Shown here one piece after another: positions 1 through 64,000 of a stretch of DNA of 64,000 nt. The first letter of the stretch is position 1. Every line of letters begins with the position of its first letter. This DNA is from Halichondria panicea (Eukaryota; Porifera; Demospongiae; Suberitida; Halichondriidae), in contig NC_087389.1 in the NCBI RefSeq assembly GCF_963675165.1, positions 4,758,620-4,822,619 of the forward strand, read 5' to 3'. The position numbers and the translations under genes were made by a program. A model generated the notes under the pieces. The model was not told the origin of the DNA and ran no database searches. It worked only from the letters and a program-made list of their open reading frames with translations.

Positions 1-2452
1 GGTTCGCGGTACCGAAAACCTTCAAACTAGGGAACAGCTCTGGTAGACACTCAGTAAGAGCTATTACTCCATCATCATCAATGCAGTTGTCTCTGAGATC
101 CAATTCATTTAAATTCTTACATATTACATTAGCAGACTTGAGATGGTGGATAACCATTATGATGTCGGCAGAGGTGAGAGAACAACAGTCAAAGCAGATA
201 AGTTTTTCTAGTGATTGAAATGCTTGAAGAAACATTGCCAATAAAAGAGTTCTAGCCATTCCACTGAAATTAGAGCCAGTCAAGTACAAACTTGTTAAGC
301 ATTTTAGGTAGAGATTCAACATCTCACAAGTGATTGTGTATTGAGATTCTGGGTGAAATGAAGTGGTAGGATGGGTAGCCGATAAATCTACGTGACGCAA
401 TCGTAACGAAATGTTTTCCACAACTGATGAAATTAAACCAAAATTGTTACAAGAGAGGTCCAAGTATTCCAGGTCAGCACAGTGAGAGGCAATGGACTGT
501 AAGAGGGTTGTCAGTAGAGCTTCATTGACGTCAGCATCATCAGTGAGGGTATTGGAGAGCCCCAGTTCCAACAGGTTGATAAGAGCACCAGACTGTACAG
601 CTGTCTCTAATGACTGCATGCCAGACACTCCAAGAGGATTGTGAGATAAGTACAGTGTTGTGAGGCTCGTACAAGATGTGTGCATGAATGGAAGACATGA
701 CGTCAGTGAAGTTATTATTATACAACGAGAGGTGGTCTAATGTTGTAAAGGCTGCTGAGGCTCTCTTGAATAGATCAGAGACACTTTTGTCAGACAACTT
801 AGTCTGCCTGAGGGATAACTGTCGGACTTGAAGTCTATCTTCAGCCTTTGAAAGTATGTTTGTTAGTTCCGTAAGCAACTTATCTCGAATGCACAATTAC
901 CTATTCTGATTTCCATATCATCACATTGCGTCATGTGACGAAGGATATAGAAACAAGCTTCATAGTCAAAAGGGCCGTCCCAGGAACTGATTAATTCATA
1001 TTGACCAACCAATTCACAAATTTTAATAGCAAAGCCAGGATTGGAAACTTCGAATGCTACATGACAAAAGAAGGGCGCTGGATTATTTTGCTTTACAACT
1101 ACCAGAAATTGATCCATCAAACTATCATTTAAACAGATGATTTTATCACTATGACTACCATTGTGTTTACTAGCAAGACCAAACATAAATCTCCACACCA
1201 TGTCAAACCGGCTACTGTCAGCACGAGCCTTAACAATCCTCAGTTTCTCTTTATTGGGTAGAGTAGCAAGATGGAGGGCAGCCAGAAACTCCTGGATGGT
1301 CAGGTGAGCAAAGTGAAAAGACAGACCGTGACCACCAGGTAGAAGTGATAGTGCAGACTGCAACAGACCAAAGCACTGCAATTTGTCACCAACTTCGGGT
1401 AAGTGAGAGGACAATTCAGCTTCTGAGAAAACCAGCTGATCAAGTAACAAGCATTCGTAGGCAAACTCACAGATCAACCAGAACGTGTCTTGTAGATCTT
1501 TCGGAATCTCATCAAAACTATTGAGGCCAATAGGACAATCAGGAAAATGTTTTTGGATATTGCGAAGGATAATGTTAAGAACGATTTGAGTGTACAGCTC
1601 AGTTAACGTATGAGGAAGCTTTTGGTCTAAAATATGCCACAAGTTACAAACAATGCCACAATTGAGGGGCACAGAACACACACTCTGAATGACTGGGTTG
1701 TTCTCAAGCTGCTCGATAAGAGAAGAAGCTTTCTCTGGGAATTGCTCAAACTCTGATTTTATGTACTGCTTGATATTTTCCTCGTTAAAACCAACTACCT
1801 CAACCAAACGGTCCACAGAAGGAAGGTCGTGAAGAGGAGCTGAAGCAGAAGGTCGTGAGGTGAGGAGAACAGAAGCAAATGGAAGAACATCACCAAAAAC
1901 AAGGTTGTATAAAAAGGACACTTTGGACTGGTTTTCATCACTGAGTTCGTCCCAGCCATCAGCTATGATGAGGACACCTTCTCCCTCTCTATCCTCCAAC
2001 TCCTCTATAACAGATGCACAGATCCTCTCACTGGAGTGGAGAAGTTTGAACAGTTCAGCAAGACTTGTGGCTGAAGATACTCGATTTTCTCTTAGTGGAA
2101 GCAACAGAACACAGTCAAAGCGTTTTAGGATATTGCCCTCTGCCCATCCCTCAGCAAGCATGGTACACAGTGTGGTTTTACCAATCCCAGCATTGCCTTC
2201 AACGATGAGCTTTCTCACTGGTTTCCTGCCTTTTTCAACTTTGAAAAGGTCACCATGGAGAATTGGAGTACGCTTGACCTTATCATCAGGTGCACCATGT
2301 TGTGGCAAGCCAGCTCTAAATCCTTCTTCTTTTTCAGCCTCCACTAACTGTAAGTTTATCAGCTTGTCCCCTCTAACTGGTGGCCATTGATTTTGGCGAT
2401 TCAAGAGTCTCTCTTTGTACTTTCGACGAATGCTAGCAATGAATTTATCCAT
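1..2452 (-). pseudogene. NLR copy A: NACHT-LRR exon, partial at the window edge, two frameshifts
   Basis: The NACHT part is open from the ATG at 2452 (protein starts MDKFIASIRRKY) to about 865. It has Walker A GNAGIGKT, Walker B LIIADGWDEL, sensor-like LTSRP and the distal NACHT signature FAHLTIQEFLAAL. Near 880-890 a small deletion relative to the other copies shifts the frame just before the first LRR. The LRR frame resumes at 896 (KLLTELTNILSKAEDRLQ) and is lost again near 690 by one extra G in the equivalent of MSSFMHTSC. The LRR sequence then continues in another frame to base 1, so the linker and Death exons lie outside the window. Two indels in an otherwise conserved exon suggest a recent pseudogene, though consensus errors in the assembly could give the same picture. 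An in-frame upstream ATG at 2518 exists, but MDKF aligns with the other copies. Confidence 0.85.
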
Positions 2453-2722
2453 TTTCTCAATACTAGAAAGCATAAAACCTGAGAAAAAGTACAATTTTTC
2501 AATTACACAGCAGCACATTTTGTATAATAACTATGTTGCTGTTAATCAAAACTATGATAAAATTATACCACACTTACGTCACCATGCACTAATGGTCAAC
2601 AGCTGTACGATAAATAGAAAAATAACATACAGATCCAGGCATGCACAGCCGGTACTCAAGGACTGGTTATCAAGAAGTAAACAAACAGAAAGGAGCCATG
2701 GATGCTTGACGGTACTATGTAA

Positions 2723-4270
2723 TACGGTGGCCCTGAGCGCTACTAGTAGTTCACCTTAGCTACTTGATAGTTCACCTACCTTAGCTACTTGATACTTCAA
2801 CTACCTTAGCTACTTCGTAGTTAACCTTTGAACTGTATGTTAATTCTACTGTAGCCATACTCTACATACAGTGCCTTTAGCTTTGAGAGTAAATTTAACC
2901 ACAGAGTGAGTAGTTGTACTTAAATGTATCTCAAGATTGGAACATTTCTAAGAAATTGTGCATGCTGATACCATTGTGTAGATGAATAAATAAGCTACAA
3001 CCTTATTTGAAAATATTTCCCCAAAAGTTGTTGTAGTGGGAAATCATTTTAGGTAAAAATAGGTGATCGTAAAATATATGTGTAACATGAAATATCTCCG
3101 GAACTAAAGTATTTCTGGACAACTTTTTTGTATCAAAAGATAGAAAATTTATTAACAATTAATGTGCAAAAACAATTAGACCTTAGCCGTCAAATTTGCT
3201 TGAGTTCCATCGCTAAGCGAAAAGGCACCTAAAATATCCCATAATTGAGTATTAATCAGTACGTGTACTTATGTAAGCTATACGTAACCATGCATATGTT
3301 AGCTAAACTATTCAGAAATGTTGTGCCAAAGTTCCATACCTTAGCTAAAACAATTGGTCTTTTCCATCGCTAAGCAATTGTCCACTATAGAAAAATGTTG
3401 GTGCTTTATAAACCACCACATACCCACCACCTTTGGTTGCCATGGGAATATTTTTGGATATGTTTTAGATAATTTGTTCACCAACACAATGGTATCATCA
3501 TATTTTCTTAGAAATGTTCCAATCTCAAAATATTTACATTTATGTACTAACACGTACCCAAATTGCGTTTATTTACTCTATAGACTAAAGGCACTGTAGC
3601 GACTAGAGATCAATAATGAGAGCTACATATATATACAGGTACTGAGGATTATCTGCAGCCGGTCAGTTCTACGAGAGTGCCACACTGACTTGATTCATTT
3701 GGAAGTTACATGTTATTCAACAAATACAATACTAGCTAGTCTAATAGCTCGGGGGCAAGAGCTAGGATTAGGATACCTTTTTCTCCTCTTCCCCCTCCCC
3801 CCTCTGAGAAAAGGTCTGGCCCCAGACGTTTATATCTCTGTGTATAGGTCTATGCCTAATCCCATCACAGCACAAGAATTCTGTACTATAGATACAATGG
3901 TTCTGGTGTGGTACTCTCGTTTTGCGTTGCTGTTAGATAATCCTCAGTACCTGTATACGTACATATGTAGCTCTCATTATTATTGATCTCTAGTCGTTAT
4001 ATAGAGTATACGAGTATGGATGGCTACAGCAGCATTATTTAAAATTAACGTACAGTTCAAAGGTCAACTGCGAAGTAGCTAAGGTAGGTGAACTACAAGT
4101 AGTTAAGGTTGTTGACCAACTTAGGTAGTTGAACTATCAAAGGTAGGTGAACTATCAAGTAGCTAAGGTTGTTGAACTACAAACTTAGGCAGTTAAACTA
4201 TCAAGTAGCTAAGGTAGGTGAACTATCAAGTAGCTAAGGTGAACTACTAGTAGCGCTCAGGGCCACCGTA
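2723..4270. mobile_element. Foldback DNA element, copy 1 of the TACGGTGGCCCTGA family
   Basis: The ends are inverted copies of TACGGTGGCCCTGAGCGC, and the match continues for about 70 bp. The element is flanked by the direct repeat ATGTAA (2717-2722 and 4271-4276), which fixes the boundaries. The subterminal zones are tandem variants of a unit containing AGTTCACCTTAGCTACTTGA, inverted at the two ends (2750-2830 and 4070-4255). A second, inner inverted repeat lies at about 3594-3655 and 3935-3995. There is no convincing coding sequence, so it is non-autonomous. The superfamily is not identified. Confidence 0.85.
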
Positions 4271-4276
4271 ATGTAA

Positions 4277-5700
4277 GACTCCAAAGCGACGGCAGAAACA
4301 CAGAAGCTGCTCTCCAACAAGAGGGCTTAGCCTCCATGGATCCATGGGTGTGGTTTACATCCAAGAAGAGTTTACAACTGCAGCAAAGGGCGTCGAATGC
4401 ACAACGCTTGGACTAAGGAAGCTCCTGAACATCTGTAGCTAGGAGTCAAGTCAAGGTGTTGCTCAACTAGCCCTTTGACAGCTGCAAAATCCAGCATAGT
4501 CTTGTTGCTAGGGGGTAGGTCGATCCTTATAGTGATGCGGTCACGTGGTATAAGTCAAATATACCACACCTACTCAGAATGATAACATATGCACCCCGTA
4601 CGTATATCGGTAGTTAAATACCCCTCAGCTACGCCTCAGAGTAACCATGGTAGAGGAGGATATGTGAGTGCATATCCTCCTCGTAGGTGTGTATTATAAT
4701 GTTCCTTTTTCCGCCGGATTAATTATAACTCTAAAGCCAGATTCATTCTTGGTAAGCTTATGTATTTTGGTTGCTTAGCAACCTAAATTGAAGTGAAACC
4801 GAGCGAGGATATTCCAGACAAGAACGTACTATCTATAGAAGGAGCCATTTGCTTGAATAACACCTAATAGGTCTACATCGCATTACGTGTGAAGAGTATA
4901 CTCGCTATAAGTGATGAAGAGTCCAAGTACATGCAACACATGGAAAACTTTAGAAGCATACAAGCATTGATCTATGTACTAGAGTATTCTTGCCACTGTG
5001 TGTGGGTGTAACGGCCTCGAATCCAGGCAGCTTGAGAAAAAGGTCTGGATTCGACAGTCCATATGGCCACCATTTCTATTATTGAAATCAAAACTCAATA
5101 TGAAACCGGTGAAATCTTGAAATCATTTTGCAATCTCATGATTTCGAACTCTTGTATACCACTTGCCAGCCCCCTCGGATATGTGGGTAAAAGTGACTTT
5201 GGAAACCTGAGAAGACCCTCCACCCTAACAGCAAAAGATTGCTCTATACGAGCCTTACCGTATAGGTCTGTGGTGCACTGAGGAATACCTGTGGTATGGT
5301 TTCATGGTTTCTATTTATTACGATATTCTTCACAAATCAGATTATTGGCCCTTGCATGTAGTCTGTCATCTCGCGCCTAAAGGCCTCTGACCACATAATA
5401 ATTGTGACACATGCACGAGTGCCACATGGGATATATTGGCTGCGGCCTGAAGGCAAAGGCACTACTGAGCCCGCACGAGAGAAGCTGTGTAACAACTGAT
5501 TTGTTGCATTCCTTTCCGTGTACACATCACTTGTTTTATGTGACAACTAGTTGCGGTCGGCTGTACATGTGGAATGCACCAGACTCATGAAAAACGATTT
5601 TTGCTTACCACAAGTAACTCTAACGGTGTTATACTATAAAAAGGGACCGTTTCAGGTTATTGGGTAGGTGAGTGGGCTTTAGGTAACTTCAGCCATACTG
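4277..5700. other. Intergenic region with no gene recognised
   Basis: There is no coding sequence I can support; the open frames here are short and lack recognisable motifs. It contains one perfect 12-bp hairpin with a 6-nt loop: GAGGAGGATATG at 4653-4664 and its complement at 4671-4682. Confidence 0.5.
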
Positions 5701-5714
5701 TGACATCACTGAGT

Positions 5715-7995
5715 GTCTTCCTTCAACAGCTTATCATCGATTGCACAATAGGATACGTCGATAACCATATTATAACATTTTGCAGCATGACAAAGAACAT
5801 AGAACCGAGTGACACAGTCAAAGGGAGTGCTCAAACAACAGTTTAATAGATTTTGTTCATACATTACACAAACTTTTATTGAGAAGCCAGGGTCTAAGGC
5901 TTTGAAAGCAACATGACATAAAAATATAGCATAATTATTAAACTCCTTATTAGCCACCAGAAATGTATGCATCACAGGGGCGTAGCCAGGATTTGAGAGA
6001 GGGGGGTGCTGGATGAATGAATTGTCGGAATTACCAGTGCGCAGAGCGCATTGGCGGTGCAAAACGTGCCCCAACGGGGGGTCTGGGGGTACTCCCCCAT
6101 AAAATTTTTGTTGCTACATGCTCTGAGATTGATCCTAACGCAATCTGGCTAAAGAAATGAGGGTACTGCTGCTTTGAGGCCTTAGGGTACTGGTGGTTAA
6201 GCCACATCTTCATCTGAAGATGTCCTGTACGGCATTGTTTTGAGTTGTGACAATTAAATCAGTTGCTAACCAGGTTCTACTTGTGAATTAGCAGAACAGG
6301 GTGGCAAACCACTTGCAGTTGCAGTGCTGCTCTGTGAACTGGGCTCAACTGAAAAATACTCCAAGAGAGAGTGACATGATGATGATACGGTGATAGCTGC
6401 TGAACAGTCTGCAACTCTGTGGGGGACCTTGATCTGGCTTTGCGCATGTGCACTGGATGCACAGAATATTTGGAGGTGGAGCTAGCTAGTTGGAGGTGGA
6501 GTTTTGAGGTGATCGTGCAATTAGAGCTCTTCGAGCTTCAGTATCAACTAGCTAGTTAGTAAAAGGAACTTGTGGAACAGAGTCTGATGCCAGAGGGGGG
6601 TGCTGGAGCACCCTCTGCCCCCCTCTGGCTACGCCACTGCATCAAACCATCAACTAAACTGATCACCTTACCACTATAACTATCATTGTGTTTACTAGCA
6701 AGACCAAACATAAATCTCCACACCATGTCAAACCGACCGACCACTTTTAGCATGAGCCTCAACAACCTTCAGTTTCTCTTCATTGGGTAGAGTAGCAAGA
6801 TGGAGGGCAGCCAAGAACTCCTGGATGGTCAGGTGAGCAAAATGAAAAGACAGGCCATGACCAACAGATAGGAGTGATCGTGCAGATTGCAACAGACCAA
6901 AGCATTGCAACTTGTCACCAACTTCGGTTAAGCGAGAGGACAATTCGTCTTCTGAGAAAACCAGCTGACCTAATAATAAGCATTCGTAGGCAAACTCACA
7001 GATCAACCAGAACGTGTCTTGTAGATTATTCGGAATCTTGTCAAACCTGTTGAGACCAATTGGACAATCAGGGAATTTCGTTTTGACATTACGAAGGATA
7101 ATGTTAAGAACAATTTGAGTGTACAGCTCAGTTAGCATACGAGGAAGCTCTTGGTCTGAACTGTGCCACAAGTTACAAACAATGGCGCAATTTAGGGGCA
7201 CAGAACACACACTCTGAATGACTGGGTTGTTCTCAAGCTGCTTGATAAGAGAAGAAGCTTTCTTTGGGAATTGCTCAAACTCTGATTCTATATGTACTGC
7301 TTGACATTCTCTTCATTAAAACCAACTACCTCAACCAAACGGTCCACAGAAGGAAGGTCGTGAAGAGGAGCTGAAGCAGAAGGGCGTGAGGTGAGGATAA
7401 TAGAAGCAAAAGGAAGAAGACGTCCAAACAAAAGATTGTATAGAAAAGACTTTTTTGAACGATTTGCTTCACTGAGCTCGTCCCATTCATCAGCTATGAT
7501 GAGCACTCCCTTTCCTCTTGTCCTCTTTAGCTGTCGAGCAACAGACTCACAGATGGTCTCATCGGGGTGATGAAGGGCCAGGAGGTCAGGAAAAGAAGAA
7601 GCTGAGCTGACTAACTGATCCCTGAGAGGAAGCAACAAAACACAGTCAAATTGTGTCAGGATATTGCCCTCTGCCCATCCTTCAGCAAGCATGGCACACA
7701 GTGTGGTTTTACCAATCCCAGCATTGCCTTCAACGATAACTTTCTTGACTGCTTTCTTTCCTTTTTCAACTTTGAAGAGGCCGCCGTGAAGAATTTTAGT
7801 ACGTGTGACCTTCTTATCATCAGGTGCACCATGTTGTGGCATGCCCGCTCTAAATCCTTCTTTCTTTTCAGCCTCCACTAACTGCAAGTTTATCAGCTTG
7901 TCTCCAGAAACTGGTGGCCATTGCTCCTCCGTATTTAATTGCCTCTCTCTGTAAACTTCCTTTACACTTTCAACAAACTCTTCTTGTGTTTCCAT
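5715..7995 (-). pseudogene. NLR copy B: truncated, transposon-interrupted NACHT pseudogene
   Basis: It starts at the ATG at 7995 (METQEEFVESVKEVY), nearly identical to copy C at 37037. Walker A GNAGIGKT is intact, but Walker B reads LIIADEWDEL where the other copies have DGWDEL. Two extra bases near 7288 break the frame after NVKQYI. The frame resumes as CSVPLNCAIVCNLWH and shifts again near 6735-6745. A hAT-like MITE (5975-6639) splits the region after the NACHT module. Sequence equivalent to the zone before the LRRs continues at 5970-5723 (AIDDKLLKE), where homology stops. No LRR or Death exons follow. The locus cannot make an NLR protein. Confidence 0.9.
5975..6639. mobile_element. hAT-like MITE inserted in NLR copy B
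   Basis: The ends are CAGGGGCGTAGCCAGGAT and the inverse of CAGTGGCGTAGCCAGAGG. The direct repeat CATCA flanks it (5970-5974, 6640-6644). The intact NLR copies read straight through this site, which confirms the insertion. G-rich internal motifs resemble the copies at 51163-51420 and 61403-61900. No transposase is present. Confidence 0.85.
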
Positions 7996-8366
7996 GTTAA
8001 CTATAAAATAGACTGTTTAAATTACAGATTCATTTGACAAATTCCCTATTAGAGTAAACAACCCATTATCGAACACGTGCTATTTTCGAACGCCTGTTCT
8101 CGAGGACAGCGGCTCAGAGCACTAAGCTGATAGTACCTAGGTATAGACAAGGTAAAGCTCTATTCAAGTCCAAACTCACGGCCAACAAAAAGCTTCTTCG
8201 GCGGAGTGACAGGGCCAAATACTCAACTATTGGAACAGATTTAGTTCGAACATAGCCACGATTCTTTAAACTCTCTCTCTCGTATCAACAGAAGGCTCTA
8301 AGCAGCTAGCTACAATGCATGACCGTAATCTATATATAACTAGTAAACTATGTACAGCTCTGGTGA

Positions 8367-8580
8367 CTGCAAGCCATTAGACAATGGTGTCCTCTTGAAA
8401 TAGTGCAGTATTGCCATCAAAATCCGAACGATTATTGCCTTTTTCTTTATAATCTCCAGTGGAGCCATGACGTAAGAATGCAACTTTAGGACAAAAATGG
8501 AGATTATGGTATTAATCGTTTGGATTTTGATGGCAATACTGGACTTTTTCAAGAGACCACCATTATCTAACGGTTTGCAG
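8367..8580. repeat. Long hairpin (foldback MITE), duplicate of 37407-37636
   Basis: Two arms of about 85 bp are nearly perfect inverted copies, both containing ATTGCCATCAAAATCC or its complement, around a short centre. The copy at 37407-37636 has longer ends (AGGTCTGACTGCAA and its inverse), so this copy lost part of its left end. Open frames in both directions are by-products of the palindrome. Confidence 0.8.
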
Positions 8581-8584
8581 TCAG

Positions 8585-10064
8585 ACCTGGATCAATTTGT
8601 AGTTTCTCAGGCTCTCGCGCTTGGAAAATGGTCAGCTTTCCAATATCATAGACCTCAAAGTAGAGGCACTATAAAAGGATGGTATAAGTTTAAATTATGC
8701 ACTTCTGCTTTTTGAGGAAGTTGGGGTCCAGATAGTCATTATCATTAATATTTATCGTTTGCCTCGATTGCTTGCTATTGTAAGAATAATAGCCTGAGAA
8801 AGTACAAATTGACTTTTTGCATGGCCTTAGCCTCTTAGACTAGTTTCTTTCACTTGGAATGTCATTGCATCAGAAGAGTGTGTAGCAAAACTTGTTCACC
8901 GAGTGTTGCTACTCTACTTAGTAGTTAGCTCTGCACTAGAACGCTAGCTATTGGTAGCTGCAGGAGTGAGAAGAGAGCTCCAAGGCTCTGCTGATGCAGC
9001 CATTAATTTTTAGACTTGAACTTTTGGCATCGATCGTTTTTAACACAATCATGTCGATTTTATTTCCTACTCCTTGAGTTTCGCTGTGATTCTAGATTCT
9101 GCTCTTGCATACAGCAAATTAATTAATGTGTCATCATAAATAGTGTATACTAATAGCTATAGTAGCTTTATGCTATGTAGCTTTGACACCTCCACCGAGG
9201 CATCAGCACTCATGGTTTGAGTGAATGTTGTGTGTAGCCAGATTGATTATACCATTATACAGAGCCGGCGGAACTGCTCCGGTTGGTCAGACTAAAACTG
9301 AACCACTTTTCCCACGTTCGCTCATTTATTTGGTAAGGATCATTAACATTAAAAATGAAAAATCATTCGGTTTGGTAATAATCGTTACTGACAAAGGTGC
9401 TGGTAATAGATACTATAATAGCAGTACATGTACTGCTTAATTATCTATTGTCAGATCTAGCTGCAAGCTAGAAGAAAATGTCTCTCTATAAACTGCAATC
9501 GAGTTCCCTTCAGTGTCCTCACATAATATACATTTGTGATGTCTCAATTAAAATGTCAATTTTCAAATATTACTCAAAATAAACCAGAATGAACCAGAAT
9601 GCGCCAGCGAGCACCATTTAAAAACTTTTTTCCGGGGGGAGAATCCCCGAACCCCCCTTTATGGGTCCGGCCTGACCACTTCATATTTGCTTCCTCTGGC
9701 TCTGCCATAGATAGAGTAGAGAGGGATTGGAAACAAAAGTGATTCACGTGATGTTTTGCAATCAGGTCTACAAGTCTGTGATTACTGAATCACATGCCAC
9801 CTGATGGTACTACCGTAGGTACAGTGGAACCTCTTATAACAGACTCTCTAAATAGCGGAACCCTCTGTTATAGCGGACAGTATGTCTTGTATCAACTGGT
9901 TTTACTATTTAATATAGTGTACTTGAAACCCAGAATAGCGGACACCTCTAAACTCCGGACAACGGACAACAGCCTTGTATACAATCCCTACTCTATCTAT
10001 GCTTATACCTGCGAGACCGATAAGACTAGCAAGATGTTAAATATTCAGAGATACAATATTAAAC
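8585..10064. repeat. Repeat-filled intergenic block, part of a large segmental duplication
   Basis: It is nearly identical to 37640-39123. It contains a MITE block (about 8790-9200, seen again at 37880-38270, about 51425-51960 and 63520-64000), a G-rich MITE fragment with the motif CCGGGGGGAGAATCCCCG (about 9590-9720), and from 9822 a pogo/Tigger-like terminal motif, CAGTGGAACCTCTTATAAC, followed by repeats of TAGCGGAC. No gene is supported. Confidence 0.7.
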
Positions 10065-11577
10065 CATAGATGATACAGTACTGACGTGGATGTGAAACGT
10101 TTCCGGATTCCGGTATTCTGCTTGAAGCTATCATAGTAACGAGCATATCCGAGGTAATTTACTAGTTTCCGTAAATTAGGCAATTTGTTCCAAATAAACG
10201 CCGAGGGAATTATCGAGGTTATACCAAGCTGTGTAAGTGAGTTGGCAGAACTGGCCAGAGACAGATAAAAGAGAATCTATGCATTAACAGAGAGGATATT
10301 GATGCTGCAAGTGTATTAAGCGAAGACAGTAGTAGTGACTGTGAGGATGTAGAATGAGTAGAGGAAGTACAGTCCAGTGCAAGATGATATTAAAAGTCTA
10401 TAATTATTATTTTATAGTAGATCTACCCCTGTACCCATGTAATTATATCCAAAAGCAAGTCACTCAATGTTGGTAGCATGCATGTAGATCAAAAGAAGTG
10501 TGGCTGACTCATAACACTAGCATGAGATAAGCAAACGGGTGAAAATTGTTGATGATCTGTACGTGTACATGCATGATATGATAATAGAATTTTATAATAG
10601 TCTGAGAGTATTAATTTATAGTACACGATAAACTGTTTCTTGATTGTTTACGAAGTGGCTGTGAGAGAGACACATTCCAACTTGCCAGTTCAAAATTCCT
10701 ATACAAGTGTAGATACACGGCACTTGAAAAGAGGTTGGACGTTAATTGCTGTCTTCACCGATGGTGTTGCCTAGAGAAGTATATAGCACTCGAGTAGGTC
10801 CTGGGATAAATTTCACTTGATAGTATAATTAGCTAACATTTGCCAATTGATATCTTAGCTCAGCGAAAGACAACACTGCAATTTGGGAATGACATGTACA
10901 TGTACGTGTGAACTTATTGATAGAAATCATATAATTGTAGTTGTAATAAGAACGTAGCATTAATTTTTGTTTAACATGTACATGGATTTTACATATTTTT
11001 CTTGAGGCTGTATTTTTCCAATAACTTTACTGTATGCTTAGTTAATAGATTCTCCTGCTGCATCAATACACGAAGGTTTTCATCAGCTAAATATGCAAAA
11101 AGTAGGTTCAACAGGTTTAGAAATAATCTCACGCAAAAAGTGCAACTAACTCATGCTTTAGCCCTTTCTATAGCACTTAAACTTTCATAACAGTTGTCAA
11201 ACATAGATTCTCCTCGTAGTTTACAGTGTACTTCAAGTATTACTACTGAATGGTAACCTGAATATTTACTGTCCAAGCCAAAAATCTCACACAAAGTATT
11301 TTTACAGGAAAATTTATGCTAAAATATGATATTCTCCCATGAGCTTAGAGAACTAGTCTTACCTACAAGCCCACTGCAAGTATCAATGTGTGCCAGTCAT
11401 TTTCACCAGTTTTCAGACACAGAACACTGTTTACTACGCTCTGGTTGCTATATAAACATGACAGTTACAGGGTTTCTAACATAATCTGCTCGTTACAATG
11501 ATAGCTTCAGACAATTCCCGTGGACCCCTCCGGATACTAGGCCGTTTCACATCCACGTCAGTACTGTATCATCTATG
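10065..11577. mobile_element. 1.5-kb DNA transposon with 35-bp perfect terminal inverted repeats
   Basis: The first 35 bases (starting CATAGATGATACAGTACTGA) recur exactly inverted at the end. The direct repeat ATTAAAC (7 bp) flanks it at 10058-10064 and 11578-11584. The paralogous block near 39117 has one uninterrupted ATTAAAC at the same place, so this is a proven insertion that came after the segmental duplication. Only short open frames are present, including an acidic stretch reading LSEDSSSDCEDVE near 10310. It is a non-autonomous or decayed element; the superfamily is not clear. Confidence 0.9.
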
Positions 11578-11584
11578 ATTAAAC

Positions 11585-12713
11585 CTAGCAGAGAGTACGT
11601 AGACAATTAGGACCTACAATTACACTATAGGATCTATACTAACCAATAATCTACTAGTCTATATCGAAGTGGCTAAATTTGTACTATTATCACTTTATAC
11701 ACAGACAGACTACTTACAAGATTCACAGGTTCAGCTGAGTCTTCAATGCAAAGTCCTTGTAGCTATATAGGGCTTGTATATTCTTAGCTTGTGTAAGGGC
11801 TCAGTATTATGTAAGGGGAGCAACCTCTTAGATGTGGTCTCCTGCATGGCCCAATGCCAAACAGGAAACTCAACAGACTACTAGATCTATTTCATGCATG
11901 CAGCTAATTAAAATTCACCATGAATCGAAGTAAGTAGGTGGTATACGTAGATAAAAAACAAACACGCTGTTAGATCTACTATAGCTCGACTACTAGCTAG
12001 CTAGCTAGCTGTTCTGAACTTCATGGAGCAAGTAGGTAAGGTAGCTTGAGATAAGGGGGGTGCTCCAGCACCCTGAGCACCCGTGCTTCCTACGCCACTG
12101 TATACAGTCATGCTATGAAGTGTCATGCTAAACTTAAATCTAGTTTCCAATGGCAGGTACGTGTTAGTCCTGTGGAGTTGAGTGCACTAAAACCTGGACC
12201 ACACCTACTGATGATCATGCACGACAAAGAGATGAGTGTGAATATTGTAGACAATTGCTCATTAGGCCACTCCAAGTGATACTCTGGTTTCTGGTTCACC
12301 GCCCGCATCAGATTTTATTCTTGCATGAGTTCTATCTCATTAGTGGATTTCTATCTCATTATTTCTACTACGCATGCGCAGAATGGTCCATGTGGTATAA
12401 AATAGTGTGATAATGATATCCATTTGCAAAATAATGAGATTCATAAGGTGAAATTGATAATGACATAATGAGAAAAGCCGCCCGCCCGCATGCAATTAGA
12501 AAAACTTCAGGACCAGAAACCAGAGTGTCACTTGGAGTAGCCTTAGCTTTGACATTGAGAACACACCAGACAATCCGCACAATAACATTTGAGTTAGTAT
12601 AATTATACTATCAGCTATATATACGTATAAACACATTAATATATTTATTATAGGTAAGTGTTCATACAAAAACTATTATTTCAGCACATAATTATAGTTT
12701 TAGTTTGTTCTTA
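11585..12713. other. Intergenic region: end of the segmental duplication, then unassigned sequence
   Basis: Up to about 11972 the sequence matches 39124-39488. A hAT-like right end (CCTACGCCACTG) finishes at 12100 with no visible left end. The remainder shows no coding signal that I can support. Confidence 0.5.
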
Positions 12714-13595
12714 TTAATTGACTGTGCCAACTTTGTTGTACTTCATCCTCTTTGATGTAGGAGCATAATCATCTTGATTAGAGCGTTTCCTCTTTCGTGT
12801 GGGGTTGTTGTGAACCTTGTACCTCTGAATAGCGGTTTCCTTTGACTCAGTGGGCTTGATGCAGGGCATTTCTTGTTTAGAAAGCTTCTGGGCTATAGGT
12901 TTTGCAATTTTTGCTACCAGATCATCTATTGGTACAATGTGCTCAGTAAGCCGATTGAAAGGGAAATCAGGATGAGCAATAATCTCCTTCAACTGTTTGA
13001 CATCCCTCATTGCATCATGAGTATCTTTATCATTGTACGGTGTAATTCCAAACAGTTTGCGGTGTACTGTTTGCCTTTGCAAATTCTTACAAGTGGCTAG
13101 TTTTTGTCCAAGAGGATCTTTTGTATCTTTAGCAATTTTCCTTATCAGTGGTAGAGCATCTGAGAAGATGAGAGTGCGTTCCTCTATGGTCATTGAAATC
13201 CCACAGTCAATAAAAGCCTTTATGAGAAAGGGAGCATCATGTCCCTTGCTATTGTAACCAATGAGAAGAATTGTAGATCCAGGCTCAGAGTTGGTGTTTA
13301 GGAAAGCAACAAGGTCAGAAATAGCCTGAGACTCACTAACAGTGTCCTCAACTTCCTGTTGATTAAGCAAGAGAATTGTCTTACCACCCCGACAGTCTGT
13401 AGTAAAACCACTTGTTTCACTGGCTTTGAAGTGAAATTCAGTGCTTGGTATGATGTACCGGTTAAAGCTGCTTGCACCTGTGTATGATAGAACACCTATT
13501 TGACAAATGTCTTGTTTCTTTGTTGGAGAGCAGCTGAAAAATCCAGTTGTTTCCAGATTGAATAAAAATATATAAATTTTATCAATTATTCCCAT
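12714..13595 (-). CDS. DnaQ-like (DEDDh) 3'-5' exonuclease-fold protein, copy 1, altered active site
   Basis: Single exon, 293 aa from the ATG at 13595 (MGIIDKIYIFLF); the longer frame to 13703 adds 36 residues without family similarity. Exo I is FNLETTG at about residue 13, where active DEDD enzymes have FDLETTG. Exo II is GYNSKGHDAPFL and Exo III is THDAMRDVKQL, keeping the expected His and Asp. The C-terminus is basic (RKRKRSNQDD and KRMKYNK), a likely bipartite nuclear signal. The family includes PML/TREX-like exonuclease domains and transposon-associated relatives. With the first metal-binding Asp replaced by Asn, activity may be reduced or lost; that is inference. A paralogue lies at 15479-16384. 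Confidence 0.75.
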   Translation of the reverse strand: MGIIDKIYIFLFNLETTGFFSCSPTKKQDICQIGVLSYTGASSFNRYIIPSTEFHFKASETSGFTTDCRGGKTILLLNQQEVEDTVSESQAISDLVAFLNTNSEPGSTILLIGYNSKGHDAPFLIKAFIDCGISMTIEERTLIFSDALPLIRKIAKDTKDPLGQKLATCKNLQRQTVHRKLFGITPYNDKDTHDAMRDVKQLKEIIAHPDFPFNRLTEHIVPIDDLVAKIAKPIAQKLSKQEMPCIKPTESKETAIQRYKVHNNPTRKRKRSNQDDYAPTSKRMKYNKVGTVN

Positions 13596-13739
13596 TGTAG
13601 TAGAAGTATCCTGTGTGTATGCATGTGTATATATGTAATGAGATGTGAAACCTTCCCTGCATGGAGTCCAACAATCATGCAATTGCAAAGATTGTCCATG
13701 CATTAAAGAACAGGAAAGTGAATTTAAATATGGTATATA

Positions 13740-15470
13740 AATTACAACCTATTTTGAGTGAGGCATATATAAGGAGGCACATTGAACGATCCTCAGACCT
13801 AGAGATACACTCAAGGTGTGTTATGAAGCCATAATTGACCATTTAACAAGTTCCAGGACCATTCTCAGATCTCAGACTTTAACAGTATATATCGTATAAT
13901 TATAACTAGAAAATTAGGCGGGTATCGCTATTTAAACCGATTTAGTGTTTAGTATTATTAAACTAACACATGCATGCCCTTGGTGACGCCCACATACAGA
14001 GCATGTACGGTGATTATAAAAAATGAATGGTTACTATAATTATAGCATACATACATGCATGCATGCACTGTTGGTCACTGGATTCTCCTCAAGAAAAAGC
14101 GTGAAAAAAGCTAATATTGCATTTTGATATCTGTAGATTCGATCAGAGTGGCTTGGCTAATGCAGTGACGAATGAATTGTCTGTATAGCACAATTTACAA
14201 GTATAAGTGCATAGCATATACCAGTTTACCGCAATAAGGAAGCCATAATTTACCACATAACTTAATTCTAGGACCATTCTCAGATCTCAAAATGTAACAG
14301 TCAGGGTTTCATCTAGTGGGGGGGACAGGAATGAAGCTTCCCCATAGAATAATGACATCATCACAGACAGTATATAACTAGATCTACTGTGATGCACTAG
14401 TATGTAATAAGGGGTGTGGTCAACAAATGTGGGAGTGCTAAAAAATGTACGGCGTGCGCAATTAACCTCCCTCCCCAACTTTTAATCCTATAGATGAAAC
14501 CCTGACAGTATACCAAATAGAAAATTTGGCAGGTACTATAATTATTTGGTAAAATAAATTGCATGACTTGGCGTTTTCTACGTGACTATATAATTATGTG
14601 AAAACCTGAGGCCATACCATTTCCCCAGGAGTCAAGCATAAGGGAGGTACACTGGACGGACCCTAATCCATATTGTCCAGGACCTTGAGTGGTTGACACT
14701 CTTGCCTGATCCTGAATTGCTAGCTAGTTACATGTATAATTATACATAACGGCATTAATTTGATTGTTCATAATAATAATGGAATTAAGCTATAGCTAGT
14801 ATATAACACATGTATGCCCTTGGTGACGCCCACATACAGAGTACGTACCGTGATTGGAAAAAACGGTACTATAGCAGTACACTGCTGTTGGTAGATACGT
14901 CACTAAATAGAAAAGAAAATGAAAAGCTAATTATTTCTAGTGCATCTTAACAATGTCATCTAAATCTCGATCCCAGAGTGCATGCATGCATGGCTTGGCT
15001 TATTGGGTGGAGTCTAACCAACTGCGTACGGTTGGGCACCACTGCAATGTCAGGTTTTGTTCCTGCTGCAGAAATTTTGCAACCCAATCAGATTGCAGAG
15101 TTCAAGTGCTGAAGGCGTGAGTCAGTAACTATAGTAAACGGTTGCACGCCCTATTTGAGCTCCCTACCGAATAGCTATTTCCTGGACAAAGCTTCACTGT
15201 GCCGATTACCTACTATCATGGTAGGATCTTTGACCAGCCATAAAATGCTATGTTTAAACAACGTGCTAAACCCACATTATTTTGCTGTGTTTCCATCCAC
15301 ACCTATATATGCACAGCAAAGAAGCTTGCTCATTAGCTTTGACATTGAAAACACACTCGCACTAAAGAGTTCTTACACTACATATCAGCTACGAATATAA
15401 ATAATTATAAGCAATTAGGTCTTATATACGAAAGTATATACTATTTCTAGGCATTGTGTAGCTTTTATAA
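13740..15470. repeat. Duplicated flank between the two exonuclease genes
   Basis: A block containing CCTTGGTGACGCCCAC followed by a GTGATT motif recurs at about 13978, 14818 and 16833. A second block with GGGAGGTACACTGGACGGAC recurs at 14643, 16661 and, as a variant, 17564. A third motif, CCATTCTCAGATCTCA, occurs at about 13859 and 14272. The units indicate at least three rounds of local duplication, while only two genes remain. No further gene is supported. Confidence 0.65.
14641..14692. repeat. Short inverted-repeat element (CTGGACGGAC family)
   Basis: The unit reads GGGAGGTACACTGGACGGAC, then CCTAATCCAT, then GTCCAGGACCTTGAGTG; CTGGAC and GTCCAG pair. Similar copies lie at about 16659-16707 and 17562-17611 (plus) and at about 20640-20692 and 20817-20865 (inverted). 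It is probably a small MITE; no coding content. Confidence 0.6.
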
Positions 15471-15478
15471 GTATCAGT

Positions 15479-16384
15479 TCATTCAATTAATTGACTATAT
15501 GCCAAAGGCTTGTCAGCTTTTCCGTGTCTCATCTTTTTTGATGTCCTAAGAGCATCATTTTCTATCTCCTGACTAGAACTTTTTCTCTTTTTAGAAGGGT
15601 TGTAAACCTCCTGCTTCTGAATAGCTGTTTTCTCTGCCTCATTGGGTTTGGGGGGCAGATGTGTAGAAAGCTCCTGGGCTATAGGCTTTGTAGTTTTGGC
15701 TACCAAGTCATCTGTTGATCCAATGTGTTTAATAATTAGCCGATTGAAAGGGAAATCAGAATGAGTAATGATATCTCTCAGCTGTTCAACATCCCTCATT
15801 GCATCGTGGGTTTCTGCATCATTGCATGATGTTTTTCCAAACATCTTGCGGTGAACTGTTTGTCTCTTCCTATTCTCACAAGAAGACAGTTTTTGTCCAA
15901 GAGGGTCATGTATATCTTCAGCAACTTTCCATAGGGGTTGAAATGCATCTGAGGTGGTGAGAGTGCGTCCCTCTATGACCATAGGAATTTTACAGTCATC
16001 AAAAGCATCTTTGAGAAAGGGAACGTCATGTTTGTCGCTGTAGTAACCAACAAGACAAATTGTAGACCCAGGCTCAGAATTGGTCTTTAGGAAATCAAGA
16101 AAGTCAGTAATCGCCTGAAACTTAGTAACAGTGTTCGTGACTTCCTGTTGCTTAAGAAGGAGAACGTTTTCGCCATTTTGATTGCTGCTAGAAAATCCAC
16201 TCACTGCAGTAGCCATGGGTTCAAAATCAATGCTTGGTACTACATAGCGGCAAAAGCGGATTGCATCTGGGTGTGATAGAACACCTATTTGACAAAAATC
16301 TTGCTTTTTCGTTTTTTGGTATAAGCCAGTTGTTTCCAAATTGAACAAAAAGACTTTAGCTTCCTCAATTGTTGCCATCGTCAT
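15479..16384 (-). CDS. DnaQ-like (DEDDh) 3'-5' exonuclease-fold protein, copy 2, altered active site
   Basis: Single exon, 301 aa (start MTMATIEEAKVFLF; the second Met is an equally possible start). It is clearly paralogous along its whole length to the protein encoded at 12714-13595. Exo I is FNLETTG, again with Asn for the first catalytic Asp. Exo II is GYYSDKHDVPFL, in which the Asn of copy 1 has become Tyr, and Exo III is THDAMRDVEQL. The C-terminal tail is basic (KKRKSSSQE, SKKMRHGK). Both copies are open despite clear divergence, which argues that the protein is under selection even if catalysis is impaired. Confidence 0.75.
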   Translation of the reverse strand: MTMATIEEAKVFLFNLETTGLYQKTKKQDFCQIGVLSHPDAIRFCRYVVPSIDFEPMATAVSGFSSSNQNGENVLLLKQQEVTNTVTKFQAITDFLDFLKTNSEPGSTICLVGYYSDKHDVPFLKDAFDDCKIPMVIEGRTLTTSDAFQPLWKVAEDIHDPLGQKLSSCENRKRQTVHRKMFGKTSCNDAETHDAMRDVEQLRDIITHSDFPFNRLIIKHIGSTDDLVAKTTKPIAQELSTHLPPKPNEAEKTAIQKQEVYNPSKKRKSSSQEIENDALRTSKKMRHGKADKPLAYSQLIE

Positions 16385-16389
16385 ATCGT

Positions 16390-19300
16390 ATCTATATAGA
16401 CAGTATTCTTAAGTTTTCTGTATAATTATGCTGTACATGCATGTGTAAAAGTGTAGCAGTTATTGGGACAGCCACAATAGATTACTATATATACGACCGT
16501 GTCGTAGATATAGTGGTTAGTTTTCACGTGTCAACTTTACTTGGCATTATATCTTTAGGAAAATGAAGGATGCATGGATTTAGTGATCTGATTGAAACCT
16601 AGCTGAGGCCCCTGGTCCCATGCACGTGCACATTTAAGCCATTCAGAACCAGGCATAAGGGAGGTACACTGGACGGACCCTATAATTATGTCCAGGACCT
16701 TAGAGTGGTTGACACTCTTGCCTGATCCTGAATTGCTAGCTATAGCTACACGTATACATACGGCTTGATGCAAATTAATTTGATTGTTCATAATAATAAT
16801 GGAATTAAGCTATAGTATAATTATAACACCCCCTTGGTGACGTCCACGTACAGAGCACGTACAGTGATTAGAAAAAACGGTACTATAGCACTTTTGGTAA
16901 ATACGTCACTGAATAGAAAAGATGAAAAGCTAATATCTAAATTCCTATAGTGCAATTTTGACAATGTCAACTAAATTCGACTTCAGAGTACATGGTTTGG
17001 CATGCATGCAGCCACAAATCATTCTTCTAAATACATGTGGTACTTATAATTATGCATGCATGTGGTCTATCCGTATTTAGAGTTATGCATATGCTATTTT
17101 GGTGATTGCGTTGCCAGGAAGTCCTTCTAAGAACTATTCTGGTCTGTAGCAACATGCAGAACTTGAGTTTCAGTTATCGTTATCACATACTTCCAGTTTC
17201 AGCTTTGTTGCAAGCCATGCGGCATTATAATTATTATATAGCTATAGATTGCTAGCTATATATATAGGTGCTATAGAATGTTGGGAGTTGTTGTGCTATG
17301 TAATAGTTTACTTTACACAATACGATAGACCTATATACAGGGCTAGCTGCAAGAGTGAGAAAATATAGCTGCAAAAGCTGCTGCCAAACCAGTTAATGCA
17401 CCGTTTTTGTACTTGCAACAGTGTATTGTATACTATAAACATGTAAGGTTATACAATGTATTATTATAATTAATGTTTACATCCTGCAAATAATTATATA
17501 TGCAATGCCACGACATGCCACGCCACGCAGTGTTATATATAGTCTATAGAATCAGGCATAAGGGAGGTACACTGAACGGACCCTAATCCATAATGTTCAG
17601 GACCTTGAGTGCATAGTCTATATATACACTCTTGGCTGATACTTATGACTATTTAGCTGGTGCATGTATTATAATAATTGCATTGCATGTCTGGTGTATT
17701 TATGCATATATAAGTATTAGTTTATTGCATGAGCATGCAATATCTGTCGTATTGCACAAATGGTTATGCAATACCGTATTTATCGGACAGCAACAAATAA
17801 TTATTTTGTGGAACACATGCAGAGAGCATGTGAAGTGTCCGAAATAATTAGAACTTGTTATAGCTTGTAAGCTATATAGTTAAGTTTAGTGTGCGACTGA
17901 ATAGTTGCACTAGCTAATCCTCAAAGCTATATCTACCTTGCAGCACTCTTACTGGCTGGCTACGTTGTTTGGAATGTATATAACTCAACTTTTCAAGGTA
18001 TTGTCCAGATATTTAGAACAAATGCAGTTAAAGCACCGGAGTGTCTGTTGTATTAGAACAACGAACATTTCCCAGGAGAGTGTCTGGGGATAATTATGCG
18101 TCTGGAAGTGTCCGATAACTTAGAAGATATATACGGTAACTGATTTGTTACGTGGGAGAAGCACAGTAACCAATAATGTCATTTAGTAAATGGACCTTAT
18201 ATGTATATATGCAGTGCTATATAATAATAGCTTTGCAGTATAATGAGATTCATACATTTTGCATTCCTTATTTTGATACCACATAAATGCAGGTTAGTTG
18301 TAACTTTCAAGCAAGCTTTCTGGCTGTGCAAAATTATTATGGCATATATTAATCGCACTGTGCATGGTCACTTGTTAGCTACGCACCATGTAATATGCCG
18401 TATATATTTGCACTGTTGTTTCTTTGATGTTTGCTCAAACAGTCATATGCAACAAAGTATACTATAAATACTAAAAATTTCTGCGAATGAGAGTAAAATC
18501 GCACTATATACTCGCAGATAATTGGAAATTGCATTTCAGCATTATTTTTGCAACTTGAGCAAGAATTAGCAGAATTTAATAACAGCAAAATGAGCTAAAC
18601 AGTCTACCTGTGAAAATATTTCACCTTAAGGTACTCACTTCAACATTCAATACAGCTGTAACATTACCTTGTGTCCAACAAATAAGTATATCAGTGCTAT
18701 GGCTAAAGTTGGTTAAAGTTGCATATGGTTCTCACTTGAAGGAAACTTGAGGTGTCTAACTGTTATGATAAGTGCATGGACAGGGATCCTTTTTATAGAA
18801 AAGTGTTGTTGTTGCAATTTAGTCACACTGTAATAGGTACTTTACCTGGGACATTCCCATTCTCTATGGGGGCCTATCCCTGGGAGTTTTTTTTTTGTTG
18901 TTGACACTTGTCTACACTATAATTCCCTGGGATTCTCCCCAAACATGCAGTATAATGAACAACACCTGTGCATGTTTGGGGAGAGTCCCAGGGAATGGCC
19001 TGAGATAGATTGGGGAGAATCCCAGGGGATGGCCAGAGATAGATTGGGGAGAGTCCCAGGGGGTGGCCTGAGATTTACATGAATGCAGCATGCCTATAAA
19101 AAGAATCAGCAAACTCATTTGAGCTAAACTATAGGTCAAGTGAAGTTGATGCTCATTGCATAAGACTCAACACCAGAATTAAAGGTGAGAACTTCATTGT
19201 ATATAATAGCAAATTCTAGGATTAGGCCCTTCAAACTTAATTACTAATTATTTCACAAACTTTTCAGCATCTTTTCCCTCTTAACAAATTAGCGTTAGTT

Positions 19301-19600
19301 TTGTCGCACAACATCCGTGAAACATGCATGCATGCAATTGTAAATAATGTTTTGTGGCGTGGCGACATAATTTTATGTTCACATGTAATTTGTTTGCGTT
19401 TTCACTGTTTACTCATTTTGCTGGTATTAAATTTGCTAAATCCTAGCTGCTCAAGTTGTGAAATTAATGTGATTCATAGCGTTTCTAATTACTCGCAAAT
19501 GGTTTTCATTGCATTTCCGCAAGTACAAATGTTTGCAATTTTACTCCCATTTGCAGAAATAGCAGAAATTAATACTCGCAAACACTATACTCAGAAGCCA
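16390..19600. other. Gene-poor stretch, mostly AT-rich repeats
   Basis: No coding sequence is supported. It contains the third copy of the exonuclease-flank repeat (16830-17000), a CTGGACGGAC unit (17562-17611), and many TATAATTAT and CATGCATG runs. A tandem array of about 34 bp per unit lies at 18978-19075 (three units starting TGGGGAGA), with a fragment in inverse orientation just upstream at 18920-18945. Confidence 0.5.
18920..19075. repeat. Three-unit 34-bp tandem repeat with an inverted fragment
   Basis: The units run TGGGGAGAGTCCCAGG followed by a GATGGCC or AATGGCC core and GAGATAGAT. An inverted fragment (CCTGGGATTCTCCCCA) lies about 40 bp upstream, so the region can form a stem. Function unknown. 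Confidence 0.6.
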
Positions 19601-19604
19601 CTAA

Positions 19605-20365
19605 TATGGTGGCCCTGACTATTTCGCGTTTGCGGTTCATTTCGCAGTTCAACTACGCTTCTGCAGTTCGCTTTTGCAGTTTGCTTTTGCAGTTCGCTTT
19701 TCACTTTTTGCAGTTCCCTTTTGCAGTTCCCTTCTGCAATTTGCTTTTGCATCTGCAGTTCGCTTTTGCAGTTGCTCAATCACAATAATCACGTGACATC
19801 ACATGTGCTTCCAATTCAACATCATTTTACATGCAGCATTAAGTGAAGAGGTACTGTACATAGTATAGCACTGACCTAGAATTAAGCAAGCCTGTAGAAA
19901 CAGGTTACCATGCATAATAAACAACAATAGATACGTATGTTTGTTGCAACGCTTCTATAATAAGAAACAGGCAAGAGAATAATTATGCTGTCTGTGTTTG
20001 AACGATTATTTTGTAGGGTCTCCACGAGTGAAAATATTTCATCCGTTGAAATAGGGTATTCAATATCTGCATACAACCTATTATATTACCCTACCGTTGA
20101 GTTGTTGTGTAGATAAATGTGCCGTGATAAACGTTAAACACAGACAGACAGACACAGCAGAGATATTAGGCTGAGAGTACAGCTATAGCTAGGCATAATT
20201 ATTCTCTTGCCTGTTTCTTACTAAAGCACATGTGATGTCACGTGATTATTATGGTTAGACATGCAACTGCTGCAAAAGCAAACTGCAGAAGCGAACTGCA
20301 AAAGCGAACTGCAAAATGAACCACAAACGCAAAATGGAGTAGGTGTATACCTCAGGGCTACCGTA
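19605..20365. mobile_element. Foldback DNA element, copy 2 of the TACGGTGGCCCTGA family
   Basis: It starts TATGGTGGCCCTGA and ends TCAGGGCTACCGTA. The direct repeat CACTAA flanks it (19599-19604, 20366-20371). Both subterminal zones are arrays of GCAGTTCGCTTTT-type units (19630-19780 and the inverse at 20262-20335), followed by a further inverted match around TCACGTGACATCACATGTGC. There is no open frame beyond the repeat by-products. Confidence 0.88.
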
Positions 20366-20886
20366 CACTAAACCAGAAAGTTTAGACTCCGCTTCGTGGT
20401 TTAGTGAGTAGTCAGTATAGTCAGCACTCATTTCAACAAGTGGGACATAAGTCCAAAAGTAGATTTCATTTACACACAGTGCAACATGCGCACTGCAATA
20501 TTGCAATATATGGATGTAGTGATGCACCATGCATGCCATATACAGAGCACTGGATTGCTGCCCATGCATGCACTCACTGGGAAACAACAGGTTTTAGTGA
20601 GATCCAAAAGTCATCAGGCAATAATGTATAAACATACACTAAGGTCCTGGACATTATGGATTAGGGTCCGTCCAGTGTGCCTCCCTTACGCCTGATGATA
20701 GACCATGCATGCATACCTGATTGCATTCAGGTTGTACACCATCTGAGACATAATTATATATATAGTCCAGACTGATTGTGCATACTGATAGGAAGGCGAG
20801 TGCATGTATAGACCATGCAAGGTCCTGGACAAGTCCGTCCAGTGTGCCTCTCTTGTGCCTCTCTTATGCTTGACGCTAGAGAAACT

Positions 20887-21617
20887 TACAGTGGCCCTCC
20901 TAGTTGATAGTTCATACTTGATAGTTCAAATGCGTAGTTGGTAGTTCGCAGTTGCTACTTGATAGTTCAAATGCGTAGTTGGTAGTTCGCAGTTGCTACT
21001 TGATAGTTCAAACGTGTAGTTGGTAGTTCGCATGCAGTTGCTAATTGATAGTTCAAACGCGTAGTTAGCAGTTGGCAGTTGGTAGTTGGCAGTTAGTAGT
21101 TCGCAGTTGCCAACTGCCAACTGGCCAACTACCAACTGGCCAACTGCCAACTACCAACTGCCAACTGGCCAACTGCCAACTACCAACTATACCAACTGGC
21201 CAACTGGCCAACTGCCAACTGCCAACGGGCCGGCCCAACTGCCACTGCCAACTACCAACTATACCAACTGCCAACTGCCAACTACCAACTATATACCAAT
21301 TGGCCAACTGCCAACTACCAACTATACCAACTGGCCAACTGGCCAACTGGCCAACTGCCAACTGCCAACTGGCCAAGTGCCAACTACCAACTACCAACTA
21401 CTAACTGCCAACTGGCCAACTGCCAACTACCAACTGGCCAATTGGCCAACTGCCAACTGCACCAACTACCAACTGGCCAACTACCAACTACCAACTGGCC
21501 AACTGCCAACTGGCCAACTGCCAACTGCCAACTACCAACTACCAACTACCAACTGGCCAACTGCCAACTGCCAACTACCAACTACCAACTATAGGAGTAG
21601 CACTCAGGGCAACCATA
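20887..21617. mobile_element. Foldback DNA element, copy 3 of the TACGGTGGCCCTGA family
   Basis: The left end is TACAGTGGCCCTCCTAG and the right end CTCAGGGCAACCATA. The direct repeat GAAACT (20881-20886 and 21618-21623) proves the boundaries. Almost the whole interior is minisatellite built on the motif AGTTGG / CCAACT. The unit TTGATAGTTCAAACGCGTAG repeats at the left end. Confidence 0.85.
21060..21595. repeat. CCAACTG/CCAACTA minisatellite with an orientation switch
   Basis: About 480 bp of 7-8-bp units (CCAACTG, CCAACTA, GGCCAACT) in irregular order. Upstream of about 21110 the same units run in the opposite direction (AGTTGGCAGTTGG), so the array is partly palindromic. Long frames on both strands here (repeats of QLPTGQLPTANW type) reflect repetition, not genes. 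Confidence 0.9.
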
Positions 21618-22466
21618 GAAACTAGAGCACTGCAGTGCAAACCCTCGGCGTTAATTTGGAGTTTAGGGCATGCATGGGTACCGGGAAGATTAGCTCAGAG
21701 GAGGAATGTCAAGGCCAAAAAGACATTAATAATTAACTTCTCCTCTGAGATTAGCTTCGAGTGAAAAGGTGCACCGCGAGTGCTGGTGCCTTGGTGCATG
21801 TGTATATTACTTTAATATTGCTATTGAATACACAGATATCACAATGAACGTGTTTGTATTAATTTTGCAGGCTAATTCAAGAGGGGATGATCCACCATGA
21901 TTGATGAAAGAATGCTAAAATATTAATGGCTGCTGCATCAGTTTAGTATAGAGCCATAACTGCAGATCTCTTCTCATTCTTGCAGCTACCAATAGAGCTA
22001 GCGTTTTATAGTAAGTACAGAGTAGAGAGTAGCGACCACAATACAATGAAAATGTGGCGCATGCACAAATAACTACTATGGTAGTGGTTTGCCTATATAC
22101 CATTATAAAAGCGAAAACTCGACCTGGGAGAGGTAGTACCTTGATTGCGCATGCGCACCGAGGCTTTGTTAATTTTGATTGCGGTCAATGATGTACTATA
22201 TATACTGTATTTTGTGAAAACACTAGTCTAATGTGAAAGACTGCTCAGGTGCCAATCTTTATTCATAGTGAGTGTGCAATTAATGCCATCTCCATGCAAT
22301 CTATAAGTTTAGCTTTGGTTTTAATGCGCAAATAGATAATTATAATAGTCTATAGTTTTTGCAGCTTGATACTTGTAAGCAAAAATAACAGAAACATTTT
22401 GCTTTATGAAATGCAGGTCGCTTCAACAACTTCTTCTGTGACCAGTTGCTTCTGCTATCTTTTGTG

Positions 22467-23576
22467 ATGGCTAAGAAGAGACCACGTGAAGTTACAGATT
22501 TTGATGCGATTGGAGATGAATTGATCCCGAGTGCAACAGTTCGTTGTGTTTTAACTTCTCTGTCACCCATCAAGAAAGGAAGAAAGTGCAAGTATTTTGA
22601 TGGCAGCGCTACAGATGGAAAAACAAGACGTCGACTTTTGTCGTTTTCAGAGAGTCAGCTGGAGTTGTTGCAGAAGTTCAAAAGAGCCAAAGAGACGGTA
22701 GAGCTCAGAGACTGTCAAGTGAAGCGAGGAATAAGAGGAGACCAGATGGAAATTGTGCTGAAGTCAAACACTGAAATCGCGCGTTGCTCAAAACAGCTGG
22801 ACAGCAGCAACATTGACTTTGATGATGGTGTCGTTCCCGAAGTACCTGTTTCGGCCTTTGAAGGAAAATGTGTTTATGATGTGGTGAGTGTTCGTGCGAA
22901 AGTGCACACAGTCTATGAACGAGAGATTCTTGATGACGGTAAAGTCAAGCAAGATATTTGTATTTCTGACGCCAGTGGTGCTGGAAGAGTGACGGTGTGG
23001 GGATCTCATGTTGGAACAATGGCCGTAGGAGACAGCTATTTGCTTTCAGGTTTCATTGTCAAAGAGTTCCGTGGAAACAAGTATCTCAGCATGCGTAAAG
23101 AAGGATCGAACATAGAGAAAATTGATGATGTTGGAGCAGTGATGAACGTTGATGAAACCAATGTTAACATAGGTGGATCAATAAGGAATGCTAGAATTGT
23201 TTGTGTGATGGAGTTTGTATCTAGGAAGGTGTGTATTGTCTGCTATAGTTATGTTGAACCTGGTCCTGGTAGTCCACCAGTTCATGGACGCTGTTTGACT
23301 TGCAATGTGGCTCAGCGGTATGATTGTTGTTCTAGTTCTCTGTTTGCGAAGCTGATGTTTAAAGTTGATGGAGGAGAATGCGTTACTCTCAATGCTAATG
23401 CTTACATCCTGCGGAGTCTTCTTGGAATATCAGAGAAAGATGTTGCAGACGAGCTGTCGATACTGAGTGTTCCAAAATTTGAATCGGTTTCGTTCAATGG
23501 ACAGGATACAATGACAGATTTTAAGTTTGAATCTGAAACTGAAGAAGCAGAAGTGAAACAAAAGACATCTGTATAA
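22467..23576 (+). CDS. RPA-like single-strand DNA-binding protein with multiple OB folds
   Basis: Single exon, 369 aa from the ATG at 22467 (MAKKRPREV), chosen because GTGATGG is a good initiation context; an in-frame ATG at 22446 adds seven residues. A first OB-like segment spans about residues 15-105 (SPIKKGRKCKYFDG), a second about 130-225 (QDICISDASGAGRVTVWG), and a third has a CIVC...CLTC pair like the zinc site of the RPA70 C-domain (about 245-300). The order resembles replication protein A subunit 1 without its N-terminal protein-binding domain. I recall similar intronless proteins as multicopy, possibly transposon-related families in marine invertebrates; that is recollection, not a search result. 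Codon use is less AT-biased than the flanking DNA. Confidence 0.7.
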   Translation: MAKKRPREVTDFDAIGDELIPSATVRCVLTSLSPIKKGRKCKYFDGSATDGKTRRRLLSFSESQLELLQKFKRAKETVELRDCQVKRGIRGDQMEIVLKSNTEIARCSKQLDSSNIDFDDGVVPEVPVSAFEGKCVYDVVSVRAKVHTVYEREILDDGKVKQDICISDASGAGRVTVWGSHVGTMAVGDSYLLSGFIVKEFRGNKYLSMRKEGSNIEKIDDVGAVMNVDETNVNIGGSIRNARIVCVMEFVSRKVCIVCYSYVEPGPGSPPVHGRCLTCNVAQRYDCCSSSLFAKLMFKVDGGECVTLNANAYILRSLLGISEKDVADELSILSVPKFESVSFNGQDTMTDFKFESETEEAEVKQKTSV

Positions 23577-23865
23577 ACGTTCGAATTAGATCTATAGTGA
23601 CTGAATTGTTTTAAGTACCGTGCATGTGCCATAATAATTATGTATGCATGGCCGTACAGATATAATTATTGTAGCTGCATGTTTGTGTTTCGTTGTACTT
23701 AACGTGGATTTCTATATACTTAAAATTGTGTAGACGTACTCAGGGTCGTAGACAGCGAGGGAGAAGGGGGGGCAGTTTCCCCCCTATAGCCTCGATCCCA
23801 GGCCGAGTTTTCGTTTTTATATAACAGTTAGGCGAACCTCAAAAGGTATTTAGTGTATACTCACA

Positions 23866-26800
23866 GTATAATAATAATATAATATAATAATAATTATGGT
23901 TTCACAGCATACATACAGGTGATTACAAAAAAAAAACAGGACAATATAGTGAGTGTACAGCTGAAGGCTAATCTGAAACTAGTCAGATTGCCCAGTGTGA
24001 GATAGATTATAGAGAACAAGCGATTCACAAACGAACACTAATGACCGTTGTGGAGCATTTACTGCAGGGACAGAGAAAATGAAAGGAACATAATTATGTT
24101 GTAGGGGTCGAAATGAGTTACAAAGTGGGACCATAGAAATCGCTTGATCAGTGTCTTTATGCATTGAGATGATAGATAGAGACATATCAATGGCCGGTAG
24201 GCAGTTCCACAGTCTGGGCAGACGGTTAAAATAGAAATAACGGTGTTGATTGTGGCTTGATCTGGTGTGACGGAGGGTGAGCTTGTCAGATGACCTTGTG
24301 TTAGAACAGGATATTGAGACGAAATCTGTAATGCAGAAGCGATTTGTTTTGTTTTTAAATGAGTTAACATTATGTCTGCCAGCTCGAAGGAGTACATCAG
24401 AGGAAGTAACTTTAACTTCACTAGTCTTTCCTTGTAGTCACCATCAGAGTTGCCTAGGATAAACTTTGTTGCTCTCTTCTGAATACGCTCCAGAGCTTCA
24501 GTATCTTTGACTAGCATTGGTCTCCAAAGTTGTGAGCAATACAACAGCTGTGAGCGAACCAGTGACAGGTATAGCTTCTTCTTGGTATATATACTGAGTT
24601 GGATGATGAGAAAGTACGGTGGAGTAAACCTAGTTGTCTGTATGCCTTAGCAGAAATGCTGTCATAATGCTTGTGCCAGCCCAGATCCTGTTGCAGTATT
24701 ATCCTCAGGTCTCTGTGACTCTCCTTTGGTGAGATCGGCCTCCCCGAAAGGAAGTAAGAGGAGTTCATAAAGAGTGAGGGGTTCTTAGAGAATTTCAACA
24801 ACACACATTTTTGAGAATTAAAAGAGAGGTTCCATTTGTTGCTCCAATCATTCAGCATATCAAGGTCCGATTGTAGTTCAATTGTATCTGAGGTTGATTT
24901 CATCTGATGAGAGCATTTGGTATCATCTGCAAAGATATGAATATTAGAGAAGTTAATGCTAAGAGGAAGATCCATTGATATAAACCAGAAAAAGCATAGG
25001 CCCAAGGATGCTTCCTTGCGGAACTCCAGAAGATACCGGTAGGAGAGTTGAGTGGTGACCATTGATGGATACTATTTGCCATCTAGAAGTAAGGTATTCT
25101 TTAAACCATCTCCATAGTGCGCCGGAAATCCCCAGATCATGGAGTTTGAAGAGAAGTTCCTTATGGGGTACTCTATCAAATCCTTTTTGGAAATCAAGAT
25201 ATATCGTGTCGTGCTGGCATCTTCTTTCTAGGGACTTTTCAACGCATGACAAAAAAGACAATAATTGTTGCAGACATGAGTGGTCTCTCAGGAATCCAAG
25301 TTGGGATTTCGATATTGATTGGCCAATGAACCCAAACACCTTATCATACACAATCCTTTCAAGAACTTTAGAGATTGAGCATAGAAGGGAGATTGGTCTG
25401 TAGTTTGAAATAAGGCTTTTGTCCCCAGACTTAAATATTGGGATAATACGGTGTCTTTGGGAGCTTGCAGCTAGCCAGGCTCATTTTAAACAGATGATGT
25501 ACCACTGGGTAAAGAGCAAGGGAACATGTTTTTAGTATCCTAGGACCTATACAGTCAGTTTCTGAGGCTTTGAAGGGATCCAAACTTGAGAGGGCTGTGT
25601 ATACTTCAGTATATCTGAGAAGGCAATATTATTCAGAACAGAGGTTCCTGAACAGAGAGTGTGGGTATGGGAGGCATTAGAAGTGGGCTTTGAGTAGACT
25701 GATTCGAAATACTCATTAAAGAGAGAAGCTTTATCTGCATCAGATGTGGCAGTATGAGAATTGAGATGCATTGCTGTTGTTGTGCAGAACACTATTTATG
25801 TATTTGTAGATTTGTTGCTGTTATTGTGGGCAAACTCTTCAACAAGTTGTGCTTCATATATCGACTTTGAGATTTCCATATGATCACACAGTTCTTTTTC
25901 ATTAGTTTCCAGTTTAGTTATGTTTGACACAGACCCATTAAGCCTGGCCTTCTTCCTGGACGAGCAGACACGGTGAATAAGATGCCTTGTGGTAGAATTG
26001 TACCACTTTAGATAATTCTTGTTTGCCTTAAGCTTGACCAGAGGTGCGAACTGACTTATAGCATTGTTAATGATCCATTGGAGATTACACCAAACTGCCT
26101 CAACATCCGTACAATTCATACACAAAGAGAAGTCATAGTTAAGCAAATAGACTATCAAGCATTCATAGTCTAGTTTCGAATAGTCAAGAACATATAGCGG
26201 CACTTAGCAACAGGAATAGTTGGCCTGGCATTGGCTGAGAAGTGAAATGAGATTAGGTAATGATCTGAACATAATAGTGGGGGAGACACTCATCAAGCCA
26301 ACGGTTTCTGGAGTTGATGACAGGACTAAATCAATACAGTTTCCCCTATTATGGGTAGGTACAGTGACTAACTGGGTGAGGTCACAATCAAAAACAAAAT
26401 CACAGAAAAGATTAGACATGATAGTGGAACCTGAGAGTAGAGACCAGTTTATGTCTGGGCGATTAATGATTAAGATATTACACTCCCTGGCCAATTTAAT
26501 GAGAAATGATAGAGTGTTGGTAAAAATATCAAGATCCACATTAGGGGGAAGATGAACAGTACATACAGTACATTTCATTCGACGGCAATTAGTTCTAGAT
26601 TGGAGGGGGAGGCAATGAGCTTAATTAGTTGGAATTGAGTTATGAATTGCAAATAGAACTCCGCCTCCTCTAGTCCTCCTGTCCTTACGATAGATGGAAT
26701 AATCATACGGCAATATTTCGTTATTCATAATTGAATCATTCAGCTAGGTCTCGGTAACACCAATAATGTCAGGAAGGGATGAGTAAATAAACAATTGAAA

Positions 26801-27690
26801 ATTGACTAATTTGTTCACAAGACTGCGCACATTTATAAGGTTGAATTGGTAATTTGCTGATGGTCAGTCCTGCTGACTAGCTTCAGGTGGCGTACCTGGA
26901 TTAGGGTCAGTATGTTCTGAATTATCAAGCTGAATAGACTCCCTAGGAGAGACAGAATTAGATGCTTCCATGTGAACGGGGTTGGGCCTGGCCTAATCAT
27001 TATCCAACATTGCATGGGGTTTGTAAACCGAATTTACGATAGATCCATACTTCATATATATATCCTTGACCCATATGGTGGTACCTTTTATTTTAATGTC
27101 TTTTCTTTCCATTCCAGACTGAATTAGCTCCCATCTCTTTTTCATAAGTGTGGATTCAATTAATCTCTCTGCTTTGGTCATGTTTGGTTTGATGGAGAAA
27201 CCAGGAGATGCTCTCAAGTTCCTATGGCCAGCTAGAATTGCTGATACTTCACATGTGCGGGAAAGCTTGACTAGTATTGGTCTGTGCCTTTCTTCTTTGT
27301 ATTTACCCAGTCTTACACAGTCTCGAATAGATTGAGCCGGAATCGAGTCATCCACTTTCTGGACCAGGGAAGCTACCGCACCTATGTCTTCAGATAGGCG
27401 GATGTGTCTTGAGGAGCCTTTCTTGCATTCCTGAATGCCATAGACAACAATATTGTATTTACGATCTTTAGGGTTTGGGGTAAGAGTGGGTAGAGACATG
27501 GCTTCCTTTGTTGGTGGGGTAGTTAGCACAGGAATGGGTCCTGAGAGGTAGAAATGGCCTGAAATATCTGCTTTGGAAGCCCAGCACAAGTTCTGTGTAG
27601 CCAGCCCTGGCAGGTGCCATCACAGAAGACGGAATTCTGGCCTTTGCTTTTGCCCTCAGGTTCCTTGATTACTTTCTCGCATATTAATAA
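23866..27690 (-). mobile_element. Decayed non-LTR retrotransposon (CR1/L2-like LINE)
   Basis: Reading down the minus strand: a PHD-finger segment (VFCDGTCQGWLHRTCAGL, about 27650-27570); ORF1 at 27589-26993 with NIVVYGIQE and RPILVKLSR motifs; a broken endonuclease (GGGVLFAIHNS near 26660; RPDINWSLLS and NRGNCIDLVLSS in 26578-26204); a linker; then reverse transcriptase with FDRVPHKELL, SGVPQGSILGP and the catalytic FADDTK (25351-24511); and a C-terminal part with ERIQKRATKFILG to 24059. At least five frame breaks make it inactive. The 3' end seems to be the (TAATATTA)-like tract at 23866-23900. ORF1 with PHD finger plus EN-RT fits the CR1/L2 group. Confidence 0.85.
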
Positions 27691-27747
27691 TAGTCTGTAA
27701 GATATAGAATGATATTATTATAATATGTTATTCTCCCTGTTTTACAG

Positions 27748-28530
27748 ATAACAGCACCTGTTTATCAGTACAAGGTTAAAGTCTTGACTCCTGTAAAACG
27801 CAAGAAAGCAATAACAAGACAACTACATGATTTCAAAGGAAAATTTGGAAGTGTTTCTCAATTAAAAACACAAATTGATACTGAACTCGGAGATGAGTTA
27901 CCCAACAGTTCAGTAGATGTGGGCTACTTCGATGGGCACCAATCTGCGAAGGTGTGGCTTGTTTCAGCCAAAGATCTCAAGGTTATGTACGAAAAAGTTA
28001 TAACAGTTCTTGCGAGATATTTTTGTGGGTGCAAACAAGTGAAGATGTAGATGCTGACGAACAGTGATATAAATCCAGAACCTAGTAGAAAGAAAGGAAA
28101 GCAGCAAATCTAAAGAGGATAAACTTAAGGAGATATATGGCAAGCTTAAGAGTCAGCATGACGAATCGTCCTACAATACACCACATTGTGGGCGCGAATG
28201 ATTCAGTGTGGTACCCATGACGACTACAAAGACTCTCCACATGTGCCAATGATTACTGGAATGCCTCAGAAACGTCTGAAAAAGGACTCTCTTACTGAAA
28301 CCTTTGCTGGAGCTGCTGAAGCAATTGCCAAAGCGTTTTCAACTCCTCAAGATCGTCCGGCCGCTTCGAGTTCAAGACCTGATTCGGGAATTGTAGGAGT
28401 TTCACCTGGAAAATGCATTGATTTAAGATCAAAGAATTTACAACAACTATACGGTTCCTACAAGAGCGTTTCGAGGACAACATTATCTCGGCCTCTCAAC
28501 TTGCTGAACAAAAAGCTTTTTTTTTTATGC
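27748..28530 (+). pseudogene. Fragment of an uncharacterised animal gene family, frameshifted
   Basis: The segment begins after an AG acceptor-like site and reads ITAPVYQYKVKVLTPVKRKK, then a domain ending YEKVITVLARYF, with a stop at 28050. Further blocks in shifted frames read KEDKLKEIYGKLKSQH, LWARMIQCGTHDD, SLTETFAGAAEAIAKAF, VSPGKCIDLRSKNLQQL and, after another shift near 28460, RFEDNIISASQLAEQK. This block order (LWARMI..., SPGK...RSK...L, helical tail) matches a multicopy family of unknown function that I recall from cnidarians and fishes. At least three frame changes make this a relic. Recognition is from memory of the pattern only. Confidence 0.5.
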
Positions 28531-28810
28531 TCTATACGTAACCTTACATAATATTCTTTTGTCATTCAGTACTTGTATATAGGTTTTTTTATAATTATAC
28601 CATGGTAAAAAATCAATGTTTACTGTAATTCATTCCAGTGCAATGTTATGAGAATAATTAGCAAGTGATCAGTATTTAGAACTGTATATTCCACACGATT
28701 CAATCCATGCTTCACAACTAGTCTTCCTTTGTTATTGTTGAAAATGCAGCTAGAAATGTAGTCTCGATATCCATTGTAGCACTCAATTCCTGTTCAATTA
28801 GCCTGATTGA

Positions 28811-29686
28811 TCATGATGACTTAACTTTATTGAAAAGCATCTCAATAGGGTTATAATCAGGGCTGTAGGGAGGGAGATAATGGACCAGACTTCCCATCTC
28901 ACGAATTACACTGGTTACACCTGTTACGTGATGCACTGAACAGTTATCCATTATTACAACGCTATTCGAATTATATACCCATCAAAAGTCATGAGGTGTG
29001 GTAGTAACTGCTTTTCAATGAAATTGACATAGATATCTCTATTAACAGACCCACGTACAATCTTAAGATCTATGATACCATTGATTGTCATAGCTGCAAT
29101 CGCCGAAACACGCTCGCCTCATTTGACAGGCATGCCTCGCGCTGCATATCCATACTTACGGAGAGCATTTCGTCGGTCACAGCCAGTCTCGTCAATGAAA
29201 ATAGGAAAATGATCTTCATACATTGAAACTTCACTTACATAATAAGTAGCTCTAAGTTCTTCATCTCTCTGTGAAGCTATACTAGTTGCATTTTTTTTCT
29301 ACTGAAATTATTTTTCTTCAAAAAGTGCACAGAGATGAAAGGCTGATGCTTAGACCGAACATCCAGCTTAATTCATACTGGATTTCCCACAGATAGATCC
29401 CAGGCTTATCCAAAACAAGCATAAGCACAGTCAACTGCACTGGCCTTGTCATCTTGATGGGGAGGTTCTCACAAGAGTATGCCTTTTTCATAACTGTTCC
29501 AGTTGTCTTAAAAGTATTCACAATCCTATGAACTGTAGAAGCATCTACGGACAGATTTGAAGCAATATTTTTCAGGGAGAGCTTTTCAACCTCGCGCTGC
29601 CACACCATCCTCCATCGAAGGTCTTCACTGTAGGCAGATGTCCTCTTTGATCCACATGAAGTGGAACTTGCTCCTCTCACAGCCAT
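28811..29686 (-). pseudogene. IS630/Tc1-like DDE transposase, disrupted
   Basis: The N-terminal frame from 29686 has a helix-turn-helix region (LRWRMVWQREVEKLSLKNIA, then DASTVHRIVNTF). Downstream segments in other frames carry the DDE core: FIDETGCDRRNALRKYGYA with the first Asp, IMDNCSVHH with the second, and YLPPYSPDYNPIEMLFNKVK with the Glu. Frame changes near 29300 and 28990 and an internal stop near 29120 make it non-functional. Terminal repeats were not identified. Confidence 0.8.
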
Positions 29687-30626
29687 AGCTAGTGACTCTT
29701 CAGCCTTTCACAAGGCTATATCAGTGTCTAATCTTAACGTCTATTCGATTTTACTGTTATACACACCTGTAATTGTCAAAACAAGTCATTAGTATAATTA
29801 TGTCCTGACCATAAACTTAAGAAGACACTGCTCAATTGATGGCTCAGTATAATTATAATAGCCTATACTGGCAGACCACATCAAAATAAGGCTTTATGGA
29901 GAAAAAACAGAGTGGGGACTGAGAGTCAGTAGTGTGACCAAACTAAAGAATAGAGTTAGTATCATCACTTTATAAGTTACATAGATCTACTTACAAGTGA
30001 TTCACACGTATATAGAACTGCATGAGTGGAGGGGTACAATACAAGTACTAATTAGCTTGTAGCAATGGCTTGACGTATTCTTTGCTTGTATAAGGGCTAA
30101 GTAATATACGTAAGGTAACTCCTCAAACCTTGTTATGCATGCATGTATTGTGGTAATACCCACTTAAGAAAACATTCTTTAATTAATAGCCTGGCAGACG
30201 AAATCAAGGGCTTTATATTTCCAGTGCATGCATGTAGCTGATATCGATATCATACCAGATGTGTAGCAATAATTAGGCCACACAAATTGATCTCATGTTT
30301 CACATAGCCTCAGTCCCAAGCTCTTTCTTTGTCACAATCGTTCAATAAGAGGTATTAATTTGAGATAGAGGTAAAGTTAAGAAAAGGAGAGCGAAGTCGC
30401 GTGACAGTAGAAGGGTGGTAGAGACTAAAAGGGTGAAATTGAACGTAGGCAGGTAGAGTATATACCCACCTCAATCTATGACTAATAAACTTTGTGCAAG
30501 ACTGGCGGACATGGCCATTAGACTTGGAAGTGGCAGCACTTCAATGTGTTATACAAGCTAGCTAGCTATACCTACTTACTATAGTACTAGATTGTGTGTT
30601 TTACAATAATATAGCTACTATTAATT

Positions 30627-30723
30627 TAGCTTCGTTCCCAGGCCAATCCATCTCCAGCTAGGTCGACTCCTAGGCCTGGTCGACCTAGCGTTCAAATGGA
30701 GACGGATCCTGGGAACGAGGCTA
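30627..30723. mobile_element. 97-bp MITE with 9-bp target duplication
   Basis: It begins TAGCTTCGTTCCCAGG and ends CCTGGGAACGAGGCTA. Identical 9-bp repeats CTATTAATT flank it (30618-30626 and 30724-30732). A 9-bp duplication is typical of Mutator-like elements. The internal palindrome includes AGGTCGACTCC and its inverse. Confidence 0.85.
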
Positions 30724-30847
30724 CTATTAATTCAGATTTATCAGATCTGCTATATAGACTAGCTTATAGTAGTCATCATTATCATCTAGCATAATAATTA
30801 TAGTTTAGTTATCATAGAGCAGGTAGCTATATATGATACTAAGCTAC

Positions 30848-30912
30848 TAGCCTCGTTCCCAGCCAAGTTGTCTCTAAAATAACGAAGAAAAATTGGCCTA
30901 GGAACGAGGCTA
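30848..30912. mobile_element. 65-bp MITE with 9-bp target duplication
   Basis: It begins TAGCCTCGTTCCCAGCCA and ends CCTAGGAACGAGGCTA. Identical repeats CTAAGCTAC flank it (30839-30847 and 30913-30921). Same family as 30627-30723. Half-copies with GGGAACGAGGCTA are visible near 44726 and 54512. Confidence 0.85.
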
Positions 30913-32219
30913 CTAAGCTACCTGCTATCAGAGCTGCACACTGGTTCACCATTGCACTGAGCTTGGTCTCTGCTCCTGGCCTTACTTTGCAGTGTGTTAA
31001 TTAATGCGTGGGAGAATACCACCTACGTTACAATGGTGGGCTACATATCACCCACGTTCATAAAAATGTATGTGGACCACGCGACTTCGCATACTAGGCT
31101 TTACTTTTTCTTTCAGGTCTATCATTTCCTTCTTTACATACTGCCTGCCATCATCTCATTTATATTGAGAGCTAGACAAGAATAAAAAAAAAATAACCTG
31201 GGGACAAGCAGACTTTTAATTCCCAAAAACAGACTAGGGTGGCGCAGGCAAAAAAAGTAATGAATATTATTATAAAACCACAATAATTATTATTAACAGA
31301 GTCACAACACACCACAAAAAGTGACTTTAGCAAAACATTACTACGCTTTGCTAAATCACGTGGCCATTCTTAACCTCTGACCTGGACCACTATATCGGGG
31401 TTTATTCTGCAAAACTATGACCCGTAAAATCTGTGATACATTATTAGGTGTGGCTTATTGTACTCCTCGTGCACGCACATTAAAACACTTATTGCTAGCT
31501 ATTTAAAGTGTGATATACAATTAATTACAATCTACTTACAAGACTTGTAACAAGTGATCCAATAGTAGAACTGAGGGCTTCAATGCAATTTCTTATAGCA
31601 ATGGCTCATACTGTATCATAGAGTAAAACAAAACAATTATGTGAGGGAACTCCCCAAACCTATATAGTCTGCATTGTGGTTCTTCAAATTAATCTTAAGC
31701 CTACTGGCAGACCACATCAAAGGCTTTATGCATATTCATATCTACTATTGTGAAAGCAGGATTAAAAAAAAAATCAAATTGAGCATTTGCACAATTCTTC
31801 TCCAGGTACTAGATCTACATCCTTGCAATTGGTTACTTTCATATTGCGTTCTTGAGCCCAATCTCCTTGACCGCCCATGATGTGTTTCTTTCGATTTGTT
31901 TTCCTTTGTGATTTTTCTTTTAGTTCGTGGAAAACATCGAGTATTTTTTACACAAACTCAGCCTGCTTTGTTTCGCTGAAGGTTCGTGCAATTCATGCAA
32001 ACAGAAGTCAGACAAGGCGATGCAAAAGTTAGGATGGACGCTCTTCTGTGCTTTTTAATAAAAATCTTTTATGCCTTTTATAGTAGAGAAGTAGGAATTA
32101 CAATAATTAATTATTATAGAACACTTCTAGCTAGTAATGTTTTGCTGTATATGCCTATTATAGCTAGGAAGTGAATAGTATAGAGTCACTACAGTCCAAT
32201 TAAGTAACAATTGCAAGCC

Positions 32220-32397
32220 AGAAACATAACACATAACAGTTAAATTGCAGTACACCTTTGAACTAACATAGTATCAGTTAAATTGACATAGCCTTAGTTG
32301 AACTGACGTGACAAATTGGAATTGACATAGGGTAGCCTCAGTTGAATCTCCCACAATCTCGAGCCTATACTATAATGTGTACCTCAGGGCCACCGTA
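32220..32397. mobile_element. Right half of a TACGGTGGCCCTGA-family element
   Basis: It ends CTCAGGGCCACCGTA at 32397 and is preceded by diverged tandem units of the type AGTTGAACTGACGTGAC and AGTTAAATTGACATAG. A matching left end was not found nearby, so the full boundaries are unknown. Confidence 0.6.
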
Positions 32398-32572
32398 CAT
32401 TAAACTTTCAGTTTTGATATATAACTATAGACTAATGTAGCAATGATAATATGTGTCCTTACAATAAAAAAAACTCTGTCAACAATATTAATGAAAAAGC
32501 TAGTACTACAGTACATTTATAATTATACAATCTGCAGACTATAATTATATATACTAAATCCTATGAACAAAG

Positions 32573-34454
32573 TCACGTACTATTTATAGTGCAGTATTTC
32601 CCCCTAACAGCTGATGACAAGTCCCCATAATCAATGTCATGGAGAGCGTCGGCAATAATGCTCCAAGTTATTCCTAGACTCTTGTAGTTTTTGGCAATGA
32701 ACAGGAACAGAGCAATCTTCTGACCTTCAGTATCTGGATGTGTACAGAGAGAAAATAAATAACATAACTAATTAACCCTTTCCCAGTTTTAATTAAAACA
32801 AGAAAATACAGAATAAATAACAATTTTCTTTAAAAATTCATATATCATGAACCATACATTGAAATGACTTGTAACTATTTCCTGCAGGTAGCGCAGGTAT
32901 CTTGACACCATCTTCGTTACCTAGCAACTGACCACCCCCACTAATTAGCAATTGTTTACAAACATTCACAATTATGTACATAAATAATAATTTATTGTAT
33001 GACGGCACAAAGACACTAAATAAGTGTTCTCAATGTTCTCACGGTGACATGGTTCAATCAGGATCTGCATAAAGTTCTCAGTGAGGTCGTACCAGCAGAC
33101 GCTTTCTTCACCTACACACAGGTTTACAAGTTCAATGGTGGCTCATGATGTCCACTGCTGTACTAACTAGCCTAAATACAATTATATACTGTACTACATA
33201 ATGCTTACCAGATCCAAGAAGTTTATCCATCGCAAGAGCCTTAGCTTGAGGTAGCTTCTTATCTAGCTATGATCCCAGTCACTATCCTCTCACTCAATAA
33301 GGCCATAAGCATCGATATTCTCACTGTCTAGCTGCTCTATAGAACCTCACTGAGGTTGTACTACGAAGATCTTGAAACGGTCACTTTTCTTTCGACATTA
33401 TTGTACGAAGCGTACCTCGAGGCAGCATATACACAGCGAATTTTTGAAAATTACCACTAAAGTAGCCGTCATATGACGGCTTCAACGGGGAAAGGGTTAA
33501 TATATAGAAAGAGGCAAGAACTAAACAAAGTAACAATTCCCCAATGCATCATTTTAATTTACCACATCGATTGTCTTGCTGGATGACCTCCAGTCGGTAT
33601 TGAGGAATGCCCAAACTGACCCCAAAGAGTATTGGTTTTGTGAGTGTCTTGAGCTCCTTGTATAAGATAATGAGAGTGAACTCTGGTGGTACTGAATGGG
33701 AGGAGAGGGACATTAGTACTATACAGTCACTATAGTAAATTAAGGTGCACATCTCGTAAGAGTCAGCAACTAACACAACTGATCCTGTATGTATACGTAT
33801 ATGTGTGATATAGCTCAATTATGATAATTATTATAAGTGTCTCTGCAAAAAAATATTAGTGACAGCTAGACTGACAGGTGATCTACCTGAACTGGCTGGA
33901 GTTACTTGTAGAGATGAAGTTGGGAGGGGTGGTGCAATTACATCATCTTTACTAGAGTCAGCAACTAACACAACTGAGCCTGTATGTATACGTGTGTGTG
34001 ATCTGAGGGTCAATACAAGCGAGTTAACTCACTTGTTTCTTCCAGCTGATCAGTTATTAGAGTAGACTGTACAGTAGGCTCATCATTGAGTGATTCTGTA
34101 GCTTGAAGGGAGTGCTGGTAATTATGTACTGGAGTAAAGATCTCAAAATTGGCAGGAGCAGTGCTAAGAGTGTCCAGTGCATTGTCTGTTTGGTCGAGCT
34201 ACAATAATTATAAGATCAGTAAAAAACATACATAAAATGTACAACATTCACTCACGTCAAATAGTTCAGCCACCTCAATCAATTTTGACAGTAGTGCATC
34301 CCAAAGTTTGTAGAAAACACAGGCCATCTATAGATTGAAATGATAGTGTCTATGCCAATAATTATGAAAAATGACTTACCTCTTCATTTTGCGGAGGTAA
34401 ATATGTTTTCTCCCACTTATTCAGCAATGCGGTTTTTCGTGATTCCTCAAAGGC
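32573..34454 (-). other. C-terminal exon cassette of NLR copy C (linker plus Death domain)
   Basis: Exon 2 (25 codons, AFEESRKTALLNKWEK) starts 51 bp after the LRR exon. Exon 3 (24 codons) reads MACVFYKLWDALLSKLIEVA, a predicted helix. Exon 4 (55 codons) is acidic and Ser/Thr-rich. Exon 5 (31 codons) carries VADSSKDDVIAPPLP. Exon 6 (43 codons) reads KELKTLTKPILFGVSLGIPQ, and exon 7 ends with ITWSIIADALHDIDYGDLS and a stop. The Trp and the LG-IP/LEVI pattern fit Death-domain helices 2-5. Intron 6 is long (829 bp) because of a piggyBac-like insertion, and intron 5 (195 bp) contains a second, degenerate copy of exon 5 (about 33740-33830). Confidence 0.85.
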
Positions 34455-37037
34455 CTGTATTTAAAAAATAATAACTATAACTGTGAAATAGAGATAGTGA
34501 ATAACCTTCAAGTGCTCGTTGCACATGAGTATCAACTCCTCGCTCACAGGATTACCATGGAGATTAACGCCAGCTTGGAAATCATTGAAGTCCTCAAGTC
34601 CGGGAAATAGCTCGGGTAGACACTCAGTGAGAGCCACCACTCCCTCGTCATCAATGGAGTTGTTAAAGAGATCCAACAAATACAAACTCTTACACATCAA
34701 ATTAGCGGACTTGAGATGGTGGATAAGCATTATGATGTCAGCAGAGGCGAGAGAACAGTTAGAGCAGATAAGATATTCCAGTGATCGAAATACCTGAAGA
34801 AACTTTACCAGTAAGAGAGTACCAGTGAATCCACTGAAATTGGAGCGAATCAAGTCCAACCGTTTTAAACAGTAAAACCTATTTGGGTGAAGATTCAACA
34901 GCATGGACTCTGAGTGAAATGAATTAGTGAGATGGGTAGCTGATAAATCAATTTGTTTCAATCGTAACGGAATGTTTTCAACAACTGAACATAATCCAGG
35001 TAACCCAAGGTTATTATCAGAGAGGTATAAGTATTCCAATCGAGCACACTGAGAAGAAATGGAATGTAAGAGGGAGGTCAATAGCGCTCCATTGACATCA
35101 GCATCGACAGTGAGGGTGTTGGATAACCCAAGAGTATTCAGGTTATTAAGAGCACCAGACTGCACAGCTGTCTCTAATAACTGTATGCCAGACACTCCAA
35201 GAGGATTGTGAGATAAATGCAGTTGTGTGAGGCTAGTACAAGATGTGTGCATGAATGACGACATAATGTTAGTAAAGCTGTTTTTAGACAAAGAGAGATC
35301 ATCTAAAGCTCTAAAGGCAGCTGAGGCTCTCTTGAATAGATCTGAAATACCAATGTCAGACAATTTAGTCTGTTGAAGGGATAATTCTTTAACTTGCAGT
35401 TTACCATTAGCATTTGAAAGTATGTCGGTTAGTTCCTTCAACAGCTTATCATCGATTGCACAATAGTATATGCTGATAACCATATCATCACATTTTGCAG
35501 CATGACGAAGAACATAAAACTTAGCTACACAGTCGAAGGGAGTTTTGAAGCCACTGTACAATAAAGAATCTTTAGACATTATACAAACTTTTAATGCATA
35601 GTCAGGGTCCGAAGCTTCAAAGGCCGCATGACATAAAATCAAACAATCATCCAAAATATCACGCTCCATAGCCATCAGAAAGTGATTCATCAAACCATCT
35701 TCCAAACTGATCACCTTATCACTACGACTGACATTGTGTTTACTAGCAAGACCAAACATAAATCTCCACACCATGTCAAACCGGCTACTGTCAAAGTGAG
35801 CCCTAACAACCTTCAGTTTCTCCTCATTGGGTAGAGTAGCAATATGGAGGGCAGCCAAGAACTCCTGGATGGTCAGGTGAGCAAAATGAAAAGATAGGCC
35901 ATGACCAACAGATAGAAGTGATCGTGCAGACTGCAACAGACCAAAGCACTGCAATTTGTCACCAACTTCGGGTAAGCGAGAGGACAATTCGTCTTCTGAG
36001 AAAACCAGCTGATCTAATAATAAGCATTCGTAGGCAAACTCACAGATCAACCAGAACGTGTCTTGTAGATTATTCGGAATCTTGTCAAACCTGTTGAGAC
36101 CAATTGGACAATCAGGGAATTTCTTTTTGACATTGCGAAGGATAATATTAAGAACAATTTGAGTGTACAGCTCAGTTAGCGTACGAGGAAGCTCTTGGTC
36201 TGAAGTGTGCCACAAGTTACAAACAATGGCGCAATTTAGGGGCACAGAACACACACTCTGAATGACTGGGTTGTTCTCAAGCTGCTTGATAAGAGAAGAA
36301 GCTTTCTTTGGGAATTGCTCAAACTCTGATTCTATGTACTGCTTGACATTCTCTTCATTAAAACCAACTACCTCAACCAAACGGTCCACAGAAGGAAGGT
36401 CGTGAAGAGGAGCTGAAGCAGAAGGGCGTGAGGTGAGGATAATAGAAGCAAAAGGAAGAAGACGTCCAAACAAAAGATTGTATAGAAAAGACTTTTTTGA
36501 ACGATTTGCTTCACTGAGCTCGTCCCATCCATCAGCTATGATGAGCACTCCCTTTCCTCTTGTCCTCTTTAGCTGTCGAGCAACAGACTCACAGATGGTC
36601 TCATCGGGGTGATGAAGGGCCAGGAGGTCAGGAAAAGAAGAAGCTGAGCTGACTAACTGATCCCTGAGAGGAAGCAACAAAACACAGTCAAATTGTGTCA
36701 GGATATTGCCCTCTGCCCATCCTTCAGCAAGCATGGCACACAGTGTGGTTTTACCAATCCCAGCATTGCCTTCAACGATAACTTTCTTGACTGCTTTCTT
36801 TCCTTCTTCAACTTTGAAGAGGCCACCGTGAAGAATTTTAGTACGTGTAACCTTCTTATCATCAGGTGCACCATGTTGTGGCAAGCCAGCTCTAAATCCT
36901 TCTTTCTTTTCAGCCTCCACTAACTGCAAGTTTATCAGCTTGTCTCCAGAAACTGGTGGCCATTGCTCCTCCGTATTTAATTGCCTCTCTCTGTAAACTT
37001 CCTTTACACTTTCAACAAACTCTTCTTGTGTTTCCAT
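32573..37037 (-). CDS. NLR copy C: NACHT-LRR-DEATH receptor, intact, seven exons
   Basis: Exons (minus): 37037-34506, 34454-34380, 34327-34256, 34198-34033, 33979-33887, 33691-33563, 32733-32573. All introns are GT-AG; intron phases are 0,0,0,1,1,1; the sum is 3228 nt, giving 1075 aa. Exon 1 holds Walker A GNAGIGKT (about residues 90-97), Walker B LIIADGWDEL (164-174), LTSRP (201-205), FAHLTIQEFLAALH (about 410-425) and RI-type LRRs (about 560-830; LSLSKNSFTNIMSSF, LHLSHNPLGVSGIQLL). Exons 2-5 form a charged/Ser-Thr linker, and exons 6-7 a Death-like domain (about 982-1072). The start is the conserved METQEEF, with no N-terminal effector exon seen upstream. Likely a cytosolic pattern-recognition ATPase that oligomerises; ligand unknown. 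Nearly identical upstream to copy B. Confidence 0.88.
32776..33496. mobile_element. piggyBac-like element in intron 6 of NLR copy C
   Basis: TTAA sits at both sides (32772-32775 and 33497-33500). The ends are CCCTTTCCCAG and the inverse CGGGGAAAGGG. A perfect 16-bp palindrome (GCCGTCATATGACGGC) lies at 33465-33480 near the right end, a common subterminal feature. Only short open stretches remain on the minus strand (for example WYDLTENFMQILIEPC near 33080). The other NLR copies have no such insert in this intron. Confidence 0.85.
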
Positions 37038-39488
37038 GTTAACTATAAAATAGACTGTTTAAATTACAGATTCATTTGACAAATTCCCCGTTAGAGTAAA
37101 CAACCCATTATCGAACACGTGCTATTTTCGAACGCGTGTTCTCGAGGACAGCGGCTCAGAGCACTAAGCTGATAGTACCTAGGTATAGACAAGGTAAAGC
37201 TCTATTCAAGTCCAAACTCACAGCCAACAAAAAGCTTCTTCGGCGGAGTGACAGGGCCAAATACTCAACTATTGGAACAGATTTAGTTCGAACATAGCCA
37301 CGATTCTTCGAACTCTCTCTCTCGTATCAACAGAAGGCTCTAAGCAGCTAGCTACAATGCATGACCGTAATCTATAACTAGTAAACTATGTACAGCTCTG
37401 GTTTCAAGGTCTGACTGCAAGCCGTTAGACAATGGTGTCCTCTTGAAATAGTGCAGTATTGCCATCAAAATCCGAACGATTATTGCCTTTTTCTTTATAA
37501 TCTCCAGTGGAGCCATGACGTAAGAATGCAACTTTAGGAAAAAAATGGAGATTATGGTATTAATCGTTTGGATTTTGATGGCAATACTGGACTTTTTCAA
37601 GAGGCCACCATTATCTAACGGTTTGCAGTCAGACCTGAATCAATTTGTAGTTTCTCAGGCTCTCGCGCTTGGAAAATGGTCAGCTTTCCAATATCACAGA
37701 CCTCAAAGTAGAGGCACTATAAAAGGATGGTTGATAAGTTTAAATTATGCACTTCCGCTTTTTGAGGAAGTTGGGGTATGTTTTCAGATAGTCATTATCA
37801 TTAATATTTATCGTTTGCCTCGATTGCTTGCTATTGTAGGAATAATAGCCTGAGAAAGTACAAATTGACTTTTTGTATGGCCTTAGCCTCTTAGACTAGT
37901 TTCTCTCACTTGGAATGCCATTGCATCAGAAGAGTGTGTAGCAAAACTTGTTCACCGAGTGTTGCTACTCTACTTAGTAGTTAGCTCTGCACTAGAACGC
38001 TAGCTATTGGTAGCTGCAAGAGTGAGAAGAGAGCTCCAAGGCTCTGCTGATGCAGCCATTAATTTTTAGACTTGAACTTTTGGCATCGATCGTTTTTAAC
38101 ACAATCATGTCGATTTTATTTCCTACTCCTTGAGTTTCGCTGTGATTCTGGATTCTGCTGCATACAGCAAATTAATTAATGTGTCATCATGAAATAGTGT
38201 ATACTAATAGCTATAGTAGCTTTATGTTATGTAACTTTGACACCCCCACCGAGGCATCAGCACTCACGGTTTGAGTGAATGTTGTGTGTAGCCAGGTTGA
38301 TTATACCATTATACAGAGCCGGCGGAACCGCTCCGGTTGGTCAGACCAAAACTAAACCACTTTTCCCACGTTCGCTCATTTATTTGGTAAGGATCGTTAA
38401 CATTAAAAATGAAAAATCATTCGGTTTGGTAATAATCGTTACTGACAAAGGTGCTGGTAATATATACTATAATAGCAGTACATGTACTGCTTAATTATCT
38501 ATTGTCAGATCTAACTGCAAGCCAGAAGAAAACGTCTCTCTACAAATTGCAATTGAGTTCCCTTCAGTGTCCTCACATAATATACATTTGTGATATCTCA
38601 ATTAAAATGTCAATTTTCAAATATTACTCAAAATGAACCAGAATGAACCAGAATGCGCCAGCGAGCACCATTCAAAAACTTTTTTTCCGGGGGGAGAATC
38701 CCCGAACCCCCCTTTATGGGTCCGGCCTGACCACTTCATATTTGCTTCCTCTGGCTCTGCCATAGATAGAGTATAGAGAGGGATTGGAAACGAAAGTGAT
38801 TCACGTGATGTTTTGCAATCAGGTCTACAAGTCTGTGATTACTGAATCACATGTCCCCTGATGGTACTACCGTAGGTACAGTGGAACCTCTTATAACAGA
38901 CTCTCTAAATAGCGGAACCCTCTGTTATAGCGGACAGCATGTCTTGTATCAACTGGTTTTACTATCTAATAGTGTACTTGAAACCCAGAATAGCGGACAC
39001 CTCTAAACTCCGGACAACGGACAACAGCCTTGTATACAATCCCTACTCTATCTATGCTTATACCTGCGAGACCGATAAGACTAGCAAGATATTAAATATT
39101 CAGAGATACAATATTAAACCTAGCAGAGAGTAGACAATTAGGACCTATAATTACACCATAGGATCTATACTAACCAATAATCTACTATATCGAAGTGGCT
39201 AAATTTGTACTATTATCACTTTATACACAGACAGACTACTTACAAGATTCACAGGTTCAGCTGAGTCCTCAATGCAAAGTCCTTGTAGCTATATAGGGCT
39301 TGTATATTCTTAGCTTGTGTAAGGGCTCAGTATTATGTAAGGGGAGCAACCTCTTAGATGTGGTCTCCTGCATGGCCCAATGCAACGTGACCAAACAGGA
39401 AACTCTTTCATGCATGCAGCTAATTAAAATTCACCATGAATCGAAGTAAGTAGGTGGTATACGTAGATAAAAAACAAACACGCTGTTA
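37038..39488. repeat. Segmental duplication, partner of about 7996-11972
   Basis: From the NLR start codon to about 39488 the sequence is nearly identical to the region upstream of copy B, minus the 1.5-kb transposon of that copy. It includes the long hairpin at 37407-37636, the MITE block at about 37880-38270, and the pogo-like end CAGTGGAACCTCTTATAAC at about 38879. No gene is supported. Confidence 0.8.
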
Positions 39489-39640
39489 CATGCAGTTTCA
39501 GTTTTCAATACAAACTCCTTAAAAATAAGAACAAACTCTAACAACAAAGGACTCGATACATCAATAAAAAAAAGTACTAGATCTACAACTATAATATTAC
39601 GATCTGTAGTCTATATTATGTGAATGAACAAAGTCACATT

Positions 39641-42600
39641 CTAGATATAGTCAGTGCAGTATTTTCCCCTAACAACTGATGACAAGTCCCCATAATCAAT
39701 GTCATGGAGAGCGTCGGCAATAATGCTCCAAGTTATTCCTAGACTCTTGTAGTTCTTGGCAATGAACTGGAACAGGGCAATCTTCTGACCTTCAGTATCT
39801 GCATGTGTATTGATTAAATAATGTGAACTCTATAAAGACTAAGACTTCAATATTACGCACAAACCCATTAAATAATAGTTAGACACTGTTTTGGAGGTTT
39901 CTATGGGATTTAGAATCCAAAGAGGTACTGATTTTAGTATCCCAAGCGTATAGCGAGGGTGCTATACAAGTGGCTGAGAGCTTCTAATTAAATTAATTAA
40001 TCACATGGACACCTCTAAAACAGTGTCTAACTCGTTTAGATCCTAGTGTGCATGTGCATGTGCAAACCTATATAATGCCTCAGAATTGACTACAGTACAA
40101 CAAGCTTACTTTGCTTGACAACAGAATACTTTAAGTAAGGTGTAGGTCGGTATATAGTATACTTTTCTCATGTACTTCCCCAACTAGTGCCTAGTTACCA
40201 TTTCGATTGTCTTGCTGGATGACCTCCAGTCGGTGTTGGGGAATTATCCTCAAACTGACCCCAAACTGTATTGGTTTTGTGAGTGTTTTGAGCTCCTTGT
40301 CCAGAACATTGAGAGTCAACTCTGGAGGGACTGAATGGGAAAGAGGGGATAGATTATAGTACTACAGCATTGGCAATGTTACTAAGAAAGTGCAATACGC
40401 TTATAGTACACAACTTTGCAATGCGCTTAATTCAGAGTAAACATTATACAGGTGCTCTACCTAAACCGGTTTGAGTTGTTCGTGGAGATGAAGGTTGGAG
40501 GGGTGGCGTAACTTTCTCATCACTATTAGAGTCAGAAACTGATACAACAAAGTCTGCATGTGTGTGTTTGTCATGTGCATGAGGGTCGATCCGTGCAAGA
40601 CAGGTGTGAGGGATTCTGATAGCTAGCTCCATTACAATAACTTGATAGTAGCTCCAGTATAATGATTGGTAGTAGTTAACTCACCTGTTTCCTCTTGTTC
40701 CATTATTTGAGTAGACCGTACAGTAGGTGATTCTGTAATTTGTAGGGACTCCTGGTAACAAACAGTACCAAGAGTGTCCAGTGCATCGTCTGTTCGGTCG
40801 AGCTACAAGATCAGATAATCAAAAATGCTCACACAAAATGTGCTGCACTCACGTCAAATAGTTTAGCCACCTCAATCATCTTTGACAGTAGCGTAACCCA
40901 AATTTTGTAGAAAACGTGAGCCATCTATATAGAAAACGATAGTATATCTACCCCATGCATAATGAGAGACTTACCTCATCGTTTTGCGGAGGTAGACACG
41001 TTCTCTCCCACTCATTCAGAATTGCGATTTTACGGGATTCCTCGAAGGCCTGCAATAATTCTAAGTAATAAAGATGTATGCATGGTGAGATAACAATACC
41101 TCCAAGTGTTTGTTGCACATGTGTATCAACTCTTCGCTCACAGGATTACCATAGACATCAACACCAGCCTGGTAAACGATGCCAATAACCTTCAGTCTAG
41201 GAAACAGCTCTGGTAAACACTCAGTGAGAGCTATCACTCCCTCATTATCAATGGAGTTGTTGCTGAGATACAACCAATTTAAACTCTTACATATTACATT
41301 GGCAGACTTGAGATGGTGGATAAGCATTATGATGTCAGCAGAGGTGAGAGAACAGTCAGAGCAGTTAAGTTTTTCTAGTGATTGAAATGCTCGAAAAATG
41401 TTTGCCAGTAAAAGAGTTCCAGCAGCTCCACTGAAATTAGAGCCAATCAAGTTCATCTTTGTTAAACTATTTGGTGGATTGATATTCAGCATCTCACAAT
41501 TGACTGTATTGAGACTCCGAGTGAAGTAAAGTGGTGAAATTGGTAATTCTTAATCCAATCTCATTCAATCGTAACGGAATGTTCTCCTTAATCGAAAATA
41601 ATCCAGGTAAACCTAAATTGTTATCATACAGAAATAAGGTTAACACACGACAACAGTGAGAGGCAATGGACTGTAAGAGGGTTGTTAGTAGAGCTCCATT
41701 GACATCAGCGTCTTCAGTGAGGGTGTTAGAGAGCCCCAAGAGCTCCAGGTTGATAAAAGCACCAGACTGTACAGCTGTCTCTAATAACTGTATGCCAGAC
41801 ACTCCAAGAGGGTTGTGAGACAAATGCAGTTGCGTGAGGCTAGTGCAAGATGTGTGGATGAATGAAGACATGACGTCAGTGAAGTTGTTTTGATATAACG
41901 AGAGGTGATCTAAATCTGTAAAGGCAGCTGAGGCTATCTTGAATAAATCAGCAACACTTTTATCAGACAACTTGGTCTGCTGGAGGGATAAGTATCGCAC
42001 TTGCAGTTTACCGTTTGCATTGGAAAGTATGTCAGTTAATTCCTTCAACAACCTATCATTGATACCACAATTACCTATTCTGATGACAATGTTATTACAT
42101 CTTTCAACATAACGAAGAATATAGAAACGAGCCATACAATCAAATGGAGAATAGTAATCACTGTTTAATAGATCTTTTCCAAACATAATGCTAACTCTTA
42201 CTGCAAAGCTAGGGTCTAACGTTTCAAAAGACATACGGCACAAAGCAAACTTGTTAAACTTTTTAGCCACTAGAAATTGATCCATCAAAACATCTTCCAA
42301 ACTGATCACCTTATCACTACGACTGACATTGTGTTTACTAGCAAGACCAAACATAAATCTCCACACCATGTCAAACCGGCTACTGTCAGCATGAGCCTCA
42401 ACAACCTTCAGTTTCTCTTCATTGGGTAGAGTAGCAAGATGGAGGGCAGCCAAGAACTCCTGGATGGTAAGGTGAGCAAAGTGAAAAGAAAGGCCATGAC
42501 CAACAGGTAGAAGTGATCGAGCAGACTGCAACAGACCAAAGCACAGTAACTTGTCACCAACGTTGGGTAATCGAAAGGACAATTCAGCTTCCAAAAAAAC

Positions 42601-43638
42601 GAACTGGTCTAATAGTAAGCATTGGTAGGCAAACTCACAAATCAACCAAAATGTGTCTTGTAGATCATTCGGAATCTCGTCAAAGCTATTGAGGCTAATC
42701 GGACAATCAGGGAACTTCTTTTTGACATTACGAAGGATAATATTAAGCACAATTTGAGTGTACAGCTCAGTTAGCGTACGAGAAAGCTCTTGGTCTAAGG
42801 TGTGCCACAAGTTACAAACAATGGCACAATTGAGGGGCACAGAACACACACTCAGAATGACTGGGTTGTTCTCAAGCTGCTGGATAAGAGAAGAAGCTTT
42901 CTCTGGGAATTGCTGAAACTCTGACACTATGTATTGCTTGACATTTTCTTCATTGAAGCCGACTACCTCAACCAAACGGTCCACAGAAGGAATGTTGTGA
43001 AGAGGAGCTGAAGCAGAAGGTCGTGAGGTGAGGAGAACAGAAGCTGACGGAAGAAGACGACCAAACAAAAGATTGTACAGAAAAGACGTTTTTGAACGAT
43101 TTACTTCACTGAGCTCGTCCCAGCCATCAGCTATGATCAGCACCCCTTTTCCTCTTGTCCTCTTTAGTTGCCGAGTAACAGACTCACAGATGATCTCATC
43201 GGGGTGATGAAGGGCCAGGAGGTCAGGAAGAGAAGAAGCTGAGCTGACTAACTGATCTCTTAGTGGAAGCAACAGGAGACAGTCGAATTGTGTCAGGATT
43301 TTGCCCTCTGCCCACCCTTCAGCAAGCATGGTACACAGTGTGGTTTTACCAATCCCAGTATTACCTTCAACAATGAGCTTTCTGACTGGCTTCTTGCTTT
43401 CTTCGACTCTGAACAGGCTGCCATGGAGAATTGGAAGGCGTTTTACCTTATCATCAGATGCACCATGTTGTGGTAAACCAGCTCTAAATCCTTCTTCTTT
43501 TTCAACCTCTACTAACTGCAAGTTGATCAGCTTGTGTCCCCTAACTGGTGGCCATTGTTCCTCAGTGTTTAATTGCCTCTCTCTGTAAGCTTCCTTTATA
43601 CCTTCAACAAGCTCACTCAACGCTTCTGAGGCTTCCAT
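39641..43638 (-). pseudogene. NLR copy D: NACHT-LRR-DEATH gene with one LRR frameshift
   Basis: Exons: 43638-41100, 41049-40975, 40924-40853, 40802-40685, 40553-40461, 40330-40199, 39798-39641. Splice sites and phases match copy C. Walker A is GNTGIGKT, Walker B LIIADGWDEL, then FAHLTIQEFLAALH. In the LRR part the frame ends after HSESQYSQL (41494) and resumes at MLNINPPNSL, owing to a two-base deletion relative to copy F. Exon 6 has one extra codon (LRIIPQHR where copy C has LGIPQYR). The protein ends ...RGKYCTDYI. Because everything else is intact, the deletion is either very recent, a polymorphism or an assembly error; if corrected it would be a full receptor gene. The start MEASEALSELVEGIKEAY is aligned with METQEEF of copy C. 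Confidence 0.85.
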
Positions 43639-43639
43639 G

Positions 43640-44852
43640 CCAACTGATTACTATAATTGAAGAAGGATCCAGCAACAAAAAGTTTGTTTATTTACGTCTC
43701 TGGTATGATTTCTTGTTTTCAATCTTGTCACTGAGATCAATGGTGCGATTTTATAGCTTAGTTGATTCACTTTGTTTACGAAAATAACCTGTCAGATCAA
43801 CGGTATGTTTAGCTTATGAATAACTTGTGAGACTATACTTAATTAAACTAGAAAACAGAGAACAGAAACATATCCTACGATAACTGAATTATTTATTTTG
43901 ATATGTACGGTGGCCCATAGAGTTCACATGCAAGAACAATATAATCGACATTTGCTAAGTAAAGATTTGATCTTCACTAATAGAGATTACGATTAACCTT
44001 CTAGTAGAGAATTCACCTTCGCTTTTAGAGAGTTCATTTTGCAAGTAAAAGCTCACCTTCTAGCTAGAGACATTTACCTAGGTACGTAGAGGGGGTGCGA
44101 CCTTACAATTGACCATTGCTACACACCTATAATTGGCTATTATTAGAGAACCATAGCCTATTATTAGAAACGAGCTGAGGCTCAGGGAAGGTCTGGTGAC
44201 TCTGCATTATGGGTGAGAGAGAATTATCAGAGAACCATAGCCAGTCTGACACTAGTCTGACTAGGCTACGGTTGAACCTGCAACGTATACATGCATGTGT
44301 ATACTTGTAGCTATAGGCACAGATCACACAAACTAGCATCGAGTGACATGTCTGTAAAATAACGCTAGGTCGCCAACTAGGCCTGATATTGGTTGTACCT
44401 GTTATTTATGAGCAGTTTTTGTGAAGGAAGAAGGCGCGTCACTCTCATAAAAGAACAGGCCCAGGCTCTCAAGCTTCTGCTATCAGTGGCTTGATTGACT
44501 ACACAATTGATACGCCATTGCTGGGAAGTTTCAGATGCCGGCTCGGAGCAGATCTTTTGTATGATATTTGGACCATTAAAATCTACAGTGGAACCTTGAT
44601 TATCCGGACACCTTGGTTCCAGAGGTAATTAACGGTCACACCCAGTAAATTCCAACCACGCCCAAACACAATCAATACCAGGCCTAATTTTCTTCCTTCT
44701 GTGAAAAATCCTTCTGTCCTGGGCATGGGAACGAGGCTACACACAAACAAGCAGCTGCAAGGATTACTATAGCTGCATACTACAGCTATATACTAACAAA
44801 GGTCAATCGTACTCTCCACTAGCAAAGGACAATTGTACTCGATCTTAATTGT
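43640..44852. other. Intergenic: repeat fragments upstream of NLR copy D
   Basis: From 43906 (TACGGTGGCCCATAG) there is the left end of another 6-bp-TSD-family element, with subterminal units such as AGAGAATTCACCTTC and AGAGAGTTCATTTTGC. A right end was not found. At about 44590 a pogo/Tigger-like end, CAGTGGAACCTTGATTATCC, occurs. From 44493 the sequence matches 54285 onward. No gene is supported. Confidence 0.55.
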
Positions 44853-46030
44853 ATCAAAAAGGCATTCGATACTGTCCCCCATGTCAATCTTCTGAAACAT
44901 CTACAGTCACTTAATTTTAACAAATATTTACTAAACTGGGTGCATAGCTACTTACTGGAGAGGAAACAGTTTGTGGGTATTGATGGCAGTAACTCAGACA
45001 GCTTACATGTTCTCTCAGGTGTGCCCCAAGGTTCGGTTTTGGGTCCACTATTGTTCATTACGTACATAAACCAAGTCACAGATGTTATTTCTCAAGACAG
45101 TAAGCTAAATATGTTTGCTGATGACATGGCCTTATACAGAGTTATCACATCTACTAATGACTACGTGAATCTTCAAAAGGACATTTCTAAAGTCTCAAAT
45201 TTTTTGAACACTAAATTATTAGAATTTAATCTTGGCAAGTGTAAGTTTATGTCCGTTTCTAAGAAAACATCGCGCTCATTGAAGGCTCCAACTCTACTTC
45301 TAAATGGTTATGTACTGCAGCAGGTTTCTAACTACAAGTATTTAGGAATTACCATATCGGCTGACTTGAGCTGGCACACTCACATCAATACGATTTGTAA
45401 TAAAACAAGGAAGTTGATAGGTCTCCTACATCGCAGGTTCTCTGAGAATTCTTCTCCAACAACACTGTTAAAGTTGTATACATCGTTCGTGAGACCACAT
45501 CTGGAATACGCATCCTCTGTATGGAACCCATTTCACAAGTGTGAAATAAACAATTTAGAAAAAGTCCAGAGATTTGCTATGAGAGTCTGTCTGAAGAAAT
45601 GGAATTTGAAAAGTGAAGAATTACTCACCTTGACCAGGCTTCCTTCTCTGCAGCTGAGGCGCCTTGCTGCGGTGCTTTGCCACCTTTTCAAAATACTACA
45701 CAATCTAACTGACTTCCCAAACAACCCAGCAACCAAGAGAAATATGACGTACAGTAGTAGAACTGTTAACTGTTTTACTCTGGTCCCCTACCAATGTAGA
45801 ACATCCTTTTACAAATTCTCATTTTTTCCGCATGCAATCACAATATGGAATAGGCTGGTTAGCCACAAGGACTTTACTTTAGTAGACTGTACTAGTATAA
45901 GTTCATTTAAGTCTCATCTGTATTCACATCTAGTTGACATGTTGTAACTATTAAAGCGTATGTTATAGGACTCACTTCACCCTAGCTTTGTAGCTATTTG
46001 TGTATCCTTGCAATTAATTGCTAAATCTTT

Positions 46031-46069
<39 letters not shown>
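44853..46069 (+). mobile_element. 5'-truncated LINE with poly(A) tail, and its empty site at 54.6 kb
   Basis: The insert starts directly in RT motif A (KKAFDTVPHVNLL). The open frame to 45947 continues with LSGVPQGSVLGPLLFITYIN, the catalytic MFADDMALY, and a C-terminal region (LEYASSVWNPFHKCEINNLE). A 3' tail and 35 A residues (46034-46068) follow. The paralogous block near 54634 reads from the same left flank (GATCTTAATTGT) straight into the right flank (AACTCTCTGGC), which fixes the ends. The frame lacks stops across about 360 codons, so the insertion is young although truncated and dead. Confidence 0.9.
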
Positions 46070-46352
46070 GTTAACTCTCTGGCTATATATACAGATCTGT
46101 AATTATATAATTATGACTGTGTTACAACTTGCAAGTTACATATAACCTACAATTTCCAAGTAAAAACTGAAAGAGGGCTTTTACTCTTCTGTCTTTGTTT
46201 GTTTAGAAGGCTCAAGAATGGAACTCCCCAAACACTTATAATGTGGTCTAGCCCACTTAGCAGACATTCTTCAATTAATTTGTGACCACTGCACAGGAAG
46301 TAATCCACTTACATGTAGAATCATTATTTGTTTGTTTAAGGGCTGAAAGAGT

Positions 46353-46417
46353 CACTTTTGAACCTCCCCAGAAGTTGCTAACCCAGAAATAGCAACCTGT
46401 GGGGAGGTTCAAAAGTG
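46353..46417. repeat. Perfect nested hairpin, duplicated at 54935-54999
   Basis: An 18-bp perfect inverted repeat (CACTTTTGAACCTCCCCA) encloses a second short stem (GTTGCT/AGCAAC). Both paralogous spacers carry it with almost no change. Confidence 0.75.
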
Positions 46418-47181
46418 GGGACTCATTGTACTATACTCTAGTATCCATCAAAGCCTGAATATGCAACTAATATTCATAAATGTAAATGAGCTTGAGCTTA
46501 AGAAAACATTTACATACATGTATTCTTTGATGTGGACGCTACAGTACGAGTAACAGTTGCATGTGTGTGTAGCATCCAACTAAACCTCCCAGCAAAAAAG
46601 CCCCATTAAACCTCCTCAGAGATTGCTATCTGGCTTCTGTTTACCTCTTTAATTGACACTCATGCAGCTACGCCTTGATGAATTAGAGGTCAACCTCAGC
46701 CACTACACCTAACTCTCAATGCAACAACACCTAGATCTACACCAAAAATTTGAGTTAAACAAGAAATTTAATATACACGTGCACAAGTGTACACATTTGT
46801 ATGTTTAAAATTGCTCCAAAAATCAAGTCATACACATTTCTATACTCCTGACATCAAAGTGTATACTCTGAAATTACGAAGTAAAGTGTGCAAATGTGTT
46901 CTTTTTTCTTCCTCTACTTTATATAATTATTACCCTCAGCGTTGATCTCGCCCACTCATCTCCCCCATGCATGCATGCACTCTCTCCTAATTTGAGAAAA
47001 TTATTTGTGGAACCACAGCTTTAAATAAGTTCATTAGCTATTCCATGTGACTATGAACAACCATACATGTATATTAATTATATCAAGTACAGTCAAATTG
47101 TGGTAATATAGGTCATGTGTGTGTCCTTACAAGAAAAGCTCAGTCAACAAATGAACAACTATTATACATAAATGTCACGTG

Positions 47182-48452
47182 CTAGTGCATGCAGTATTTC
47201 CCCCTAACAGCTGATGACAAATCACCATAATCAATGTCATGGAGAGCTTCAGCAATAATGCTCCAACTTATTCCTAGACTCTTGTAGTTCTTGGCAATGA
47301 ACTGGAACAGGGCAATCTTCTGACCTTCAGTATCTGGCATGGGGAATCGTTATTAAAAAGGAATTCGATACACAAGAGACGCAGTCTGAACACATCAGTA
47401 TTAGTCTGAACACAGTTAGTCCACAATGCATATTTTACCGAATCGATAGTCTTGCTCAATGACCTCCAGTCTGTGTTGAGGAATGCCTAAACTGACCCCA
47501 AACTTTATTGGTTTTGTGAGGGTCTTGAGCTCCTTGTCCAGAACACTGAGAGTCAACTCTGAATGGGAGGAGAGGGGAGATCAGTGCTACAGTCACAAGA
47601 ATGCATTTTAGGAAAGTCCACAACTTTACGATGTACAATGCGTAATGCAAAAGTGTTAGAGTAAAAACAAATTTGACAGGTGTTTTATACCTGAAATGAT
47701 TTGAGTTGCTCGTGGAGATGATGTTGGGAGGGGTGGTGTAACTCTTTCATCTTGACTAGAGTCAGCAACTGATACAACTGAGTCTGTATGTGTGTGTCAT
47801 GTGAGGGTTCGTACAAGCCAGGTGCATGTGAGGGGATTCGGAAAGCAAACACCATTACATTTAGTTTGCAATTGTACATATGCCAACACTCAGATAATAA
47901 AGTTAATCTCTTTTTTCTCACATGTTTCCTCTTGTTCTGTTATTTGGGTAGACAGTACACTAGAACAGGTAGGCTCATCACTAGGTGATTCTGTAGCGTG
48001 AGGGGAGTTTTGGTTATAGTCTGGAAAGAAGATCTCATAATTGGAATCATCGCTAAGAGTGTCCAATTCATCGTCTGTTTGGTCGAGCTACAATAATAGA
48101 TCGGATTACAATAAAAAATGCTAACATAAAAATTAATGGGCTACATGCATATACACTCACGTCAAATACTTCAGCCACCTCAATCAATTTTGACAGTAGC
48201 GTATCCCAAGGTTTGTAGAAAACACGGGCCATCTATAGATGTATCGAGATATAATAATTGCATATTAATTTTGTAATACGTGTCTAGGTTACAGCCCTGA
48301 TGTTGTTACCTAGCAACAAAAATTTGCTCCAACACATGCCCGTAATTATGACTTACCTCTTCATTTTGCGGTAGGTCTAGTAAACATATTGTGGTAGTAA
48401 ACATATTTTCACAGTTATTCAGCATTGCAGTTTTTCGTGATTCCTCAAAGGC
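47182..48452 (-). other. C-terminal exon cassette of NLR copy E (linker plus Death domain)
   Basis: Six small exons follow the LRR exon after a 54-bp intron. Exon 5 is exactly 93 nt, as in copies C and D (VADSSQDERVTPPLP). Exon 6 is 120 nt and exon 7 is 152 nt, with ITWSII. The exon 7 stop falls at a different place in each copy (MH, DYI, NST, ARLST endings), so the tail after RGKYC is free to vary while the Death core is fixed. Confidence 0.85.
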
Positions 48453-51062
48453 CTGTATTTAAAATAATAATGAACACTATAATTATAATAGCGAGTGTAT
48501 ATATACCTCCAAGTGTTCGTTACATATGCATATCAACTCCTCGCTCACAGGATTACCACGAAGAACAACACCACCCGATCGCGAGTTGTTCAGCCTAGCA
48601 TTCTGGTTACCAACAAAACGAATAACCTTCAAACTAGGATATAGATTTGGTAGACACTCCGTGAGAGCTATCACTCCTTCGTCATCAATGTAGTTGTTGC
48701 TGAGATCCAACAAATTTAAACTTTTACATTTCACATTAGCGAACTTAAGATGATCGATAAGCATTATGATATCAGCAGAGGTGAGAGAACAGTAAGAGCA
48801 GTTAAGACGCTTCAGTGTTTGAAATACTTGAAGAAACTTTGCCAGTAATAGAGCTCCGGCGGCTCCACAGAGATTGGAGCCAGATAAGTACATACTTTTT
48901 AAATTATATGGATGGAAATACAACATCTCGCAGGTGACTACGTATTGAAGTGAGTGAAATGAAGTTGCATCATGGGTAGCACCTAATTCAATCTCATTTA
49001 ATTGTAACGGAATGTTCTCCACAATTGAATATAATCCAGGTAAACCAAGACTGTTATCTGAGAGGTCTAAGGATACAAGTTGAGTACAGTGAGAGGCAAT
49101 GGACTGTAAGAGGGTGGTCAGTAGAGCTCCATTGACATCAGCATCGTCTGTGAGGGTGTTGGAGAGCCCCAGGGTCTTCAGGTTGATAAGAGCATCAGAC
49201 TGTACAGCTGTCACTAGAGACAGTATGCCAGACACTCTAAGAGGGTTGTCGGATAATTTTAGTCGTGTGAGACTCGTGCAAGACATGTGAATGAATGACG
49301 ACACGATGTTAGTGAAGCTGTTCTTAGACAAGAAGAGATAATCTAAAGCTGTAAAGGCAGCTGAGGCTCTCTTGAAGAGATCAACAACAGCTTTGTCAGA
49401 CAAGTTAGTCCACTCGAGGGATAAGTTTCGAACTTGCAGTTTACCTTCTGCATTCGAAAGTATGTCAGTTAGTTCTGTGAACAACTTATCATCAATCGCA
49501 AGATTTGCTATTCTGATAAACATATTATCACAATTTGCCATATGACGAAGAACATAGAAACAAGTTACATAGTCAAAGGGGCTGTCCAAATAACTGGTTA
49601 ATATGTATTGTCCAACTATATTTTTACAAATTTTAATAGCAAAACCAGGATCTGAAGCTTCGAACGCTACATGACATAAAGCCATATTATTTTGCTTTTT
49701 AACCACCAGAAATTGATCCATCAAACCAACATTTAATATGATCACCTTATCACTACGACTACTGTTGTGCTTACTAGCAAGACCAAACATAAATCTCCAC
49801 ACCATGTCAAACCGGACACTCCTAGTATGGGGGGCCATAACAACCTCCAGTTTCTCCTCATTGGGTAGAGTAGCAAGATGGAGGGCAGCCAAAAACTCCT
49901 GGATAGTCAGGTGAGCAAAGTGAAAAGACAAGCCATGACCAAAAGGTAAAAGTGATCGTGCAGACTGCAATAGACCAAAGCATTGCAACTTGTCACCATC
50001 TTTGGGTAAGCGAGAGGACAATTCAGCTTCTGAAAAAACCAGTTGATCTAATAATAAGCACTCGTAGGCGAACTCACAGATCAACCAAAACGTGTCTTGA
50101 AGATCGTTTGGAATTTCGTCAAAACTATTGAGACCAATTGGACAATCAGGGAGTTTCTTTTTGATATTGCGAAGGATAATGTTGAGAACAATTTGAGTGT
50201 ACAGCTCAGTTAACGTACGAGGAAGGTCTTGGTCTAAAGTATACCACAAGTTACAAACAATGGCGCAGTTAAGGGGCACAGAACACACACTCTGAAATAC
50301 TGGGTTGTTCTCAAGCTGCTCGATAAGAGAAGAAGCTTTCTCTGGGAATTGCTCAAACTCTGATACTATGTACTGCTTAATATTCTCCGTATTAAAACCA
50401 ACTACCTCAATCAAACGATCTACAGAAGGAAGGTTGTGAAGAGGAGCTGAAGCAGAAGGTCGTAAGGTGAGAATAACAGAAGAAAATGGAAGAACATCAC
50501 CAAATAGAAGGTCATATAGAAAAGAGGTTTCCAATTGATTGTCTTCACTAAGCTCGTCCCAGCCATCAGCTATGATGAGGACACCTTCTCCCTCTCTCTC
50601 TTCCAACTCTTCTATAACAGATGCGCGAATCTTCTCACTGGAGTGGAGAAGTTTGAAAAGTTCAGCAAGGCTTGTGGCTGAGGACACTCGATTTTCTCTC
50701 AGTGGAAGCAACAAAACACAGTCGAATTGTGTCAGGATCTTACCCTCTGCCCACCCTTCAGCAAGCATGGTACACAGTGTGGTTTTACCAATTCCAGCAT
50801 TACCTTCAACGATGACCTTCCTTACTGGTTTTTTGTTTTCTTCGACTTTAAATAGGTCACCATGGAGAATTGGAGTGTGTTTTACCGTCTTATTATCAGG
50901 TGCACCATGTTGTGGCAAGCCAGCTCTAAATCCTTTTTTTTTTTCCCCTTGCACTAAATGCAAATTAATGAACCTCTCTCCAGAAACAGGTGGCCACTGC
51001 TGTTGACGGTTCAAGACTCTTTCTCTGTACTTTCGACGAATGCTAGCAAGGAATTTATCCAT
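47182..51062 (-). CDS. NLR copy E: NACHT-LRR-DEATH receptor, intact, seven exons
   Basis: Exons: 51062-48507, 48452-48357, 48232-48161, 48087-47922, 47783-47691, 47558-47439, 47333-47182; total 3255 nt, 1084 aa, phases 0,0,0,1,1,1. The start is MDKFLASIRRKY; the frame extends upstream to an ATG at 51122, which has no family support. Walker A GNAGIGKT, Walker B LIIADGWDEL, sensor ILTLRPSAS (Leu-Arg instead of Ser-Arg), FAHLTIQEFLAALH. The LRR zone includes LFLSKNSFTNIVSSF and LDLSNNYIDDEGVIAL. Exon 2 is seven codons longer than in the other copies (extra TTTICLLD). Exon 6 lacks the VPP start (begins ELTLSVLDKELK) but encodes the Death-domain motif FGVSLGIPQHRLEVIEQD. It ends ...RGKYCMH. Confidence 0.88.
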
Positions 51063-51123
51063 TTTCTTAATGATAAAGCAAAACCTGCATGAGAATAGTG
51101 TACAATCTAGCAATGTTGCCATG

Positions 51124-51957
51124 TTAATGAAAGCACCGCTGGTGCTGATGCCTCGGTGGAGGCAGTGGCGTAGGCAGAGGGGGGCTGACGGGGCTAGAGC
51201 CCTGTGTTTCAGTCCGTCAACTCACTGTACTACTGCATGCGTAGTTACTAGAATGATGTCATTCAATGGAAATGGGAAGGGTCATCTACTGCGCATGCTT
51301 ACTGCTAATGAAAAGTGATGACCTTTTTTTTAGGTAAAATTCCAAGCTATTCAGCGCCTGCTCTGGCCCTGCTCAATGGATTTAAGCCCTGCCCTTCCTA
51401 AAATCCTGGCTACGCCACTGGGAGGTGCCAAAGTTAAAATACTAATAGCATTAACTTTATACACACATTATATTGAACAACAATTTATTAATTTGCTGCA
51501 TGCAGGCAAAATCCAGAATCACAGGGAAACTCAAAGAGTGGGTGATGATCGATCTCATGATTGTTGTTAAAAACGATCGATGCTAAAAGTTCGAGCCTAA
51601 GATTAATGGCTGCATCAGTAGAGAGCCTTGCAGCTCTCTTCTCACTGTTGCAGCTACCAACAGCTAGTGTTCTAGTGCAGAGCTAATTACAAAGTAGAGT
51701 AGCAACACTCCATGGACAAGTTTTGCTACCCACTCTTCTGAAAAGGCTGCAATGGCATTCCAAGTAAGCAAAACTAGGCATAACTTGAGAACGAAGCAAA
51801 TCCACAAATTAAAATCCAAGAAAACATGACTAGAGCCTATAGAAACTCTTACTTGAAAGTCATTGGTCCTTGAGCAGCTGTAGCAATCTATACACAGACA
51901 CACAGACACACAGACACACTACCATATACCTCGCTTGCGCATGTGCTCCAAGGCATA
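51124..51957. mobile_element. MITE with a second MITE nested inside
   Basis: The outer element belongs to the family seen at 8790-9200, 37880-38270 and 63520-64000; its ends carry GCCTCGGTGGA and TACCTCGCTTGCGCATGTGC. The nested hAT-like element occupies 51163-51420 (CAGTGGCGTAGGCAGAGG to CTGGCTACGCCACTG) and is flanked by GGAGG on both sides (51158-51162, 51421-51425). Confidence 0.75.
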
Positions 51958-51959
51958 AT

Positions 51960-53900
51960 AACTATAGCACTAAAGAGCAGAACCCTGGGCGTTATATAGT
52001 CGGATTCACCGATGTATAAACTACCATCATTTTACATGCAGCTTGCCTTAGCCTCCTTCGCAGCCCTCTTGGAGAAAGTGGGCGTGGGGGCGCTAACAGG
52101 CCCTAGCAAATTATTCTGGCATAATTAAGGCATATACTTAAGGCAAGAGTACATACGAAGAGAAGAGTGTCGAACTACTGATACTTCTACAAACACCGTG
52201 CACAAAATAACGTTACATCCTGTCAATTGCACGTGAGCAACTCGCAATTGATGACGTTTGCGCATAATTACACAACGCACAGAAGTTGTTAATAGTGAGT
52301 AAAGAGTGCAAGTGAAGAGGATCAACTCGACTATTGTCTCTATTTAGATGATTTTTGTGAAGAGATCGTCTCCTATCAGTGTGCAGTGAGCAGCTCCACA
52401 AGCTCTGAATGTTGAACGCGAACATTGAACAATTATATATAATAGCTAGAATTGTTTGATAACCACACCACTAGTAAATTTACAATACTTTATTACGTGC
52501 TAGTCATGTTACTTTGTACAGTGTTTGTGTAGAAGTATCAGTAGTTCGACACTCTTCTCTTCTTATGCACTCTTGCTTAAGGTGACATATTTTCGCTGGT
52601 ATTATTTTCTGCTATTTCTGCGAATAAAAGTAAATCGCAAAAATGTTACTCGCTGATACCGTATATATGCTTGATCAGAGGCCGCGGCTATATATCATTT
52701 TGCTGACAGAGGAGGCTATAATTCAAGAGAGGCCATTGTTCAAGAGCACCGATTGTTAGCCCCAGTAAGGTAATATAGGTTAGGTCACTACGCTGCATAA
52801 TTGAAGCATATAAAGTGACTTCGGTACAAATGCAAGGGGTCCACTAGCTGCTGCGTGTTTTTTTTAAAAATGCCTCCTTTACATCTCAACGACAGAGGAT
52901 CACTAGAAAAATCTTCAAGAGAACTACTGTTGAATTCAATGTGCGGCATAATGGGCAAGCATAATAGGCTGAATTTGGGGCAGTGCTCAAAAGCATAATA
53001 GCGGAAAAAAGAGCAGGGCCTAATAGCAGCTCCAGAAGAGGTTGGCCACACGTCATTCTCTAAAATCCTATGACAGGCAGAATATCATTAAAAAGTCAAG
53101 ACATTTGTGTTGCCTCGGTGGTATTTTATGCACGTTTTGCACACAAATATCAGTGGCGAATCTATAGAATTCTTGTCAGGGGGGTTCCAGTGGCAAGGCA
53201 GGGCTCAAGCGGGACAGACTCTGCATTTTCAGTAGGTTCCATGGGTTCCATGGAACCTCCCTTTCACACCAGACTGGAGATCAACTTACACTCAGATCAG
53301 CTTGAATGATAATGATCTGTAGTTACTAGGCTGCAATAGATATGTGGGCAGGGCTCTCTAATGATAAATTTTGCTGCTACGCATCCTTCTGGATGACAAA
53401 GCAACTGCATGTCGCGCATGTGTAGATTCAACCTGCATTTTGGTTTTCTAAGCAATAAATGCTTTATCCCCCATGGTTATCATCCCATGGATAATATCCA
53501 TATAGTATATGCACATGCATTATATTGTATGTAAAACTGAGTGAAGGTTGTTCAGTATTTGTAACCCAAAACCTCTTAGAAATGTGGTGAGGTCCACATA
53601 CAGACATTCTTCAATTAATCTTGTGACCACTCCACGCATGCATGCACTGTCACTATAAATATAGCATTCAAAAGCTAAAATTGGCCATGAAAAATCATAT
53701 AACAACTGGTGTTATTTCCAGGCAGTATTTATAGAAAAACTAACACACTAAACAAATAGATCACGCTACAGTTTTAGTTTCATACAAAACTGCAATTTTT
53801 GTGGGTAATCTGTTACAACAATAAAATTAAGGATACGTACATCATTATACACAATCTATTACAATGTCATGTAGTCTATACTATGAACAAATAACTATAA
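51960..53900. other. Intergenic region with no gene recognised
   Basis: Only short frames without motifs. A solitary MITE-like end CAGTGGCGAATC is at about 53152. A diverged copy of the recurrent intergenic unit lies at 53540-53640. Confidence 0.5.
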
Positions 53901-53906
53901 TTATTA

Positions 53907-53995
53907 TAGTGTAGTATTTCCCCCTAAATACTCAATTTTACGTACGTCGGCAATATAATGCTCCTAATGAAATAGTTCGTAGACTGAAGCCAATA
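53907..53995 (-). pseudogene. Relic of an NLR terminal Death exon
   Basis: The plus-strand sequence GTAGTATTTCCCCCTAA, then GTCGGCAATATAATGCTCC, then TTCGTAGACT aligns with exon 7 of copies C-F (GCAGTATTTCCCCCTAACAG and so on) with internal deletions. The flank ACTATGAACAAA also matches the 3' flank of copy C. It marks an NLR unit that has otherwise been lost between copies E and F. Confidence 0.7.
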
Positions 53996-54284
53996 CTGTA
54001 CATAACGTCACCAGCTGAGGTCTATAGTTAACATTCCATTGGTTTGGCTAGGTACACTGAGAGGTAGCTGCTTTTAGGGGCGACGCCCACTTTTGTGTCA
54101 TTCAGGTTTTTCACCTAGTGATTTAGGTGTAGTAGAAGTGCTAGTCATTGCTATATAGTCACAGCTTATATAATTATATATAGCACATGCAGCTTTTAAA
54201 GACACAATTAACTAGTCTATATACTACTCAGCTAGTAAGAAGTCTATAAGAGTGACTTTAGTTTTCAATCAGTCAATGAGTGAT

Positions 54285-55740
54285 TGACTACACAATTGAT
54301 GCGCCATTGCTGGGAAGTTTCAGATACCGGCTCAGAGCAGAGATCTTTTGTATGATATTTCGACCATTAAAATCTACAGTGGAGCCTTGATTATCCGGAC
54401 ACTTTGGTTCCAGAGGTAATTAATGGTCAAACCCAGCAAATTCCAACCACGCCCAAACACAATCAATACTAGGCCTAATTTTCTTCCTTCTGTGAAAAAT
54501 CCTTCTGCCCTGGGAACGAGGCTACACACAAACAAGCAGCTGCAAGTATTACTAGCTACATACTACAGCTATATACTAACGAAGGTCAATCGTACTCTCC
54601 ACTAGCGAAGGACAATTGTACTCGATCTTAATTGTGAACTCTCTGGCTACAGATCCGTAATTATGTTAATACTAAAGTTGTAGATAGAATTACAACTTGC
54701 AAGTTACATAGAACTTACAATTTCCAAGTAAAAACTGAAAGAGGGCTTTTACTCTTCTGTCTTTGTTTGTTTAGAGGGCTCAGTCAAGAATGGCAAGAAT
54801 GGAGCTCCTCAAACACTTATAATGTGGTCTAGCCCACTTATGCAGACATTCTTTAATTAATTTGTGACCACTGCACAGGAAGTAATCCACTTACATGTAG
54901 AATCAGTATTTGTTTGTTTAAGGGCTGAAAGAGTCACTTTTGAACCTCCCCAGAAGTTGCTAACCCAGAAATAGCAACCTGTGGGGAGGTTCAAAAGTGG
55001 GGACTCATTATACTATACTCTAGTATCCATCAAAGCCTGAATATATGCAACTAGCTAGTCTAATAATTATTCATAAACGAAAGAAATGTAAATGAGCTTG
55101 AGCTTAAGAAAAACATTTTATTCATGCAGGCTTGATGTGGACGCTATAGTATACTGAGTTGTGTGTGTGCTAAACCTCCCAGCAAAAAAGCCCCATTAAA
55201 CCTCCTTCTGTTTACATCTTTAAGTTTAAATTGACACTCAGCTACACCTTGATGAATTAGAGGTCAACTTCAGCCACAGACTACACCTAACTCTCAATGC
55301 AACAGCACCTAGTAGTCTAACTGAGTGTCCAACTTTTGATTTTAGCATAATTATATACCTTGTACACCAAACATTTGAGTTAAACAAGATTAATATACAT
55401 GTGCACACAAGTGTACACATTTGTATGTTTAAAATTGCTCCAAAAATCAAGTATTACACATTTCTATACTCCTGACATCAACGTGTATACTCTGAAATTA
55501 CGAAGTAAAGTGTGCAAATGTGTTCTTTTTTCTTCCTCTACTTTATATAATTATTACCCATCAGCGTTGATCTCGCCCACTCATCTCCCCTATACTTTCT
55601 CCTCTTTCTTCCCCCACTCTCCTCCCCCATACATGCATGCACTTTCTCCTAATTAACTTCTAATTGCTCAATCGTAAGTGCATGGGACCTCATGCAGCTT
55701 TAAATTAGTTCAGAACATGTTTAGCTATTCCATGCATGCA
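54285..55740. repeat. Segmental duplication holding the empty site of the 44.85-kb LINE
   Basis: Aligns with 44493-47060 without the LINE. It includes the pogo-like end CAGTGGAGCCTTGATTATCC (about 54370), the GGGAACGAGGCTA half-MITE (about 54512) and the nested hairpin 54935-54999. No gene is supported. Confidence 0.8.
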
Positions 55741-55925
55741 CGCCACTATAATTATTGTGCATGCAATAATGAGAAATTGGTGTTATTTCAAGGCGGTAGA
55801 AAAAAAACCATGTATATAATCAGGCAATAATTTATATTATAATAGTCATGTTTGACAATGTGTCCTTATAAGAAAAGCTCTGTCAACAAATGAACAACAT
55901 ACAATCTAGTATAATTATATGAATG

Positions 55926-56973
55926 TCACGTACTTAGTCTAGCTATAGTGCAGTATTTTCCCCTAACAGCTGATGACAAGTCCCCATAATCAATGTCATG
56001 GAGAGCGTCGGCAATAATGCTCCAAGTTATTCCTAGACTCTTGTAGTTCTTGGCAATGAACTGAAACAGGGCAATCTTCTGACCTTCAGTATCTGCATGG
56101 CATGGGGAATCGTTATTAAAAAGAAATTCTATACTCTGCAAACACAATCCGAAAAACATTATTAGTCCACAATGCATATTTTACCGTTTCGATGGTCTTG
56201 CTCGATGATCTCCAGTTTGTGTTGAGCAATGTCCAAACTGACCCCAAACCGTATTGGTTTTGTGAGTGTCTTGAGCTCCTTGTCCAGAACACTGAGAGTC
56301 AACTCTGGAGGAACTGAATGGGAGGAGAATAAGCTATACAGTTCAGTATTGGCAATATTCTATAGGAAAGTACACAACTTTACAATGCGCTTAATGCAAA
56401 AATTATTGGCAGGTGCCTATACCTGAACTGGCTTGAGTTGCTCGTGGAGATGAAGGAGGCGTAACTATCCCATTTTTACTAGAGTCAGCAGCTAGCTAAT
56501 ACAACAGAGTGTATGTCATGTGAGCGTTTGTGCATGCAAGCCATGCAGGTGTGAGATTGAGATAGCTAGCTCCATTTAAATACTCAAGGCCCTATATATA
56601 TAATGACCATGAAGTTAAACTCACCTGTTATCACCTCAGTAAGACAGGGAGGGTCATTATTGCGTGATTCTGTAGCAGTTATGTTCTCAGTGCATGCATC
56701 GTCTGTTGGGTGGAGCTAAAAATTAAATGAACAGTCAAAACTTTTCACAGAAAATCTGCTATACATGCACTCACGTCAAATACTTCAGCCACCTTAATCA
56801 TCTCAGACAGCAGTGTATCCCACAGCTTGTAGAAAGCACGAGCCATCTATATAATTATATAGATTGAATTGATAGTGCTATGAATTATCTTATAATACCA
56901 TTTCATTTTGCGGAAGTAAAAGTGATCTCTCCCACTCCTTTAGCACTGCAGTTTTTTCCGATTCCTCAAAGGC
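55926..56973 (-). other. C-terminal exon cassette of NLR copy F (linker plus Death domain)
   Basis: The six exons begin 52 bp after the LRR exon. Exon 2 (75 nt) ends with donor ATG|GTATTA rather than GAG|GTAAGT of the other copies. Exons 3 (72 nt) and 6 (129 nt) are the same length as in copy C. Exon 5 is shortened because the usual acceptor (ACATACAG) has mutated. Exon 7 is the longest of the four (167 nt). The stop codon lies in exon 7, so the Death domain is the true C-terminus. Confidence 0.82.
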
Positions 56974-59629
56974 CTGTGTTTTAAAAAACTGGTAATGAAG
57001 TATACAATTAGTGAGTATATTTTACCTCTAAGTGTTTGTTGCACATGTGTATCAACTCTTCACTCACAGGATTACCACAGAGATCAATGTCACAATGGTT
57101 CCCGGCACCAATCACCTTTAAACTAAGAAACAGCTCAGGTAGACACTCAGTGAGAGCTATCACTCCATCATCATCAATGGAGTTGTCTCTGAGATCCAAT
57201 GCATTTATATTCTTACATATCACATTATTGGACTTAAGATGGTGGATAAGCATTATGATGTCGGAAGAAGTGAGAAAACAGTCAGAGCAATCAAGTCCTT
57301 TCAGTGATTGAAATGCCTGAAGAATCTTTGCCAGCAAGAGAGTTCCGGTAGTTCCACTGAAATTAGAGTGGGTCAAATCAATCATTGTTAAGTAGTTTGG
57401 AGTAATTTTCAACATCTCACAGGTGAGTGTGTATTGAGACTCTGAGTGAAAAGAAGTAGTAAAATGGGTACCCGTTAAATTAATGTGATTCAATCGTAAC
57501 GGAATGTTTTCCGCAACTGAACATAATCCAGGTAATCCAAGATTGTTATTATGTAAAAATAAGGTTAACACACTAGAACAGTGAGAGGCAATGGACTGTA
57601 AGAGGGTGGTCAGTAGAGCTCCATTGACATCAGCGTCTTCAGTGAGGGTGTTAGAGAGCCCCAATAGCTCCAGGTTGATAAGAGCACCAGACTGTACAGC
57701 TGTCTCTAATGACTGTATGCCAGACACTCCAAGAGGATTGTGAGACAAATGCAGTTGCGTGAGGCTAGTGCAAGATGTGTGGATGAATGAAGACATGACG
57801 TCAGTGAAGTTGTTTTGATATAACGAGAGGTAATCTAAATCTGTAAAGGAAGCTGAGGCTCTCTTAAATAGATCAGCAACACCTTTGTCAGACAACTTAG
57901 TCTGCTCGAGGTGTAACTGTTGGACTTGCAGTTTACCATTTGCGTTTGAAAGTATGTCTGCTAGTTCCTTCAATAGCTTATCATCGATTGAACAATCACC
58001 TATTCTGATAACCAACGGCATGTTATCACATTTTTCAACATAACGAAAAACATAAAACTTAGCTACACAGTCAAAGGGAGAGTTGAAGTAACTGTCTAAC
58101 AGATAGTTCCCAAACATTTCACAAATTCTTAGCACAAAGTTTGGAGCTTTGAAAGCCACCGTTTTTAAATCTTTGTGGAATAAATTTCGAACCGAAACAT
58201 TACAAAATCTTATTGAAAGGCCTGGATCTGAAGCTTCAAAAGCCAAATGACATAAAGCCAAAACGTCGTGCTCTTTAGCCTTCAGAAATTGATTCATCAA
58301 ACCATCATCCAAACTGATCACCTTATCACTACGACCATGATTTTTACTAGCAAGACCAAACATAAATCTCCACACCATGTTGAACCGGCCACTGTCAGCA
58401 TGAGCCTTAACAACCTTTAGTTTCTCTTCATTGGGTAGAGTAGCAAGATGGAGGGCAGCCAAAAACTCCTGGATGGTCAGGTGAGCAAAATGAAAAGACA
58501 GGCCGTGACCAACAGGTAGAAGTGATCGTGCAGACTGCAACAGACCAAAGCAATGCAACTTGTCACCAACTTCGGGTAAGCGAGAGGACAATTCAGCTTC
58601 TGAGAAAACCAGCTGATCTAATAATAAGCACTCGTAGGCAAACTCACAAATCAACCAAAATGTGTTTTGTAGATCATTCGGAATCTCGTCAAATATATTT
58701 AGGCCAATCGGACTATTAGGGAATTTTTTCTTTATATTGCGAAGGATGATGTTAAGAACAATTTGAGTGTACAGCTCAGTTAGCGTACGAGGAAGCTCTT
58801 GGTCTAAAGTGTGCCACAAGTTACAAATAATGGCACAATTGAGAGGCACAGAACACACACTCTGAATGAGTGGGTTGTTCTCAAGCTGCTCGATGAGAGA
58901 AGAAGCTTTCTCTGGGAATTGCTCAAACTCTGATTCTATGTACTGCTTGACATTCTCTTCATTAAAACCAACTACCTCAACCAAACGATCCACAGAAGGA
59001 AGGTCATGAAGAATAGCTGAAGCAGAAGGTCGTGAGGTGAGAAGAACAGATGCAAATGGAAGAATGTGACCGAAGAGAAGGTTATACAGAAAAGAGTTTT
59101 TCGAGCGATTATCTTCACTGAGCTCGTCCCAGCCATCAGCTATGATGAGGACACCCTTTCCCTCTCTCTCTTCTAACTCTTCTATAACAGATGTGCGGAC
59201 CTTCTCACTGGCATGGAGAAGTTTGAACAGTTTAGAAAAACTTGTAGCAGAAGATACTTCATTTTCTCTCAGTGGAAGCAACAGAACACAGTCAAAGCAT
59301 TTTAGGATCTTGCCCTCTGCCCACCCTTCAGCAAGCATGGTACACAGTGTGGTTTTACCGATCCCGGCATTACCTTCAACAATGAGCTTCCTCACTGGTT
59401 TCTTGTCTTTTTCGACTCGGAATAGGTCACCATGGAGGATTGGAGTGCGTTTGACGTTATCATCAGGTGCACCATGTTGTGACAAGCCGGCTCTAAATCC
59501 TTCTTTCTTTTCAGCCTCCACTAATTGCAAATTGATGAGCCTGTCTCCTCTAACTGGTGGCCATTGCTCTTGACAATTTAGGAGTCTTTCTTTGTACTTC
59601 TGGCGAATGCTGAAGATAAATTTATCCAT
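55926..59629 (-). CDS. NLR copy F: NACHT-LRR-DEATH receptor, intact, seven exons
   Basis: Exons: 59629-57026, 56973-56899, 56846-56775, 56715-56625, 56491-56423 (acceptor uncertain), 56313-56185, 56092-55926; total 3207 nt, 1068 aa. The start is MDKFIFSIRQKY; upstream in-frame residues to 59707 lack support. Walker A GNAGIGKT, Walker B LIIADGWDEL, LTSRPSAS, FAHLTIQEFLAALH. The zone between NACHT and LRR has an internal duplication (AFEASDPGLSIRFC, then AFKAPNFVLRICEMFG). LRRs include LSLYQNNFTDVMSSF and LDLRDNSIDDDGVIAL. The linker exon 4 is short (91 nt) and the conserved exon 5 acceptor is lost; a CTAG site 24 nt further on keeps the frame. The Death domain has FGVSLDIAQHKLEIIEQD and ITWSIIADALHDIDYGDLS; it ends ...ARLST. 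Confidence 0.85.
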
Positions 59630-60642
59630 TTTTCTAAACCTAGGAATTAAGCAGTTTATACTTACAGCAGTTGTCATGGTTATAAATAAGCGTGTAATAA
59701 AAGTCATACAGTACGTCCCTTCGGTGGATGCACTAAAGCTTTACGGCAATAAAGCTACAGTACTAGTAGACAATTATTTACAATGTCATGCATGCATGCA
59801 CAGTTCAACATAACACATTTGCATGCAGGGAATGGCGAAAAAGAGTTTGAAATGATTGCACAGCGAGGTATACAGTAGTGTGTTTGCATGTGTGTCTGTG
59901 TGCATGTGTGTAGACTGCTATACAGTTGCTCAAGGATCAATCGAGTGCAAGTATAAGAGCTTCTATTATAATCACGTTTTCTTGTATTGCAATTAGTGGA
60001 TTTACAAAACGATGATTCTTGCTAACAATGATTGATGCCAACATTTCAAGTACGGCTGCAAGCTATACCACTTGAAGAACCACCCTGTGTCCACGCCTGA
60101 TACTGTACGTAAAATCACTGGCTAAGGTCTAGCTAACATTCCATTAGTTTGGCTAGGTGCATGTAGTCTCGCGGGCCAAACTCCACAACAATCTGACACT
60201 ACGTATGGTGACTATATAGCCAGGTTTTCGTGTCGAGTTCTGAAAGTTCGAAACGATGACAGTTCAAGAATTTCAACACAAAATGTACCGCAAGCATTCA
60301 AAAGGGGCGTGGTTTACGATCGTCCACCATTGCTAAAAGTTGACAAGCTACACAGTCACTGTACTGTTGCCAGGTTGTACTGTTGGTTGTACAATCAGGC
60401 AAAGACTATCATTGTGTAGCTATATAGATTAGTTGCAGTCAAGAGTGAAAAGATATAAAGAATAGGGAGCCCAAAAGTTGACGAAACTATGGTTTCAATA
60501 TTCCAGGAAGAAATAGCCAAGACATTTTCACTCCCGAGTTACTCATAATGTGATATGAAAGCAAAAATCAGTTAAAAGATAATAAGATTTTTCTTATGTG
60601 CAGCTATAGCTACAGATCTAGATCTACAATTGTTGTATTGTA

Positions 60643-61036
60643 CAGTGGCGGATCCAGGAAATATGAAAGGGAGGTTCCAAACTACGAGCGCGCAGCGCGA
60701 AATTTTTTGGGGTTACGTCCACTTCCGGCCACATGTGACGAGGTAAAATCCCATACTCAGCCAGGGGAAGTCCCATAATAAACTTGCGTAGAGCTAGCTA
60801 GCTGCCACCATAGATAACTATGCTGCCACGAACAGTCAACTAGCTAACCTAGGCTATTAACCTGAACACTCCTTTGGCAGTTGATGCATCAGAACAACAG
60901 GTACAATCATTGAATCAAATTACAATAGCTACAAAACTGATAAATAGCTAGCTGGTAGCTGGAGTAAAGCCACAATAGCTTAGTCTGAAAGGGGGGATCC
61001 GTGGCACCCTGGGATCTCCCCCTGGATCCGCCACTG
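60643..61036. mobile_element. hAT-like MITE (CAGTGGCGGATCCAGG ends)
   Basis: Ends CAGTGGCGGATCCAGG and its inverse CCTGGATCCGCCACTG. The flanks both contain TTGTATTGT (8-9 bp, offset by one base), as expected for hAT-type insertion. No open frame of note. Confidence 0.75.
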
Positions 61037-61402
61037 TTGTATTGTCTTGATGTCTATGTTCACATATAAGATTCGCTTGAGTCACTGTATAGGGTCTATA
61101 ATTATCTTACTTCTTCTGTGGAGAAAGACAGTGGGTTTTTGTGCGGCAACATTGCGGTTAATGCAGTACATGACCGGATGCAATCATTAAATTCCACCGC
61201 GACACGAAAATCTGGCTACAGTCACCATACGTAGTATCAAATTGTGGAGTATGGCCCGCGAGACTAAGGTGCATGTAGCTCTAGCTAGCTCTCTCAGTTT
61301 AGCTGTATACAGGTCGGTATAGCTGCTTACAGACATCTACAAGAAATGCAACTCATTCTTCACCTATATCATATCCCAATTGACTACCAATCAGTAGCTA
61401 TG

Positions 61403-61900
61403 CAGTGGCGTAGCCAGGATTTTGAGAAGGGCAGGGCTCAAATCCGTTGAGCAGAGCAGGCGCTGAATACCGTATAGCGGGTAATTTTCGGGGGACAAAA
61501 TATTCGTGGTTCAGCAATATTGAGACATTTCGTGGGTAATATTTTCGTGGTTGCTGCTTGCACTGCAGGTAAAGGTAGGCAAGGTCGCTTCATTCGTGGG
61601 TAAAATATTCGTGGTCAGACCTCCAACCACGAAAACCACGAATATTTTGCCCCACGAAAATTACACGCTATACGGTAGCTTGGAATTTTACCTAAAAAAA
61701 AAGGTCATCACTTTTCATCAGCAGTAAGCATGCGCAGTAGATGGCCCTGCCCACATTTCCATTGAATGACATCATTCTAGTAACTACTCATGCAGTACAG
61801 TGCAGAATAGATTGACAGGTGATTCAAGCTGAGTTGGAGTTGATGAAGCACAAAAGGGGGGGGCTCTAGCCCCGTCAGCCCCCCTTTGCCTACGCCACTG
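61403..61900. mobile_element. hAT-like MITE with a nested TA-flanked MITE
   Basis: Inverse copy of the element at 51163-51420: CAGTGGCGTAGCCAGGAT at the left and CTTTGCCTACGCCACTG at the right, flanked by CTATG (61398-61402 and 61901-61905). A 206-bp insertion (61470-61675) interrupts it relative to the 51.2-kb copy. Confidence 0.85.
61470..61675. mobile_element. 206-bp TA-flanked (mariner-type) MITE, nested
   Basis: Ends CCGTATAGCGGGTAATTTTC and GAAAATTACACGCTATACGG. TA occurs on both sides (61468-61469 and 61676-61677). The empty sequence CGCTGAATAGCTTGG survives inverted at about 51341-51355. Confidence 0.88.
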
Positions 61901-62349
61901 CTATGACTTCCCTTGAAAACGAATTCGTATACAATTCGTACACGTACATTTTATTGGTCATGTCATGATTATTTTTCCAATGTTCATACAGTGAAACTTT
62001 CCTTGAACTAGAAATACCTTAAGATTTCTCCTTTGCTCAATAAGGTGGCACTCCTGAATCCTTTAATAGACGTGCTTGTGTATGATATCTTCAAATAAGT
62101 ATTTGTCACGCCTCTCTTTAGGGTGCACACATAAAAGTGGGAGGGTCTCGGTTATTGTGCACACAGCCCCGCCTTTCCCCTTCTCACCAGGAAGTAAATG
62201 TATTTCCGGTATCAATCATTATGGAATCGCCTGATTACAAGGTGACCTTTGAGCAGATATCAACATGAATATTCTTGTACATGTGGTTAGCTTTTACACA
62301 AGCTCACGCTCAGGCAGCAGAGAAGACACTAGCCACTTGCAAGAACAAA

Positions 62350-63344
62350 ATGGAGCTCTTGAAATCAGTTACCCACCCGACAGAGTTCTGGGCCTTGCTC
62401 AAGTTTCAGTACGGAGGAGGGAAAGATCACATTATGCCCAAAGTGGACGAAGTATGCAGTATAATTATTATTTATAATTAATTAGTGTATTAACAAGTAC
62501 GTGTGTATGCTTGCTACAAAAAGAGGTGATCCTTTAACAGAGTTAGCTAGCTATAATCCTGCATGCAATGAATAAGCTGTTATAACTATCCGTTGAGCTA
62601 GCTGAGAAACCCTGCAAAACCTAGCTCTCAGAGTTGCAAGGTAGATGTGTTGCTAGACTGTACTGCTAACACTGTAGTGTTTGGGAATCGGGGGTTAGGG
62701 CTTGGGTTAGGTAGGATGTGGAGTATTTCATTAAGCGAGCAAAATATTATTAGGATCGTAATTATAAGTGCCTGTCTTTGTTAATGTCACCCAGTAAATA
62801 GTGGTTTACCTCCTTTCATTGTGAGCATGCTCAATAGATGGTGTCTCTGTCTCCACAGAGCTCTCTGAGCAGTGATATGAAGAGATGTCTGGAGCTGCTC
62901 AACCTGACCAGTAGGAGCTTTGCAGCTGTCATTCAGGCTCTGGACTCTGAACTCAGGTAGGCAACGCTTAGAAATTTTATGTGTTGTAGGTTTGTTTAGA
63001 TGCTGAACATTGTACGCGAGTGGTAACCAACTCCATTGTTACATACTTTTACTTCCCCTCAGTACTTACACCACACACCACACACCACGTGCGCACACAC
63101 ACACCACACACCACGCCACGCGCACATACACACATACACACACACCACACACACACACAGGCCTGCAGTGTGCATCTTCTACCTTGTCCTGCGAGCACTA
63201 GACACGCTAGAGGATGACATGAGTATTCCAGTGGACAAGAAGACAACTCTGTTGAAACAATTCTATACCTACCTTTACGACAAGGACTGGCGTTTCATGG
63301 AGAGCACGGAGAAAGACAAAGTAGTACTGGAGGAATTTCAAGTG
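62350..63344 (+). CDS. FDFT1: Squalene synthase (farnesyl-diphosphate farnesyltransferase), first three coding exons
   Basis: Exon 1 62350-62451 (MELLKSVTHPTEFWALLKFQ, then MPKVDE), exon 2 62859-62956 (LLNLTSRSFAAVIQALDSEL), exon 3 63161-63344 (AVCIFYLVLRALDTLEDDM, then DWRFMESTEKDKVVLEEF). The enzyme joins two farnesyl diphosphates head to head and reduces the product to squalene, the first committed step to sterols; it acts at the ER membrane, and the membrane anchor lies in later exons. DTLEDD is the first Asp-rich, magnesium/diphosphate-binding motif. Introns are GT-AG (phases 0 and 2). The start was chosen where similarity to animal enzymes begins; an in-frame ATG at 62275 would add 25 residues. 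Exons beyond 63344 fall outside the window. Divergent from the NLR array. Confidence 0.93.
63069..63160. repeat. (CA)n-rich microsatellite abutting the FDFT1 exon 3 acceptor
   Basis: CACACCACACACCACG and CACACACA units run directly into the CACAG acceptor at 63160, so the usual pyrimidine tract before exon 3 is replaced by CA repeat. Confidence 0.8.
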
Positions 63345-63519
63345 GTGAGGACGGGGGAGGGAGGCACAAGTGTTGTGTATATTATTAATATACTAATGGA
63401 TTTTTAATTATCTATGGTATGTTAATGGGTCACTTACCCAATGCAATCACCTGCTATAAATGAGGTCATTCCCAGCTCATGGAATATCAGATATGGTACT
63501 GTAATGTACTTATTATACC

Positions 63520-64000
63520 TCGGTGCACATGCGCAAGCGAGGTATACGGTAGTGTGTTTGTGTGTCTGTGTGTCTGTGTTGACTGCTACAGCTGCTCAAA
63601 GATGAATCAAGTGCAAGTAAGAGTTTCTATAGGCTTCTAGTCATGTTTACTTGGATTTTAATTCGTGGATTTGCAAAATAATGCTTCGTTCTCGAGTTAT
63701 GCCTAGTTTTGCTTACCTGGAATGCCATTGCAGCCTTTTCAGAAGAGCACGTAGCCAAACTTGTTTACCGAGTGTTACTACTCTACCTAGTAGTTAGCTC
63801 TGCACTAGAACGCTGGCTATTGGTAGCTACAAGAGTGAGGAAGAGAGCTGCAAGGCTCTGCTGATGGCAGCCATTAATTTTACACTTGAACTTTTGGCAT
63901 CGGTCGTTTTTAACAACAATCATGATCGATCATTACCCACTCTTTGAGTTTGCATGCAGCAAAATAATTATTGCAAAAAATTGTTCAAAGCTATTAGTAG
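63520..64000. mobile_element. MITE copy in an FDFT1 intron, running off the window
   Basis: It begins near TACCTCGGTGCACATGCGCA and GCGAGGTATACGGTAGTG, then follows the block shared with 8820-9060, 37900-38110 and 51590-51870 (inverted), including GCTCTGCACTAGAACGCT. The right end is not in the window. Confidence 0.65.

Follow-up and report, generated by a model that had tools for sequence, protein, structure and literature searches.

The stretch of DNA analysed here (the window) comprises 64,000 nt of the sponge Halichondria panicea (NC_087389.1). We mapped exons by script in the four tandem (−)-strand copies C to F, each of which consists of one NACHT-LRR exon followed by six small exons (Table 1). 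Intron 1 is short in each (51, 50, 54 and 52 nt in C, D, E and F), all introns are GT...AG with conserved splice sites, and the end phases read 0,0,0,1,1,1 across the copies. This map agrees with the first-pass annotation, which had described an LRR exon, a gap of 50–54 bp and then six short exons whose splice sites and phases are conserved in C–F. That annotation had also found the summed exon lengths of C, E and F to be divisible by three, which holds but stops short, as the tail of copy D is in frame too (696, 648, 699 and 603 nt in C, D, E and F). The sole in-frame stop of each tail is its end, in exon 7, in all four copies.

The observation is thus confirmed, with corrections. The LRR exon of copy D is frameshifted (two overlapping ORFs), so the intact copies are C, E and F. 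In copy F the usual exon-5 acceptor lacks CAG, and a CTAG acceptor preserves the frame. The remaining correction is that exons 6–7 are Pfam-negative (see below). Of the other two copies, A falls into two ORFs and B is truncated, and no tail was found. Reading exons 6–7 of copy E as a single frame was ruled out by stops inside the intron.

Table 1. Exons of copies C–F in window coordinates; the first coordinate of each exon 1 is the LRR exon end.
Copy	Exon	Description	Position	Strand	Length (nt)	Basis
C	1	NACHT-LRR, open from Met 37037	34506..37037	-		ORFs, exon script, Pfam
C	2		34380..34454	-	75	exon script
C	3		34256..34327	-	72	exon script
C	4	linker	34033..34198	-	166	exon script
C	5	linker	33887..33979	-	93	exon script
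C	6	putative Death, first half	33563..33691	-	129	exon script, Death profile
C	7	putative Death, second half + stop	32573..32733	-	161	exon script, Death profile
D	1	NACHT-LRR, frameshift in LRR part	41100..43638	-		ORFs, exon script
D	2		40975..41049	-	75	exon script
D	3		40853..40924	-	72	exon script
D	4	linker	40685..40802	-	118	exon script
D	5	linker	40461..40553	-	93	exon script
D	6	putative Death, first half	40199..40330	-	132	exon script, Death profile
D	7	putative Death, second half + stop	39641..39798	-	158	exon script, Death profile
E	1	NACHT-LRR, open from Met 51062	48507..51062	-		ORFs, exon script, Pfam
E	2	+21 nt, in frame	48357..48452	-	96	exon script
E	3		48161..48232	-	72	exon script
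E	4	linker	47922..48087	-	166	exon script
E	5	linker	47691..47783	-	93	exon script
E	6	putative Death, first half	47439..47558	-	120	exon script, Death profile
E	7	putative Death, second half + stop	47182..47333	-	152	exon script, Death profile
F	1	NACHT-LRR from Met 59629; P0001 residues 1-868	57026..59629	-		exon script, Pfam, NCBI model
F	2	in P0001	56899..56973	-	75	exon script, NCBI model
F	3	in P0001	56775..56846	-	72	exon script, NCBI model
F	4	linker, in P0001	56625..56715	-	91	exon script, NCBI model
F	5	linker, alternative acceptor; absent from P0001 (isoform X2)	56423..56491	-	69	exon script, NCBI model
F	6	putative Death, first half, in P0001	56185..56313	-	129	exon script, Death profile, NCBI model
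F	7	putative Death, second half + stop, in P0001	55926..56092	-	167	exon script, Death profile, NCBI model

The NLR core and the limits of the genes

Pfam identified NACHT in copies C, E and F (88.1, 85.9 and 92.3 bits; cut-off 26.7) and LRR_6 after it (37.4, 36.7 and 25.1 bits; cut-off 23.4); NLRC4_HD2 scored 26.8–29.7 bits, under its cut-off of 33.1. The NCBI model of copy F, P0001 (isoform X2), equals our spliced prediction minus exon 5 with every residue identical; it begins MDKF, with nothing ahead of NACHT. Two other C13 members, P0002 and P0003, have the same order in their NCBI models, and the isoform labels suggest transcript support. Gene structure, the independent NCBI model of copy F and additional genomic copies all support the domain order originally proposed, NACHT-LRR-linker-Death. 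AlphaFold was run on P0001 with an alignment of 22 sequences, of which only 3 reach the tail. Foldseek with the whole model listed NLRs or NLR-holding complexes in its first 50 rows, NLRP3 and NOD2 at the top, a result that informs the NLR core only, the model having a mean pLDDT of 61. Two long helices are predicted across the LRR exon end and exons 2–3. In the tail, pLDDT is 35–63 per block, with five low-confidence helices and one expected helix absent.

In 9 of 10 aligned NCBI family members the start lies 21–27 residues before a conserved [QK]WPPV, which is too short for an N-terminal domain. Pfam found no domain preceding NACHT in the scanned proteins, a CARD search across the window gave no match, and the Death profiles tried on the window matched only the four tails. 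Thus, no N-terminal Death-fold domain of the kind carried by NLRD and NLRC was found in the window genes. Inside the open stretch, a phase-compatible AG does occur 5–26 nt (A–D) or 44–89 nt (E, F) upstream of the NACHT start Met, so the DNA alone allows an upstream coding exon.

On a rival reading, exons 2–7 are the N-terminal part of the next downstream NACHT exon, a canonical DEATH-NACHT-LRR gene misread. Compatible acceptor phases fit this arrangement, as do 3 of the 12 C13 tails, whose own NACHT exon is farther away than that of the next gene, and the NCBI model P0028, with 43 extra N-terminal residues that read by eye as a neighbour's exon 6 in another frame. However, a stop closes exon 7 in all four copies, P0001 links exon 1 to exons 2–4, 6 and 7, and 9/10 NCBI models begin at the NACHT exon Met. 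Moreover, each of the 12 genomic places most similar to exon 7 lies on C13 and has a same-strand NACHT exon 2.6–4.3 kb upstream, which, like the dN/dS values given below, points to more than a chance arrangement. We consider the misreading very improbable.

Gene prediction could instead have fused NACHT-LRR genes with small Death genes alternating with them. An ATG opens exon 3 in 4/4 copies, and Death domains do occur apart from NACHT: 20 of the 32 rows listed for the tail type of the window (type 1) have none of 102 NACHT exons within 6 kb, and one C15 locus carries a related Death subtype behind protein-kinase and ankyrin-repeat ORFs. One of those 20, on C7, has a NACHT exon ∼9 kb upstream. 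Fusion of separate genes is hard to reconcile with an intron 1 of just 50–54 nt in phase 0 in all four copies, or with the NACHT exon upstream of 12/12 C13 tails, and we give it little credence.

Comparison of exons 6–7 with Death domains

Exons 6–7 had been annotated as a Death-like domain ending in a stop. While the stop was found in every copy, the Death assignment was recovered by profile comparison and not by Pfam. None of the four spliced tails gave a Pfam Death match at E up to 1, the PF00531 cut-off was not reached, and P0001 gave no Death match up to E 10. Searched as single sequences against Pfam and the PDB, exons 6–7 likewise did not return a Death domain.

A profile of 12 tail sequences behaved differently. 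Against the PDB its top three sequences were Fas (E 0.036–0.059, ∼40 columns), and Death domains (Fas, RIPK1, ankyrin-2) filled 8 of the 13 rows to E 10. PF00531 was touched by 4 of the 12 profile members (best E 0.0039). In HHalign, the tail matched 7 Pfam-positive single-exon Death domains of the genome, picked for resemblance to it, at 99.2% over 85 of 92 columns, compared with 1.0% for the reversed control and 0.1% for a NACHT helical region. Against an independent set, the 8 top PF00531 hits, the match was weak (14.6%; reversed 0.5%), and against the Death domains of GTPase proteins it was 51.8% (reversed 1.2%). Twelve single-exon relatives were fetched, and 8 of the 10 scanned passed the PF00531 cut-off; L041 reached an E of 3.8e-8, compared with 0.26 for the best reversed or shuffled segment. 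Homology to PF00531 was thus found by profile comparison, weakly so (14.6%) for the independent set, and these comparisons support exons 6–7 as a putative divergent Death domain.

An unrelated helical domain in place of Death would account for the missing Pfam match, the low-confidence AlphaFold tail, the weak match to the independent set and the failure of type-2 tails (a second, different type; see below) to match those of the window, at 1.2% in HHalign. The profile link with Pfam-positive Death domains, spanning 85/92 columns, the place of Fas at the top of the PDB list and the clean controls all speak against it, making an unrelated domain highly doubtful. With a match of only 1.2% between the two tail types, we do not propose descent of either from the other.

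Proposed signalling from the C-terminus

We interpret the array as NACHT-LRR receptors whose signalling module is a divergent C-terminal Death domain, joined through two predicted long helices and a linker, and give this reading a probability of about three in four. Ligand sensing by the LRR would lead to NACHT oligomerisation; the tethered Death domains, brought together at the oligomer's rim or free side, could then seed Death-Death assembly with a partner. Candidate partners are non-receptor proteins with a related Death subtype, such as that of the C15 kinase/ankyrin-repeat locus. The activated oligomer might require another geometry or partner, as the first-pass annotation had proposed; its interpretation as a whole is partly supported.

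Selection bears on whether the tail signals. dN/dS is 0.26–0.72 for the Death exons (6 copy pairs) and 0.36–0.38 for the NACHT-LRR exon (3 copy pairs), so that constraint on the two is about equal, and the linker (exons 4–5) is fast-evolving at 0.59–0.93 (6 copy pairs). A genuine C-terminal Death domain that starts no death or inflammatory signal, being an adaptor, a decoy or self-inhibitory while the NACHT-LRR core acts otherwise, would fit a linker this little constrained, the omission of exon 5 from the NCBI isoform of copy F and the lack of a known partner. Yet the Death exons are constrained much like the NACHT-LRR exon and retained in many copies, and Pfam named no other signalling module in the scanned proteins. 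We therefore regard a non-signalling tail as unlikely.

A passage of PMC7483925 describes NLRP1 as a NACHT-LRR receptor with its active death-fold domain at the C-terminal end, the position of the putative Death domain in the window genes. NLRP1 is a vertebrate protein (NACHT-LRR-FIIND-CARD, the human form with an N-terminal PYD) that has a self-cutting FIIND and a CARD, whereas the window genes have a putative Death tail and no N-terminal domain was found in them. Pfam listed no FIIND, ZU5 or UPA in the spliced proteins or P0001; the NLRP1/CARD8 arrangement, with FIIND before a C-terminal CARD, was accordingly not found. C-terminal death-fold output in NLRs is thus already known, the tail here probably being Death and lacking a FIIND recognisable by Pfam. 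Sponge NLRD and NLRC also combine NACHT with a death-fold domain, but place DEATH or CARD before NACHT; the window genes reverse this order, with Death after the LRR. PIDD1 is an LRR protein that signals through a C-terminal Death domain and has ZU5-UPA but no NACHT. The window genes share the LRR and, probably, the C-terminal Death and differ in having NACHT and, by Pfam, no ZU5-UPA. The C13 proteins P0121–P0126 also end in Death, behind a Ras-like GTPase core instead of NACHT-LRR.

According to passages of PMC12909245, H. panicea possesses bona fide NLRs, NLRX denotes NACHT-LRR proteins without an identified N-terminal domain, and NLRX is proposed to be ancestral, with N-terminal Death or CARD a later addition to that core. 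That definition, as worded there, would take in the window genes, which differ in having a putative C-terminal Death domain that Pfam misses; limited search sensitivity may therefore account for some of the NLRX class, and receptors like these may have been catalogued as having no signalling module. If our reading is correct, some members of the sponge NLR class that has expanded most would be able to signal after all, through a part overlooked because it is divergent and sits at the opposite end. Counts of early-animal NLR repertoires would change, and the ancestral-core proposal in those passages would be affected. The array would also serve as a natural experiment on whether an NLR must have the effector domain placed at the NACHT wheel's hub in order to signal: NLRP1 shows C-terminal output to be workable, and here a whole gene family would use it without a recognisable FIIND release mechanism. 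The listings of open-access PubMed Central searches contained no account of a Death domain placed C-terminally behind NACHT-LRR; where "C-terminal death" occurs in the relevant passages of PMC5094078 and PMC8195603, it refers to other proteins.

Tail types across the genome

The H. panicea genome holds both domain orders. A Death exon lies ≤5 kb downstream of 26 of the 102 scored NACHT exons, and CARD or Death lies upstream of 12 others. Genes with the domain before NACHT, scored on NACHT plus the upstream domain, are found on C15, on C10 and in a CARD cluster at C13:4.48–4.55 Mb.

Type-2 Death lies behind NACHT-LRR at 14 of 35 places and behind a Ras-like GTPase core at 11. The type-2 tail of the NLR P0012 is up to 100% identical over 135 residues to those of P0121–P0126, reaching 100% with P0121. 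The GTPase-like core of these proteins, in which a motif would suggest Roc-COR, matched Rab-type GTPases in 13/13 PDB rows to E 10 (best E 0.13); Pfam did not recover Roc-COR in P0121–P0126. None of the 6 PDB rows of the type-2 profile is a Death chain; PF00531 was touched by 4/6 members (best E 0.0023), and P0123, whose tail is 96% like that of P0012, passes the cut-off.

In a poorly resolved NACHT tree one starred branch forces at least two changes of tail type, and shuffled labels did equally well in 153 and 168 of 500; for the LRR tree the figures were 41 and 33 of 500. Given this weak tree signal, tail exchange rests mainly on type 2 standing behind both cores and on the identical P0012 and P0121 tails, which could instead come from fused gene models. 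We tentatively propose, as a possibility falling somewhat short of an even chance, that the NACHT-LRR and Ras-like GTPase arrays of C13 share exchangeable C-terminal Death cassettes re-paired by recombination. The first large exon would supply the sensor or switch and the last small exons the output, kinase-ankyrin Death proteins would be the matching partners, and many "signal-less" sponge NLRs would be backwards Death receptors. Two tails also served as queries in protein searches restricted by length and shared words; all matches (3/3 and 15/15 rows) were H. panicea proteins.

Structure of the array and its gene models

The window (G000:C13:4758620-4822619, C13 being its contig) lies within a 131 Mb assembly of the demosponge Halichondria panicea, the source of the NCBI proteins that match copy F and related copies, and carries the tandem NACHT-LRR copies A-F. 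Exons 2-7, which form the tail behind NACHT-LRR exon 1, were placed by script in the minus-strand copies C, D, E and F. Every intron of these copies is bounded by GT...AG, intron 1 is 50-54 nt long, and the phases at the exon ends are 0,0,0,1,1,1. The tails of C, D, E and F measure 696, 648, 699 and 603 nt, respectively, each a multiple of three with one closing stop. The exon map bears out the six small exons with conserved splice sites and identical phases that the first-pass annotation had described behind the LRR exon, and extends to copy D the divisibility by three it had claimed for C, E and F.

Because copy D is frameshifted within its LRR exon and the NACHT-LRR frames of copies A and B are disrupted, the intact copies in the window are C, E and F. 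The tail of copy A lies beyond the window, at C13:4755859-4756020, and no tail was found for copy B. Both gain and decay of copies are evident in the array. Calculated by the Nei-Gojobori method, dN/dS between copies is 0.26-0.72 for the Death exons (6-7), 0.36-0.38 for the NACHT-LRR exon and 0.59-0.93 for the linker exons (4-5). Judged from these ratios, the Death part is conserved and the linker is drifting.

The NCBI model P0001 (1045 aa, H. panicea), annotated as "protein NLRC3-like isoform X2", matches spliced copy F minus exon 5 at every residue and starts at Met 59629. Two more C13 genes, P0002 and P0003, have the same domain order. Nine of the ten NCBI family members aligned start at the Met of the NACHT exon. 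P0028 has 43 additional N-terminal residues that, by eye, seem to correspond to exon 6 of an upstream neighbour with the frame shifted, possibly reflecting read-through splicing between neighbouring genes. Two reverse-transcriptase ORFs between the receptor genes are probably mobile elements.

Additional features of the window
Feature	Window position	Strand	Basis
Copy A, NACHT-LRR in two ORFs (range given jointly with copy B)	2-8016		
Copy B, truncated; frame change near 7300, stop inside NACHT match	2-8016		
344-aa ORF, DEDD-type exonuclease-like	12714-13748	-	by eye; no Pfam match at E 0.01
309-aa ORF related to the 344-aa ORF, DEDD-type exonuclease-like	15479-16408	-	by eye
Short-repeat array, open in two frames	21086-21625	+	ORF scan
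388-aa ORF, OB-fold-like	22410-23576	+	by eye; no Pfam match at E 0.01
Reverse-transcriptase ORF (RVT_1)	24962-25480	-	Pfam
Copy C intron 5-6, second copy of exon 5 start (24 nt identical)	33759-33782	-	
Reverse-transcriptase ORF (RVT_1)	44823-45947	+	Pfam

The domain encoded by exons 6-7

Pfam scans of the window tails and of P0001 did not recognise a Death domain. When a profile of 12 tail relatives was compared with PDB, Fas Death domains ranked first (E 0.036, 0.056 and 0.059), and the 13 rows to E 10 comprised eight Death domains (Fas, RIPK1, ankyrin-2) and five unrelated entries. HHalign joined the tail profile to seven Pfam-positive Death domains, themselves picked up through likeness to the tail, at 99.2% over 85 columns; the reversed alignment gave 1.0% and the NACHT helical region 0.1%. 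Against Death domains of GTPase proteins the value was 51.8% (reversed, 1.2%), and against an independent set, the eight top PF00531 hits, only 14.6% (reversed, 0.5%). An HMM of the seven domains matched exon 7 in all four window copies (E 1e-8 to 1e-6) and, weakly, exon 6 in three of them. Across the window, the Death profiles tried had no match outside the four tails. The lowest E among reversed and shuffled segments was 0.26. AlphaFold predicted five helices for the tail at low confidence. The Death-like character proposed earlier for exons 6-7 is thus backed by profile comparison and HMM and not by Pfam, and at the sequence level we take them, with good support, to encode a Death domain, an assignment that the structural model does not prove.

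With each exon counted separately, a genome-wide search with the 99-residue domain returned 74 matching places at E ≤ 1. Close relatives are on C13 and more distant ones on C7, C8, C3, C15, C10, C12 and C6; in the loci read, an intron splits the domain at the same place. Elsewhere in the genome the domain takes a single-exon form, and of ten such domains scanned (12 fetched) eight score above the PF00531 cut-off; these eight are on C14, C3, C8, C15 and C1.

Domain order across the genome

In excerpt, PMC12909245 classes sponge NLRs by N-terminal domain, the majority being NLRX; in PMC11508797 sponge NLRC and NLRD carry their domains at the N-terminus, and NLRP1 and some fish NLRPs have a C-terminal FIIND-CARD; and PMC8242945 reports twenty NACHT+LRR receptors found via Pfam in an H. 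panicea transcriptome. Among 102 NACHT exons in the genome, 26 are followed on their own strand, at no more than 5 kb, by a Death exon, either type-1 (as in the window) or the different type-2 of related genes; 24 of the 26 are on C13 and one each on C6 and C8. For twelve others a CARD or Death lies at most 6 kb upstream: CARD for six (C13, 4.48-4.55 Mb), Death for four on C15 and for two on C10. Since a single method recovers upstream and downstream cases, both domain orders are found by it. One of the 24 C13 exons has an additional Death match 5.4 kb upstream; one CARD match also lies downstream of a NACHT exon (4.0 kb), as does one row (4.7 kb) of the nine from PF00531 that were used. The remaining 64 NACHT exons yielded no CARD or Death with the lists used, which does not imply absence.

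All 12 C13 type-1 tails have their own NACHT exon 2.6-4.3 kb upstream, and for three of them the nearest NACHT exon is that of the next gene. At one C7 locus the order is NACHT-LRR (L059, L036; Pfam NACHT), Death-like exons as judged by eye, then a type-1 exon 7 (L032), the last two lying 6-9 kb behind NACHT. A CARD-NACHT cluster in canonical order occupies G000:C13:4481975-4547691, ~210 kb from the window. CARD precedes six NACHT exons here, counted without regard to LRRs, whereas the excerpt of PMC12909245 gives one NLRC gene for H. panicea.

Shared tails and a candidate mechanism

Five NCBI proteins (P0006, P0012, P0025, P0028 and P0037) have the common NACHT-LRR part and tail start and a different Death-like end. 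PF00531 is touched by three of the four type-2 proteins scanned (E 0.015-0.12), P0006 lacking a match in the Pfam scan. At L062 a type-2 tail lies 2.7 kb behind its own NACHT exon. A NACHT exon precedes 14 of the 35 type-2 places and a Ras-like GTPase core 11; ten have neither before them and none has both. The NACHT and GTPase types are interspersed along C13. The last 135 residues of NLR P0012 and GTPase protein P0121 are 100% identical, an identity that fused gene models could also produce. That NLR and GTPase receptors draw on shared, exchangeable C-terminal Death cassettes is a tentative reading, at somewhat below even odds; it is slightly weakened by HHalign, which leaves type-1 and type-2 tails unjoined (1.2%). 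The Ras-like GTPase core occurs at 90 places, with arrays on C10, C13 and C1, and represents a second expanded receptor-like family without a Pfam name.

The order, frame, constraint and relatives of the Death-last NLRs are established by these data. In such receptors the LRR would sense ligand, NACHT would oligomerise, and Death domains on flexible linkers would come together and recruit a Death partner. C-terminal output is feasible because the active output of NLRP1 is its C-terminal CARD (PMC7483925, in excerpt). NLRP1 carries FIIND-CARD at its C-terminus, whereas no FIIND was found in the Death-last receptors scanned with Pfam, those of the window included. Candidate partners would be proteins bearing a related Death subtype. 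At L035 on C15 (3196-7769), a protein-kinase ORF and 16-17 stretches of ankyrin repeats, possibly parts of one gene, precede type-1-like Death exons of such a subtype, as does a further Death-like ORF, seen by eye, without a Pfam match. Among five type-1-like tail places on C15 (683-766 kb), L035 is the one whose upstream region was read; L037 on C8 is a closer relative.
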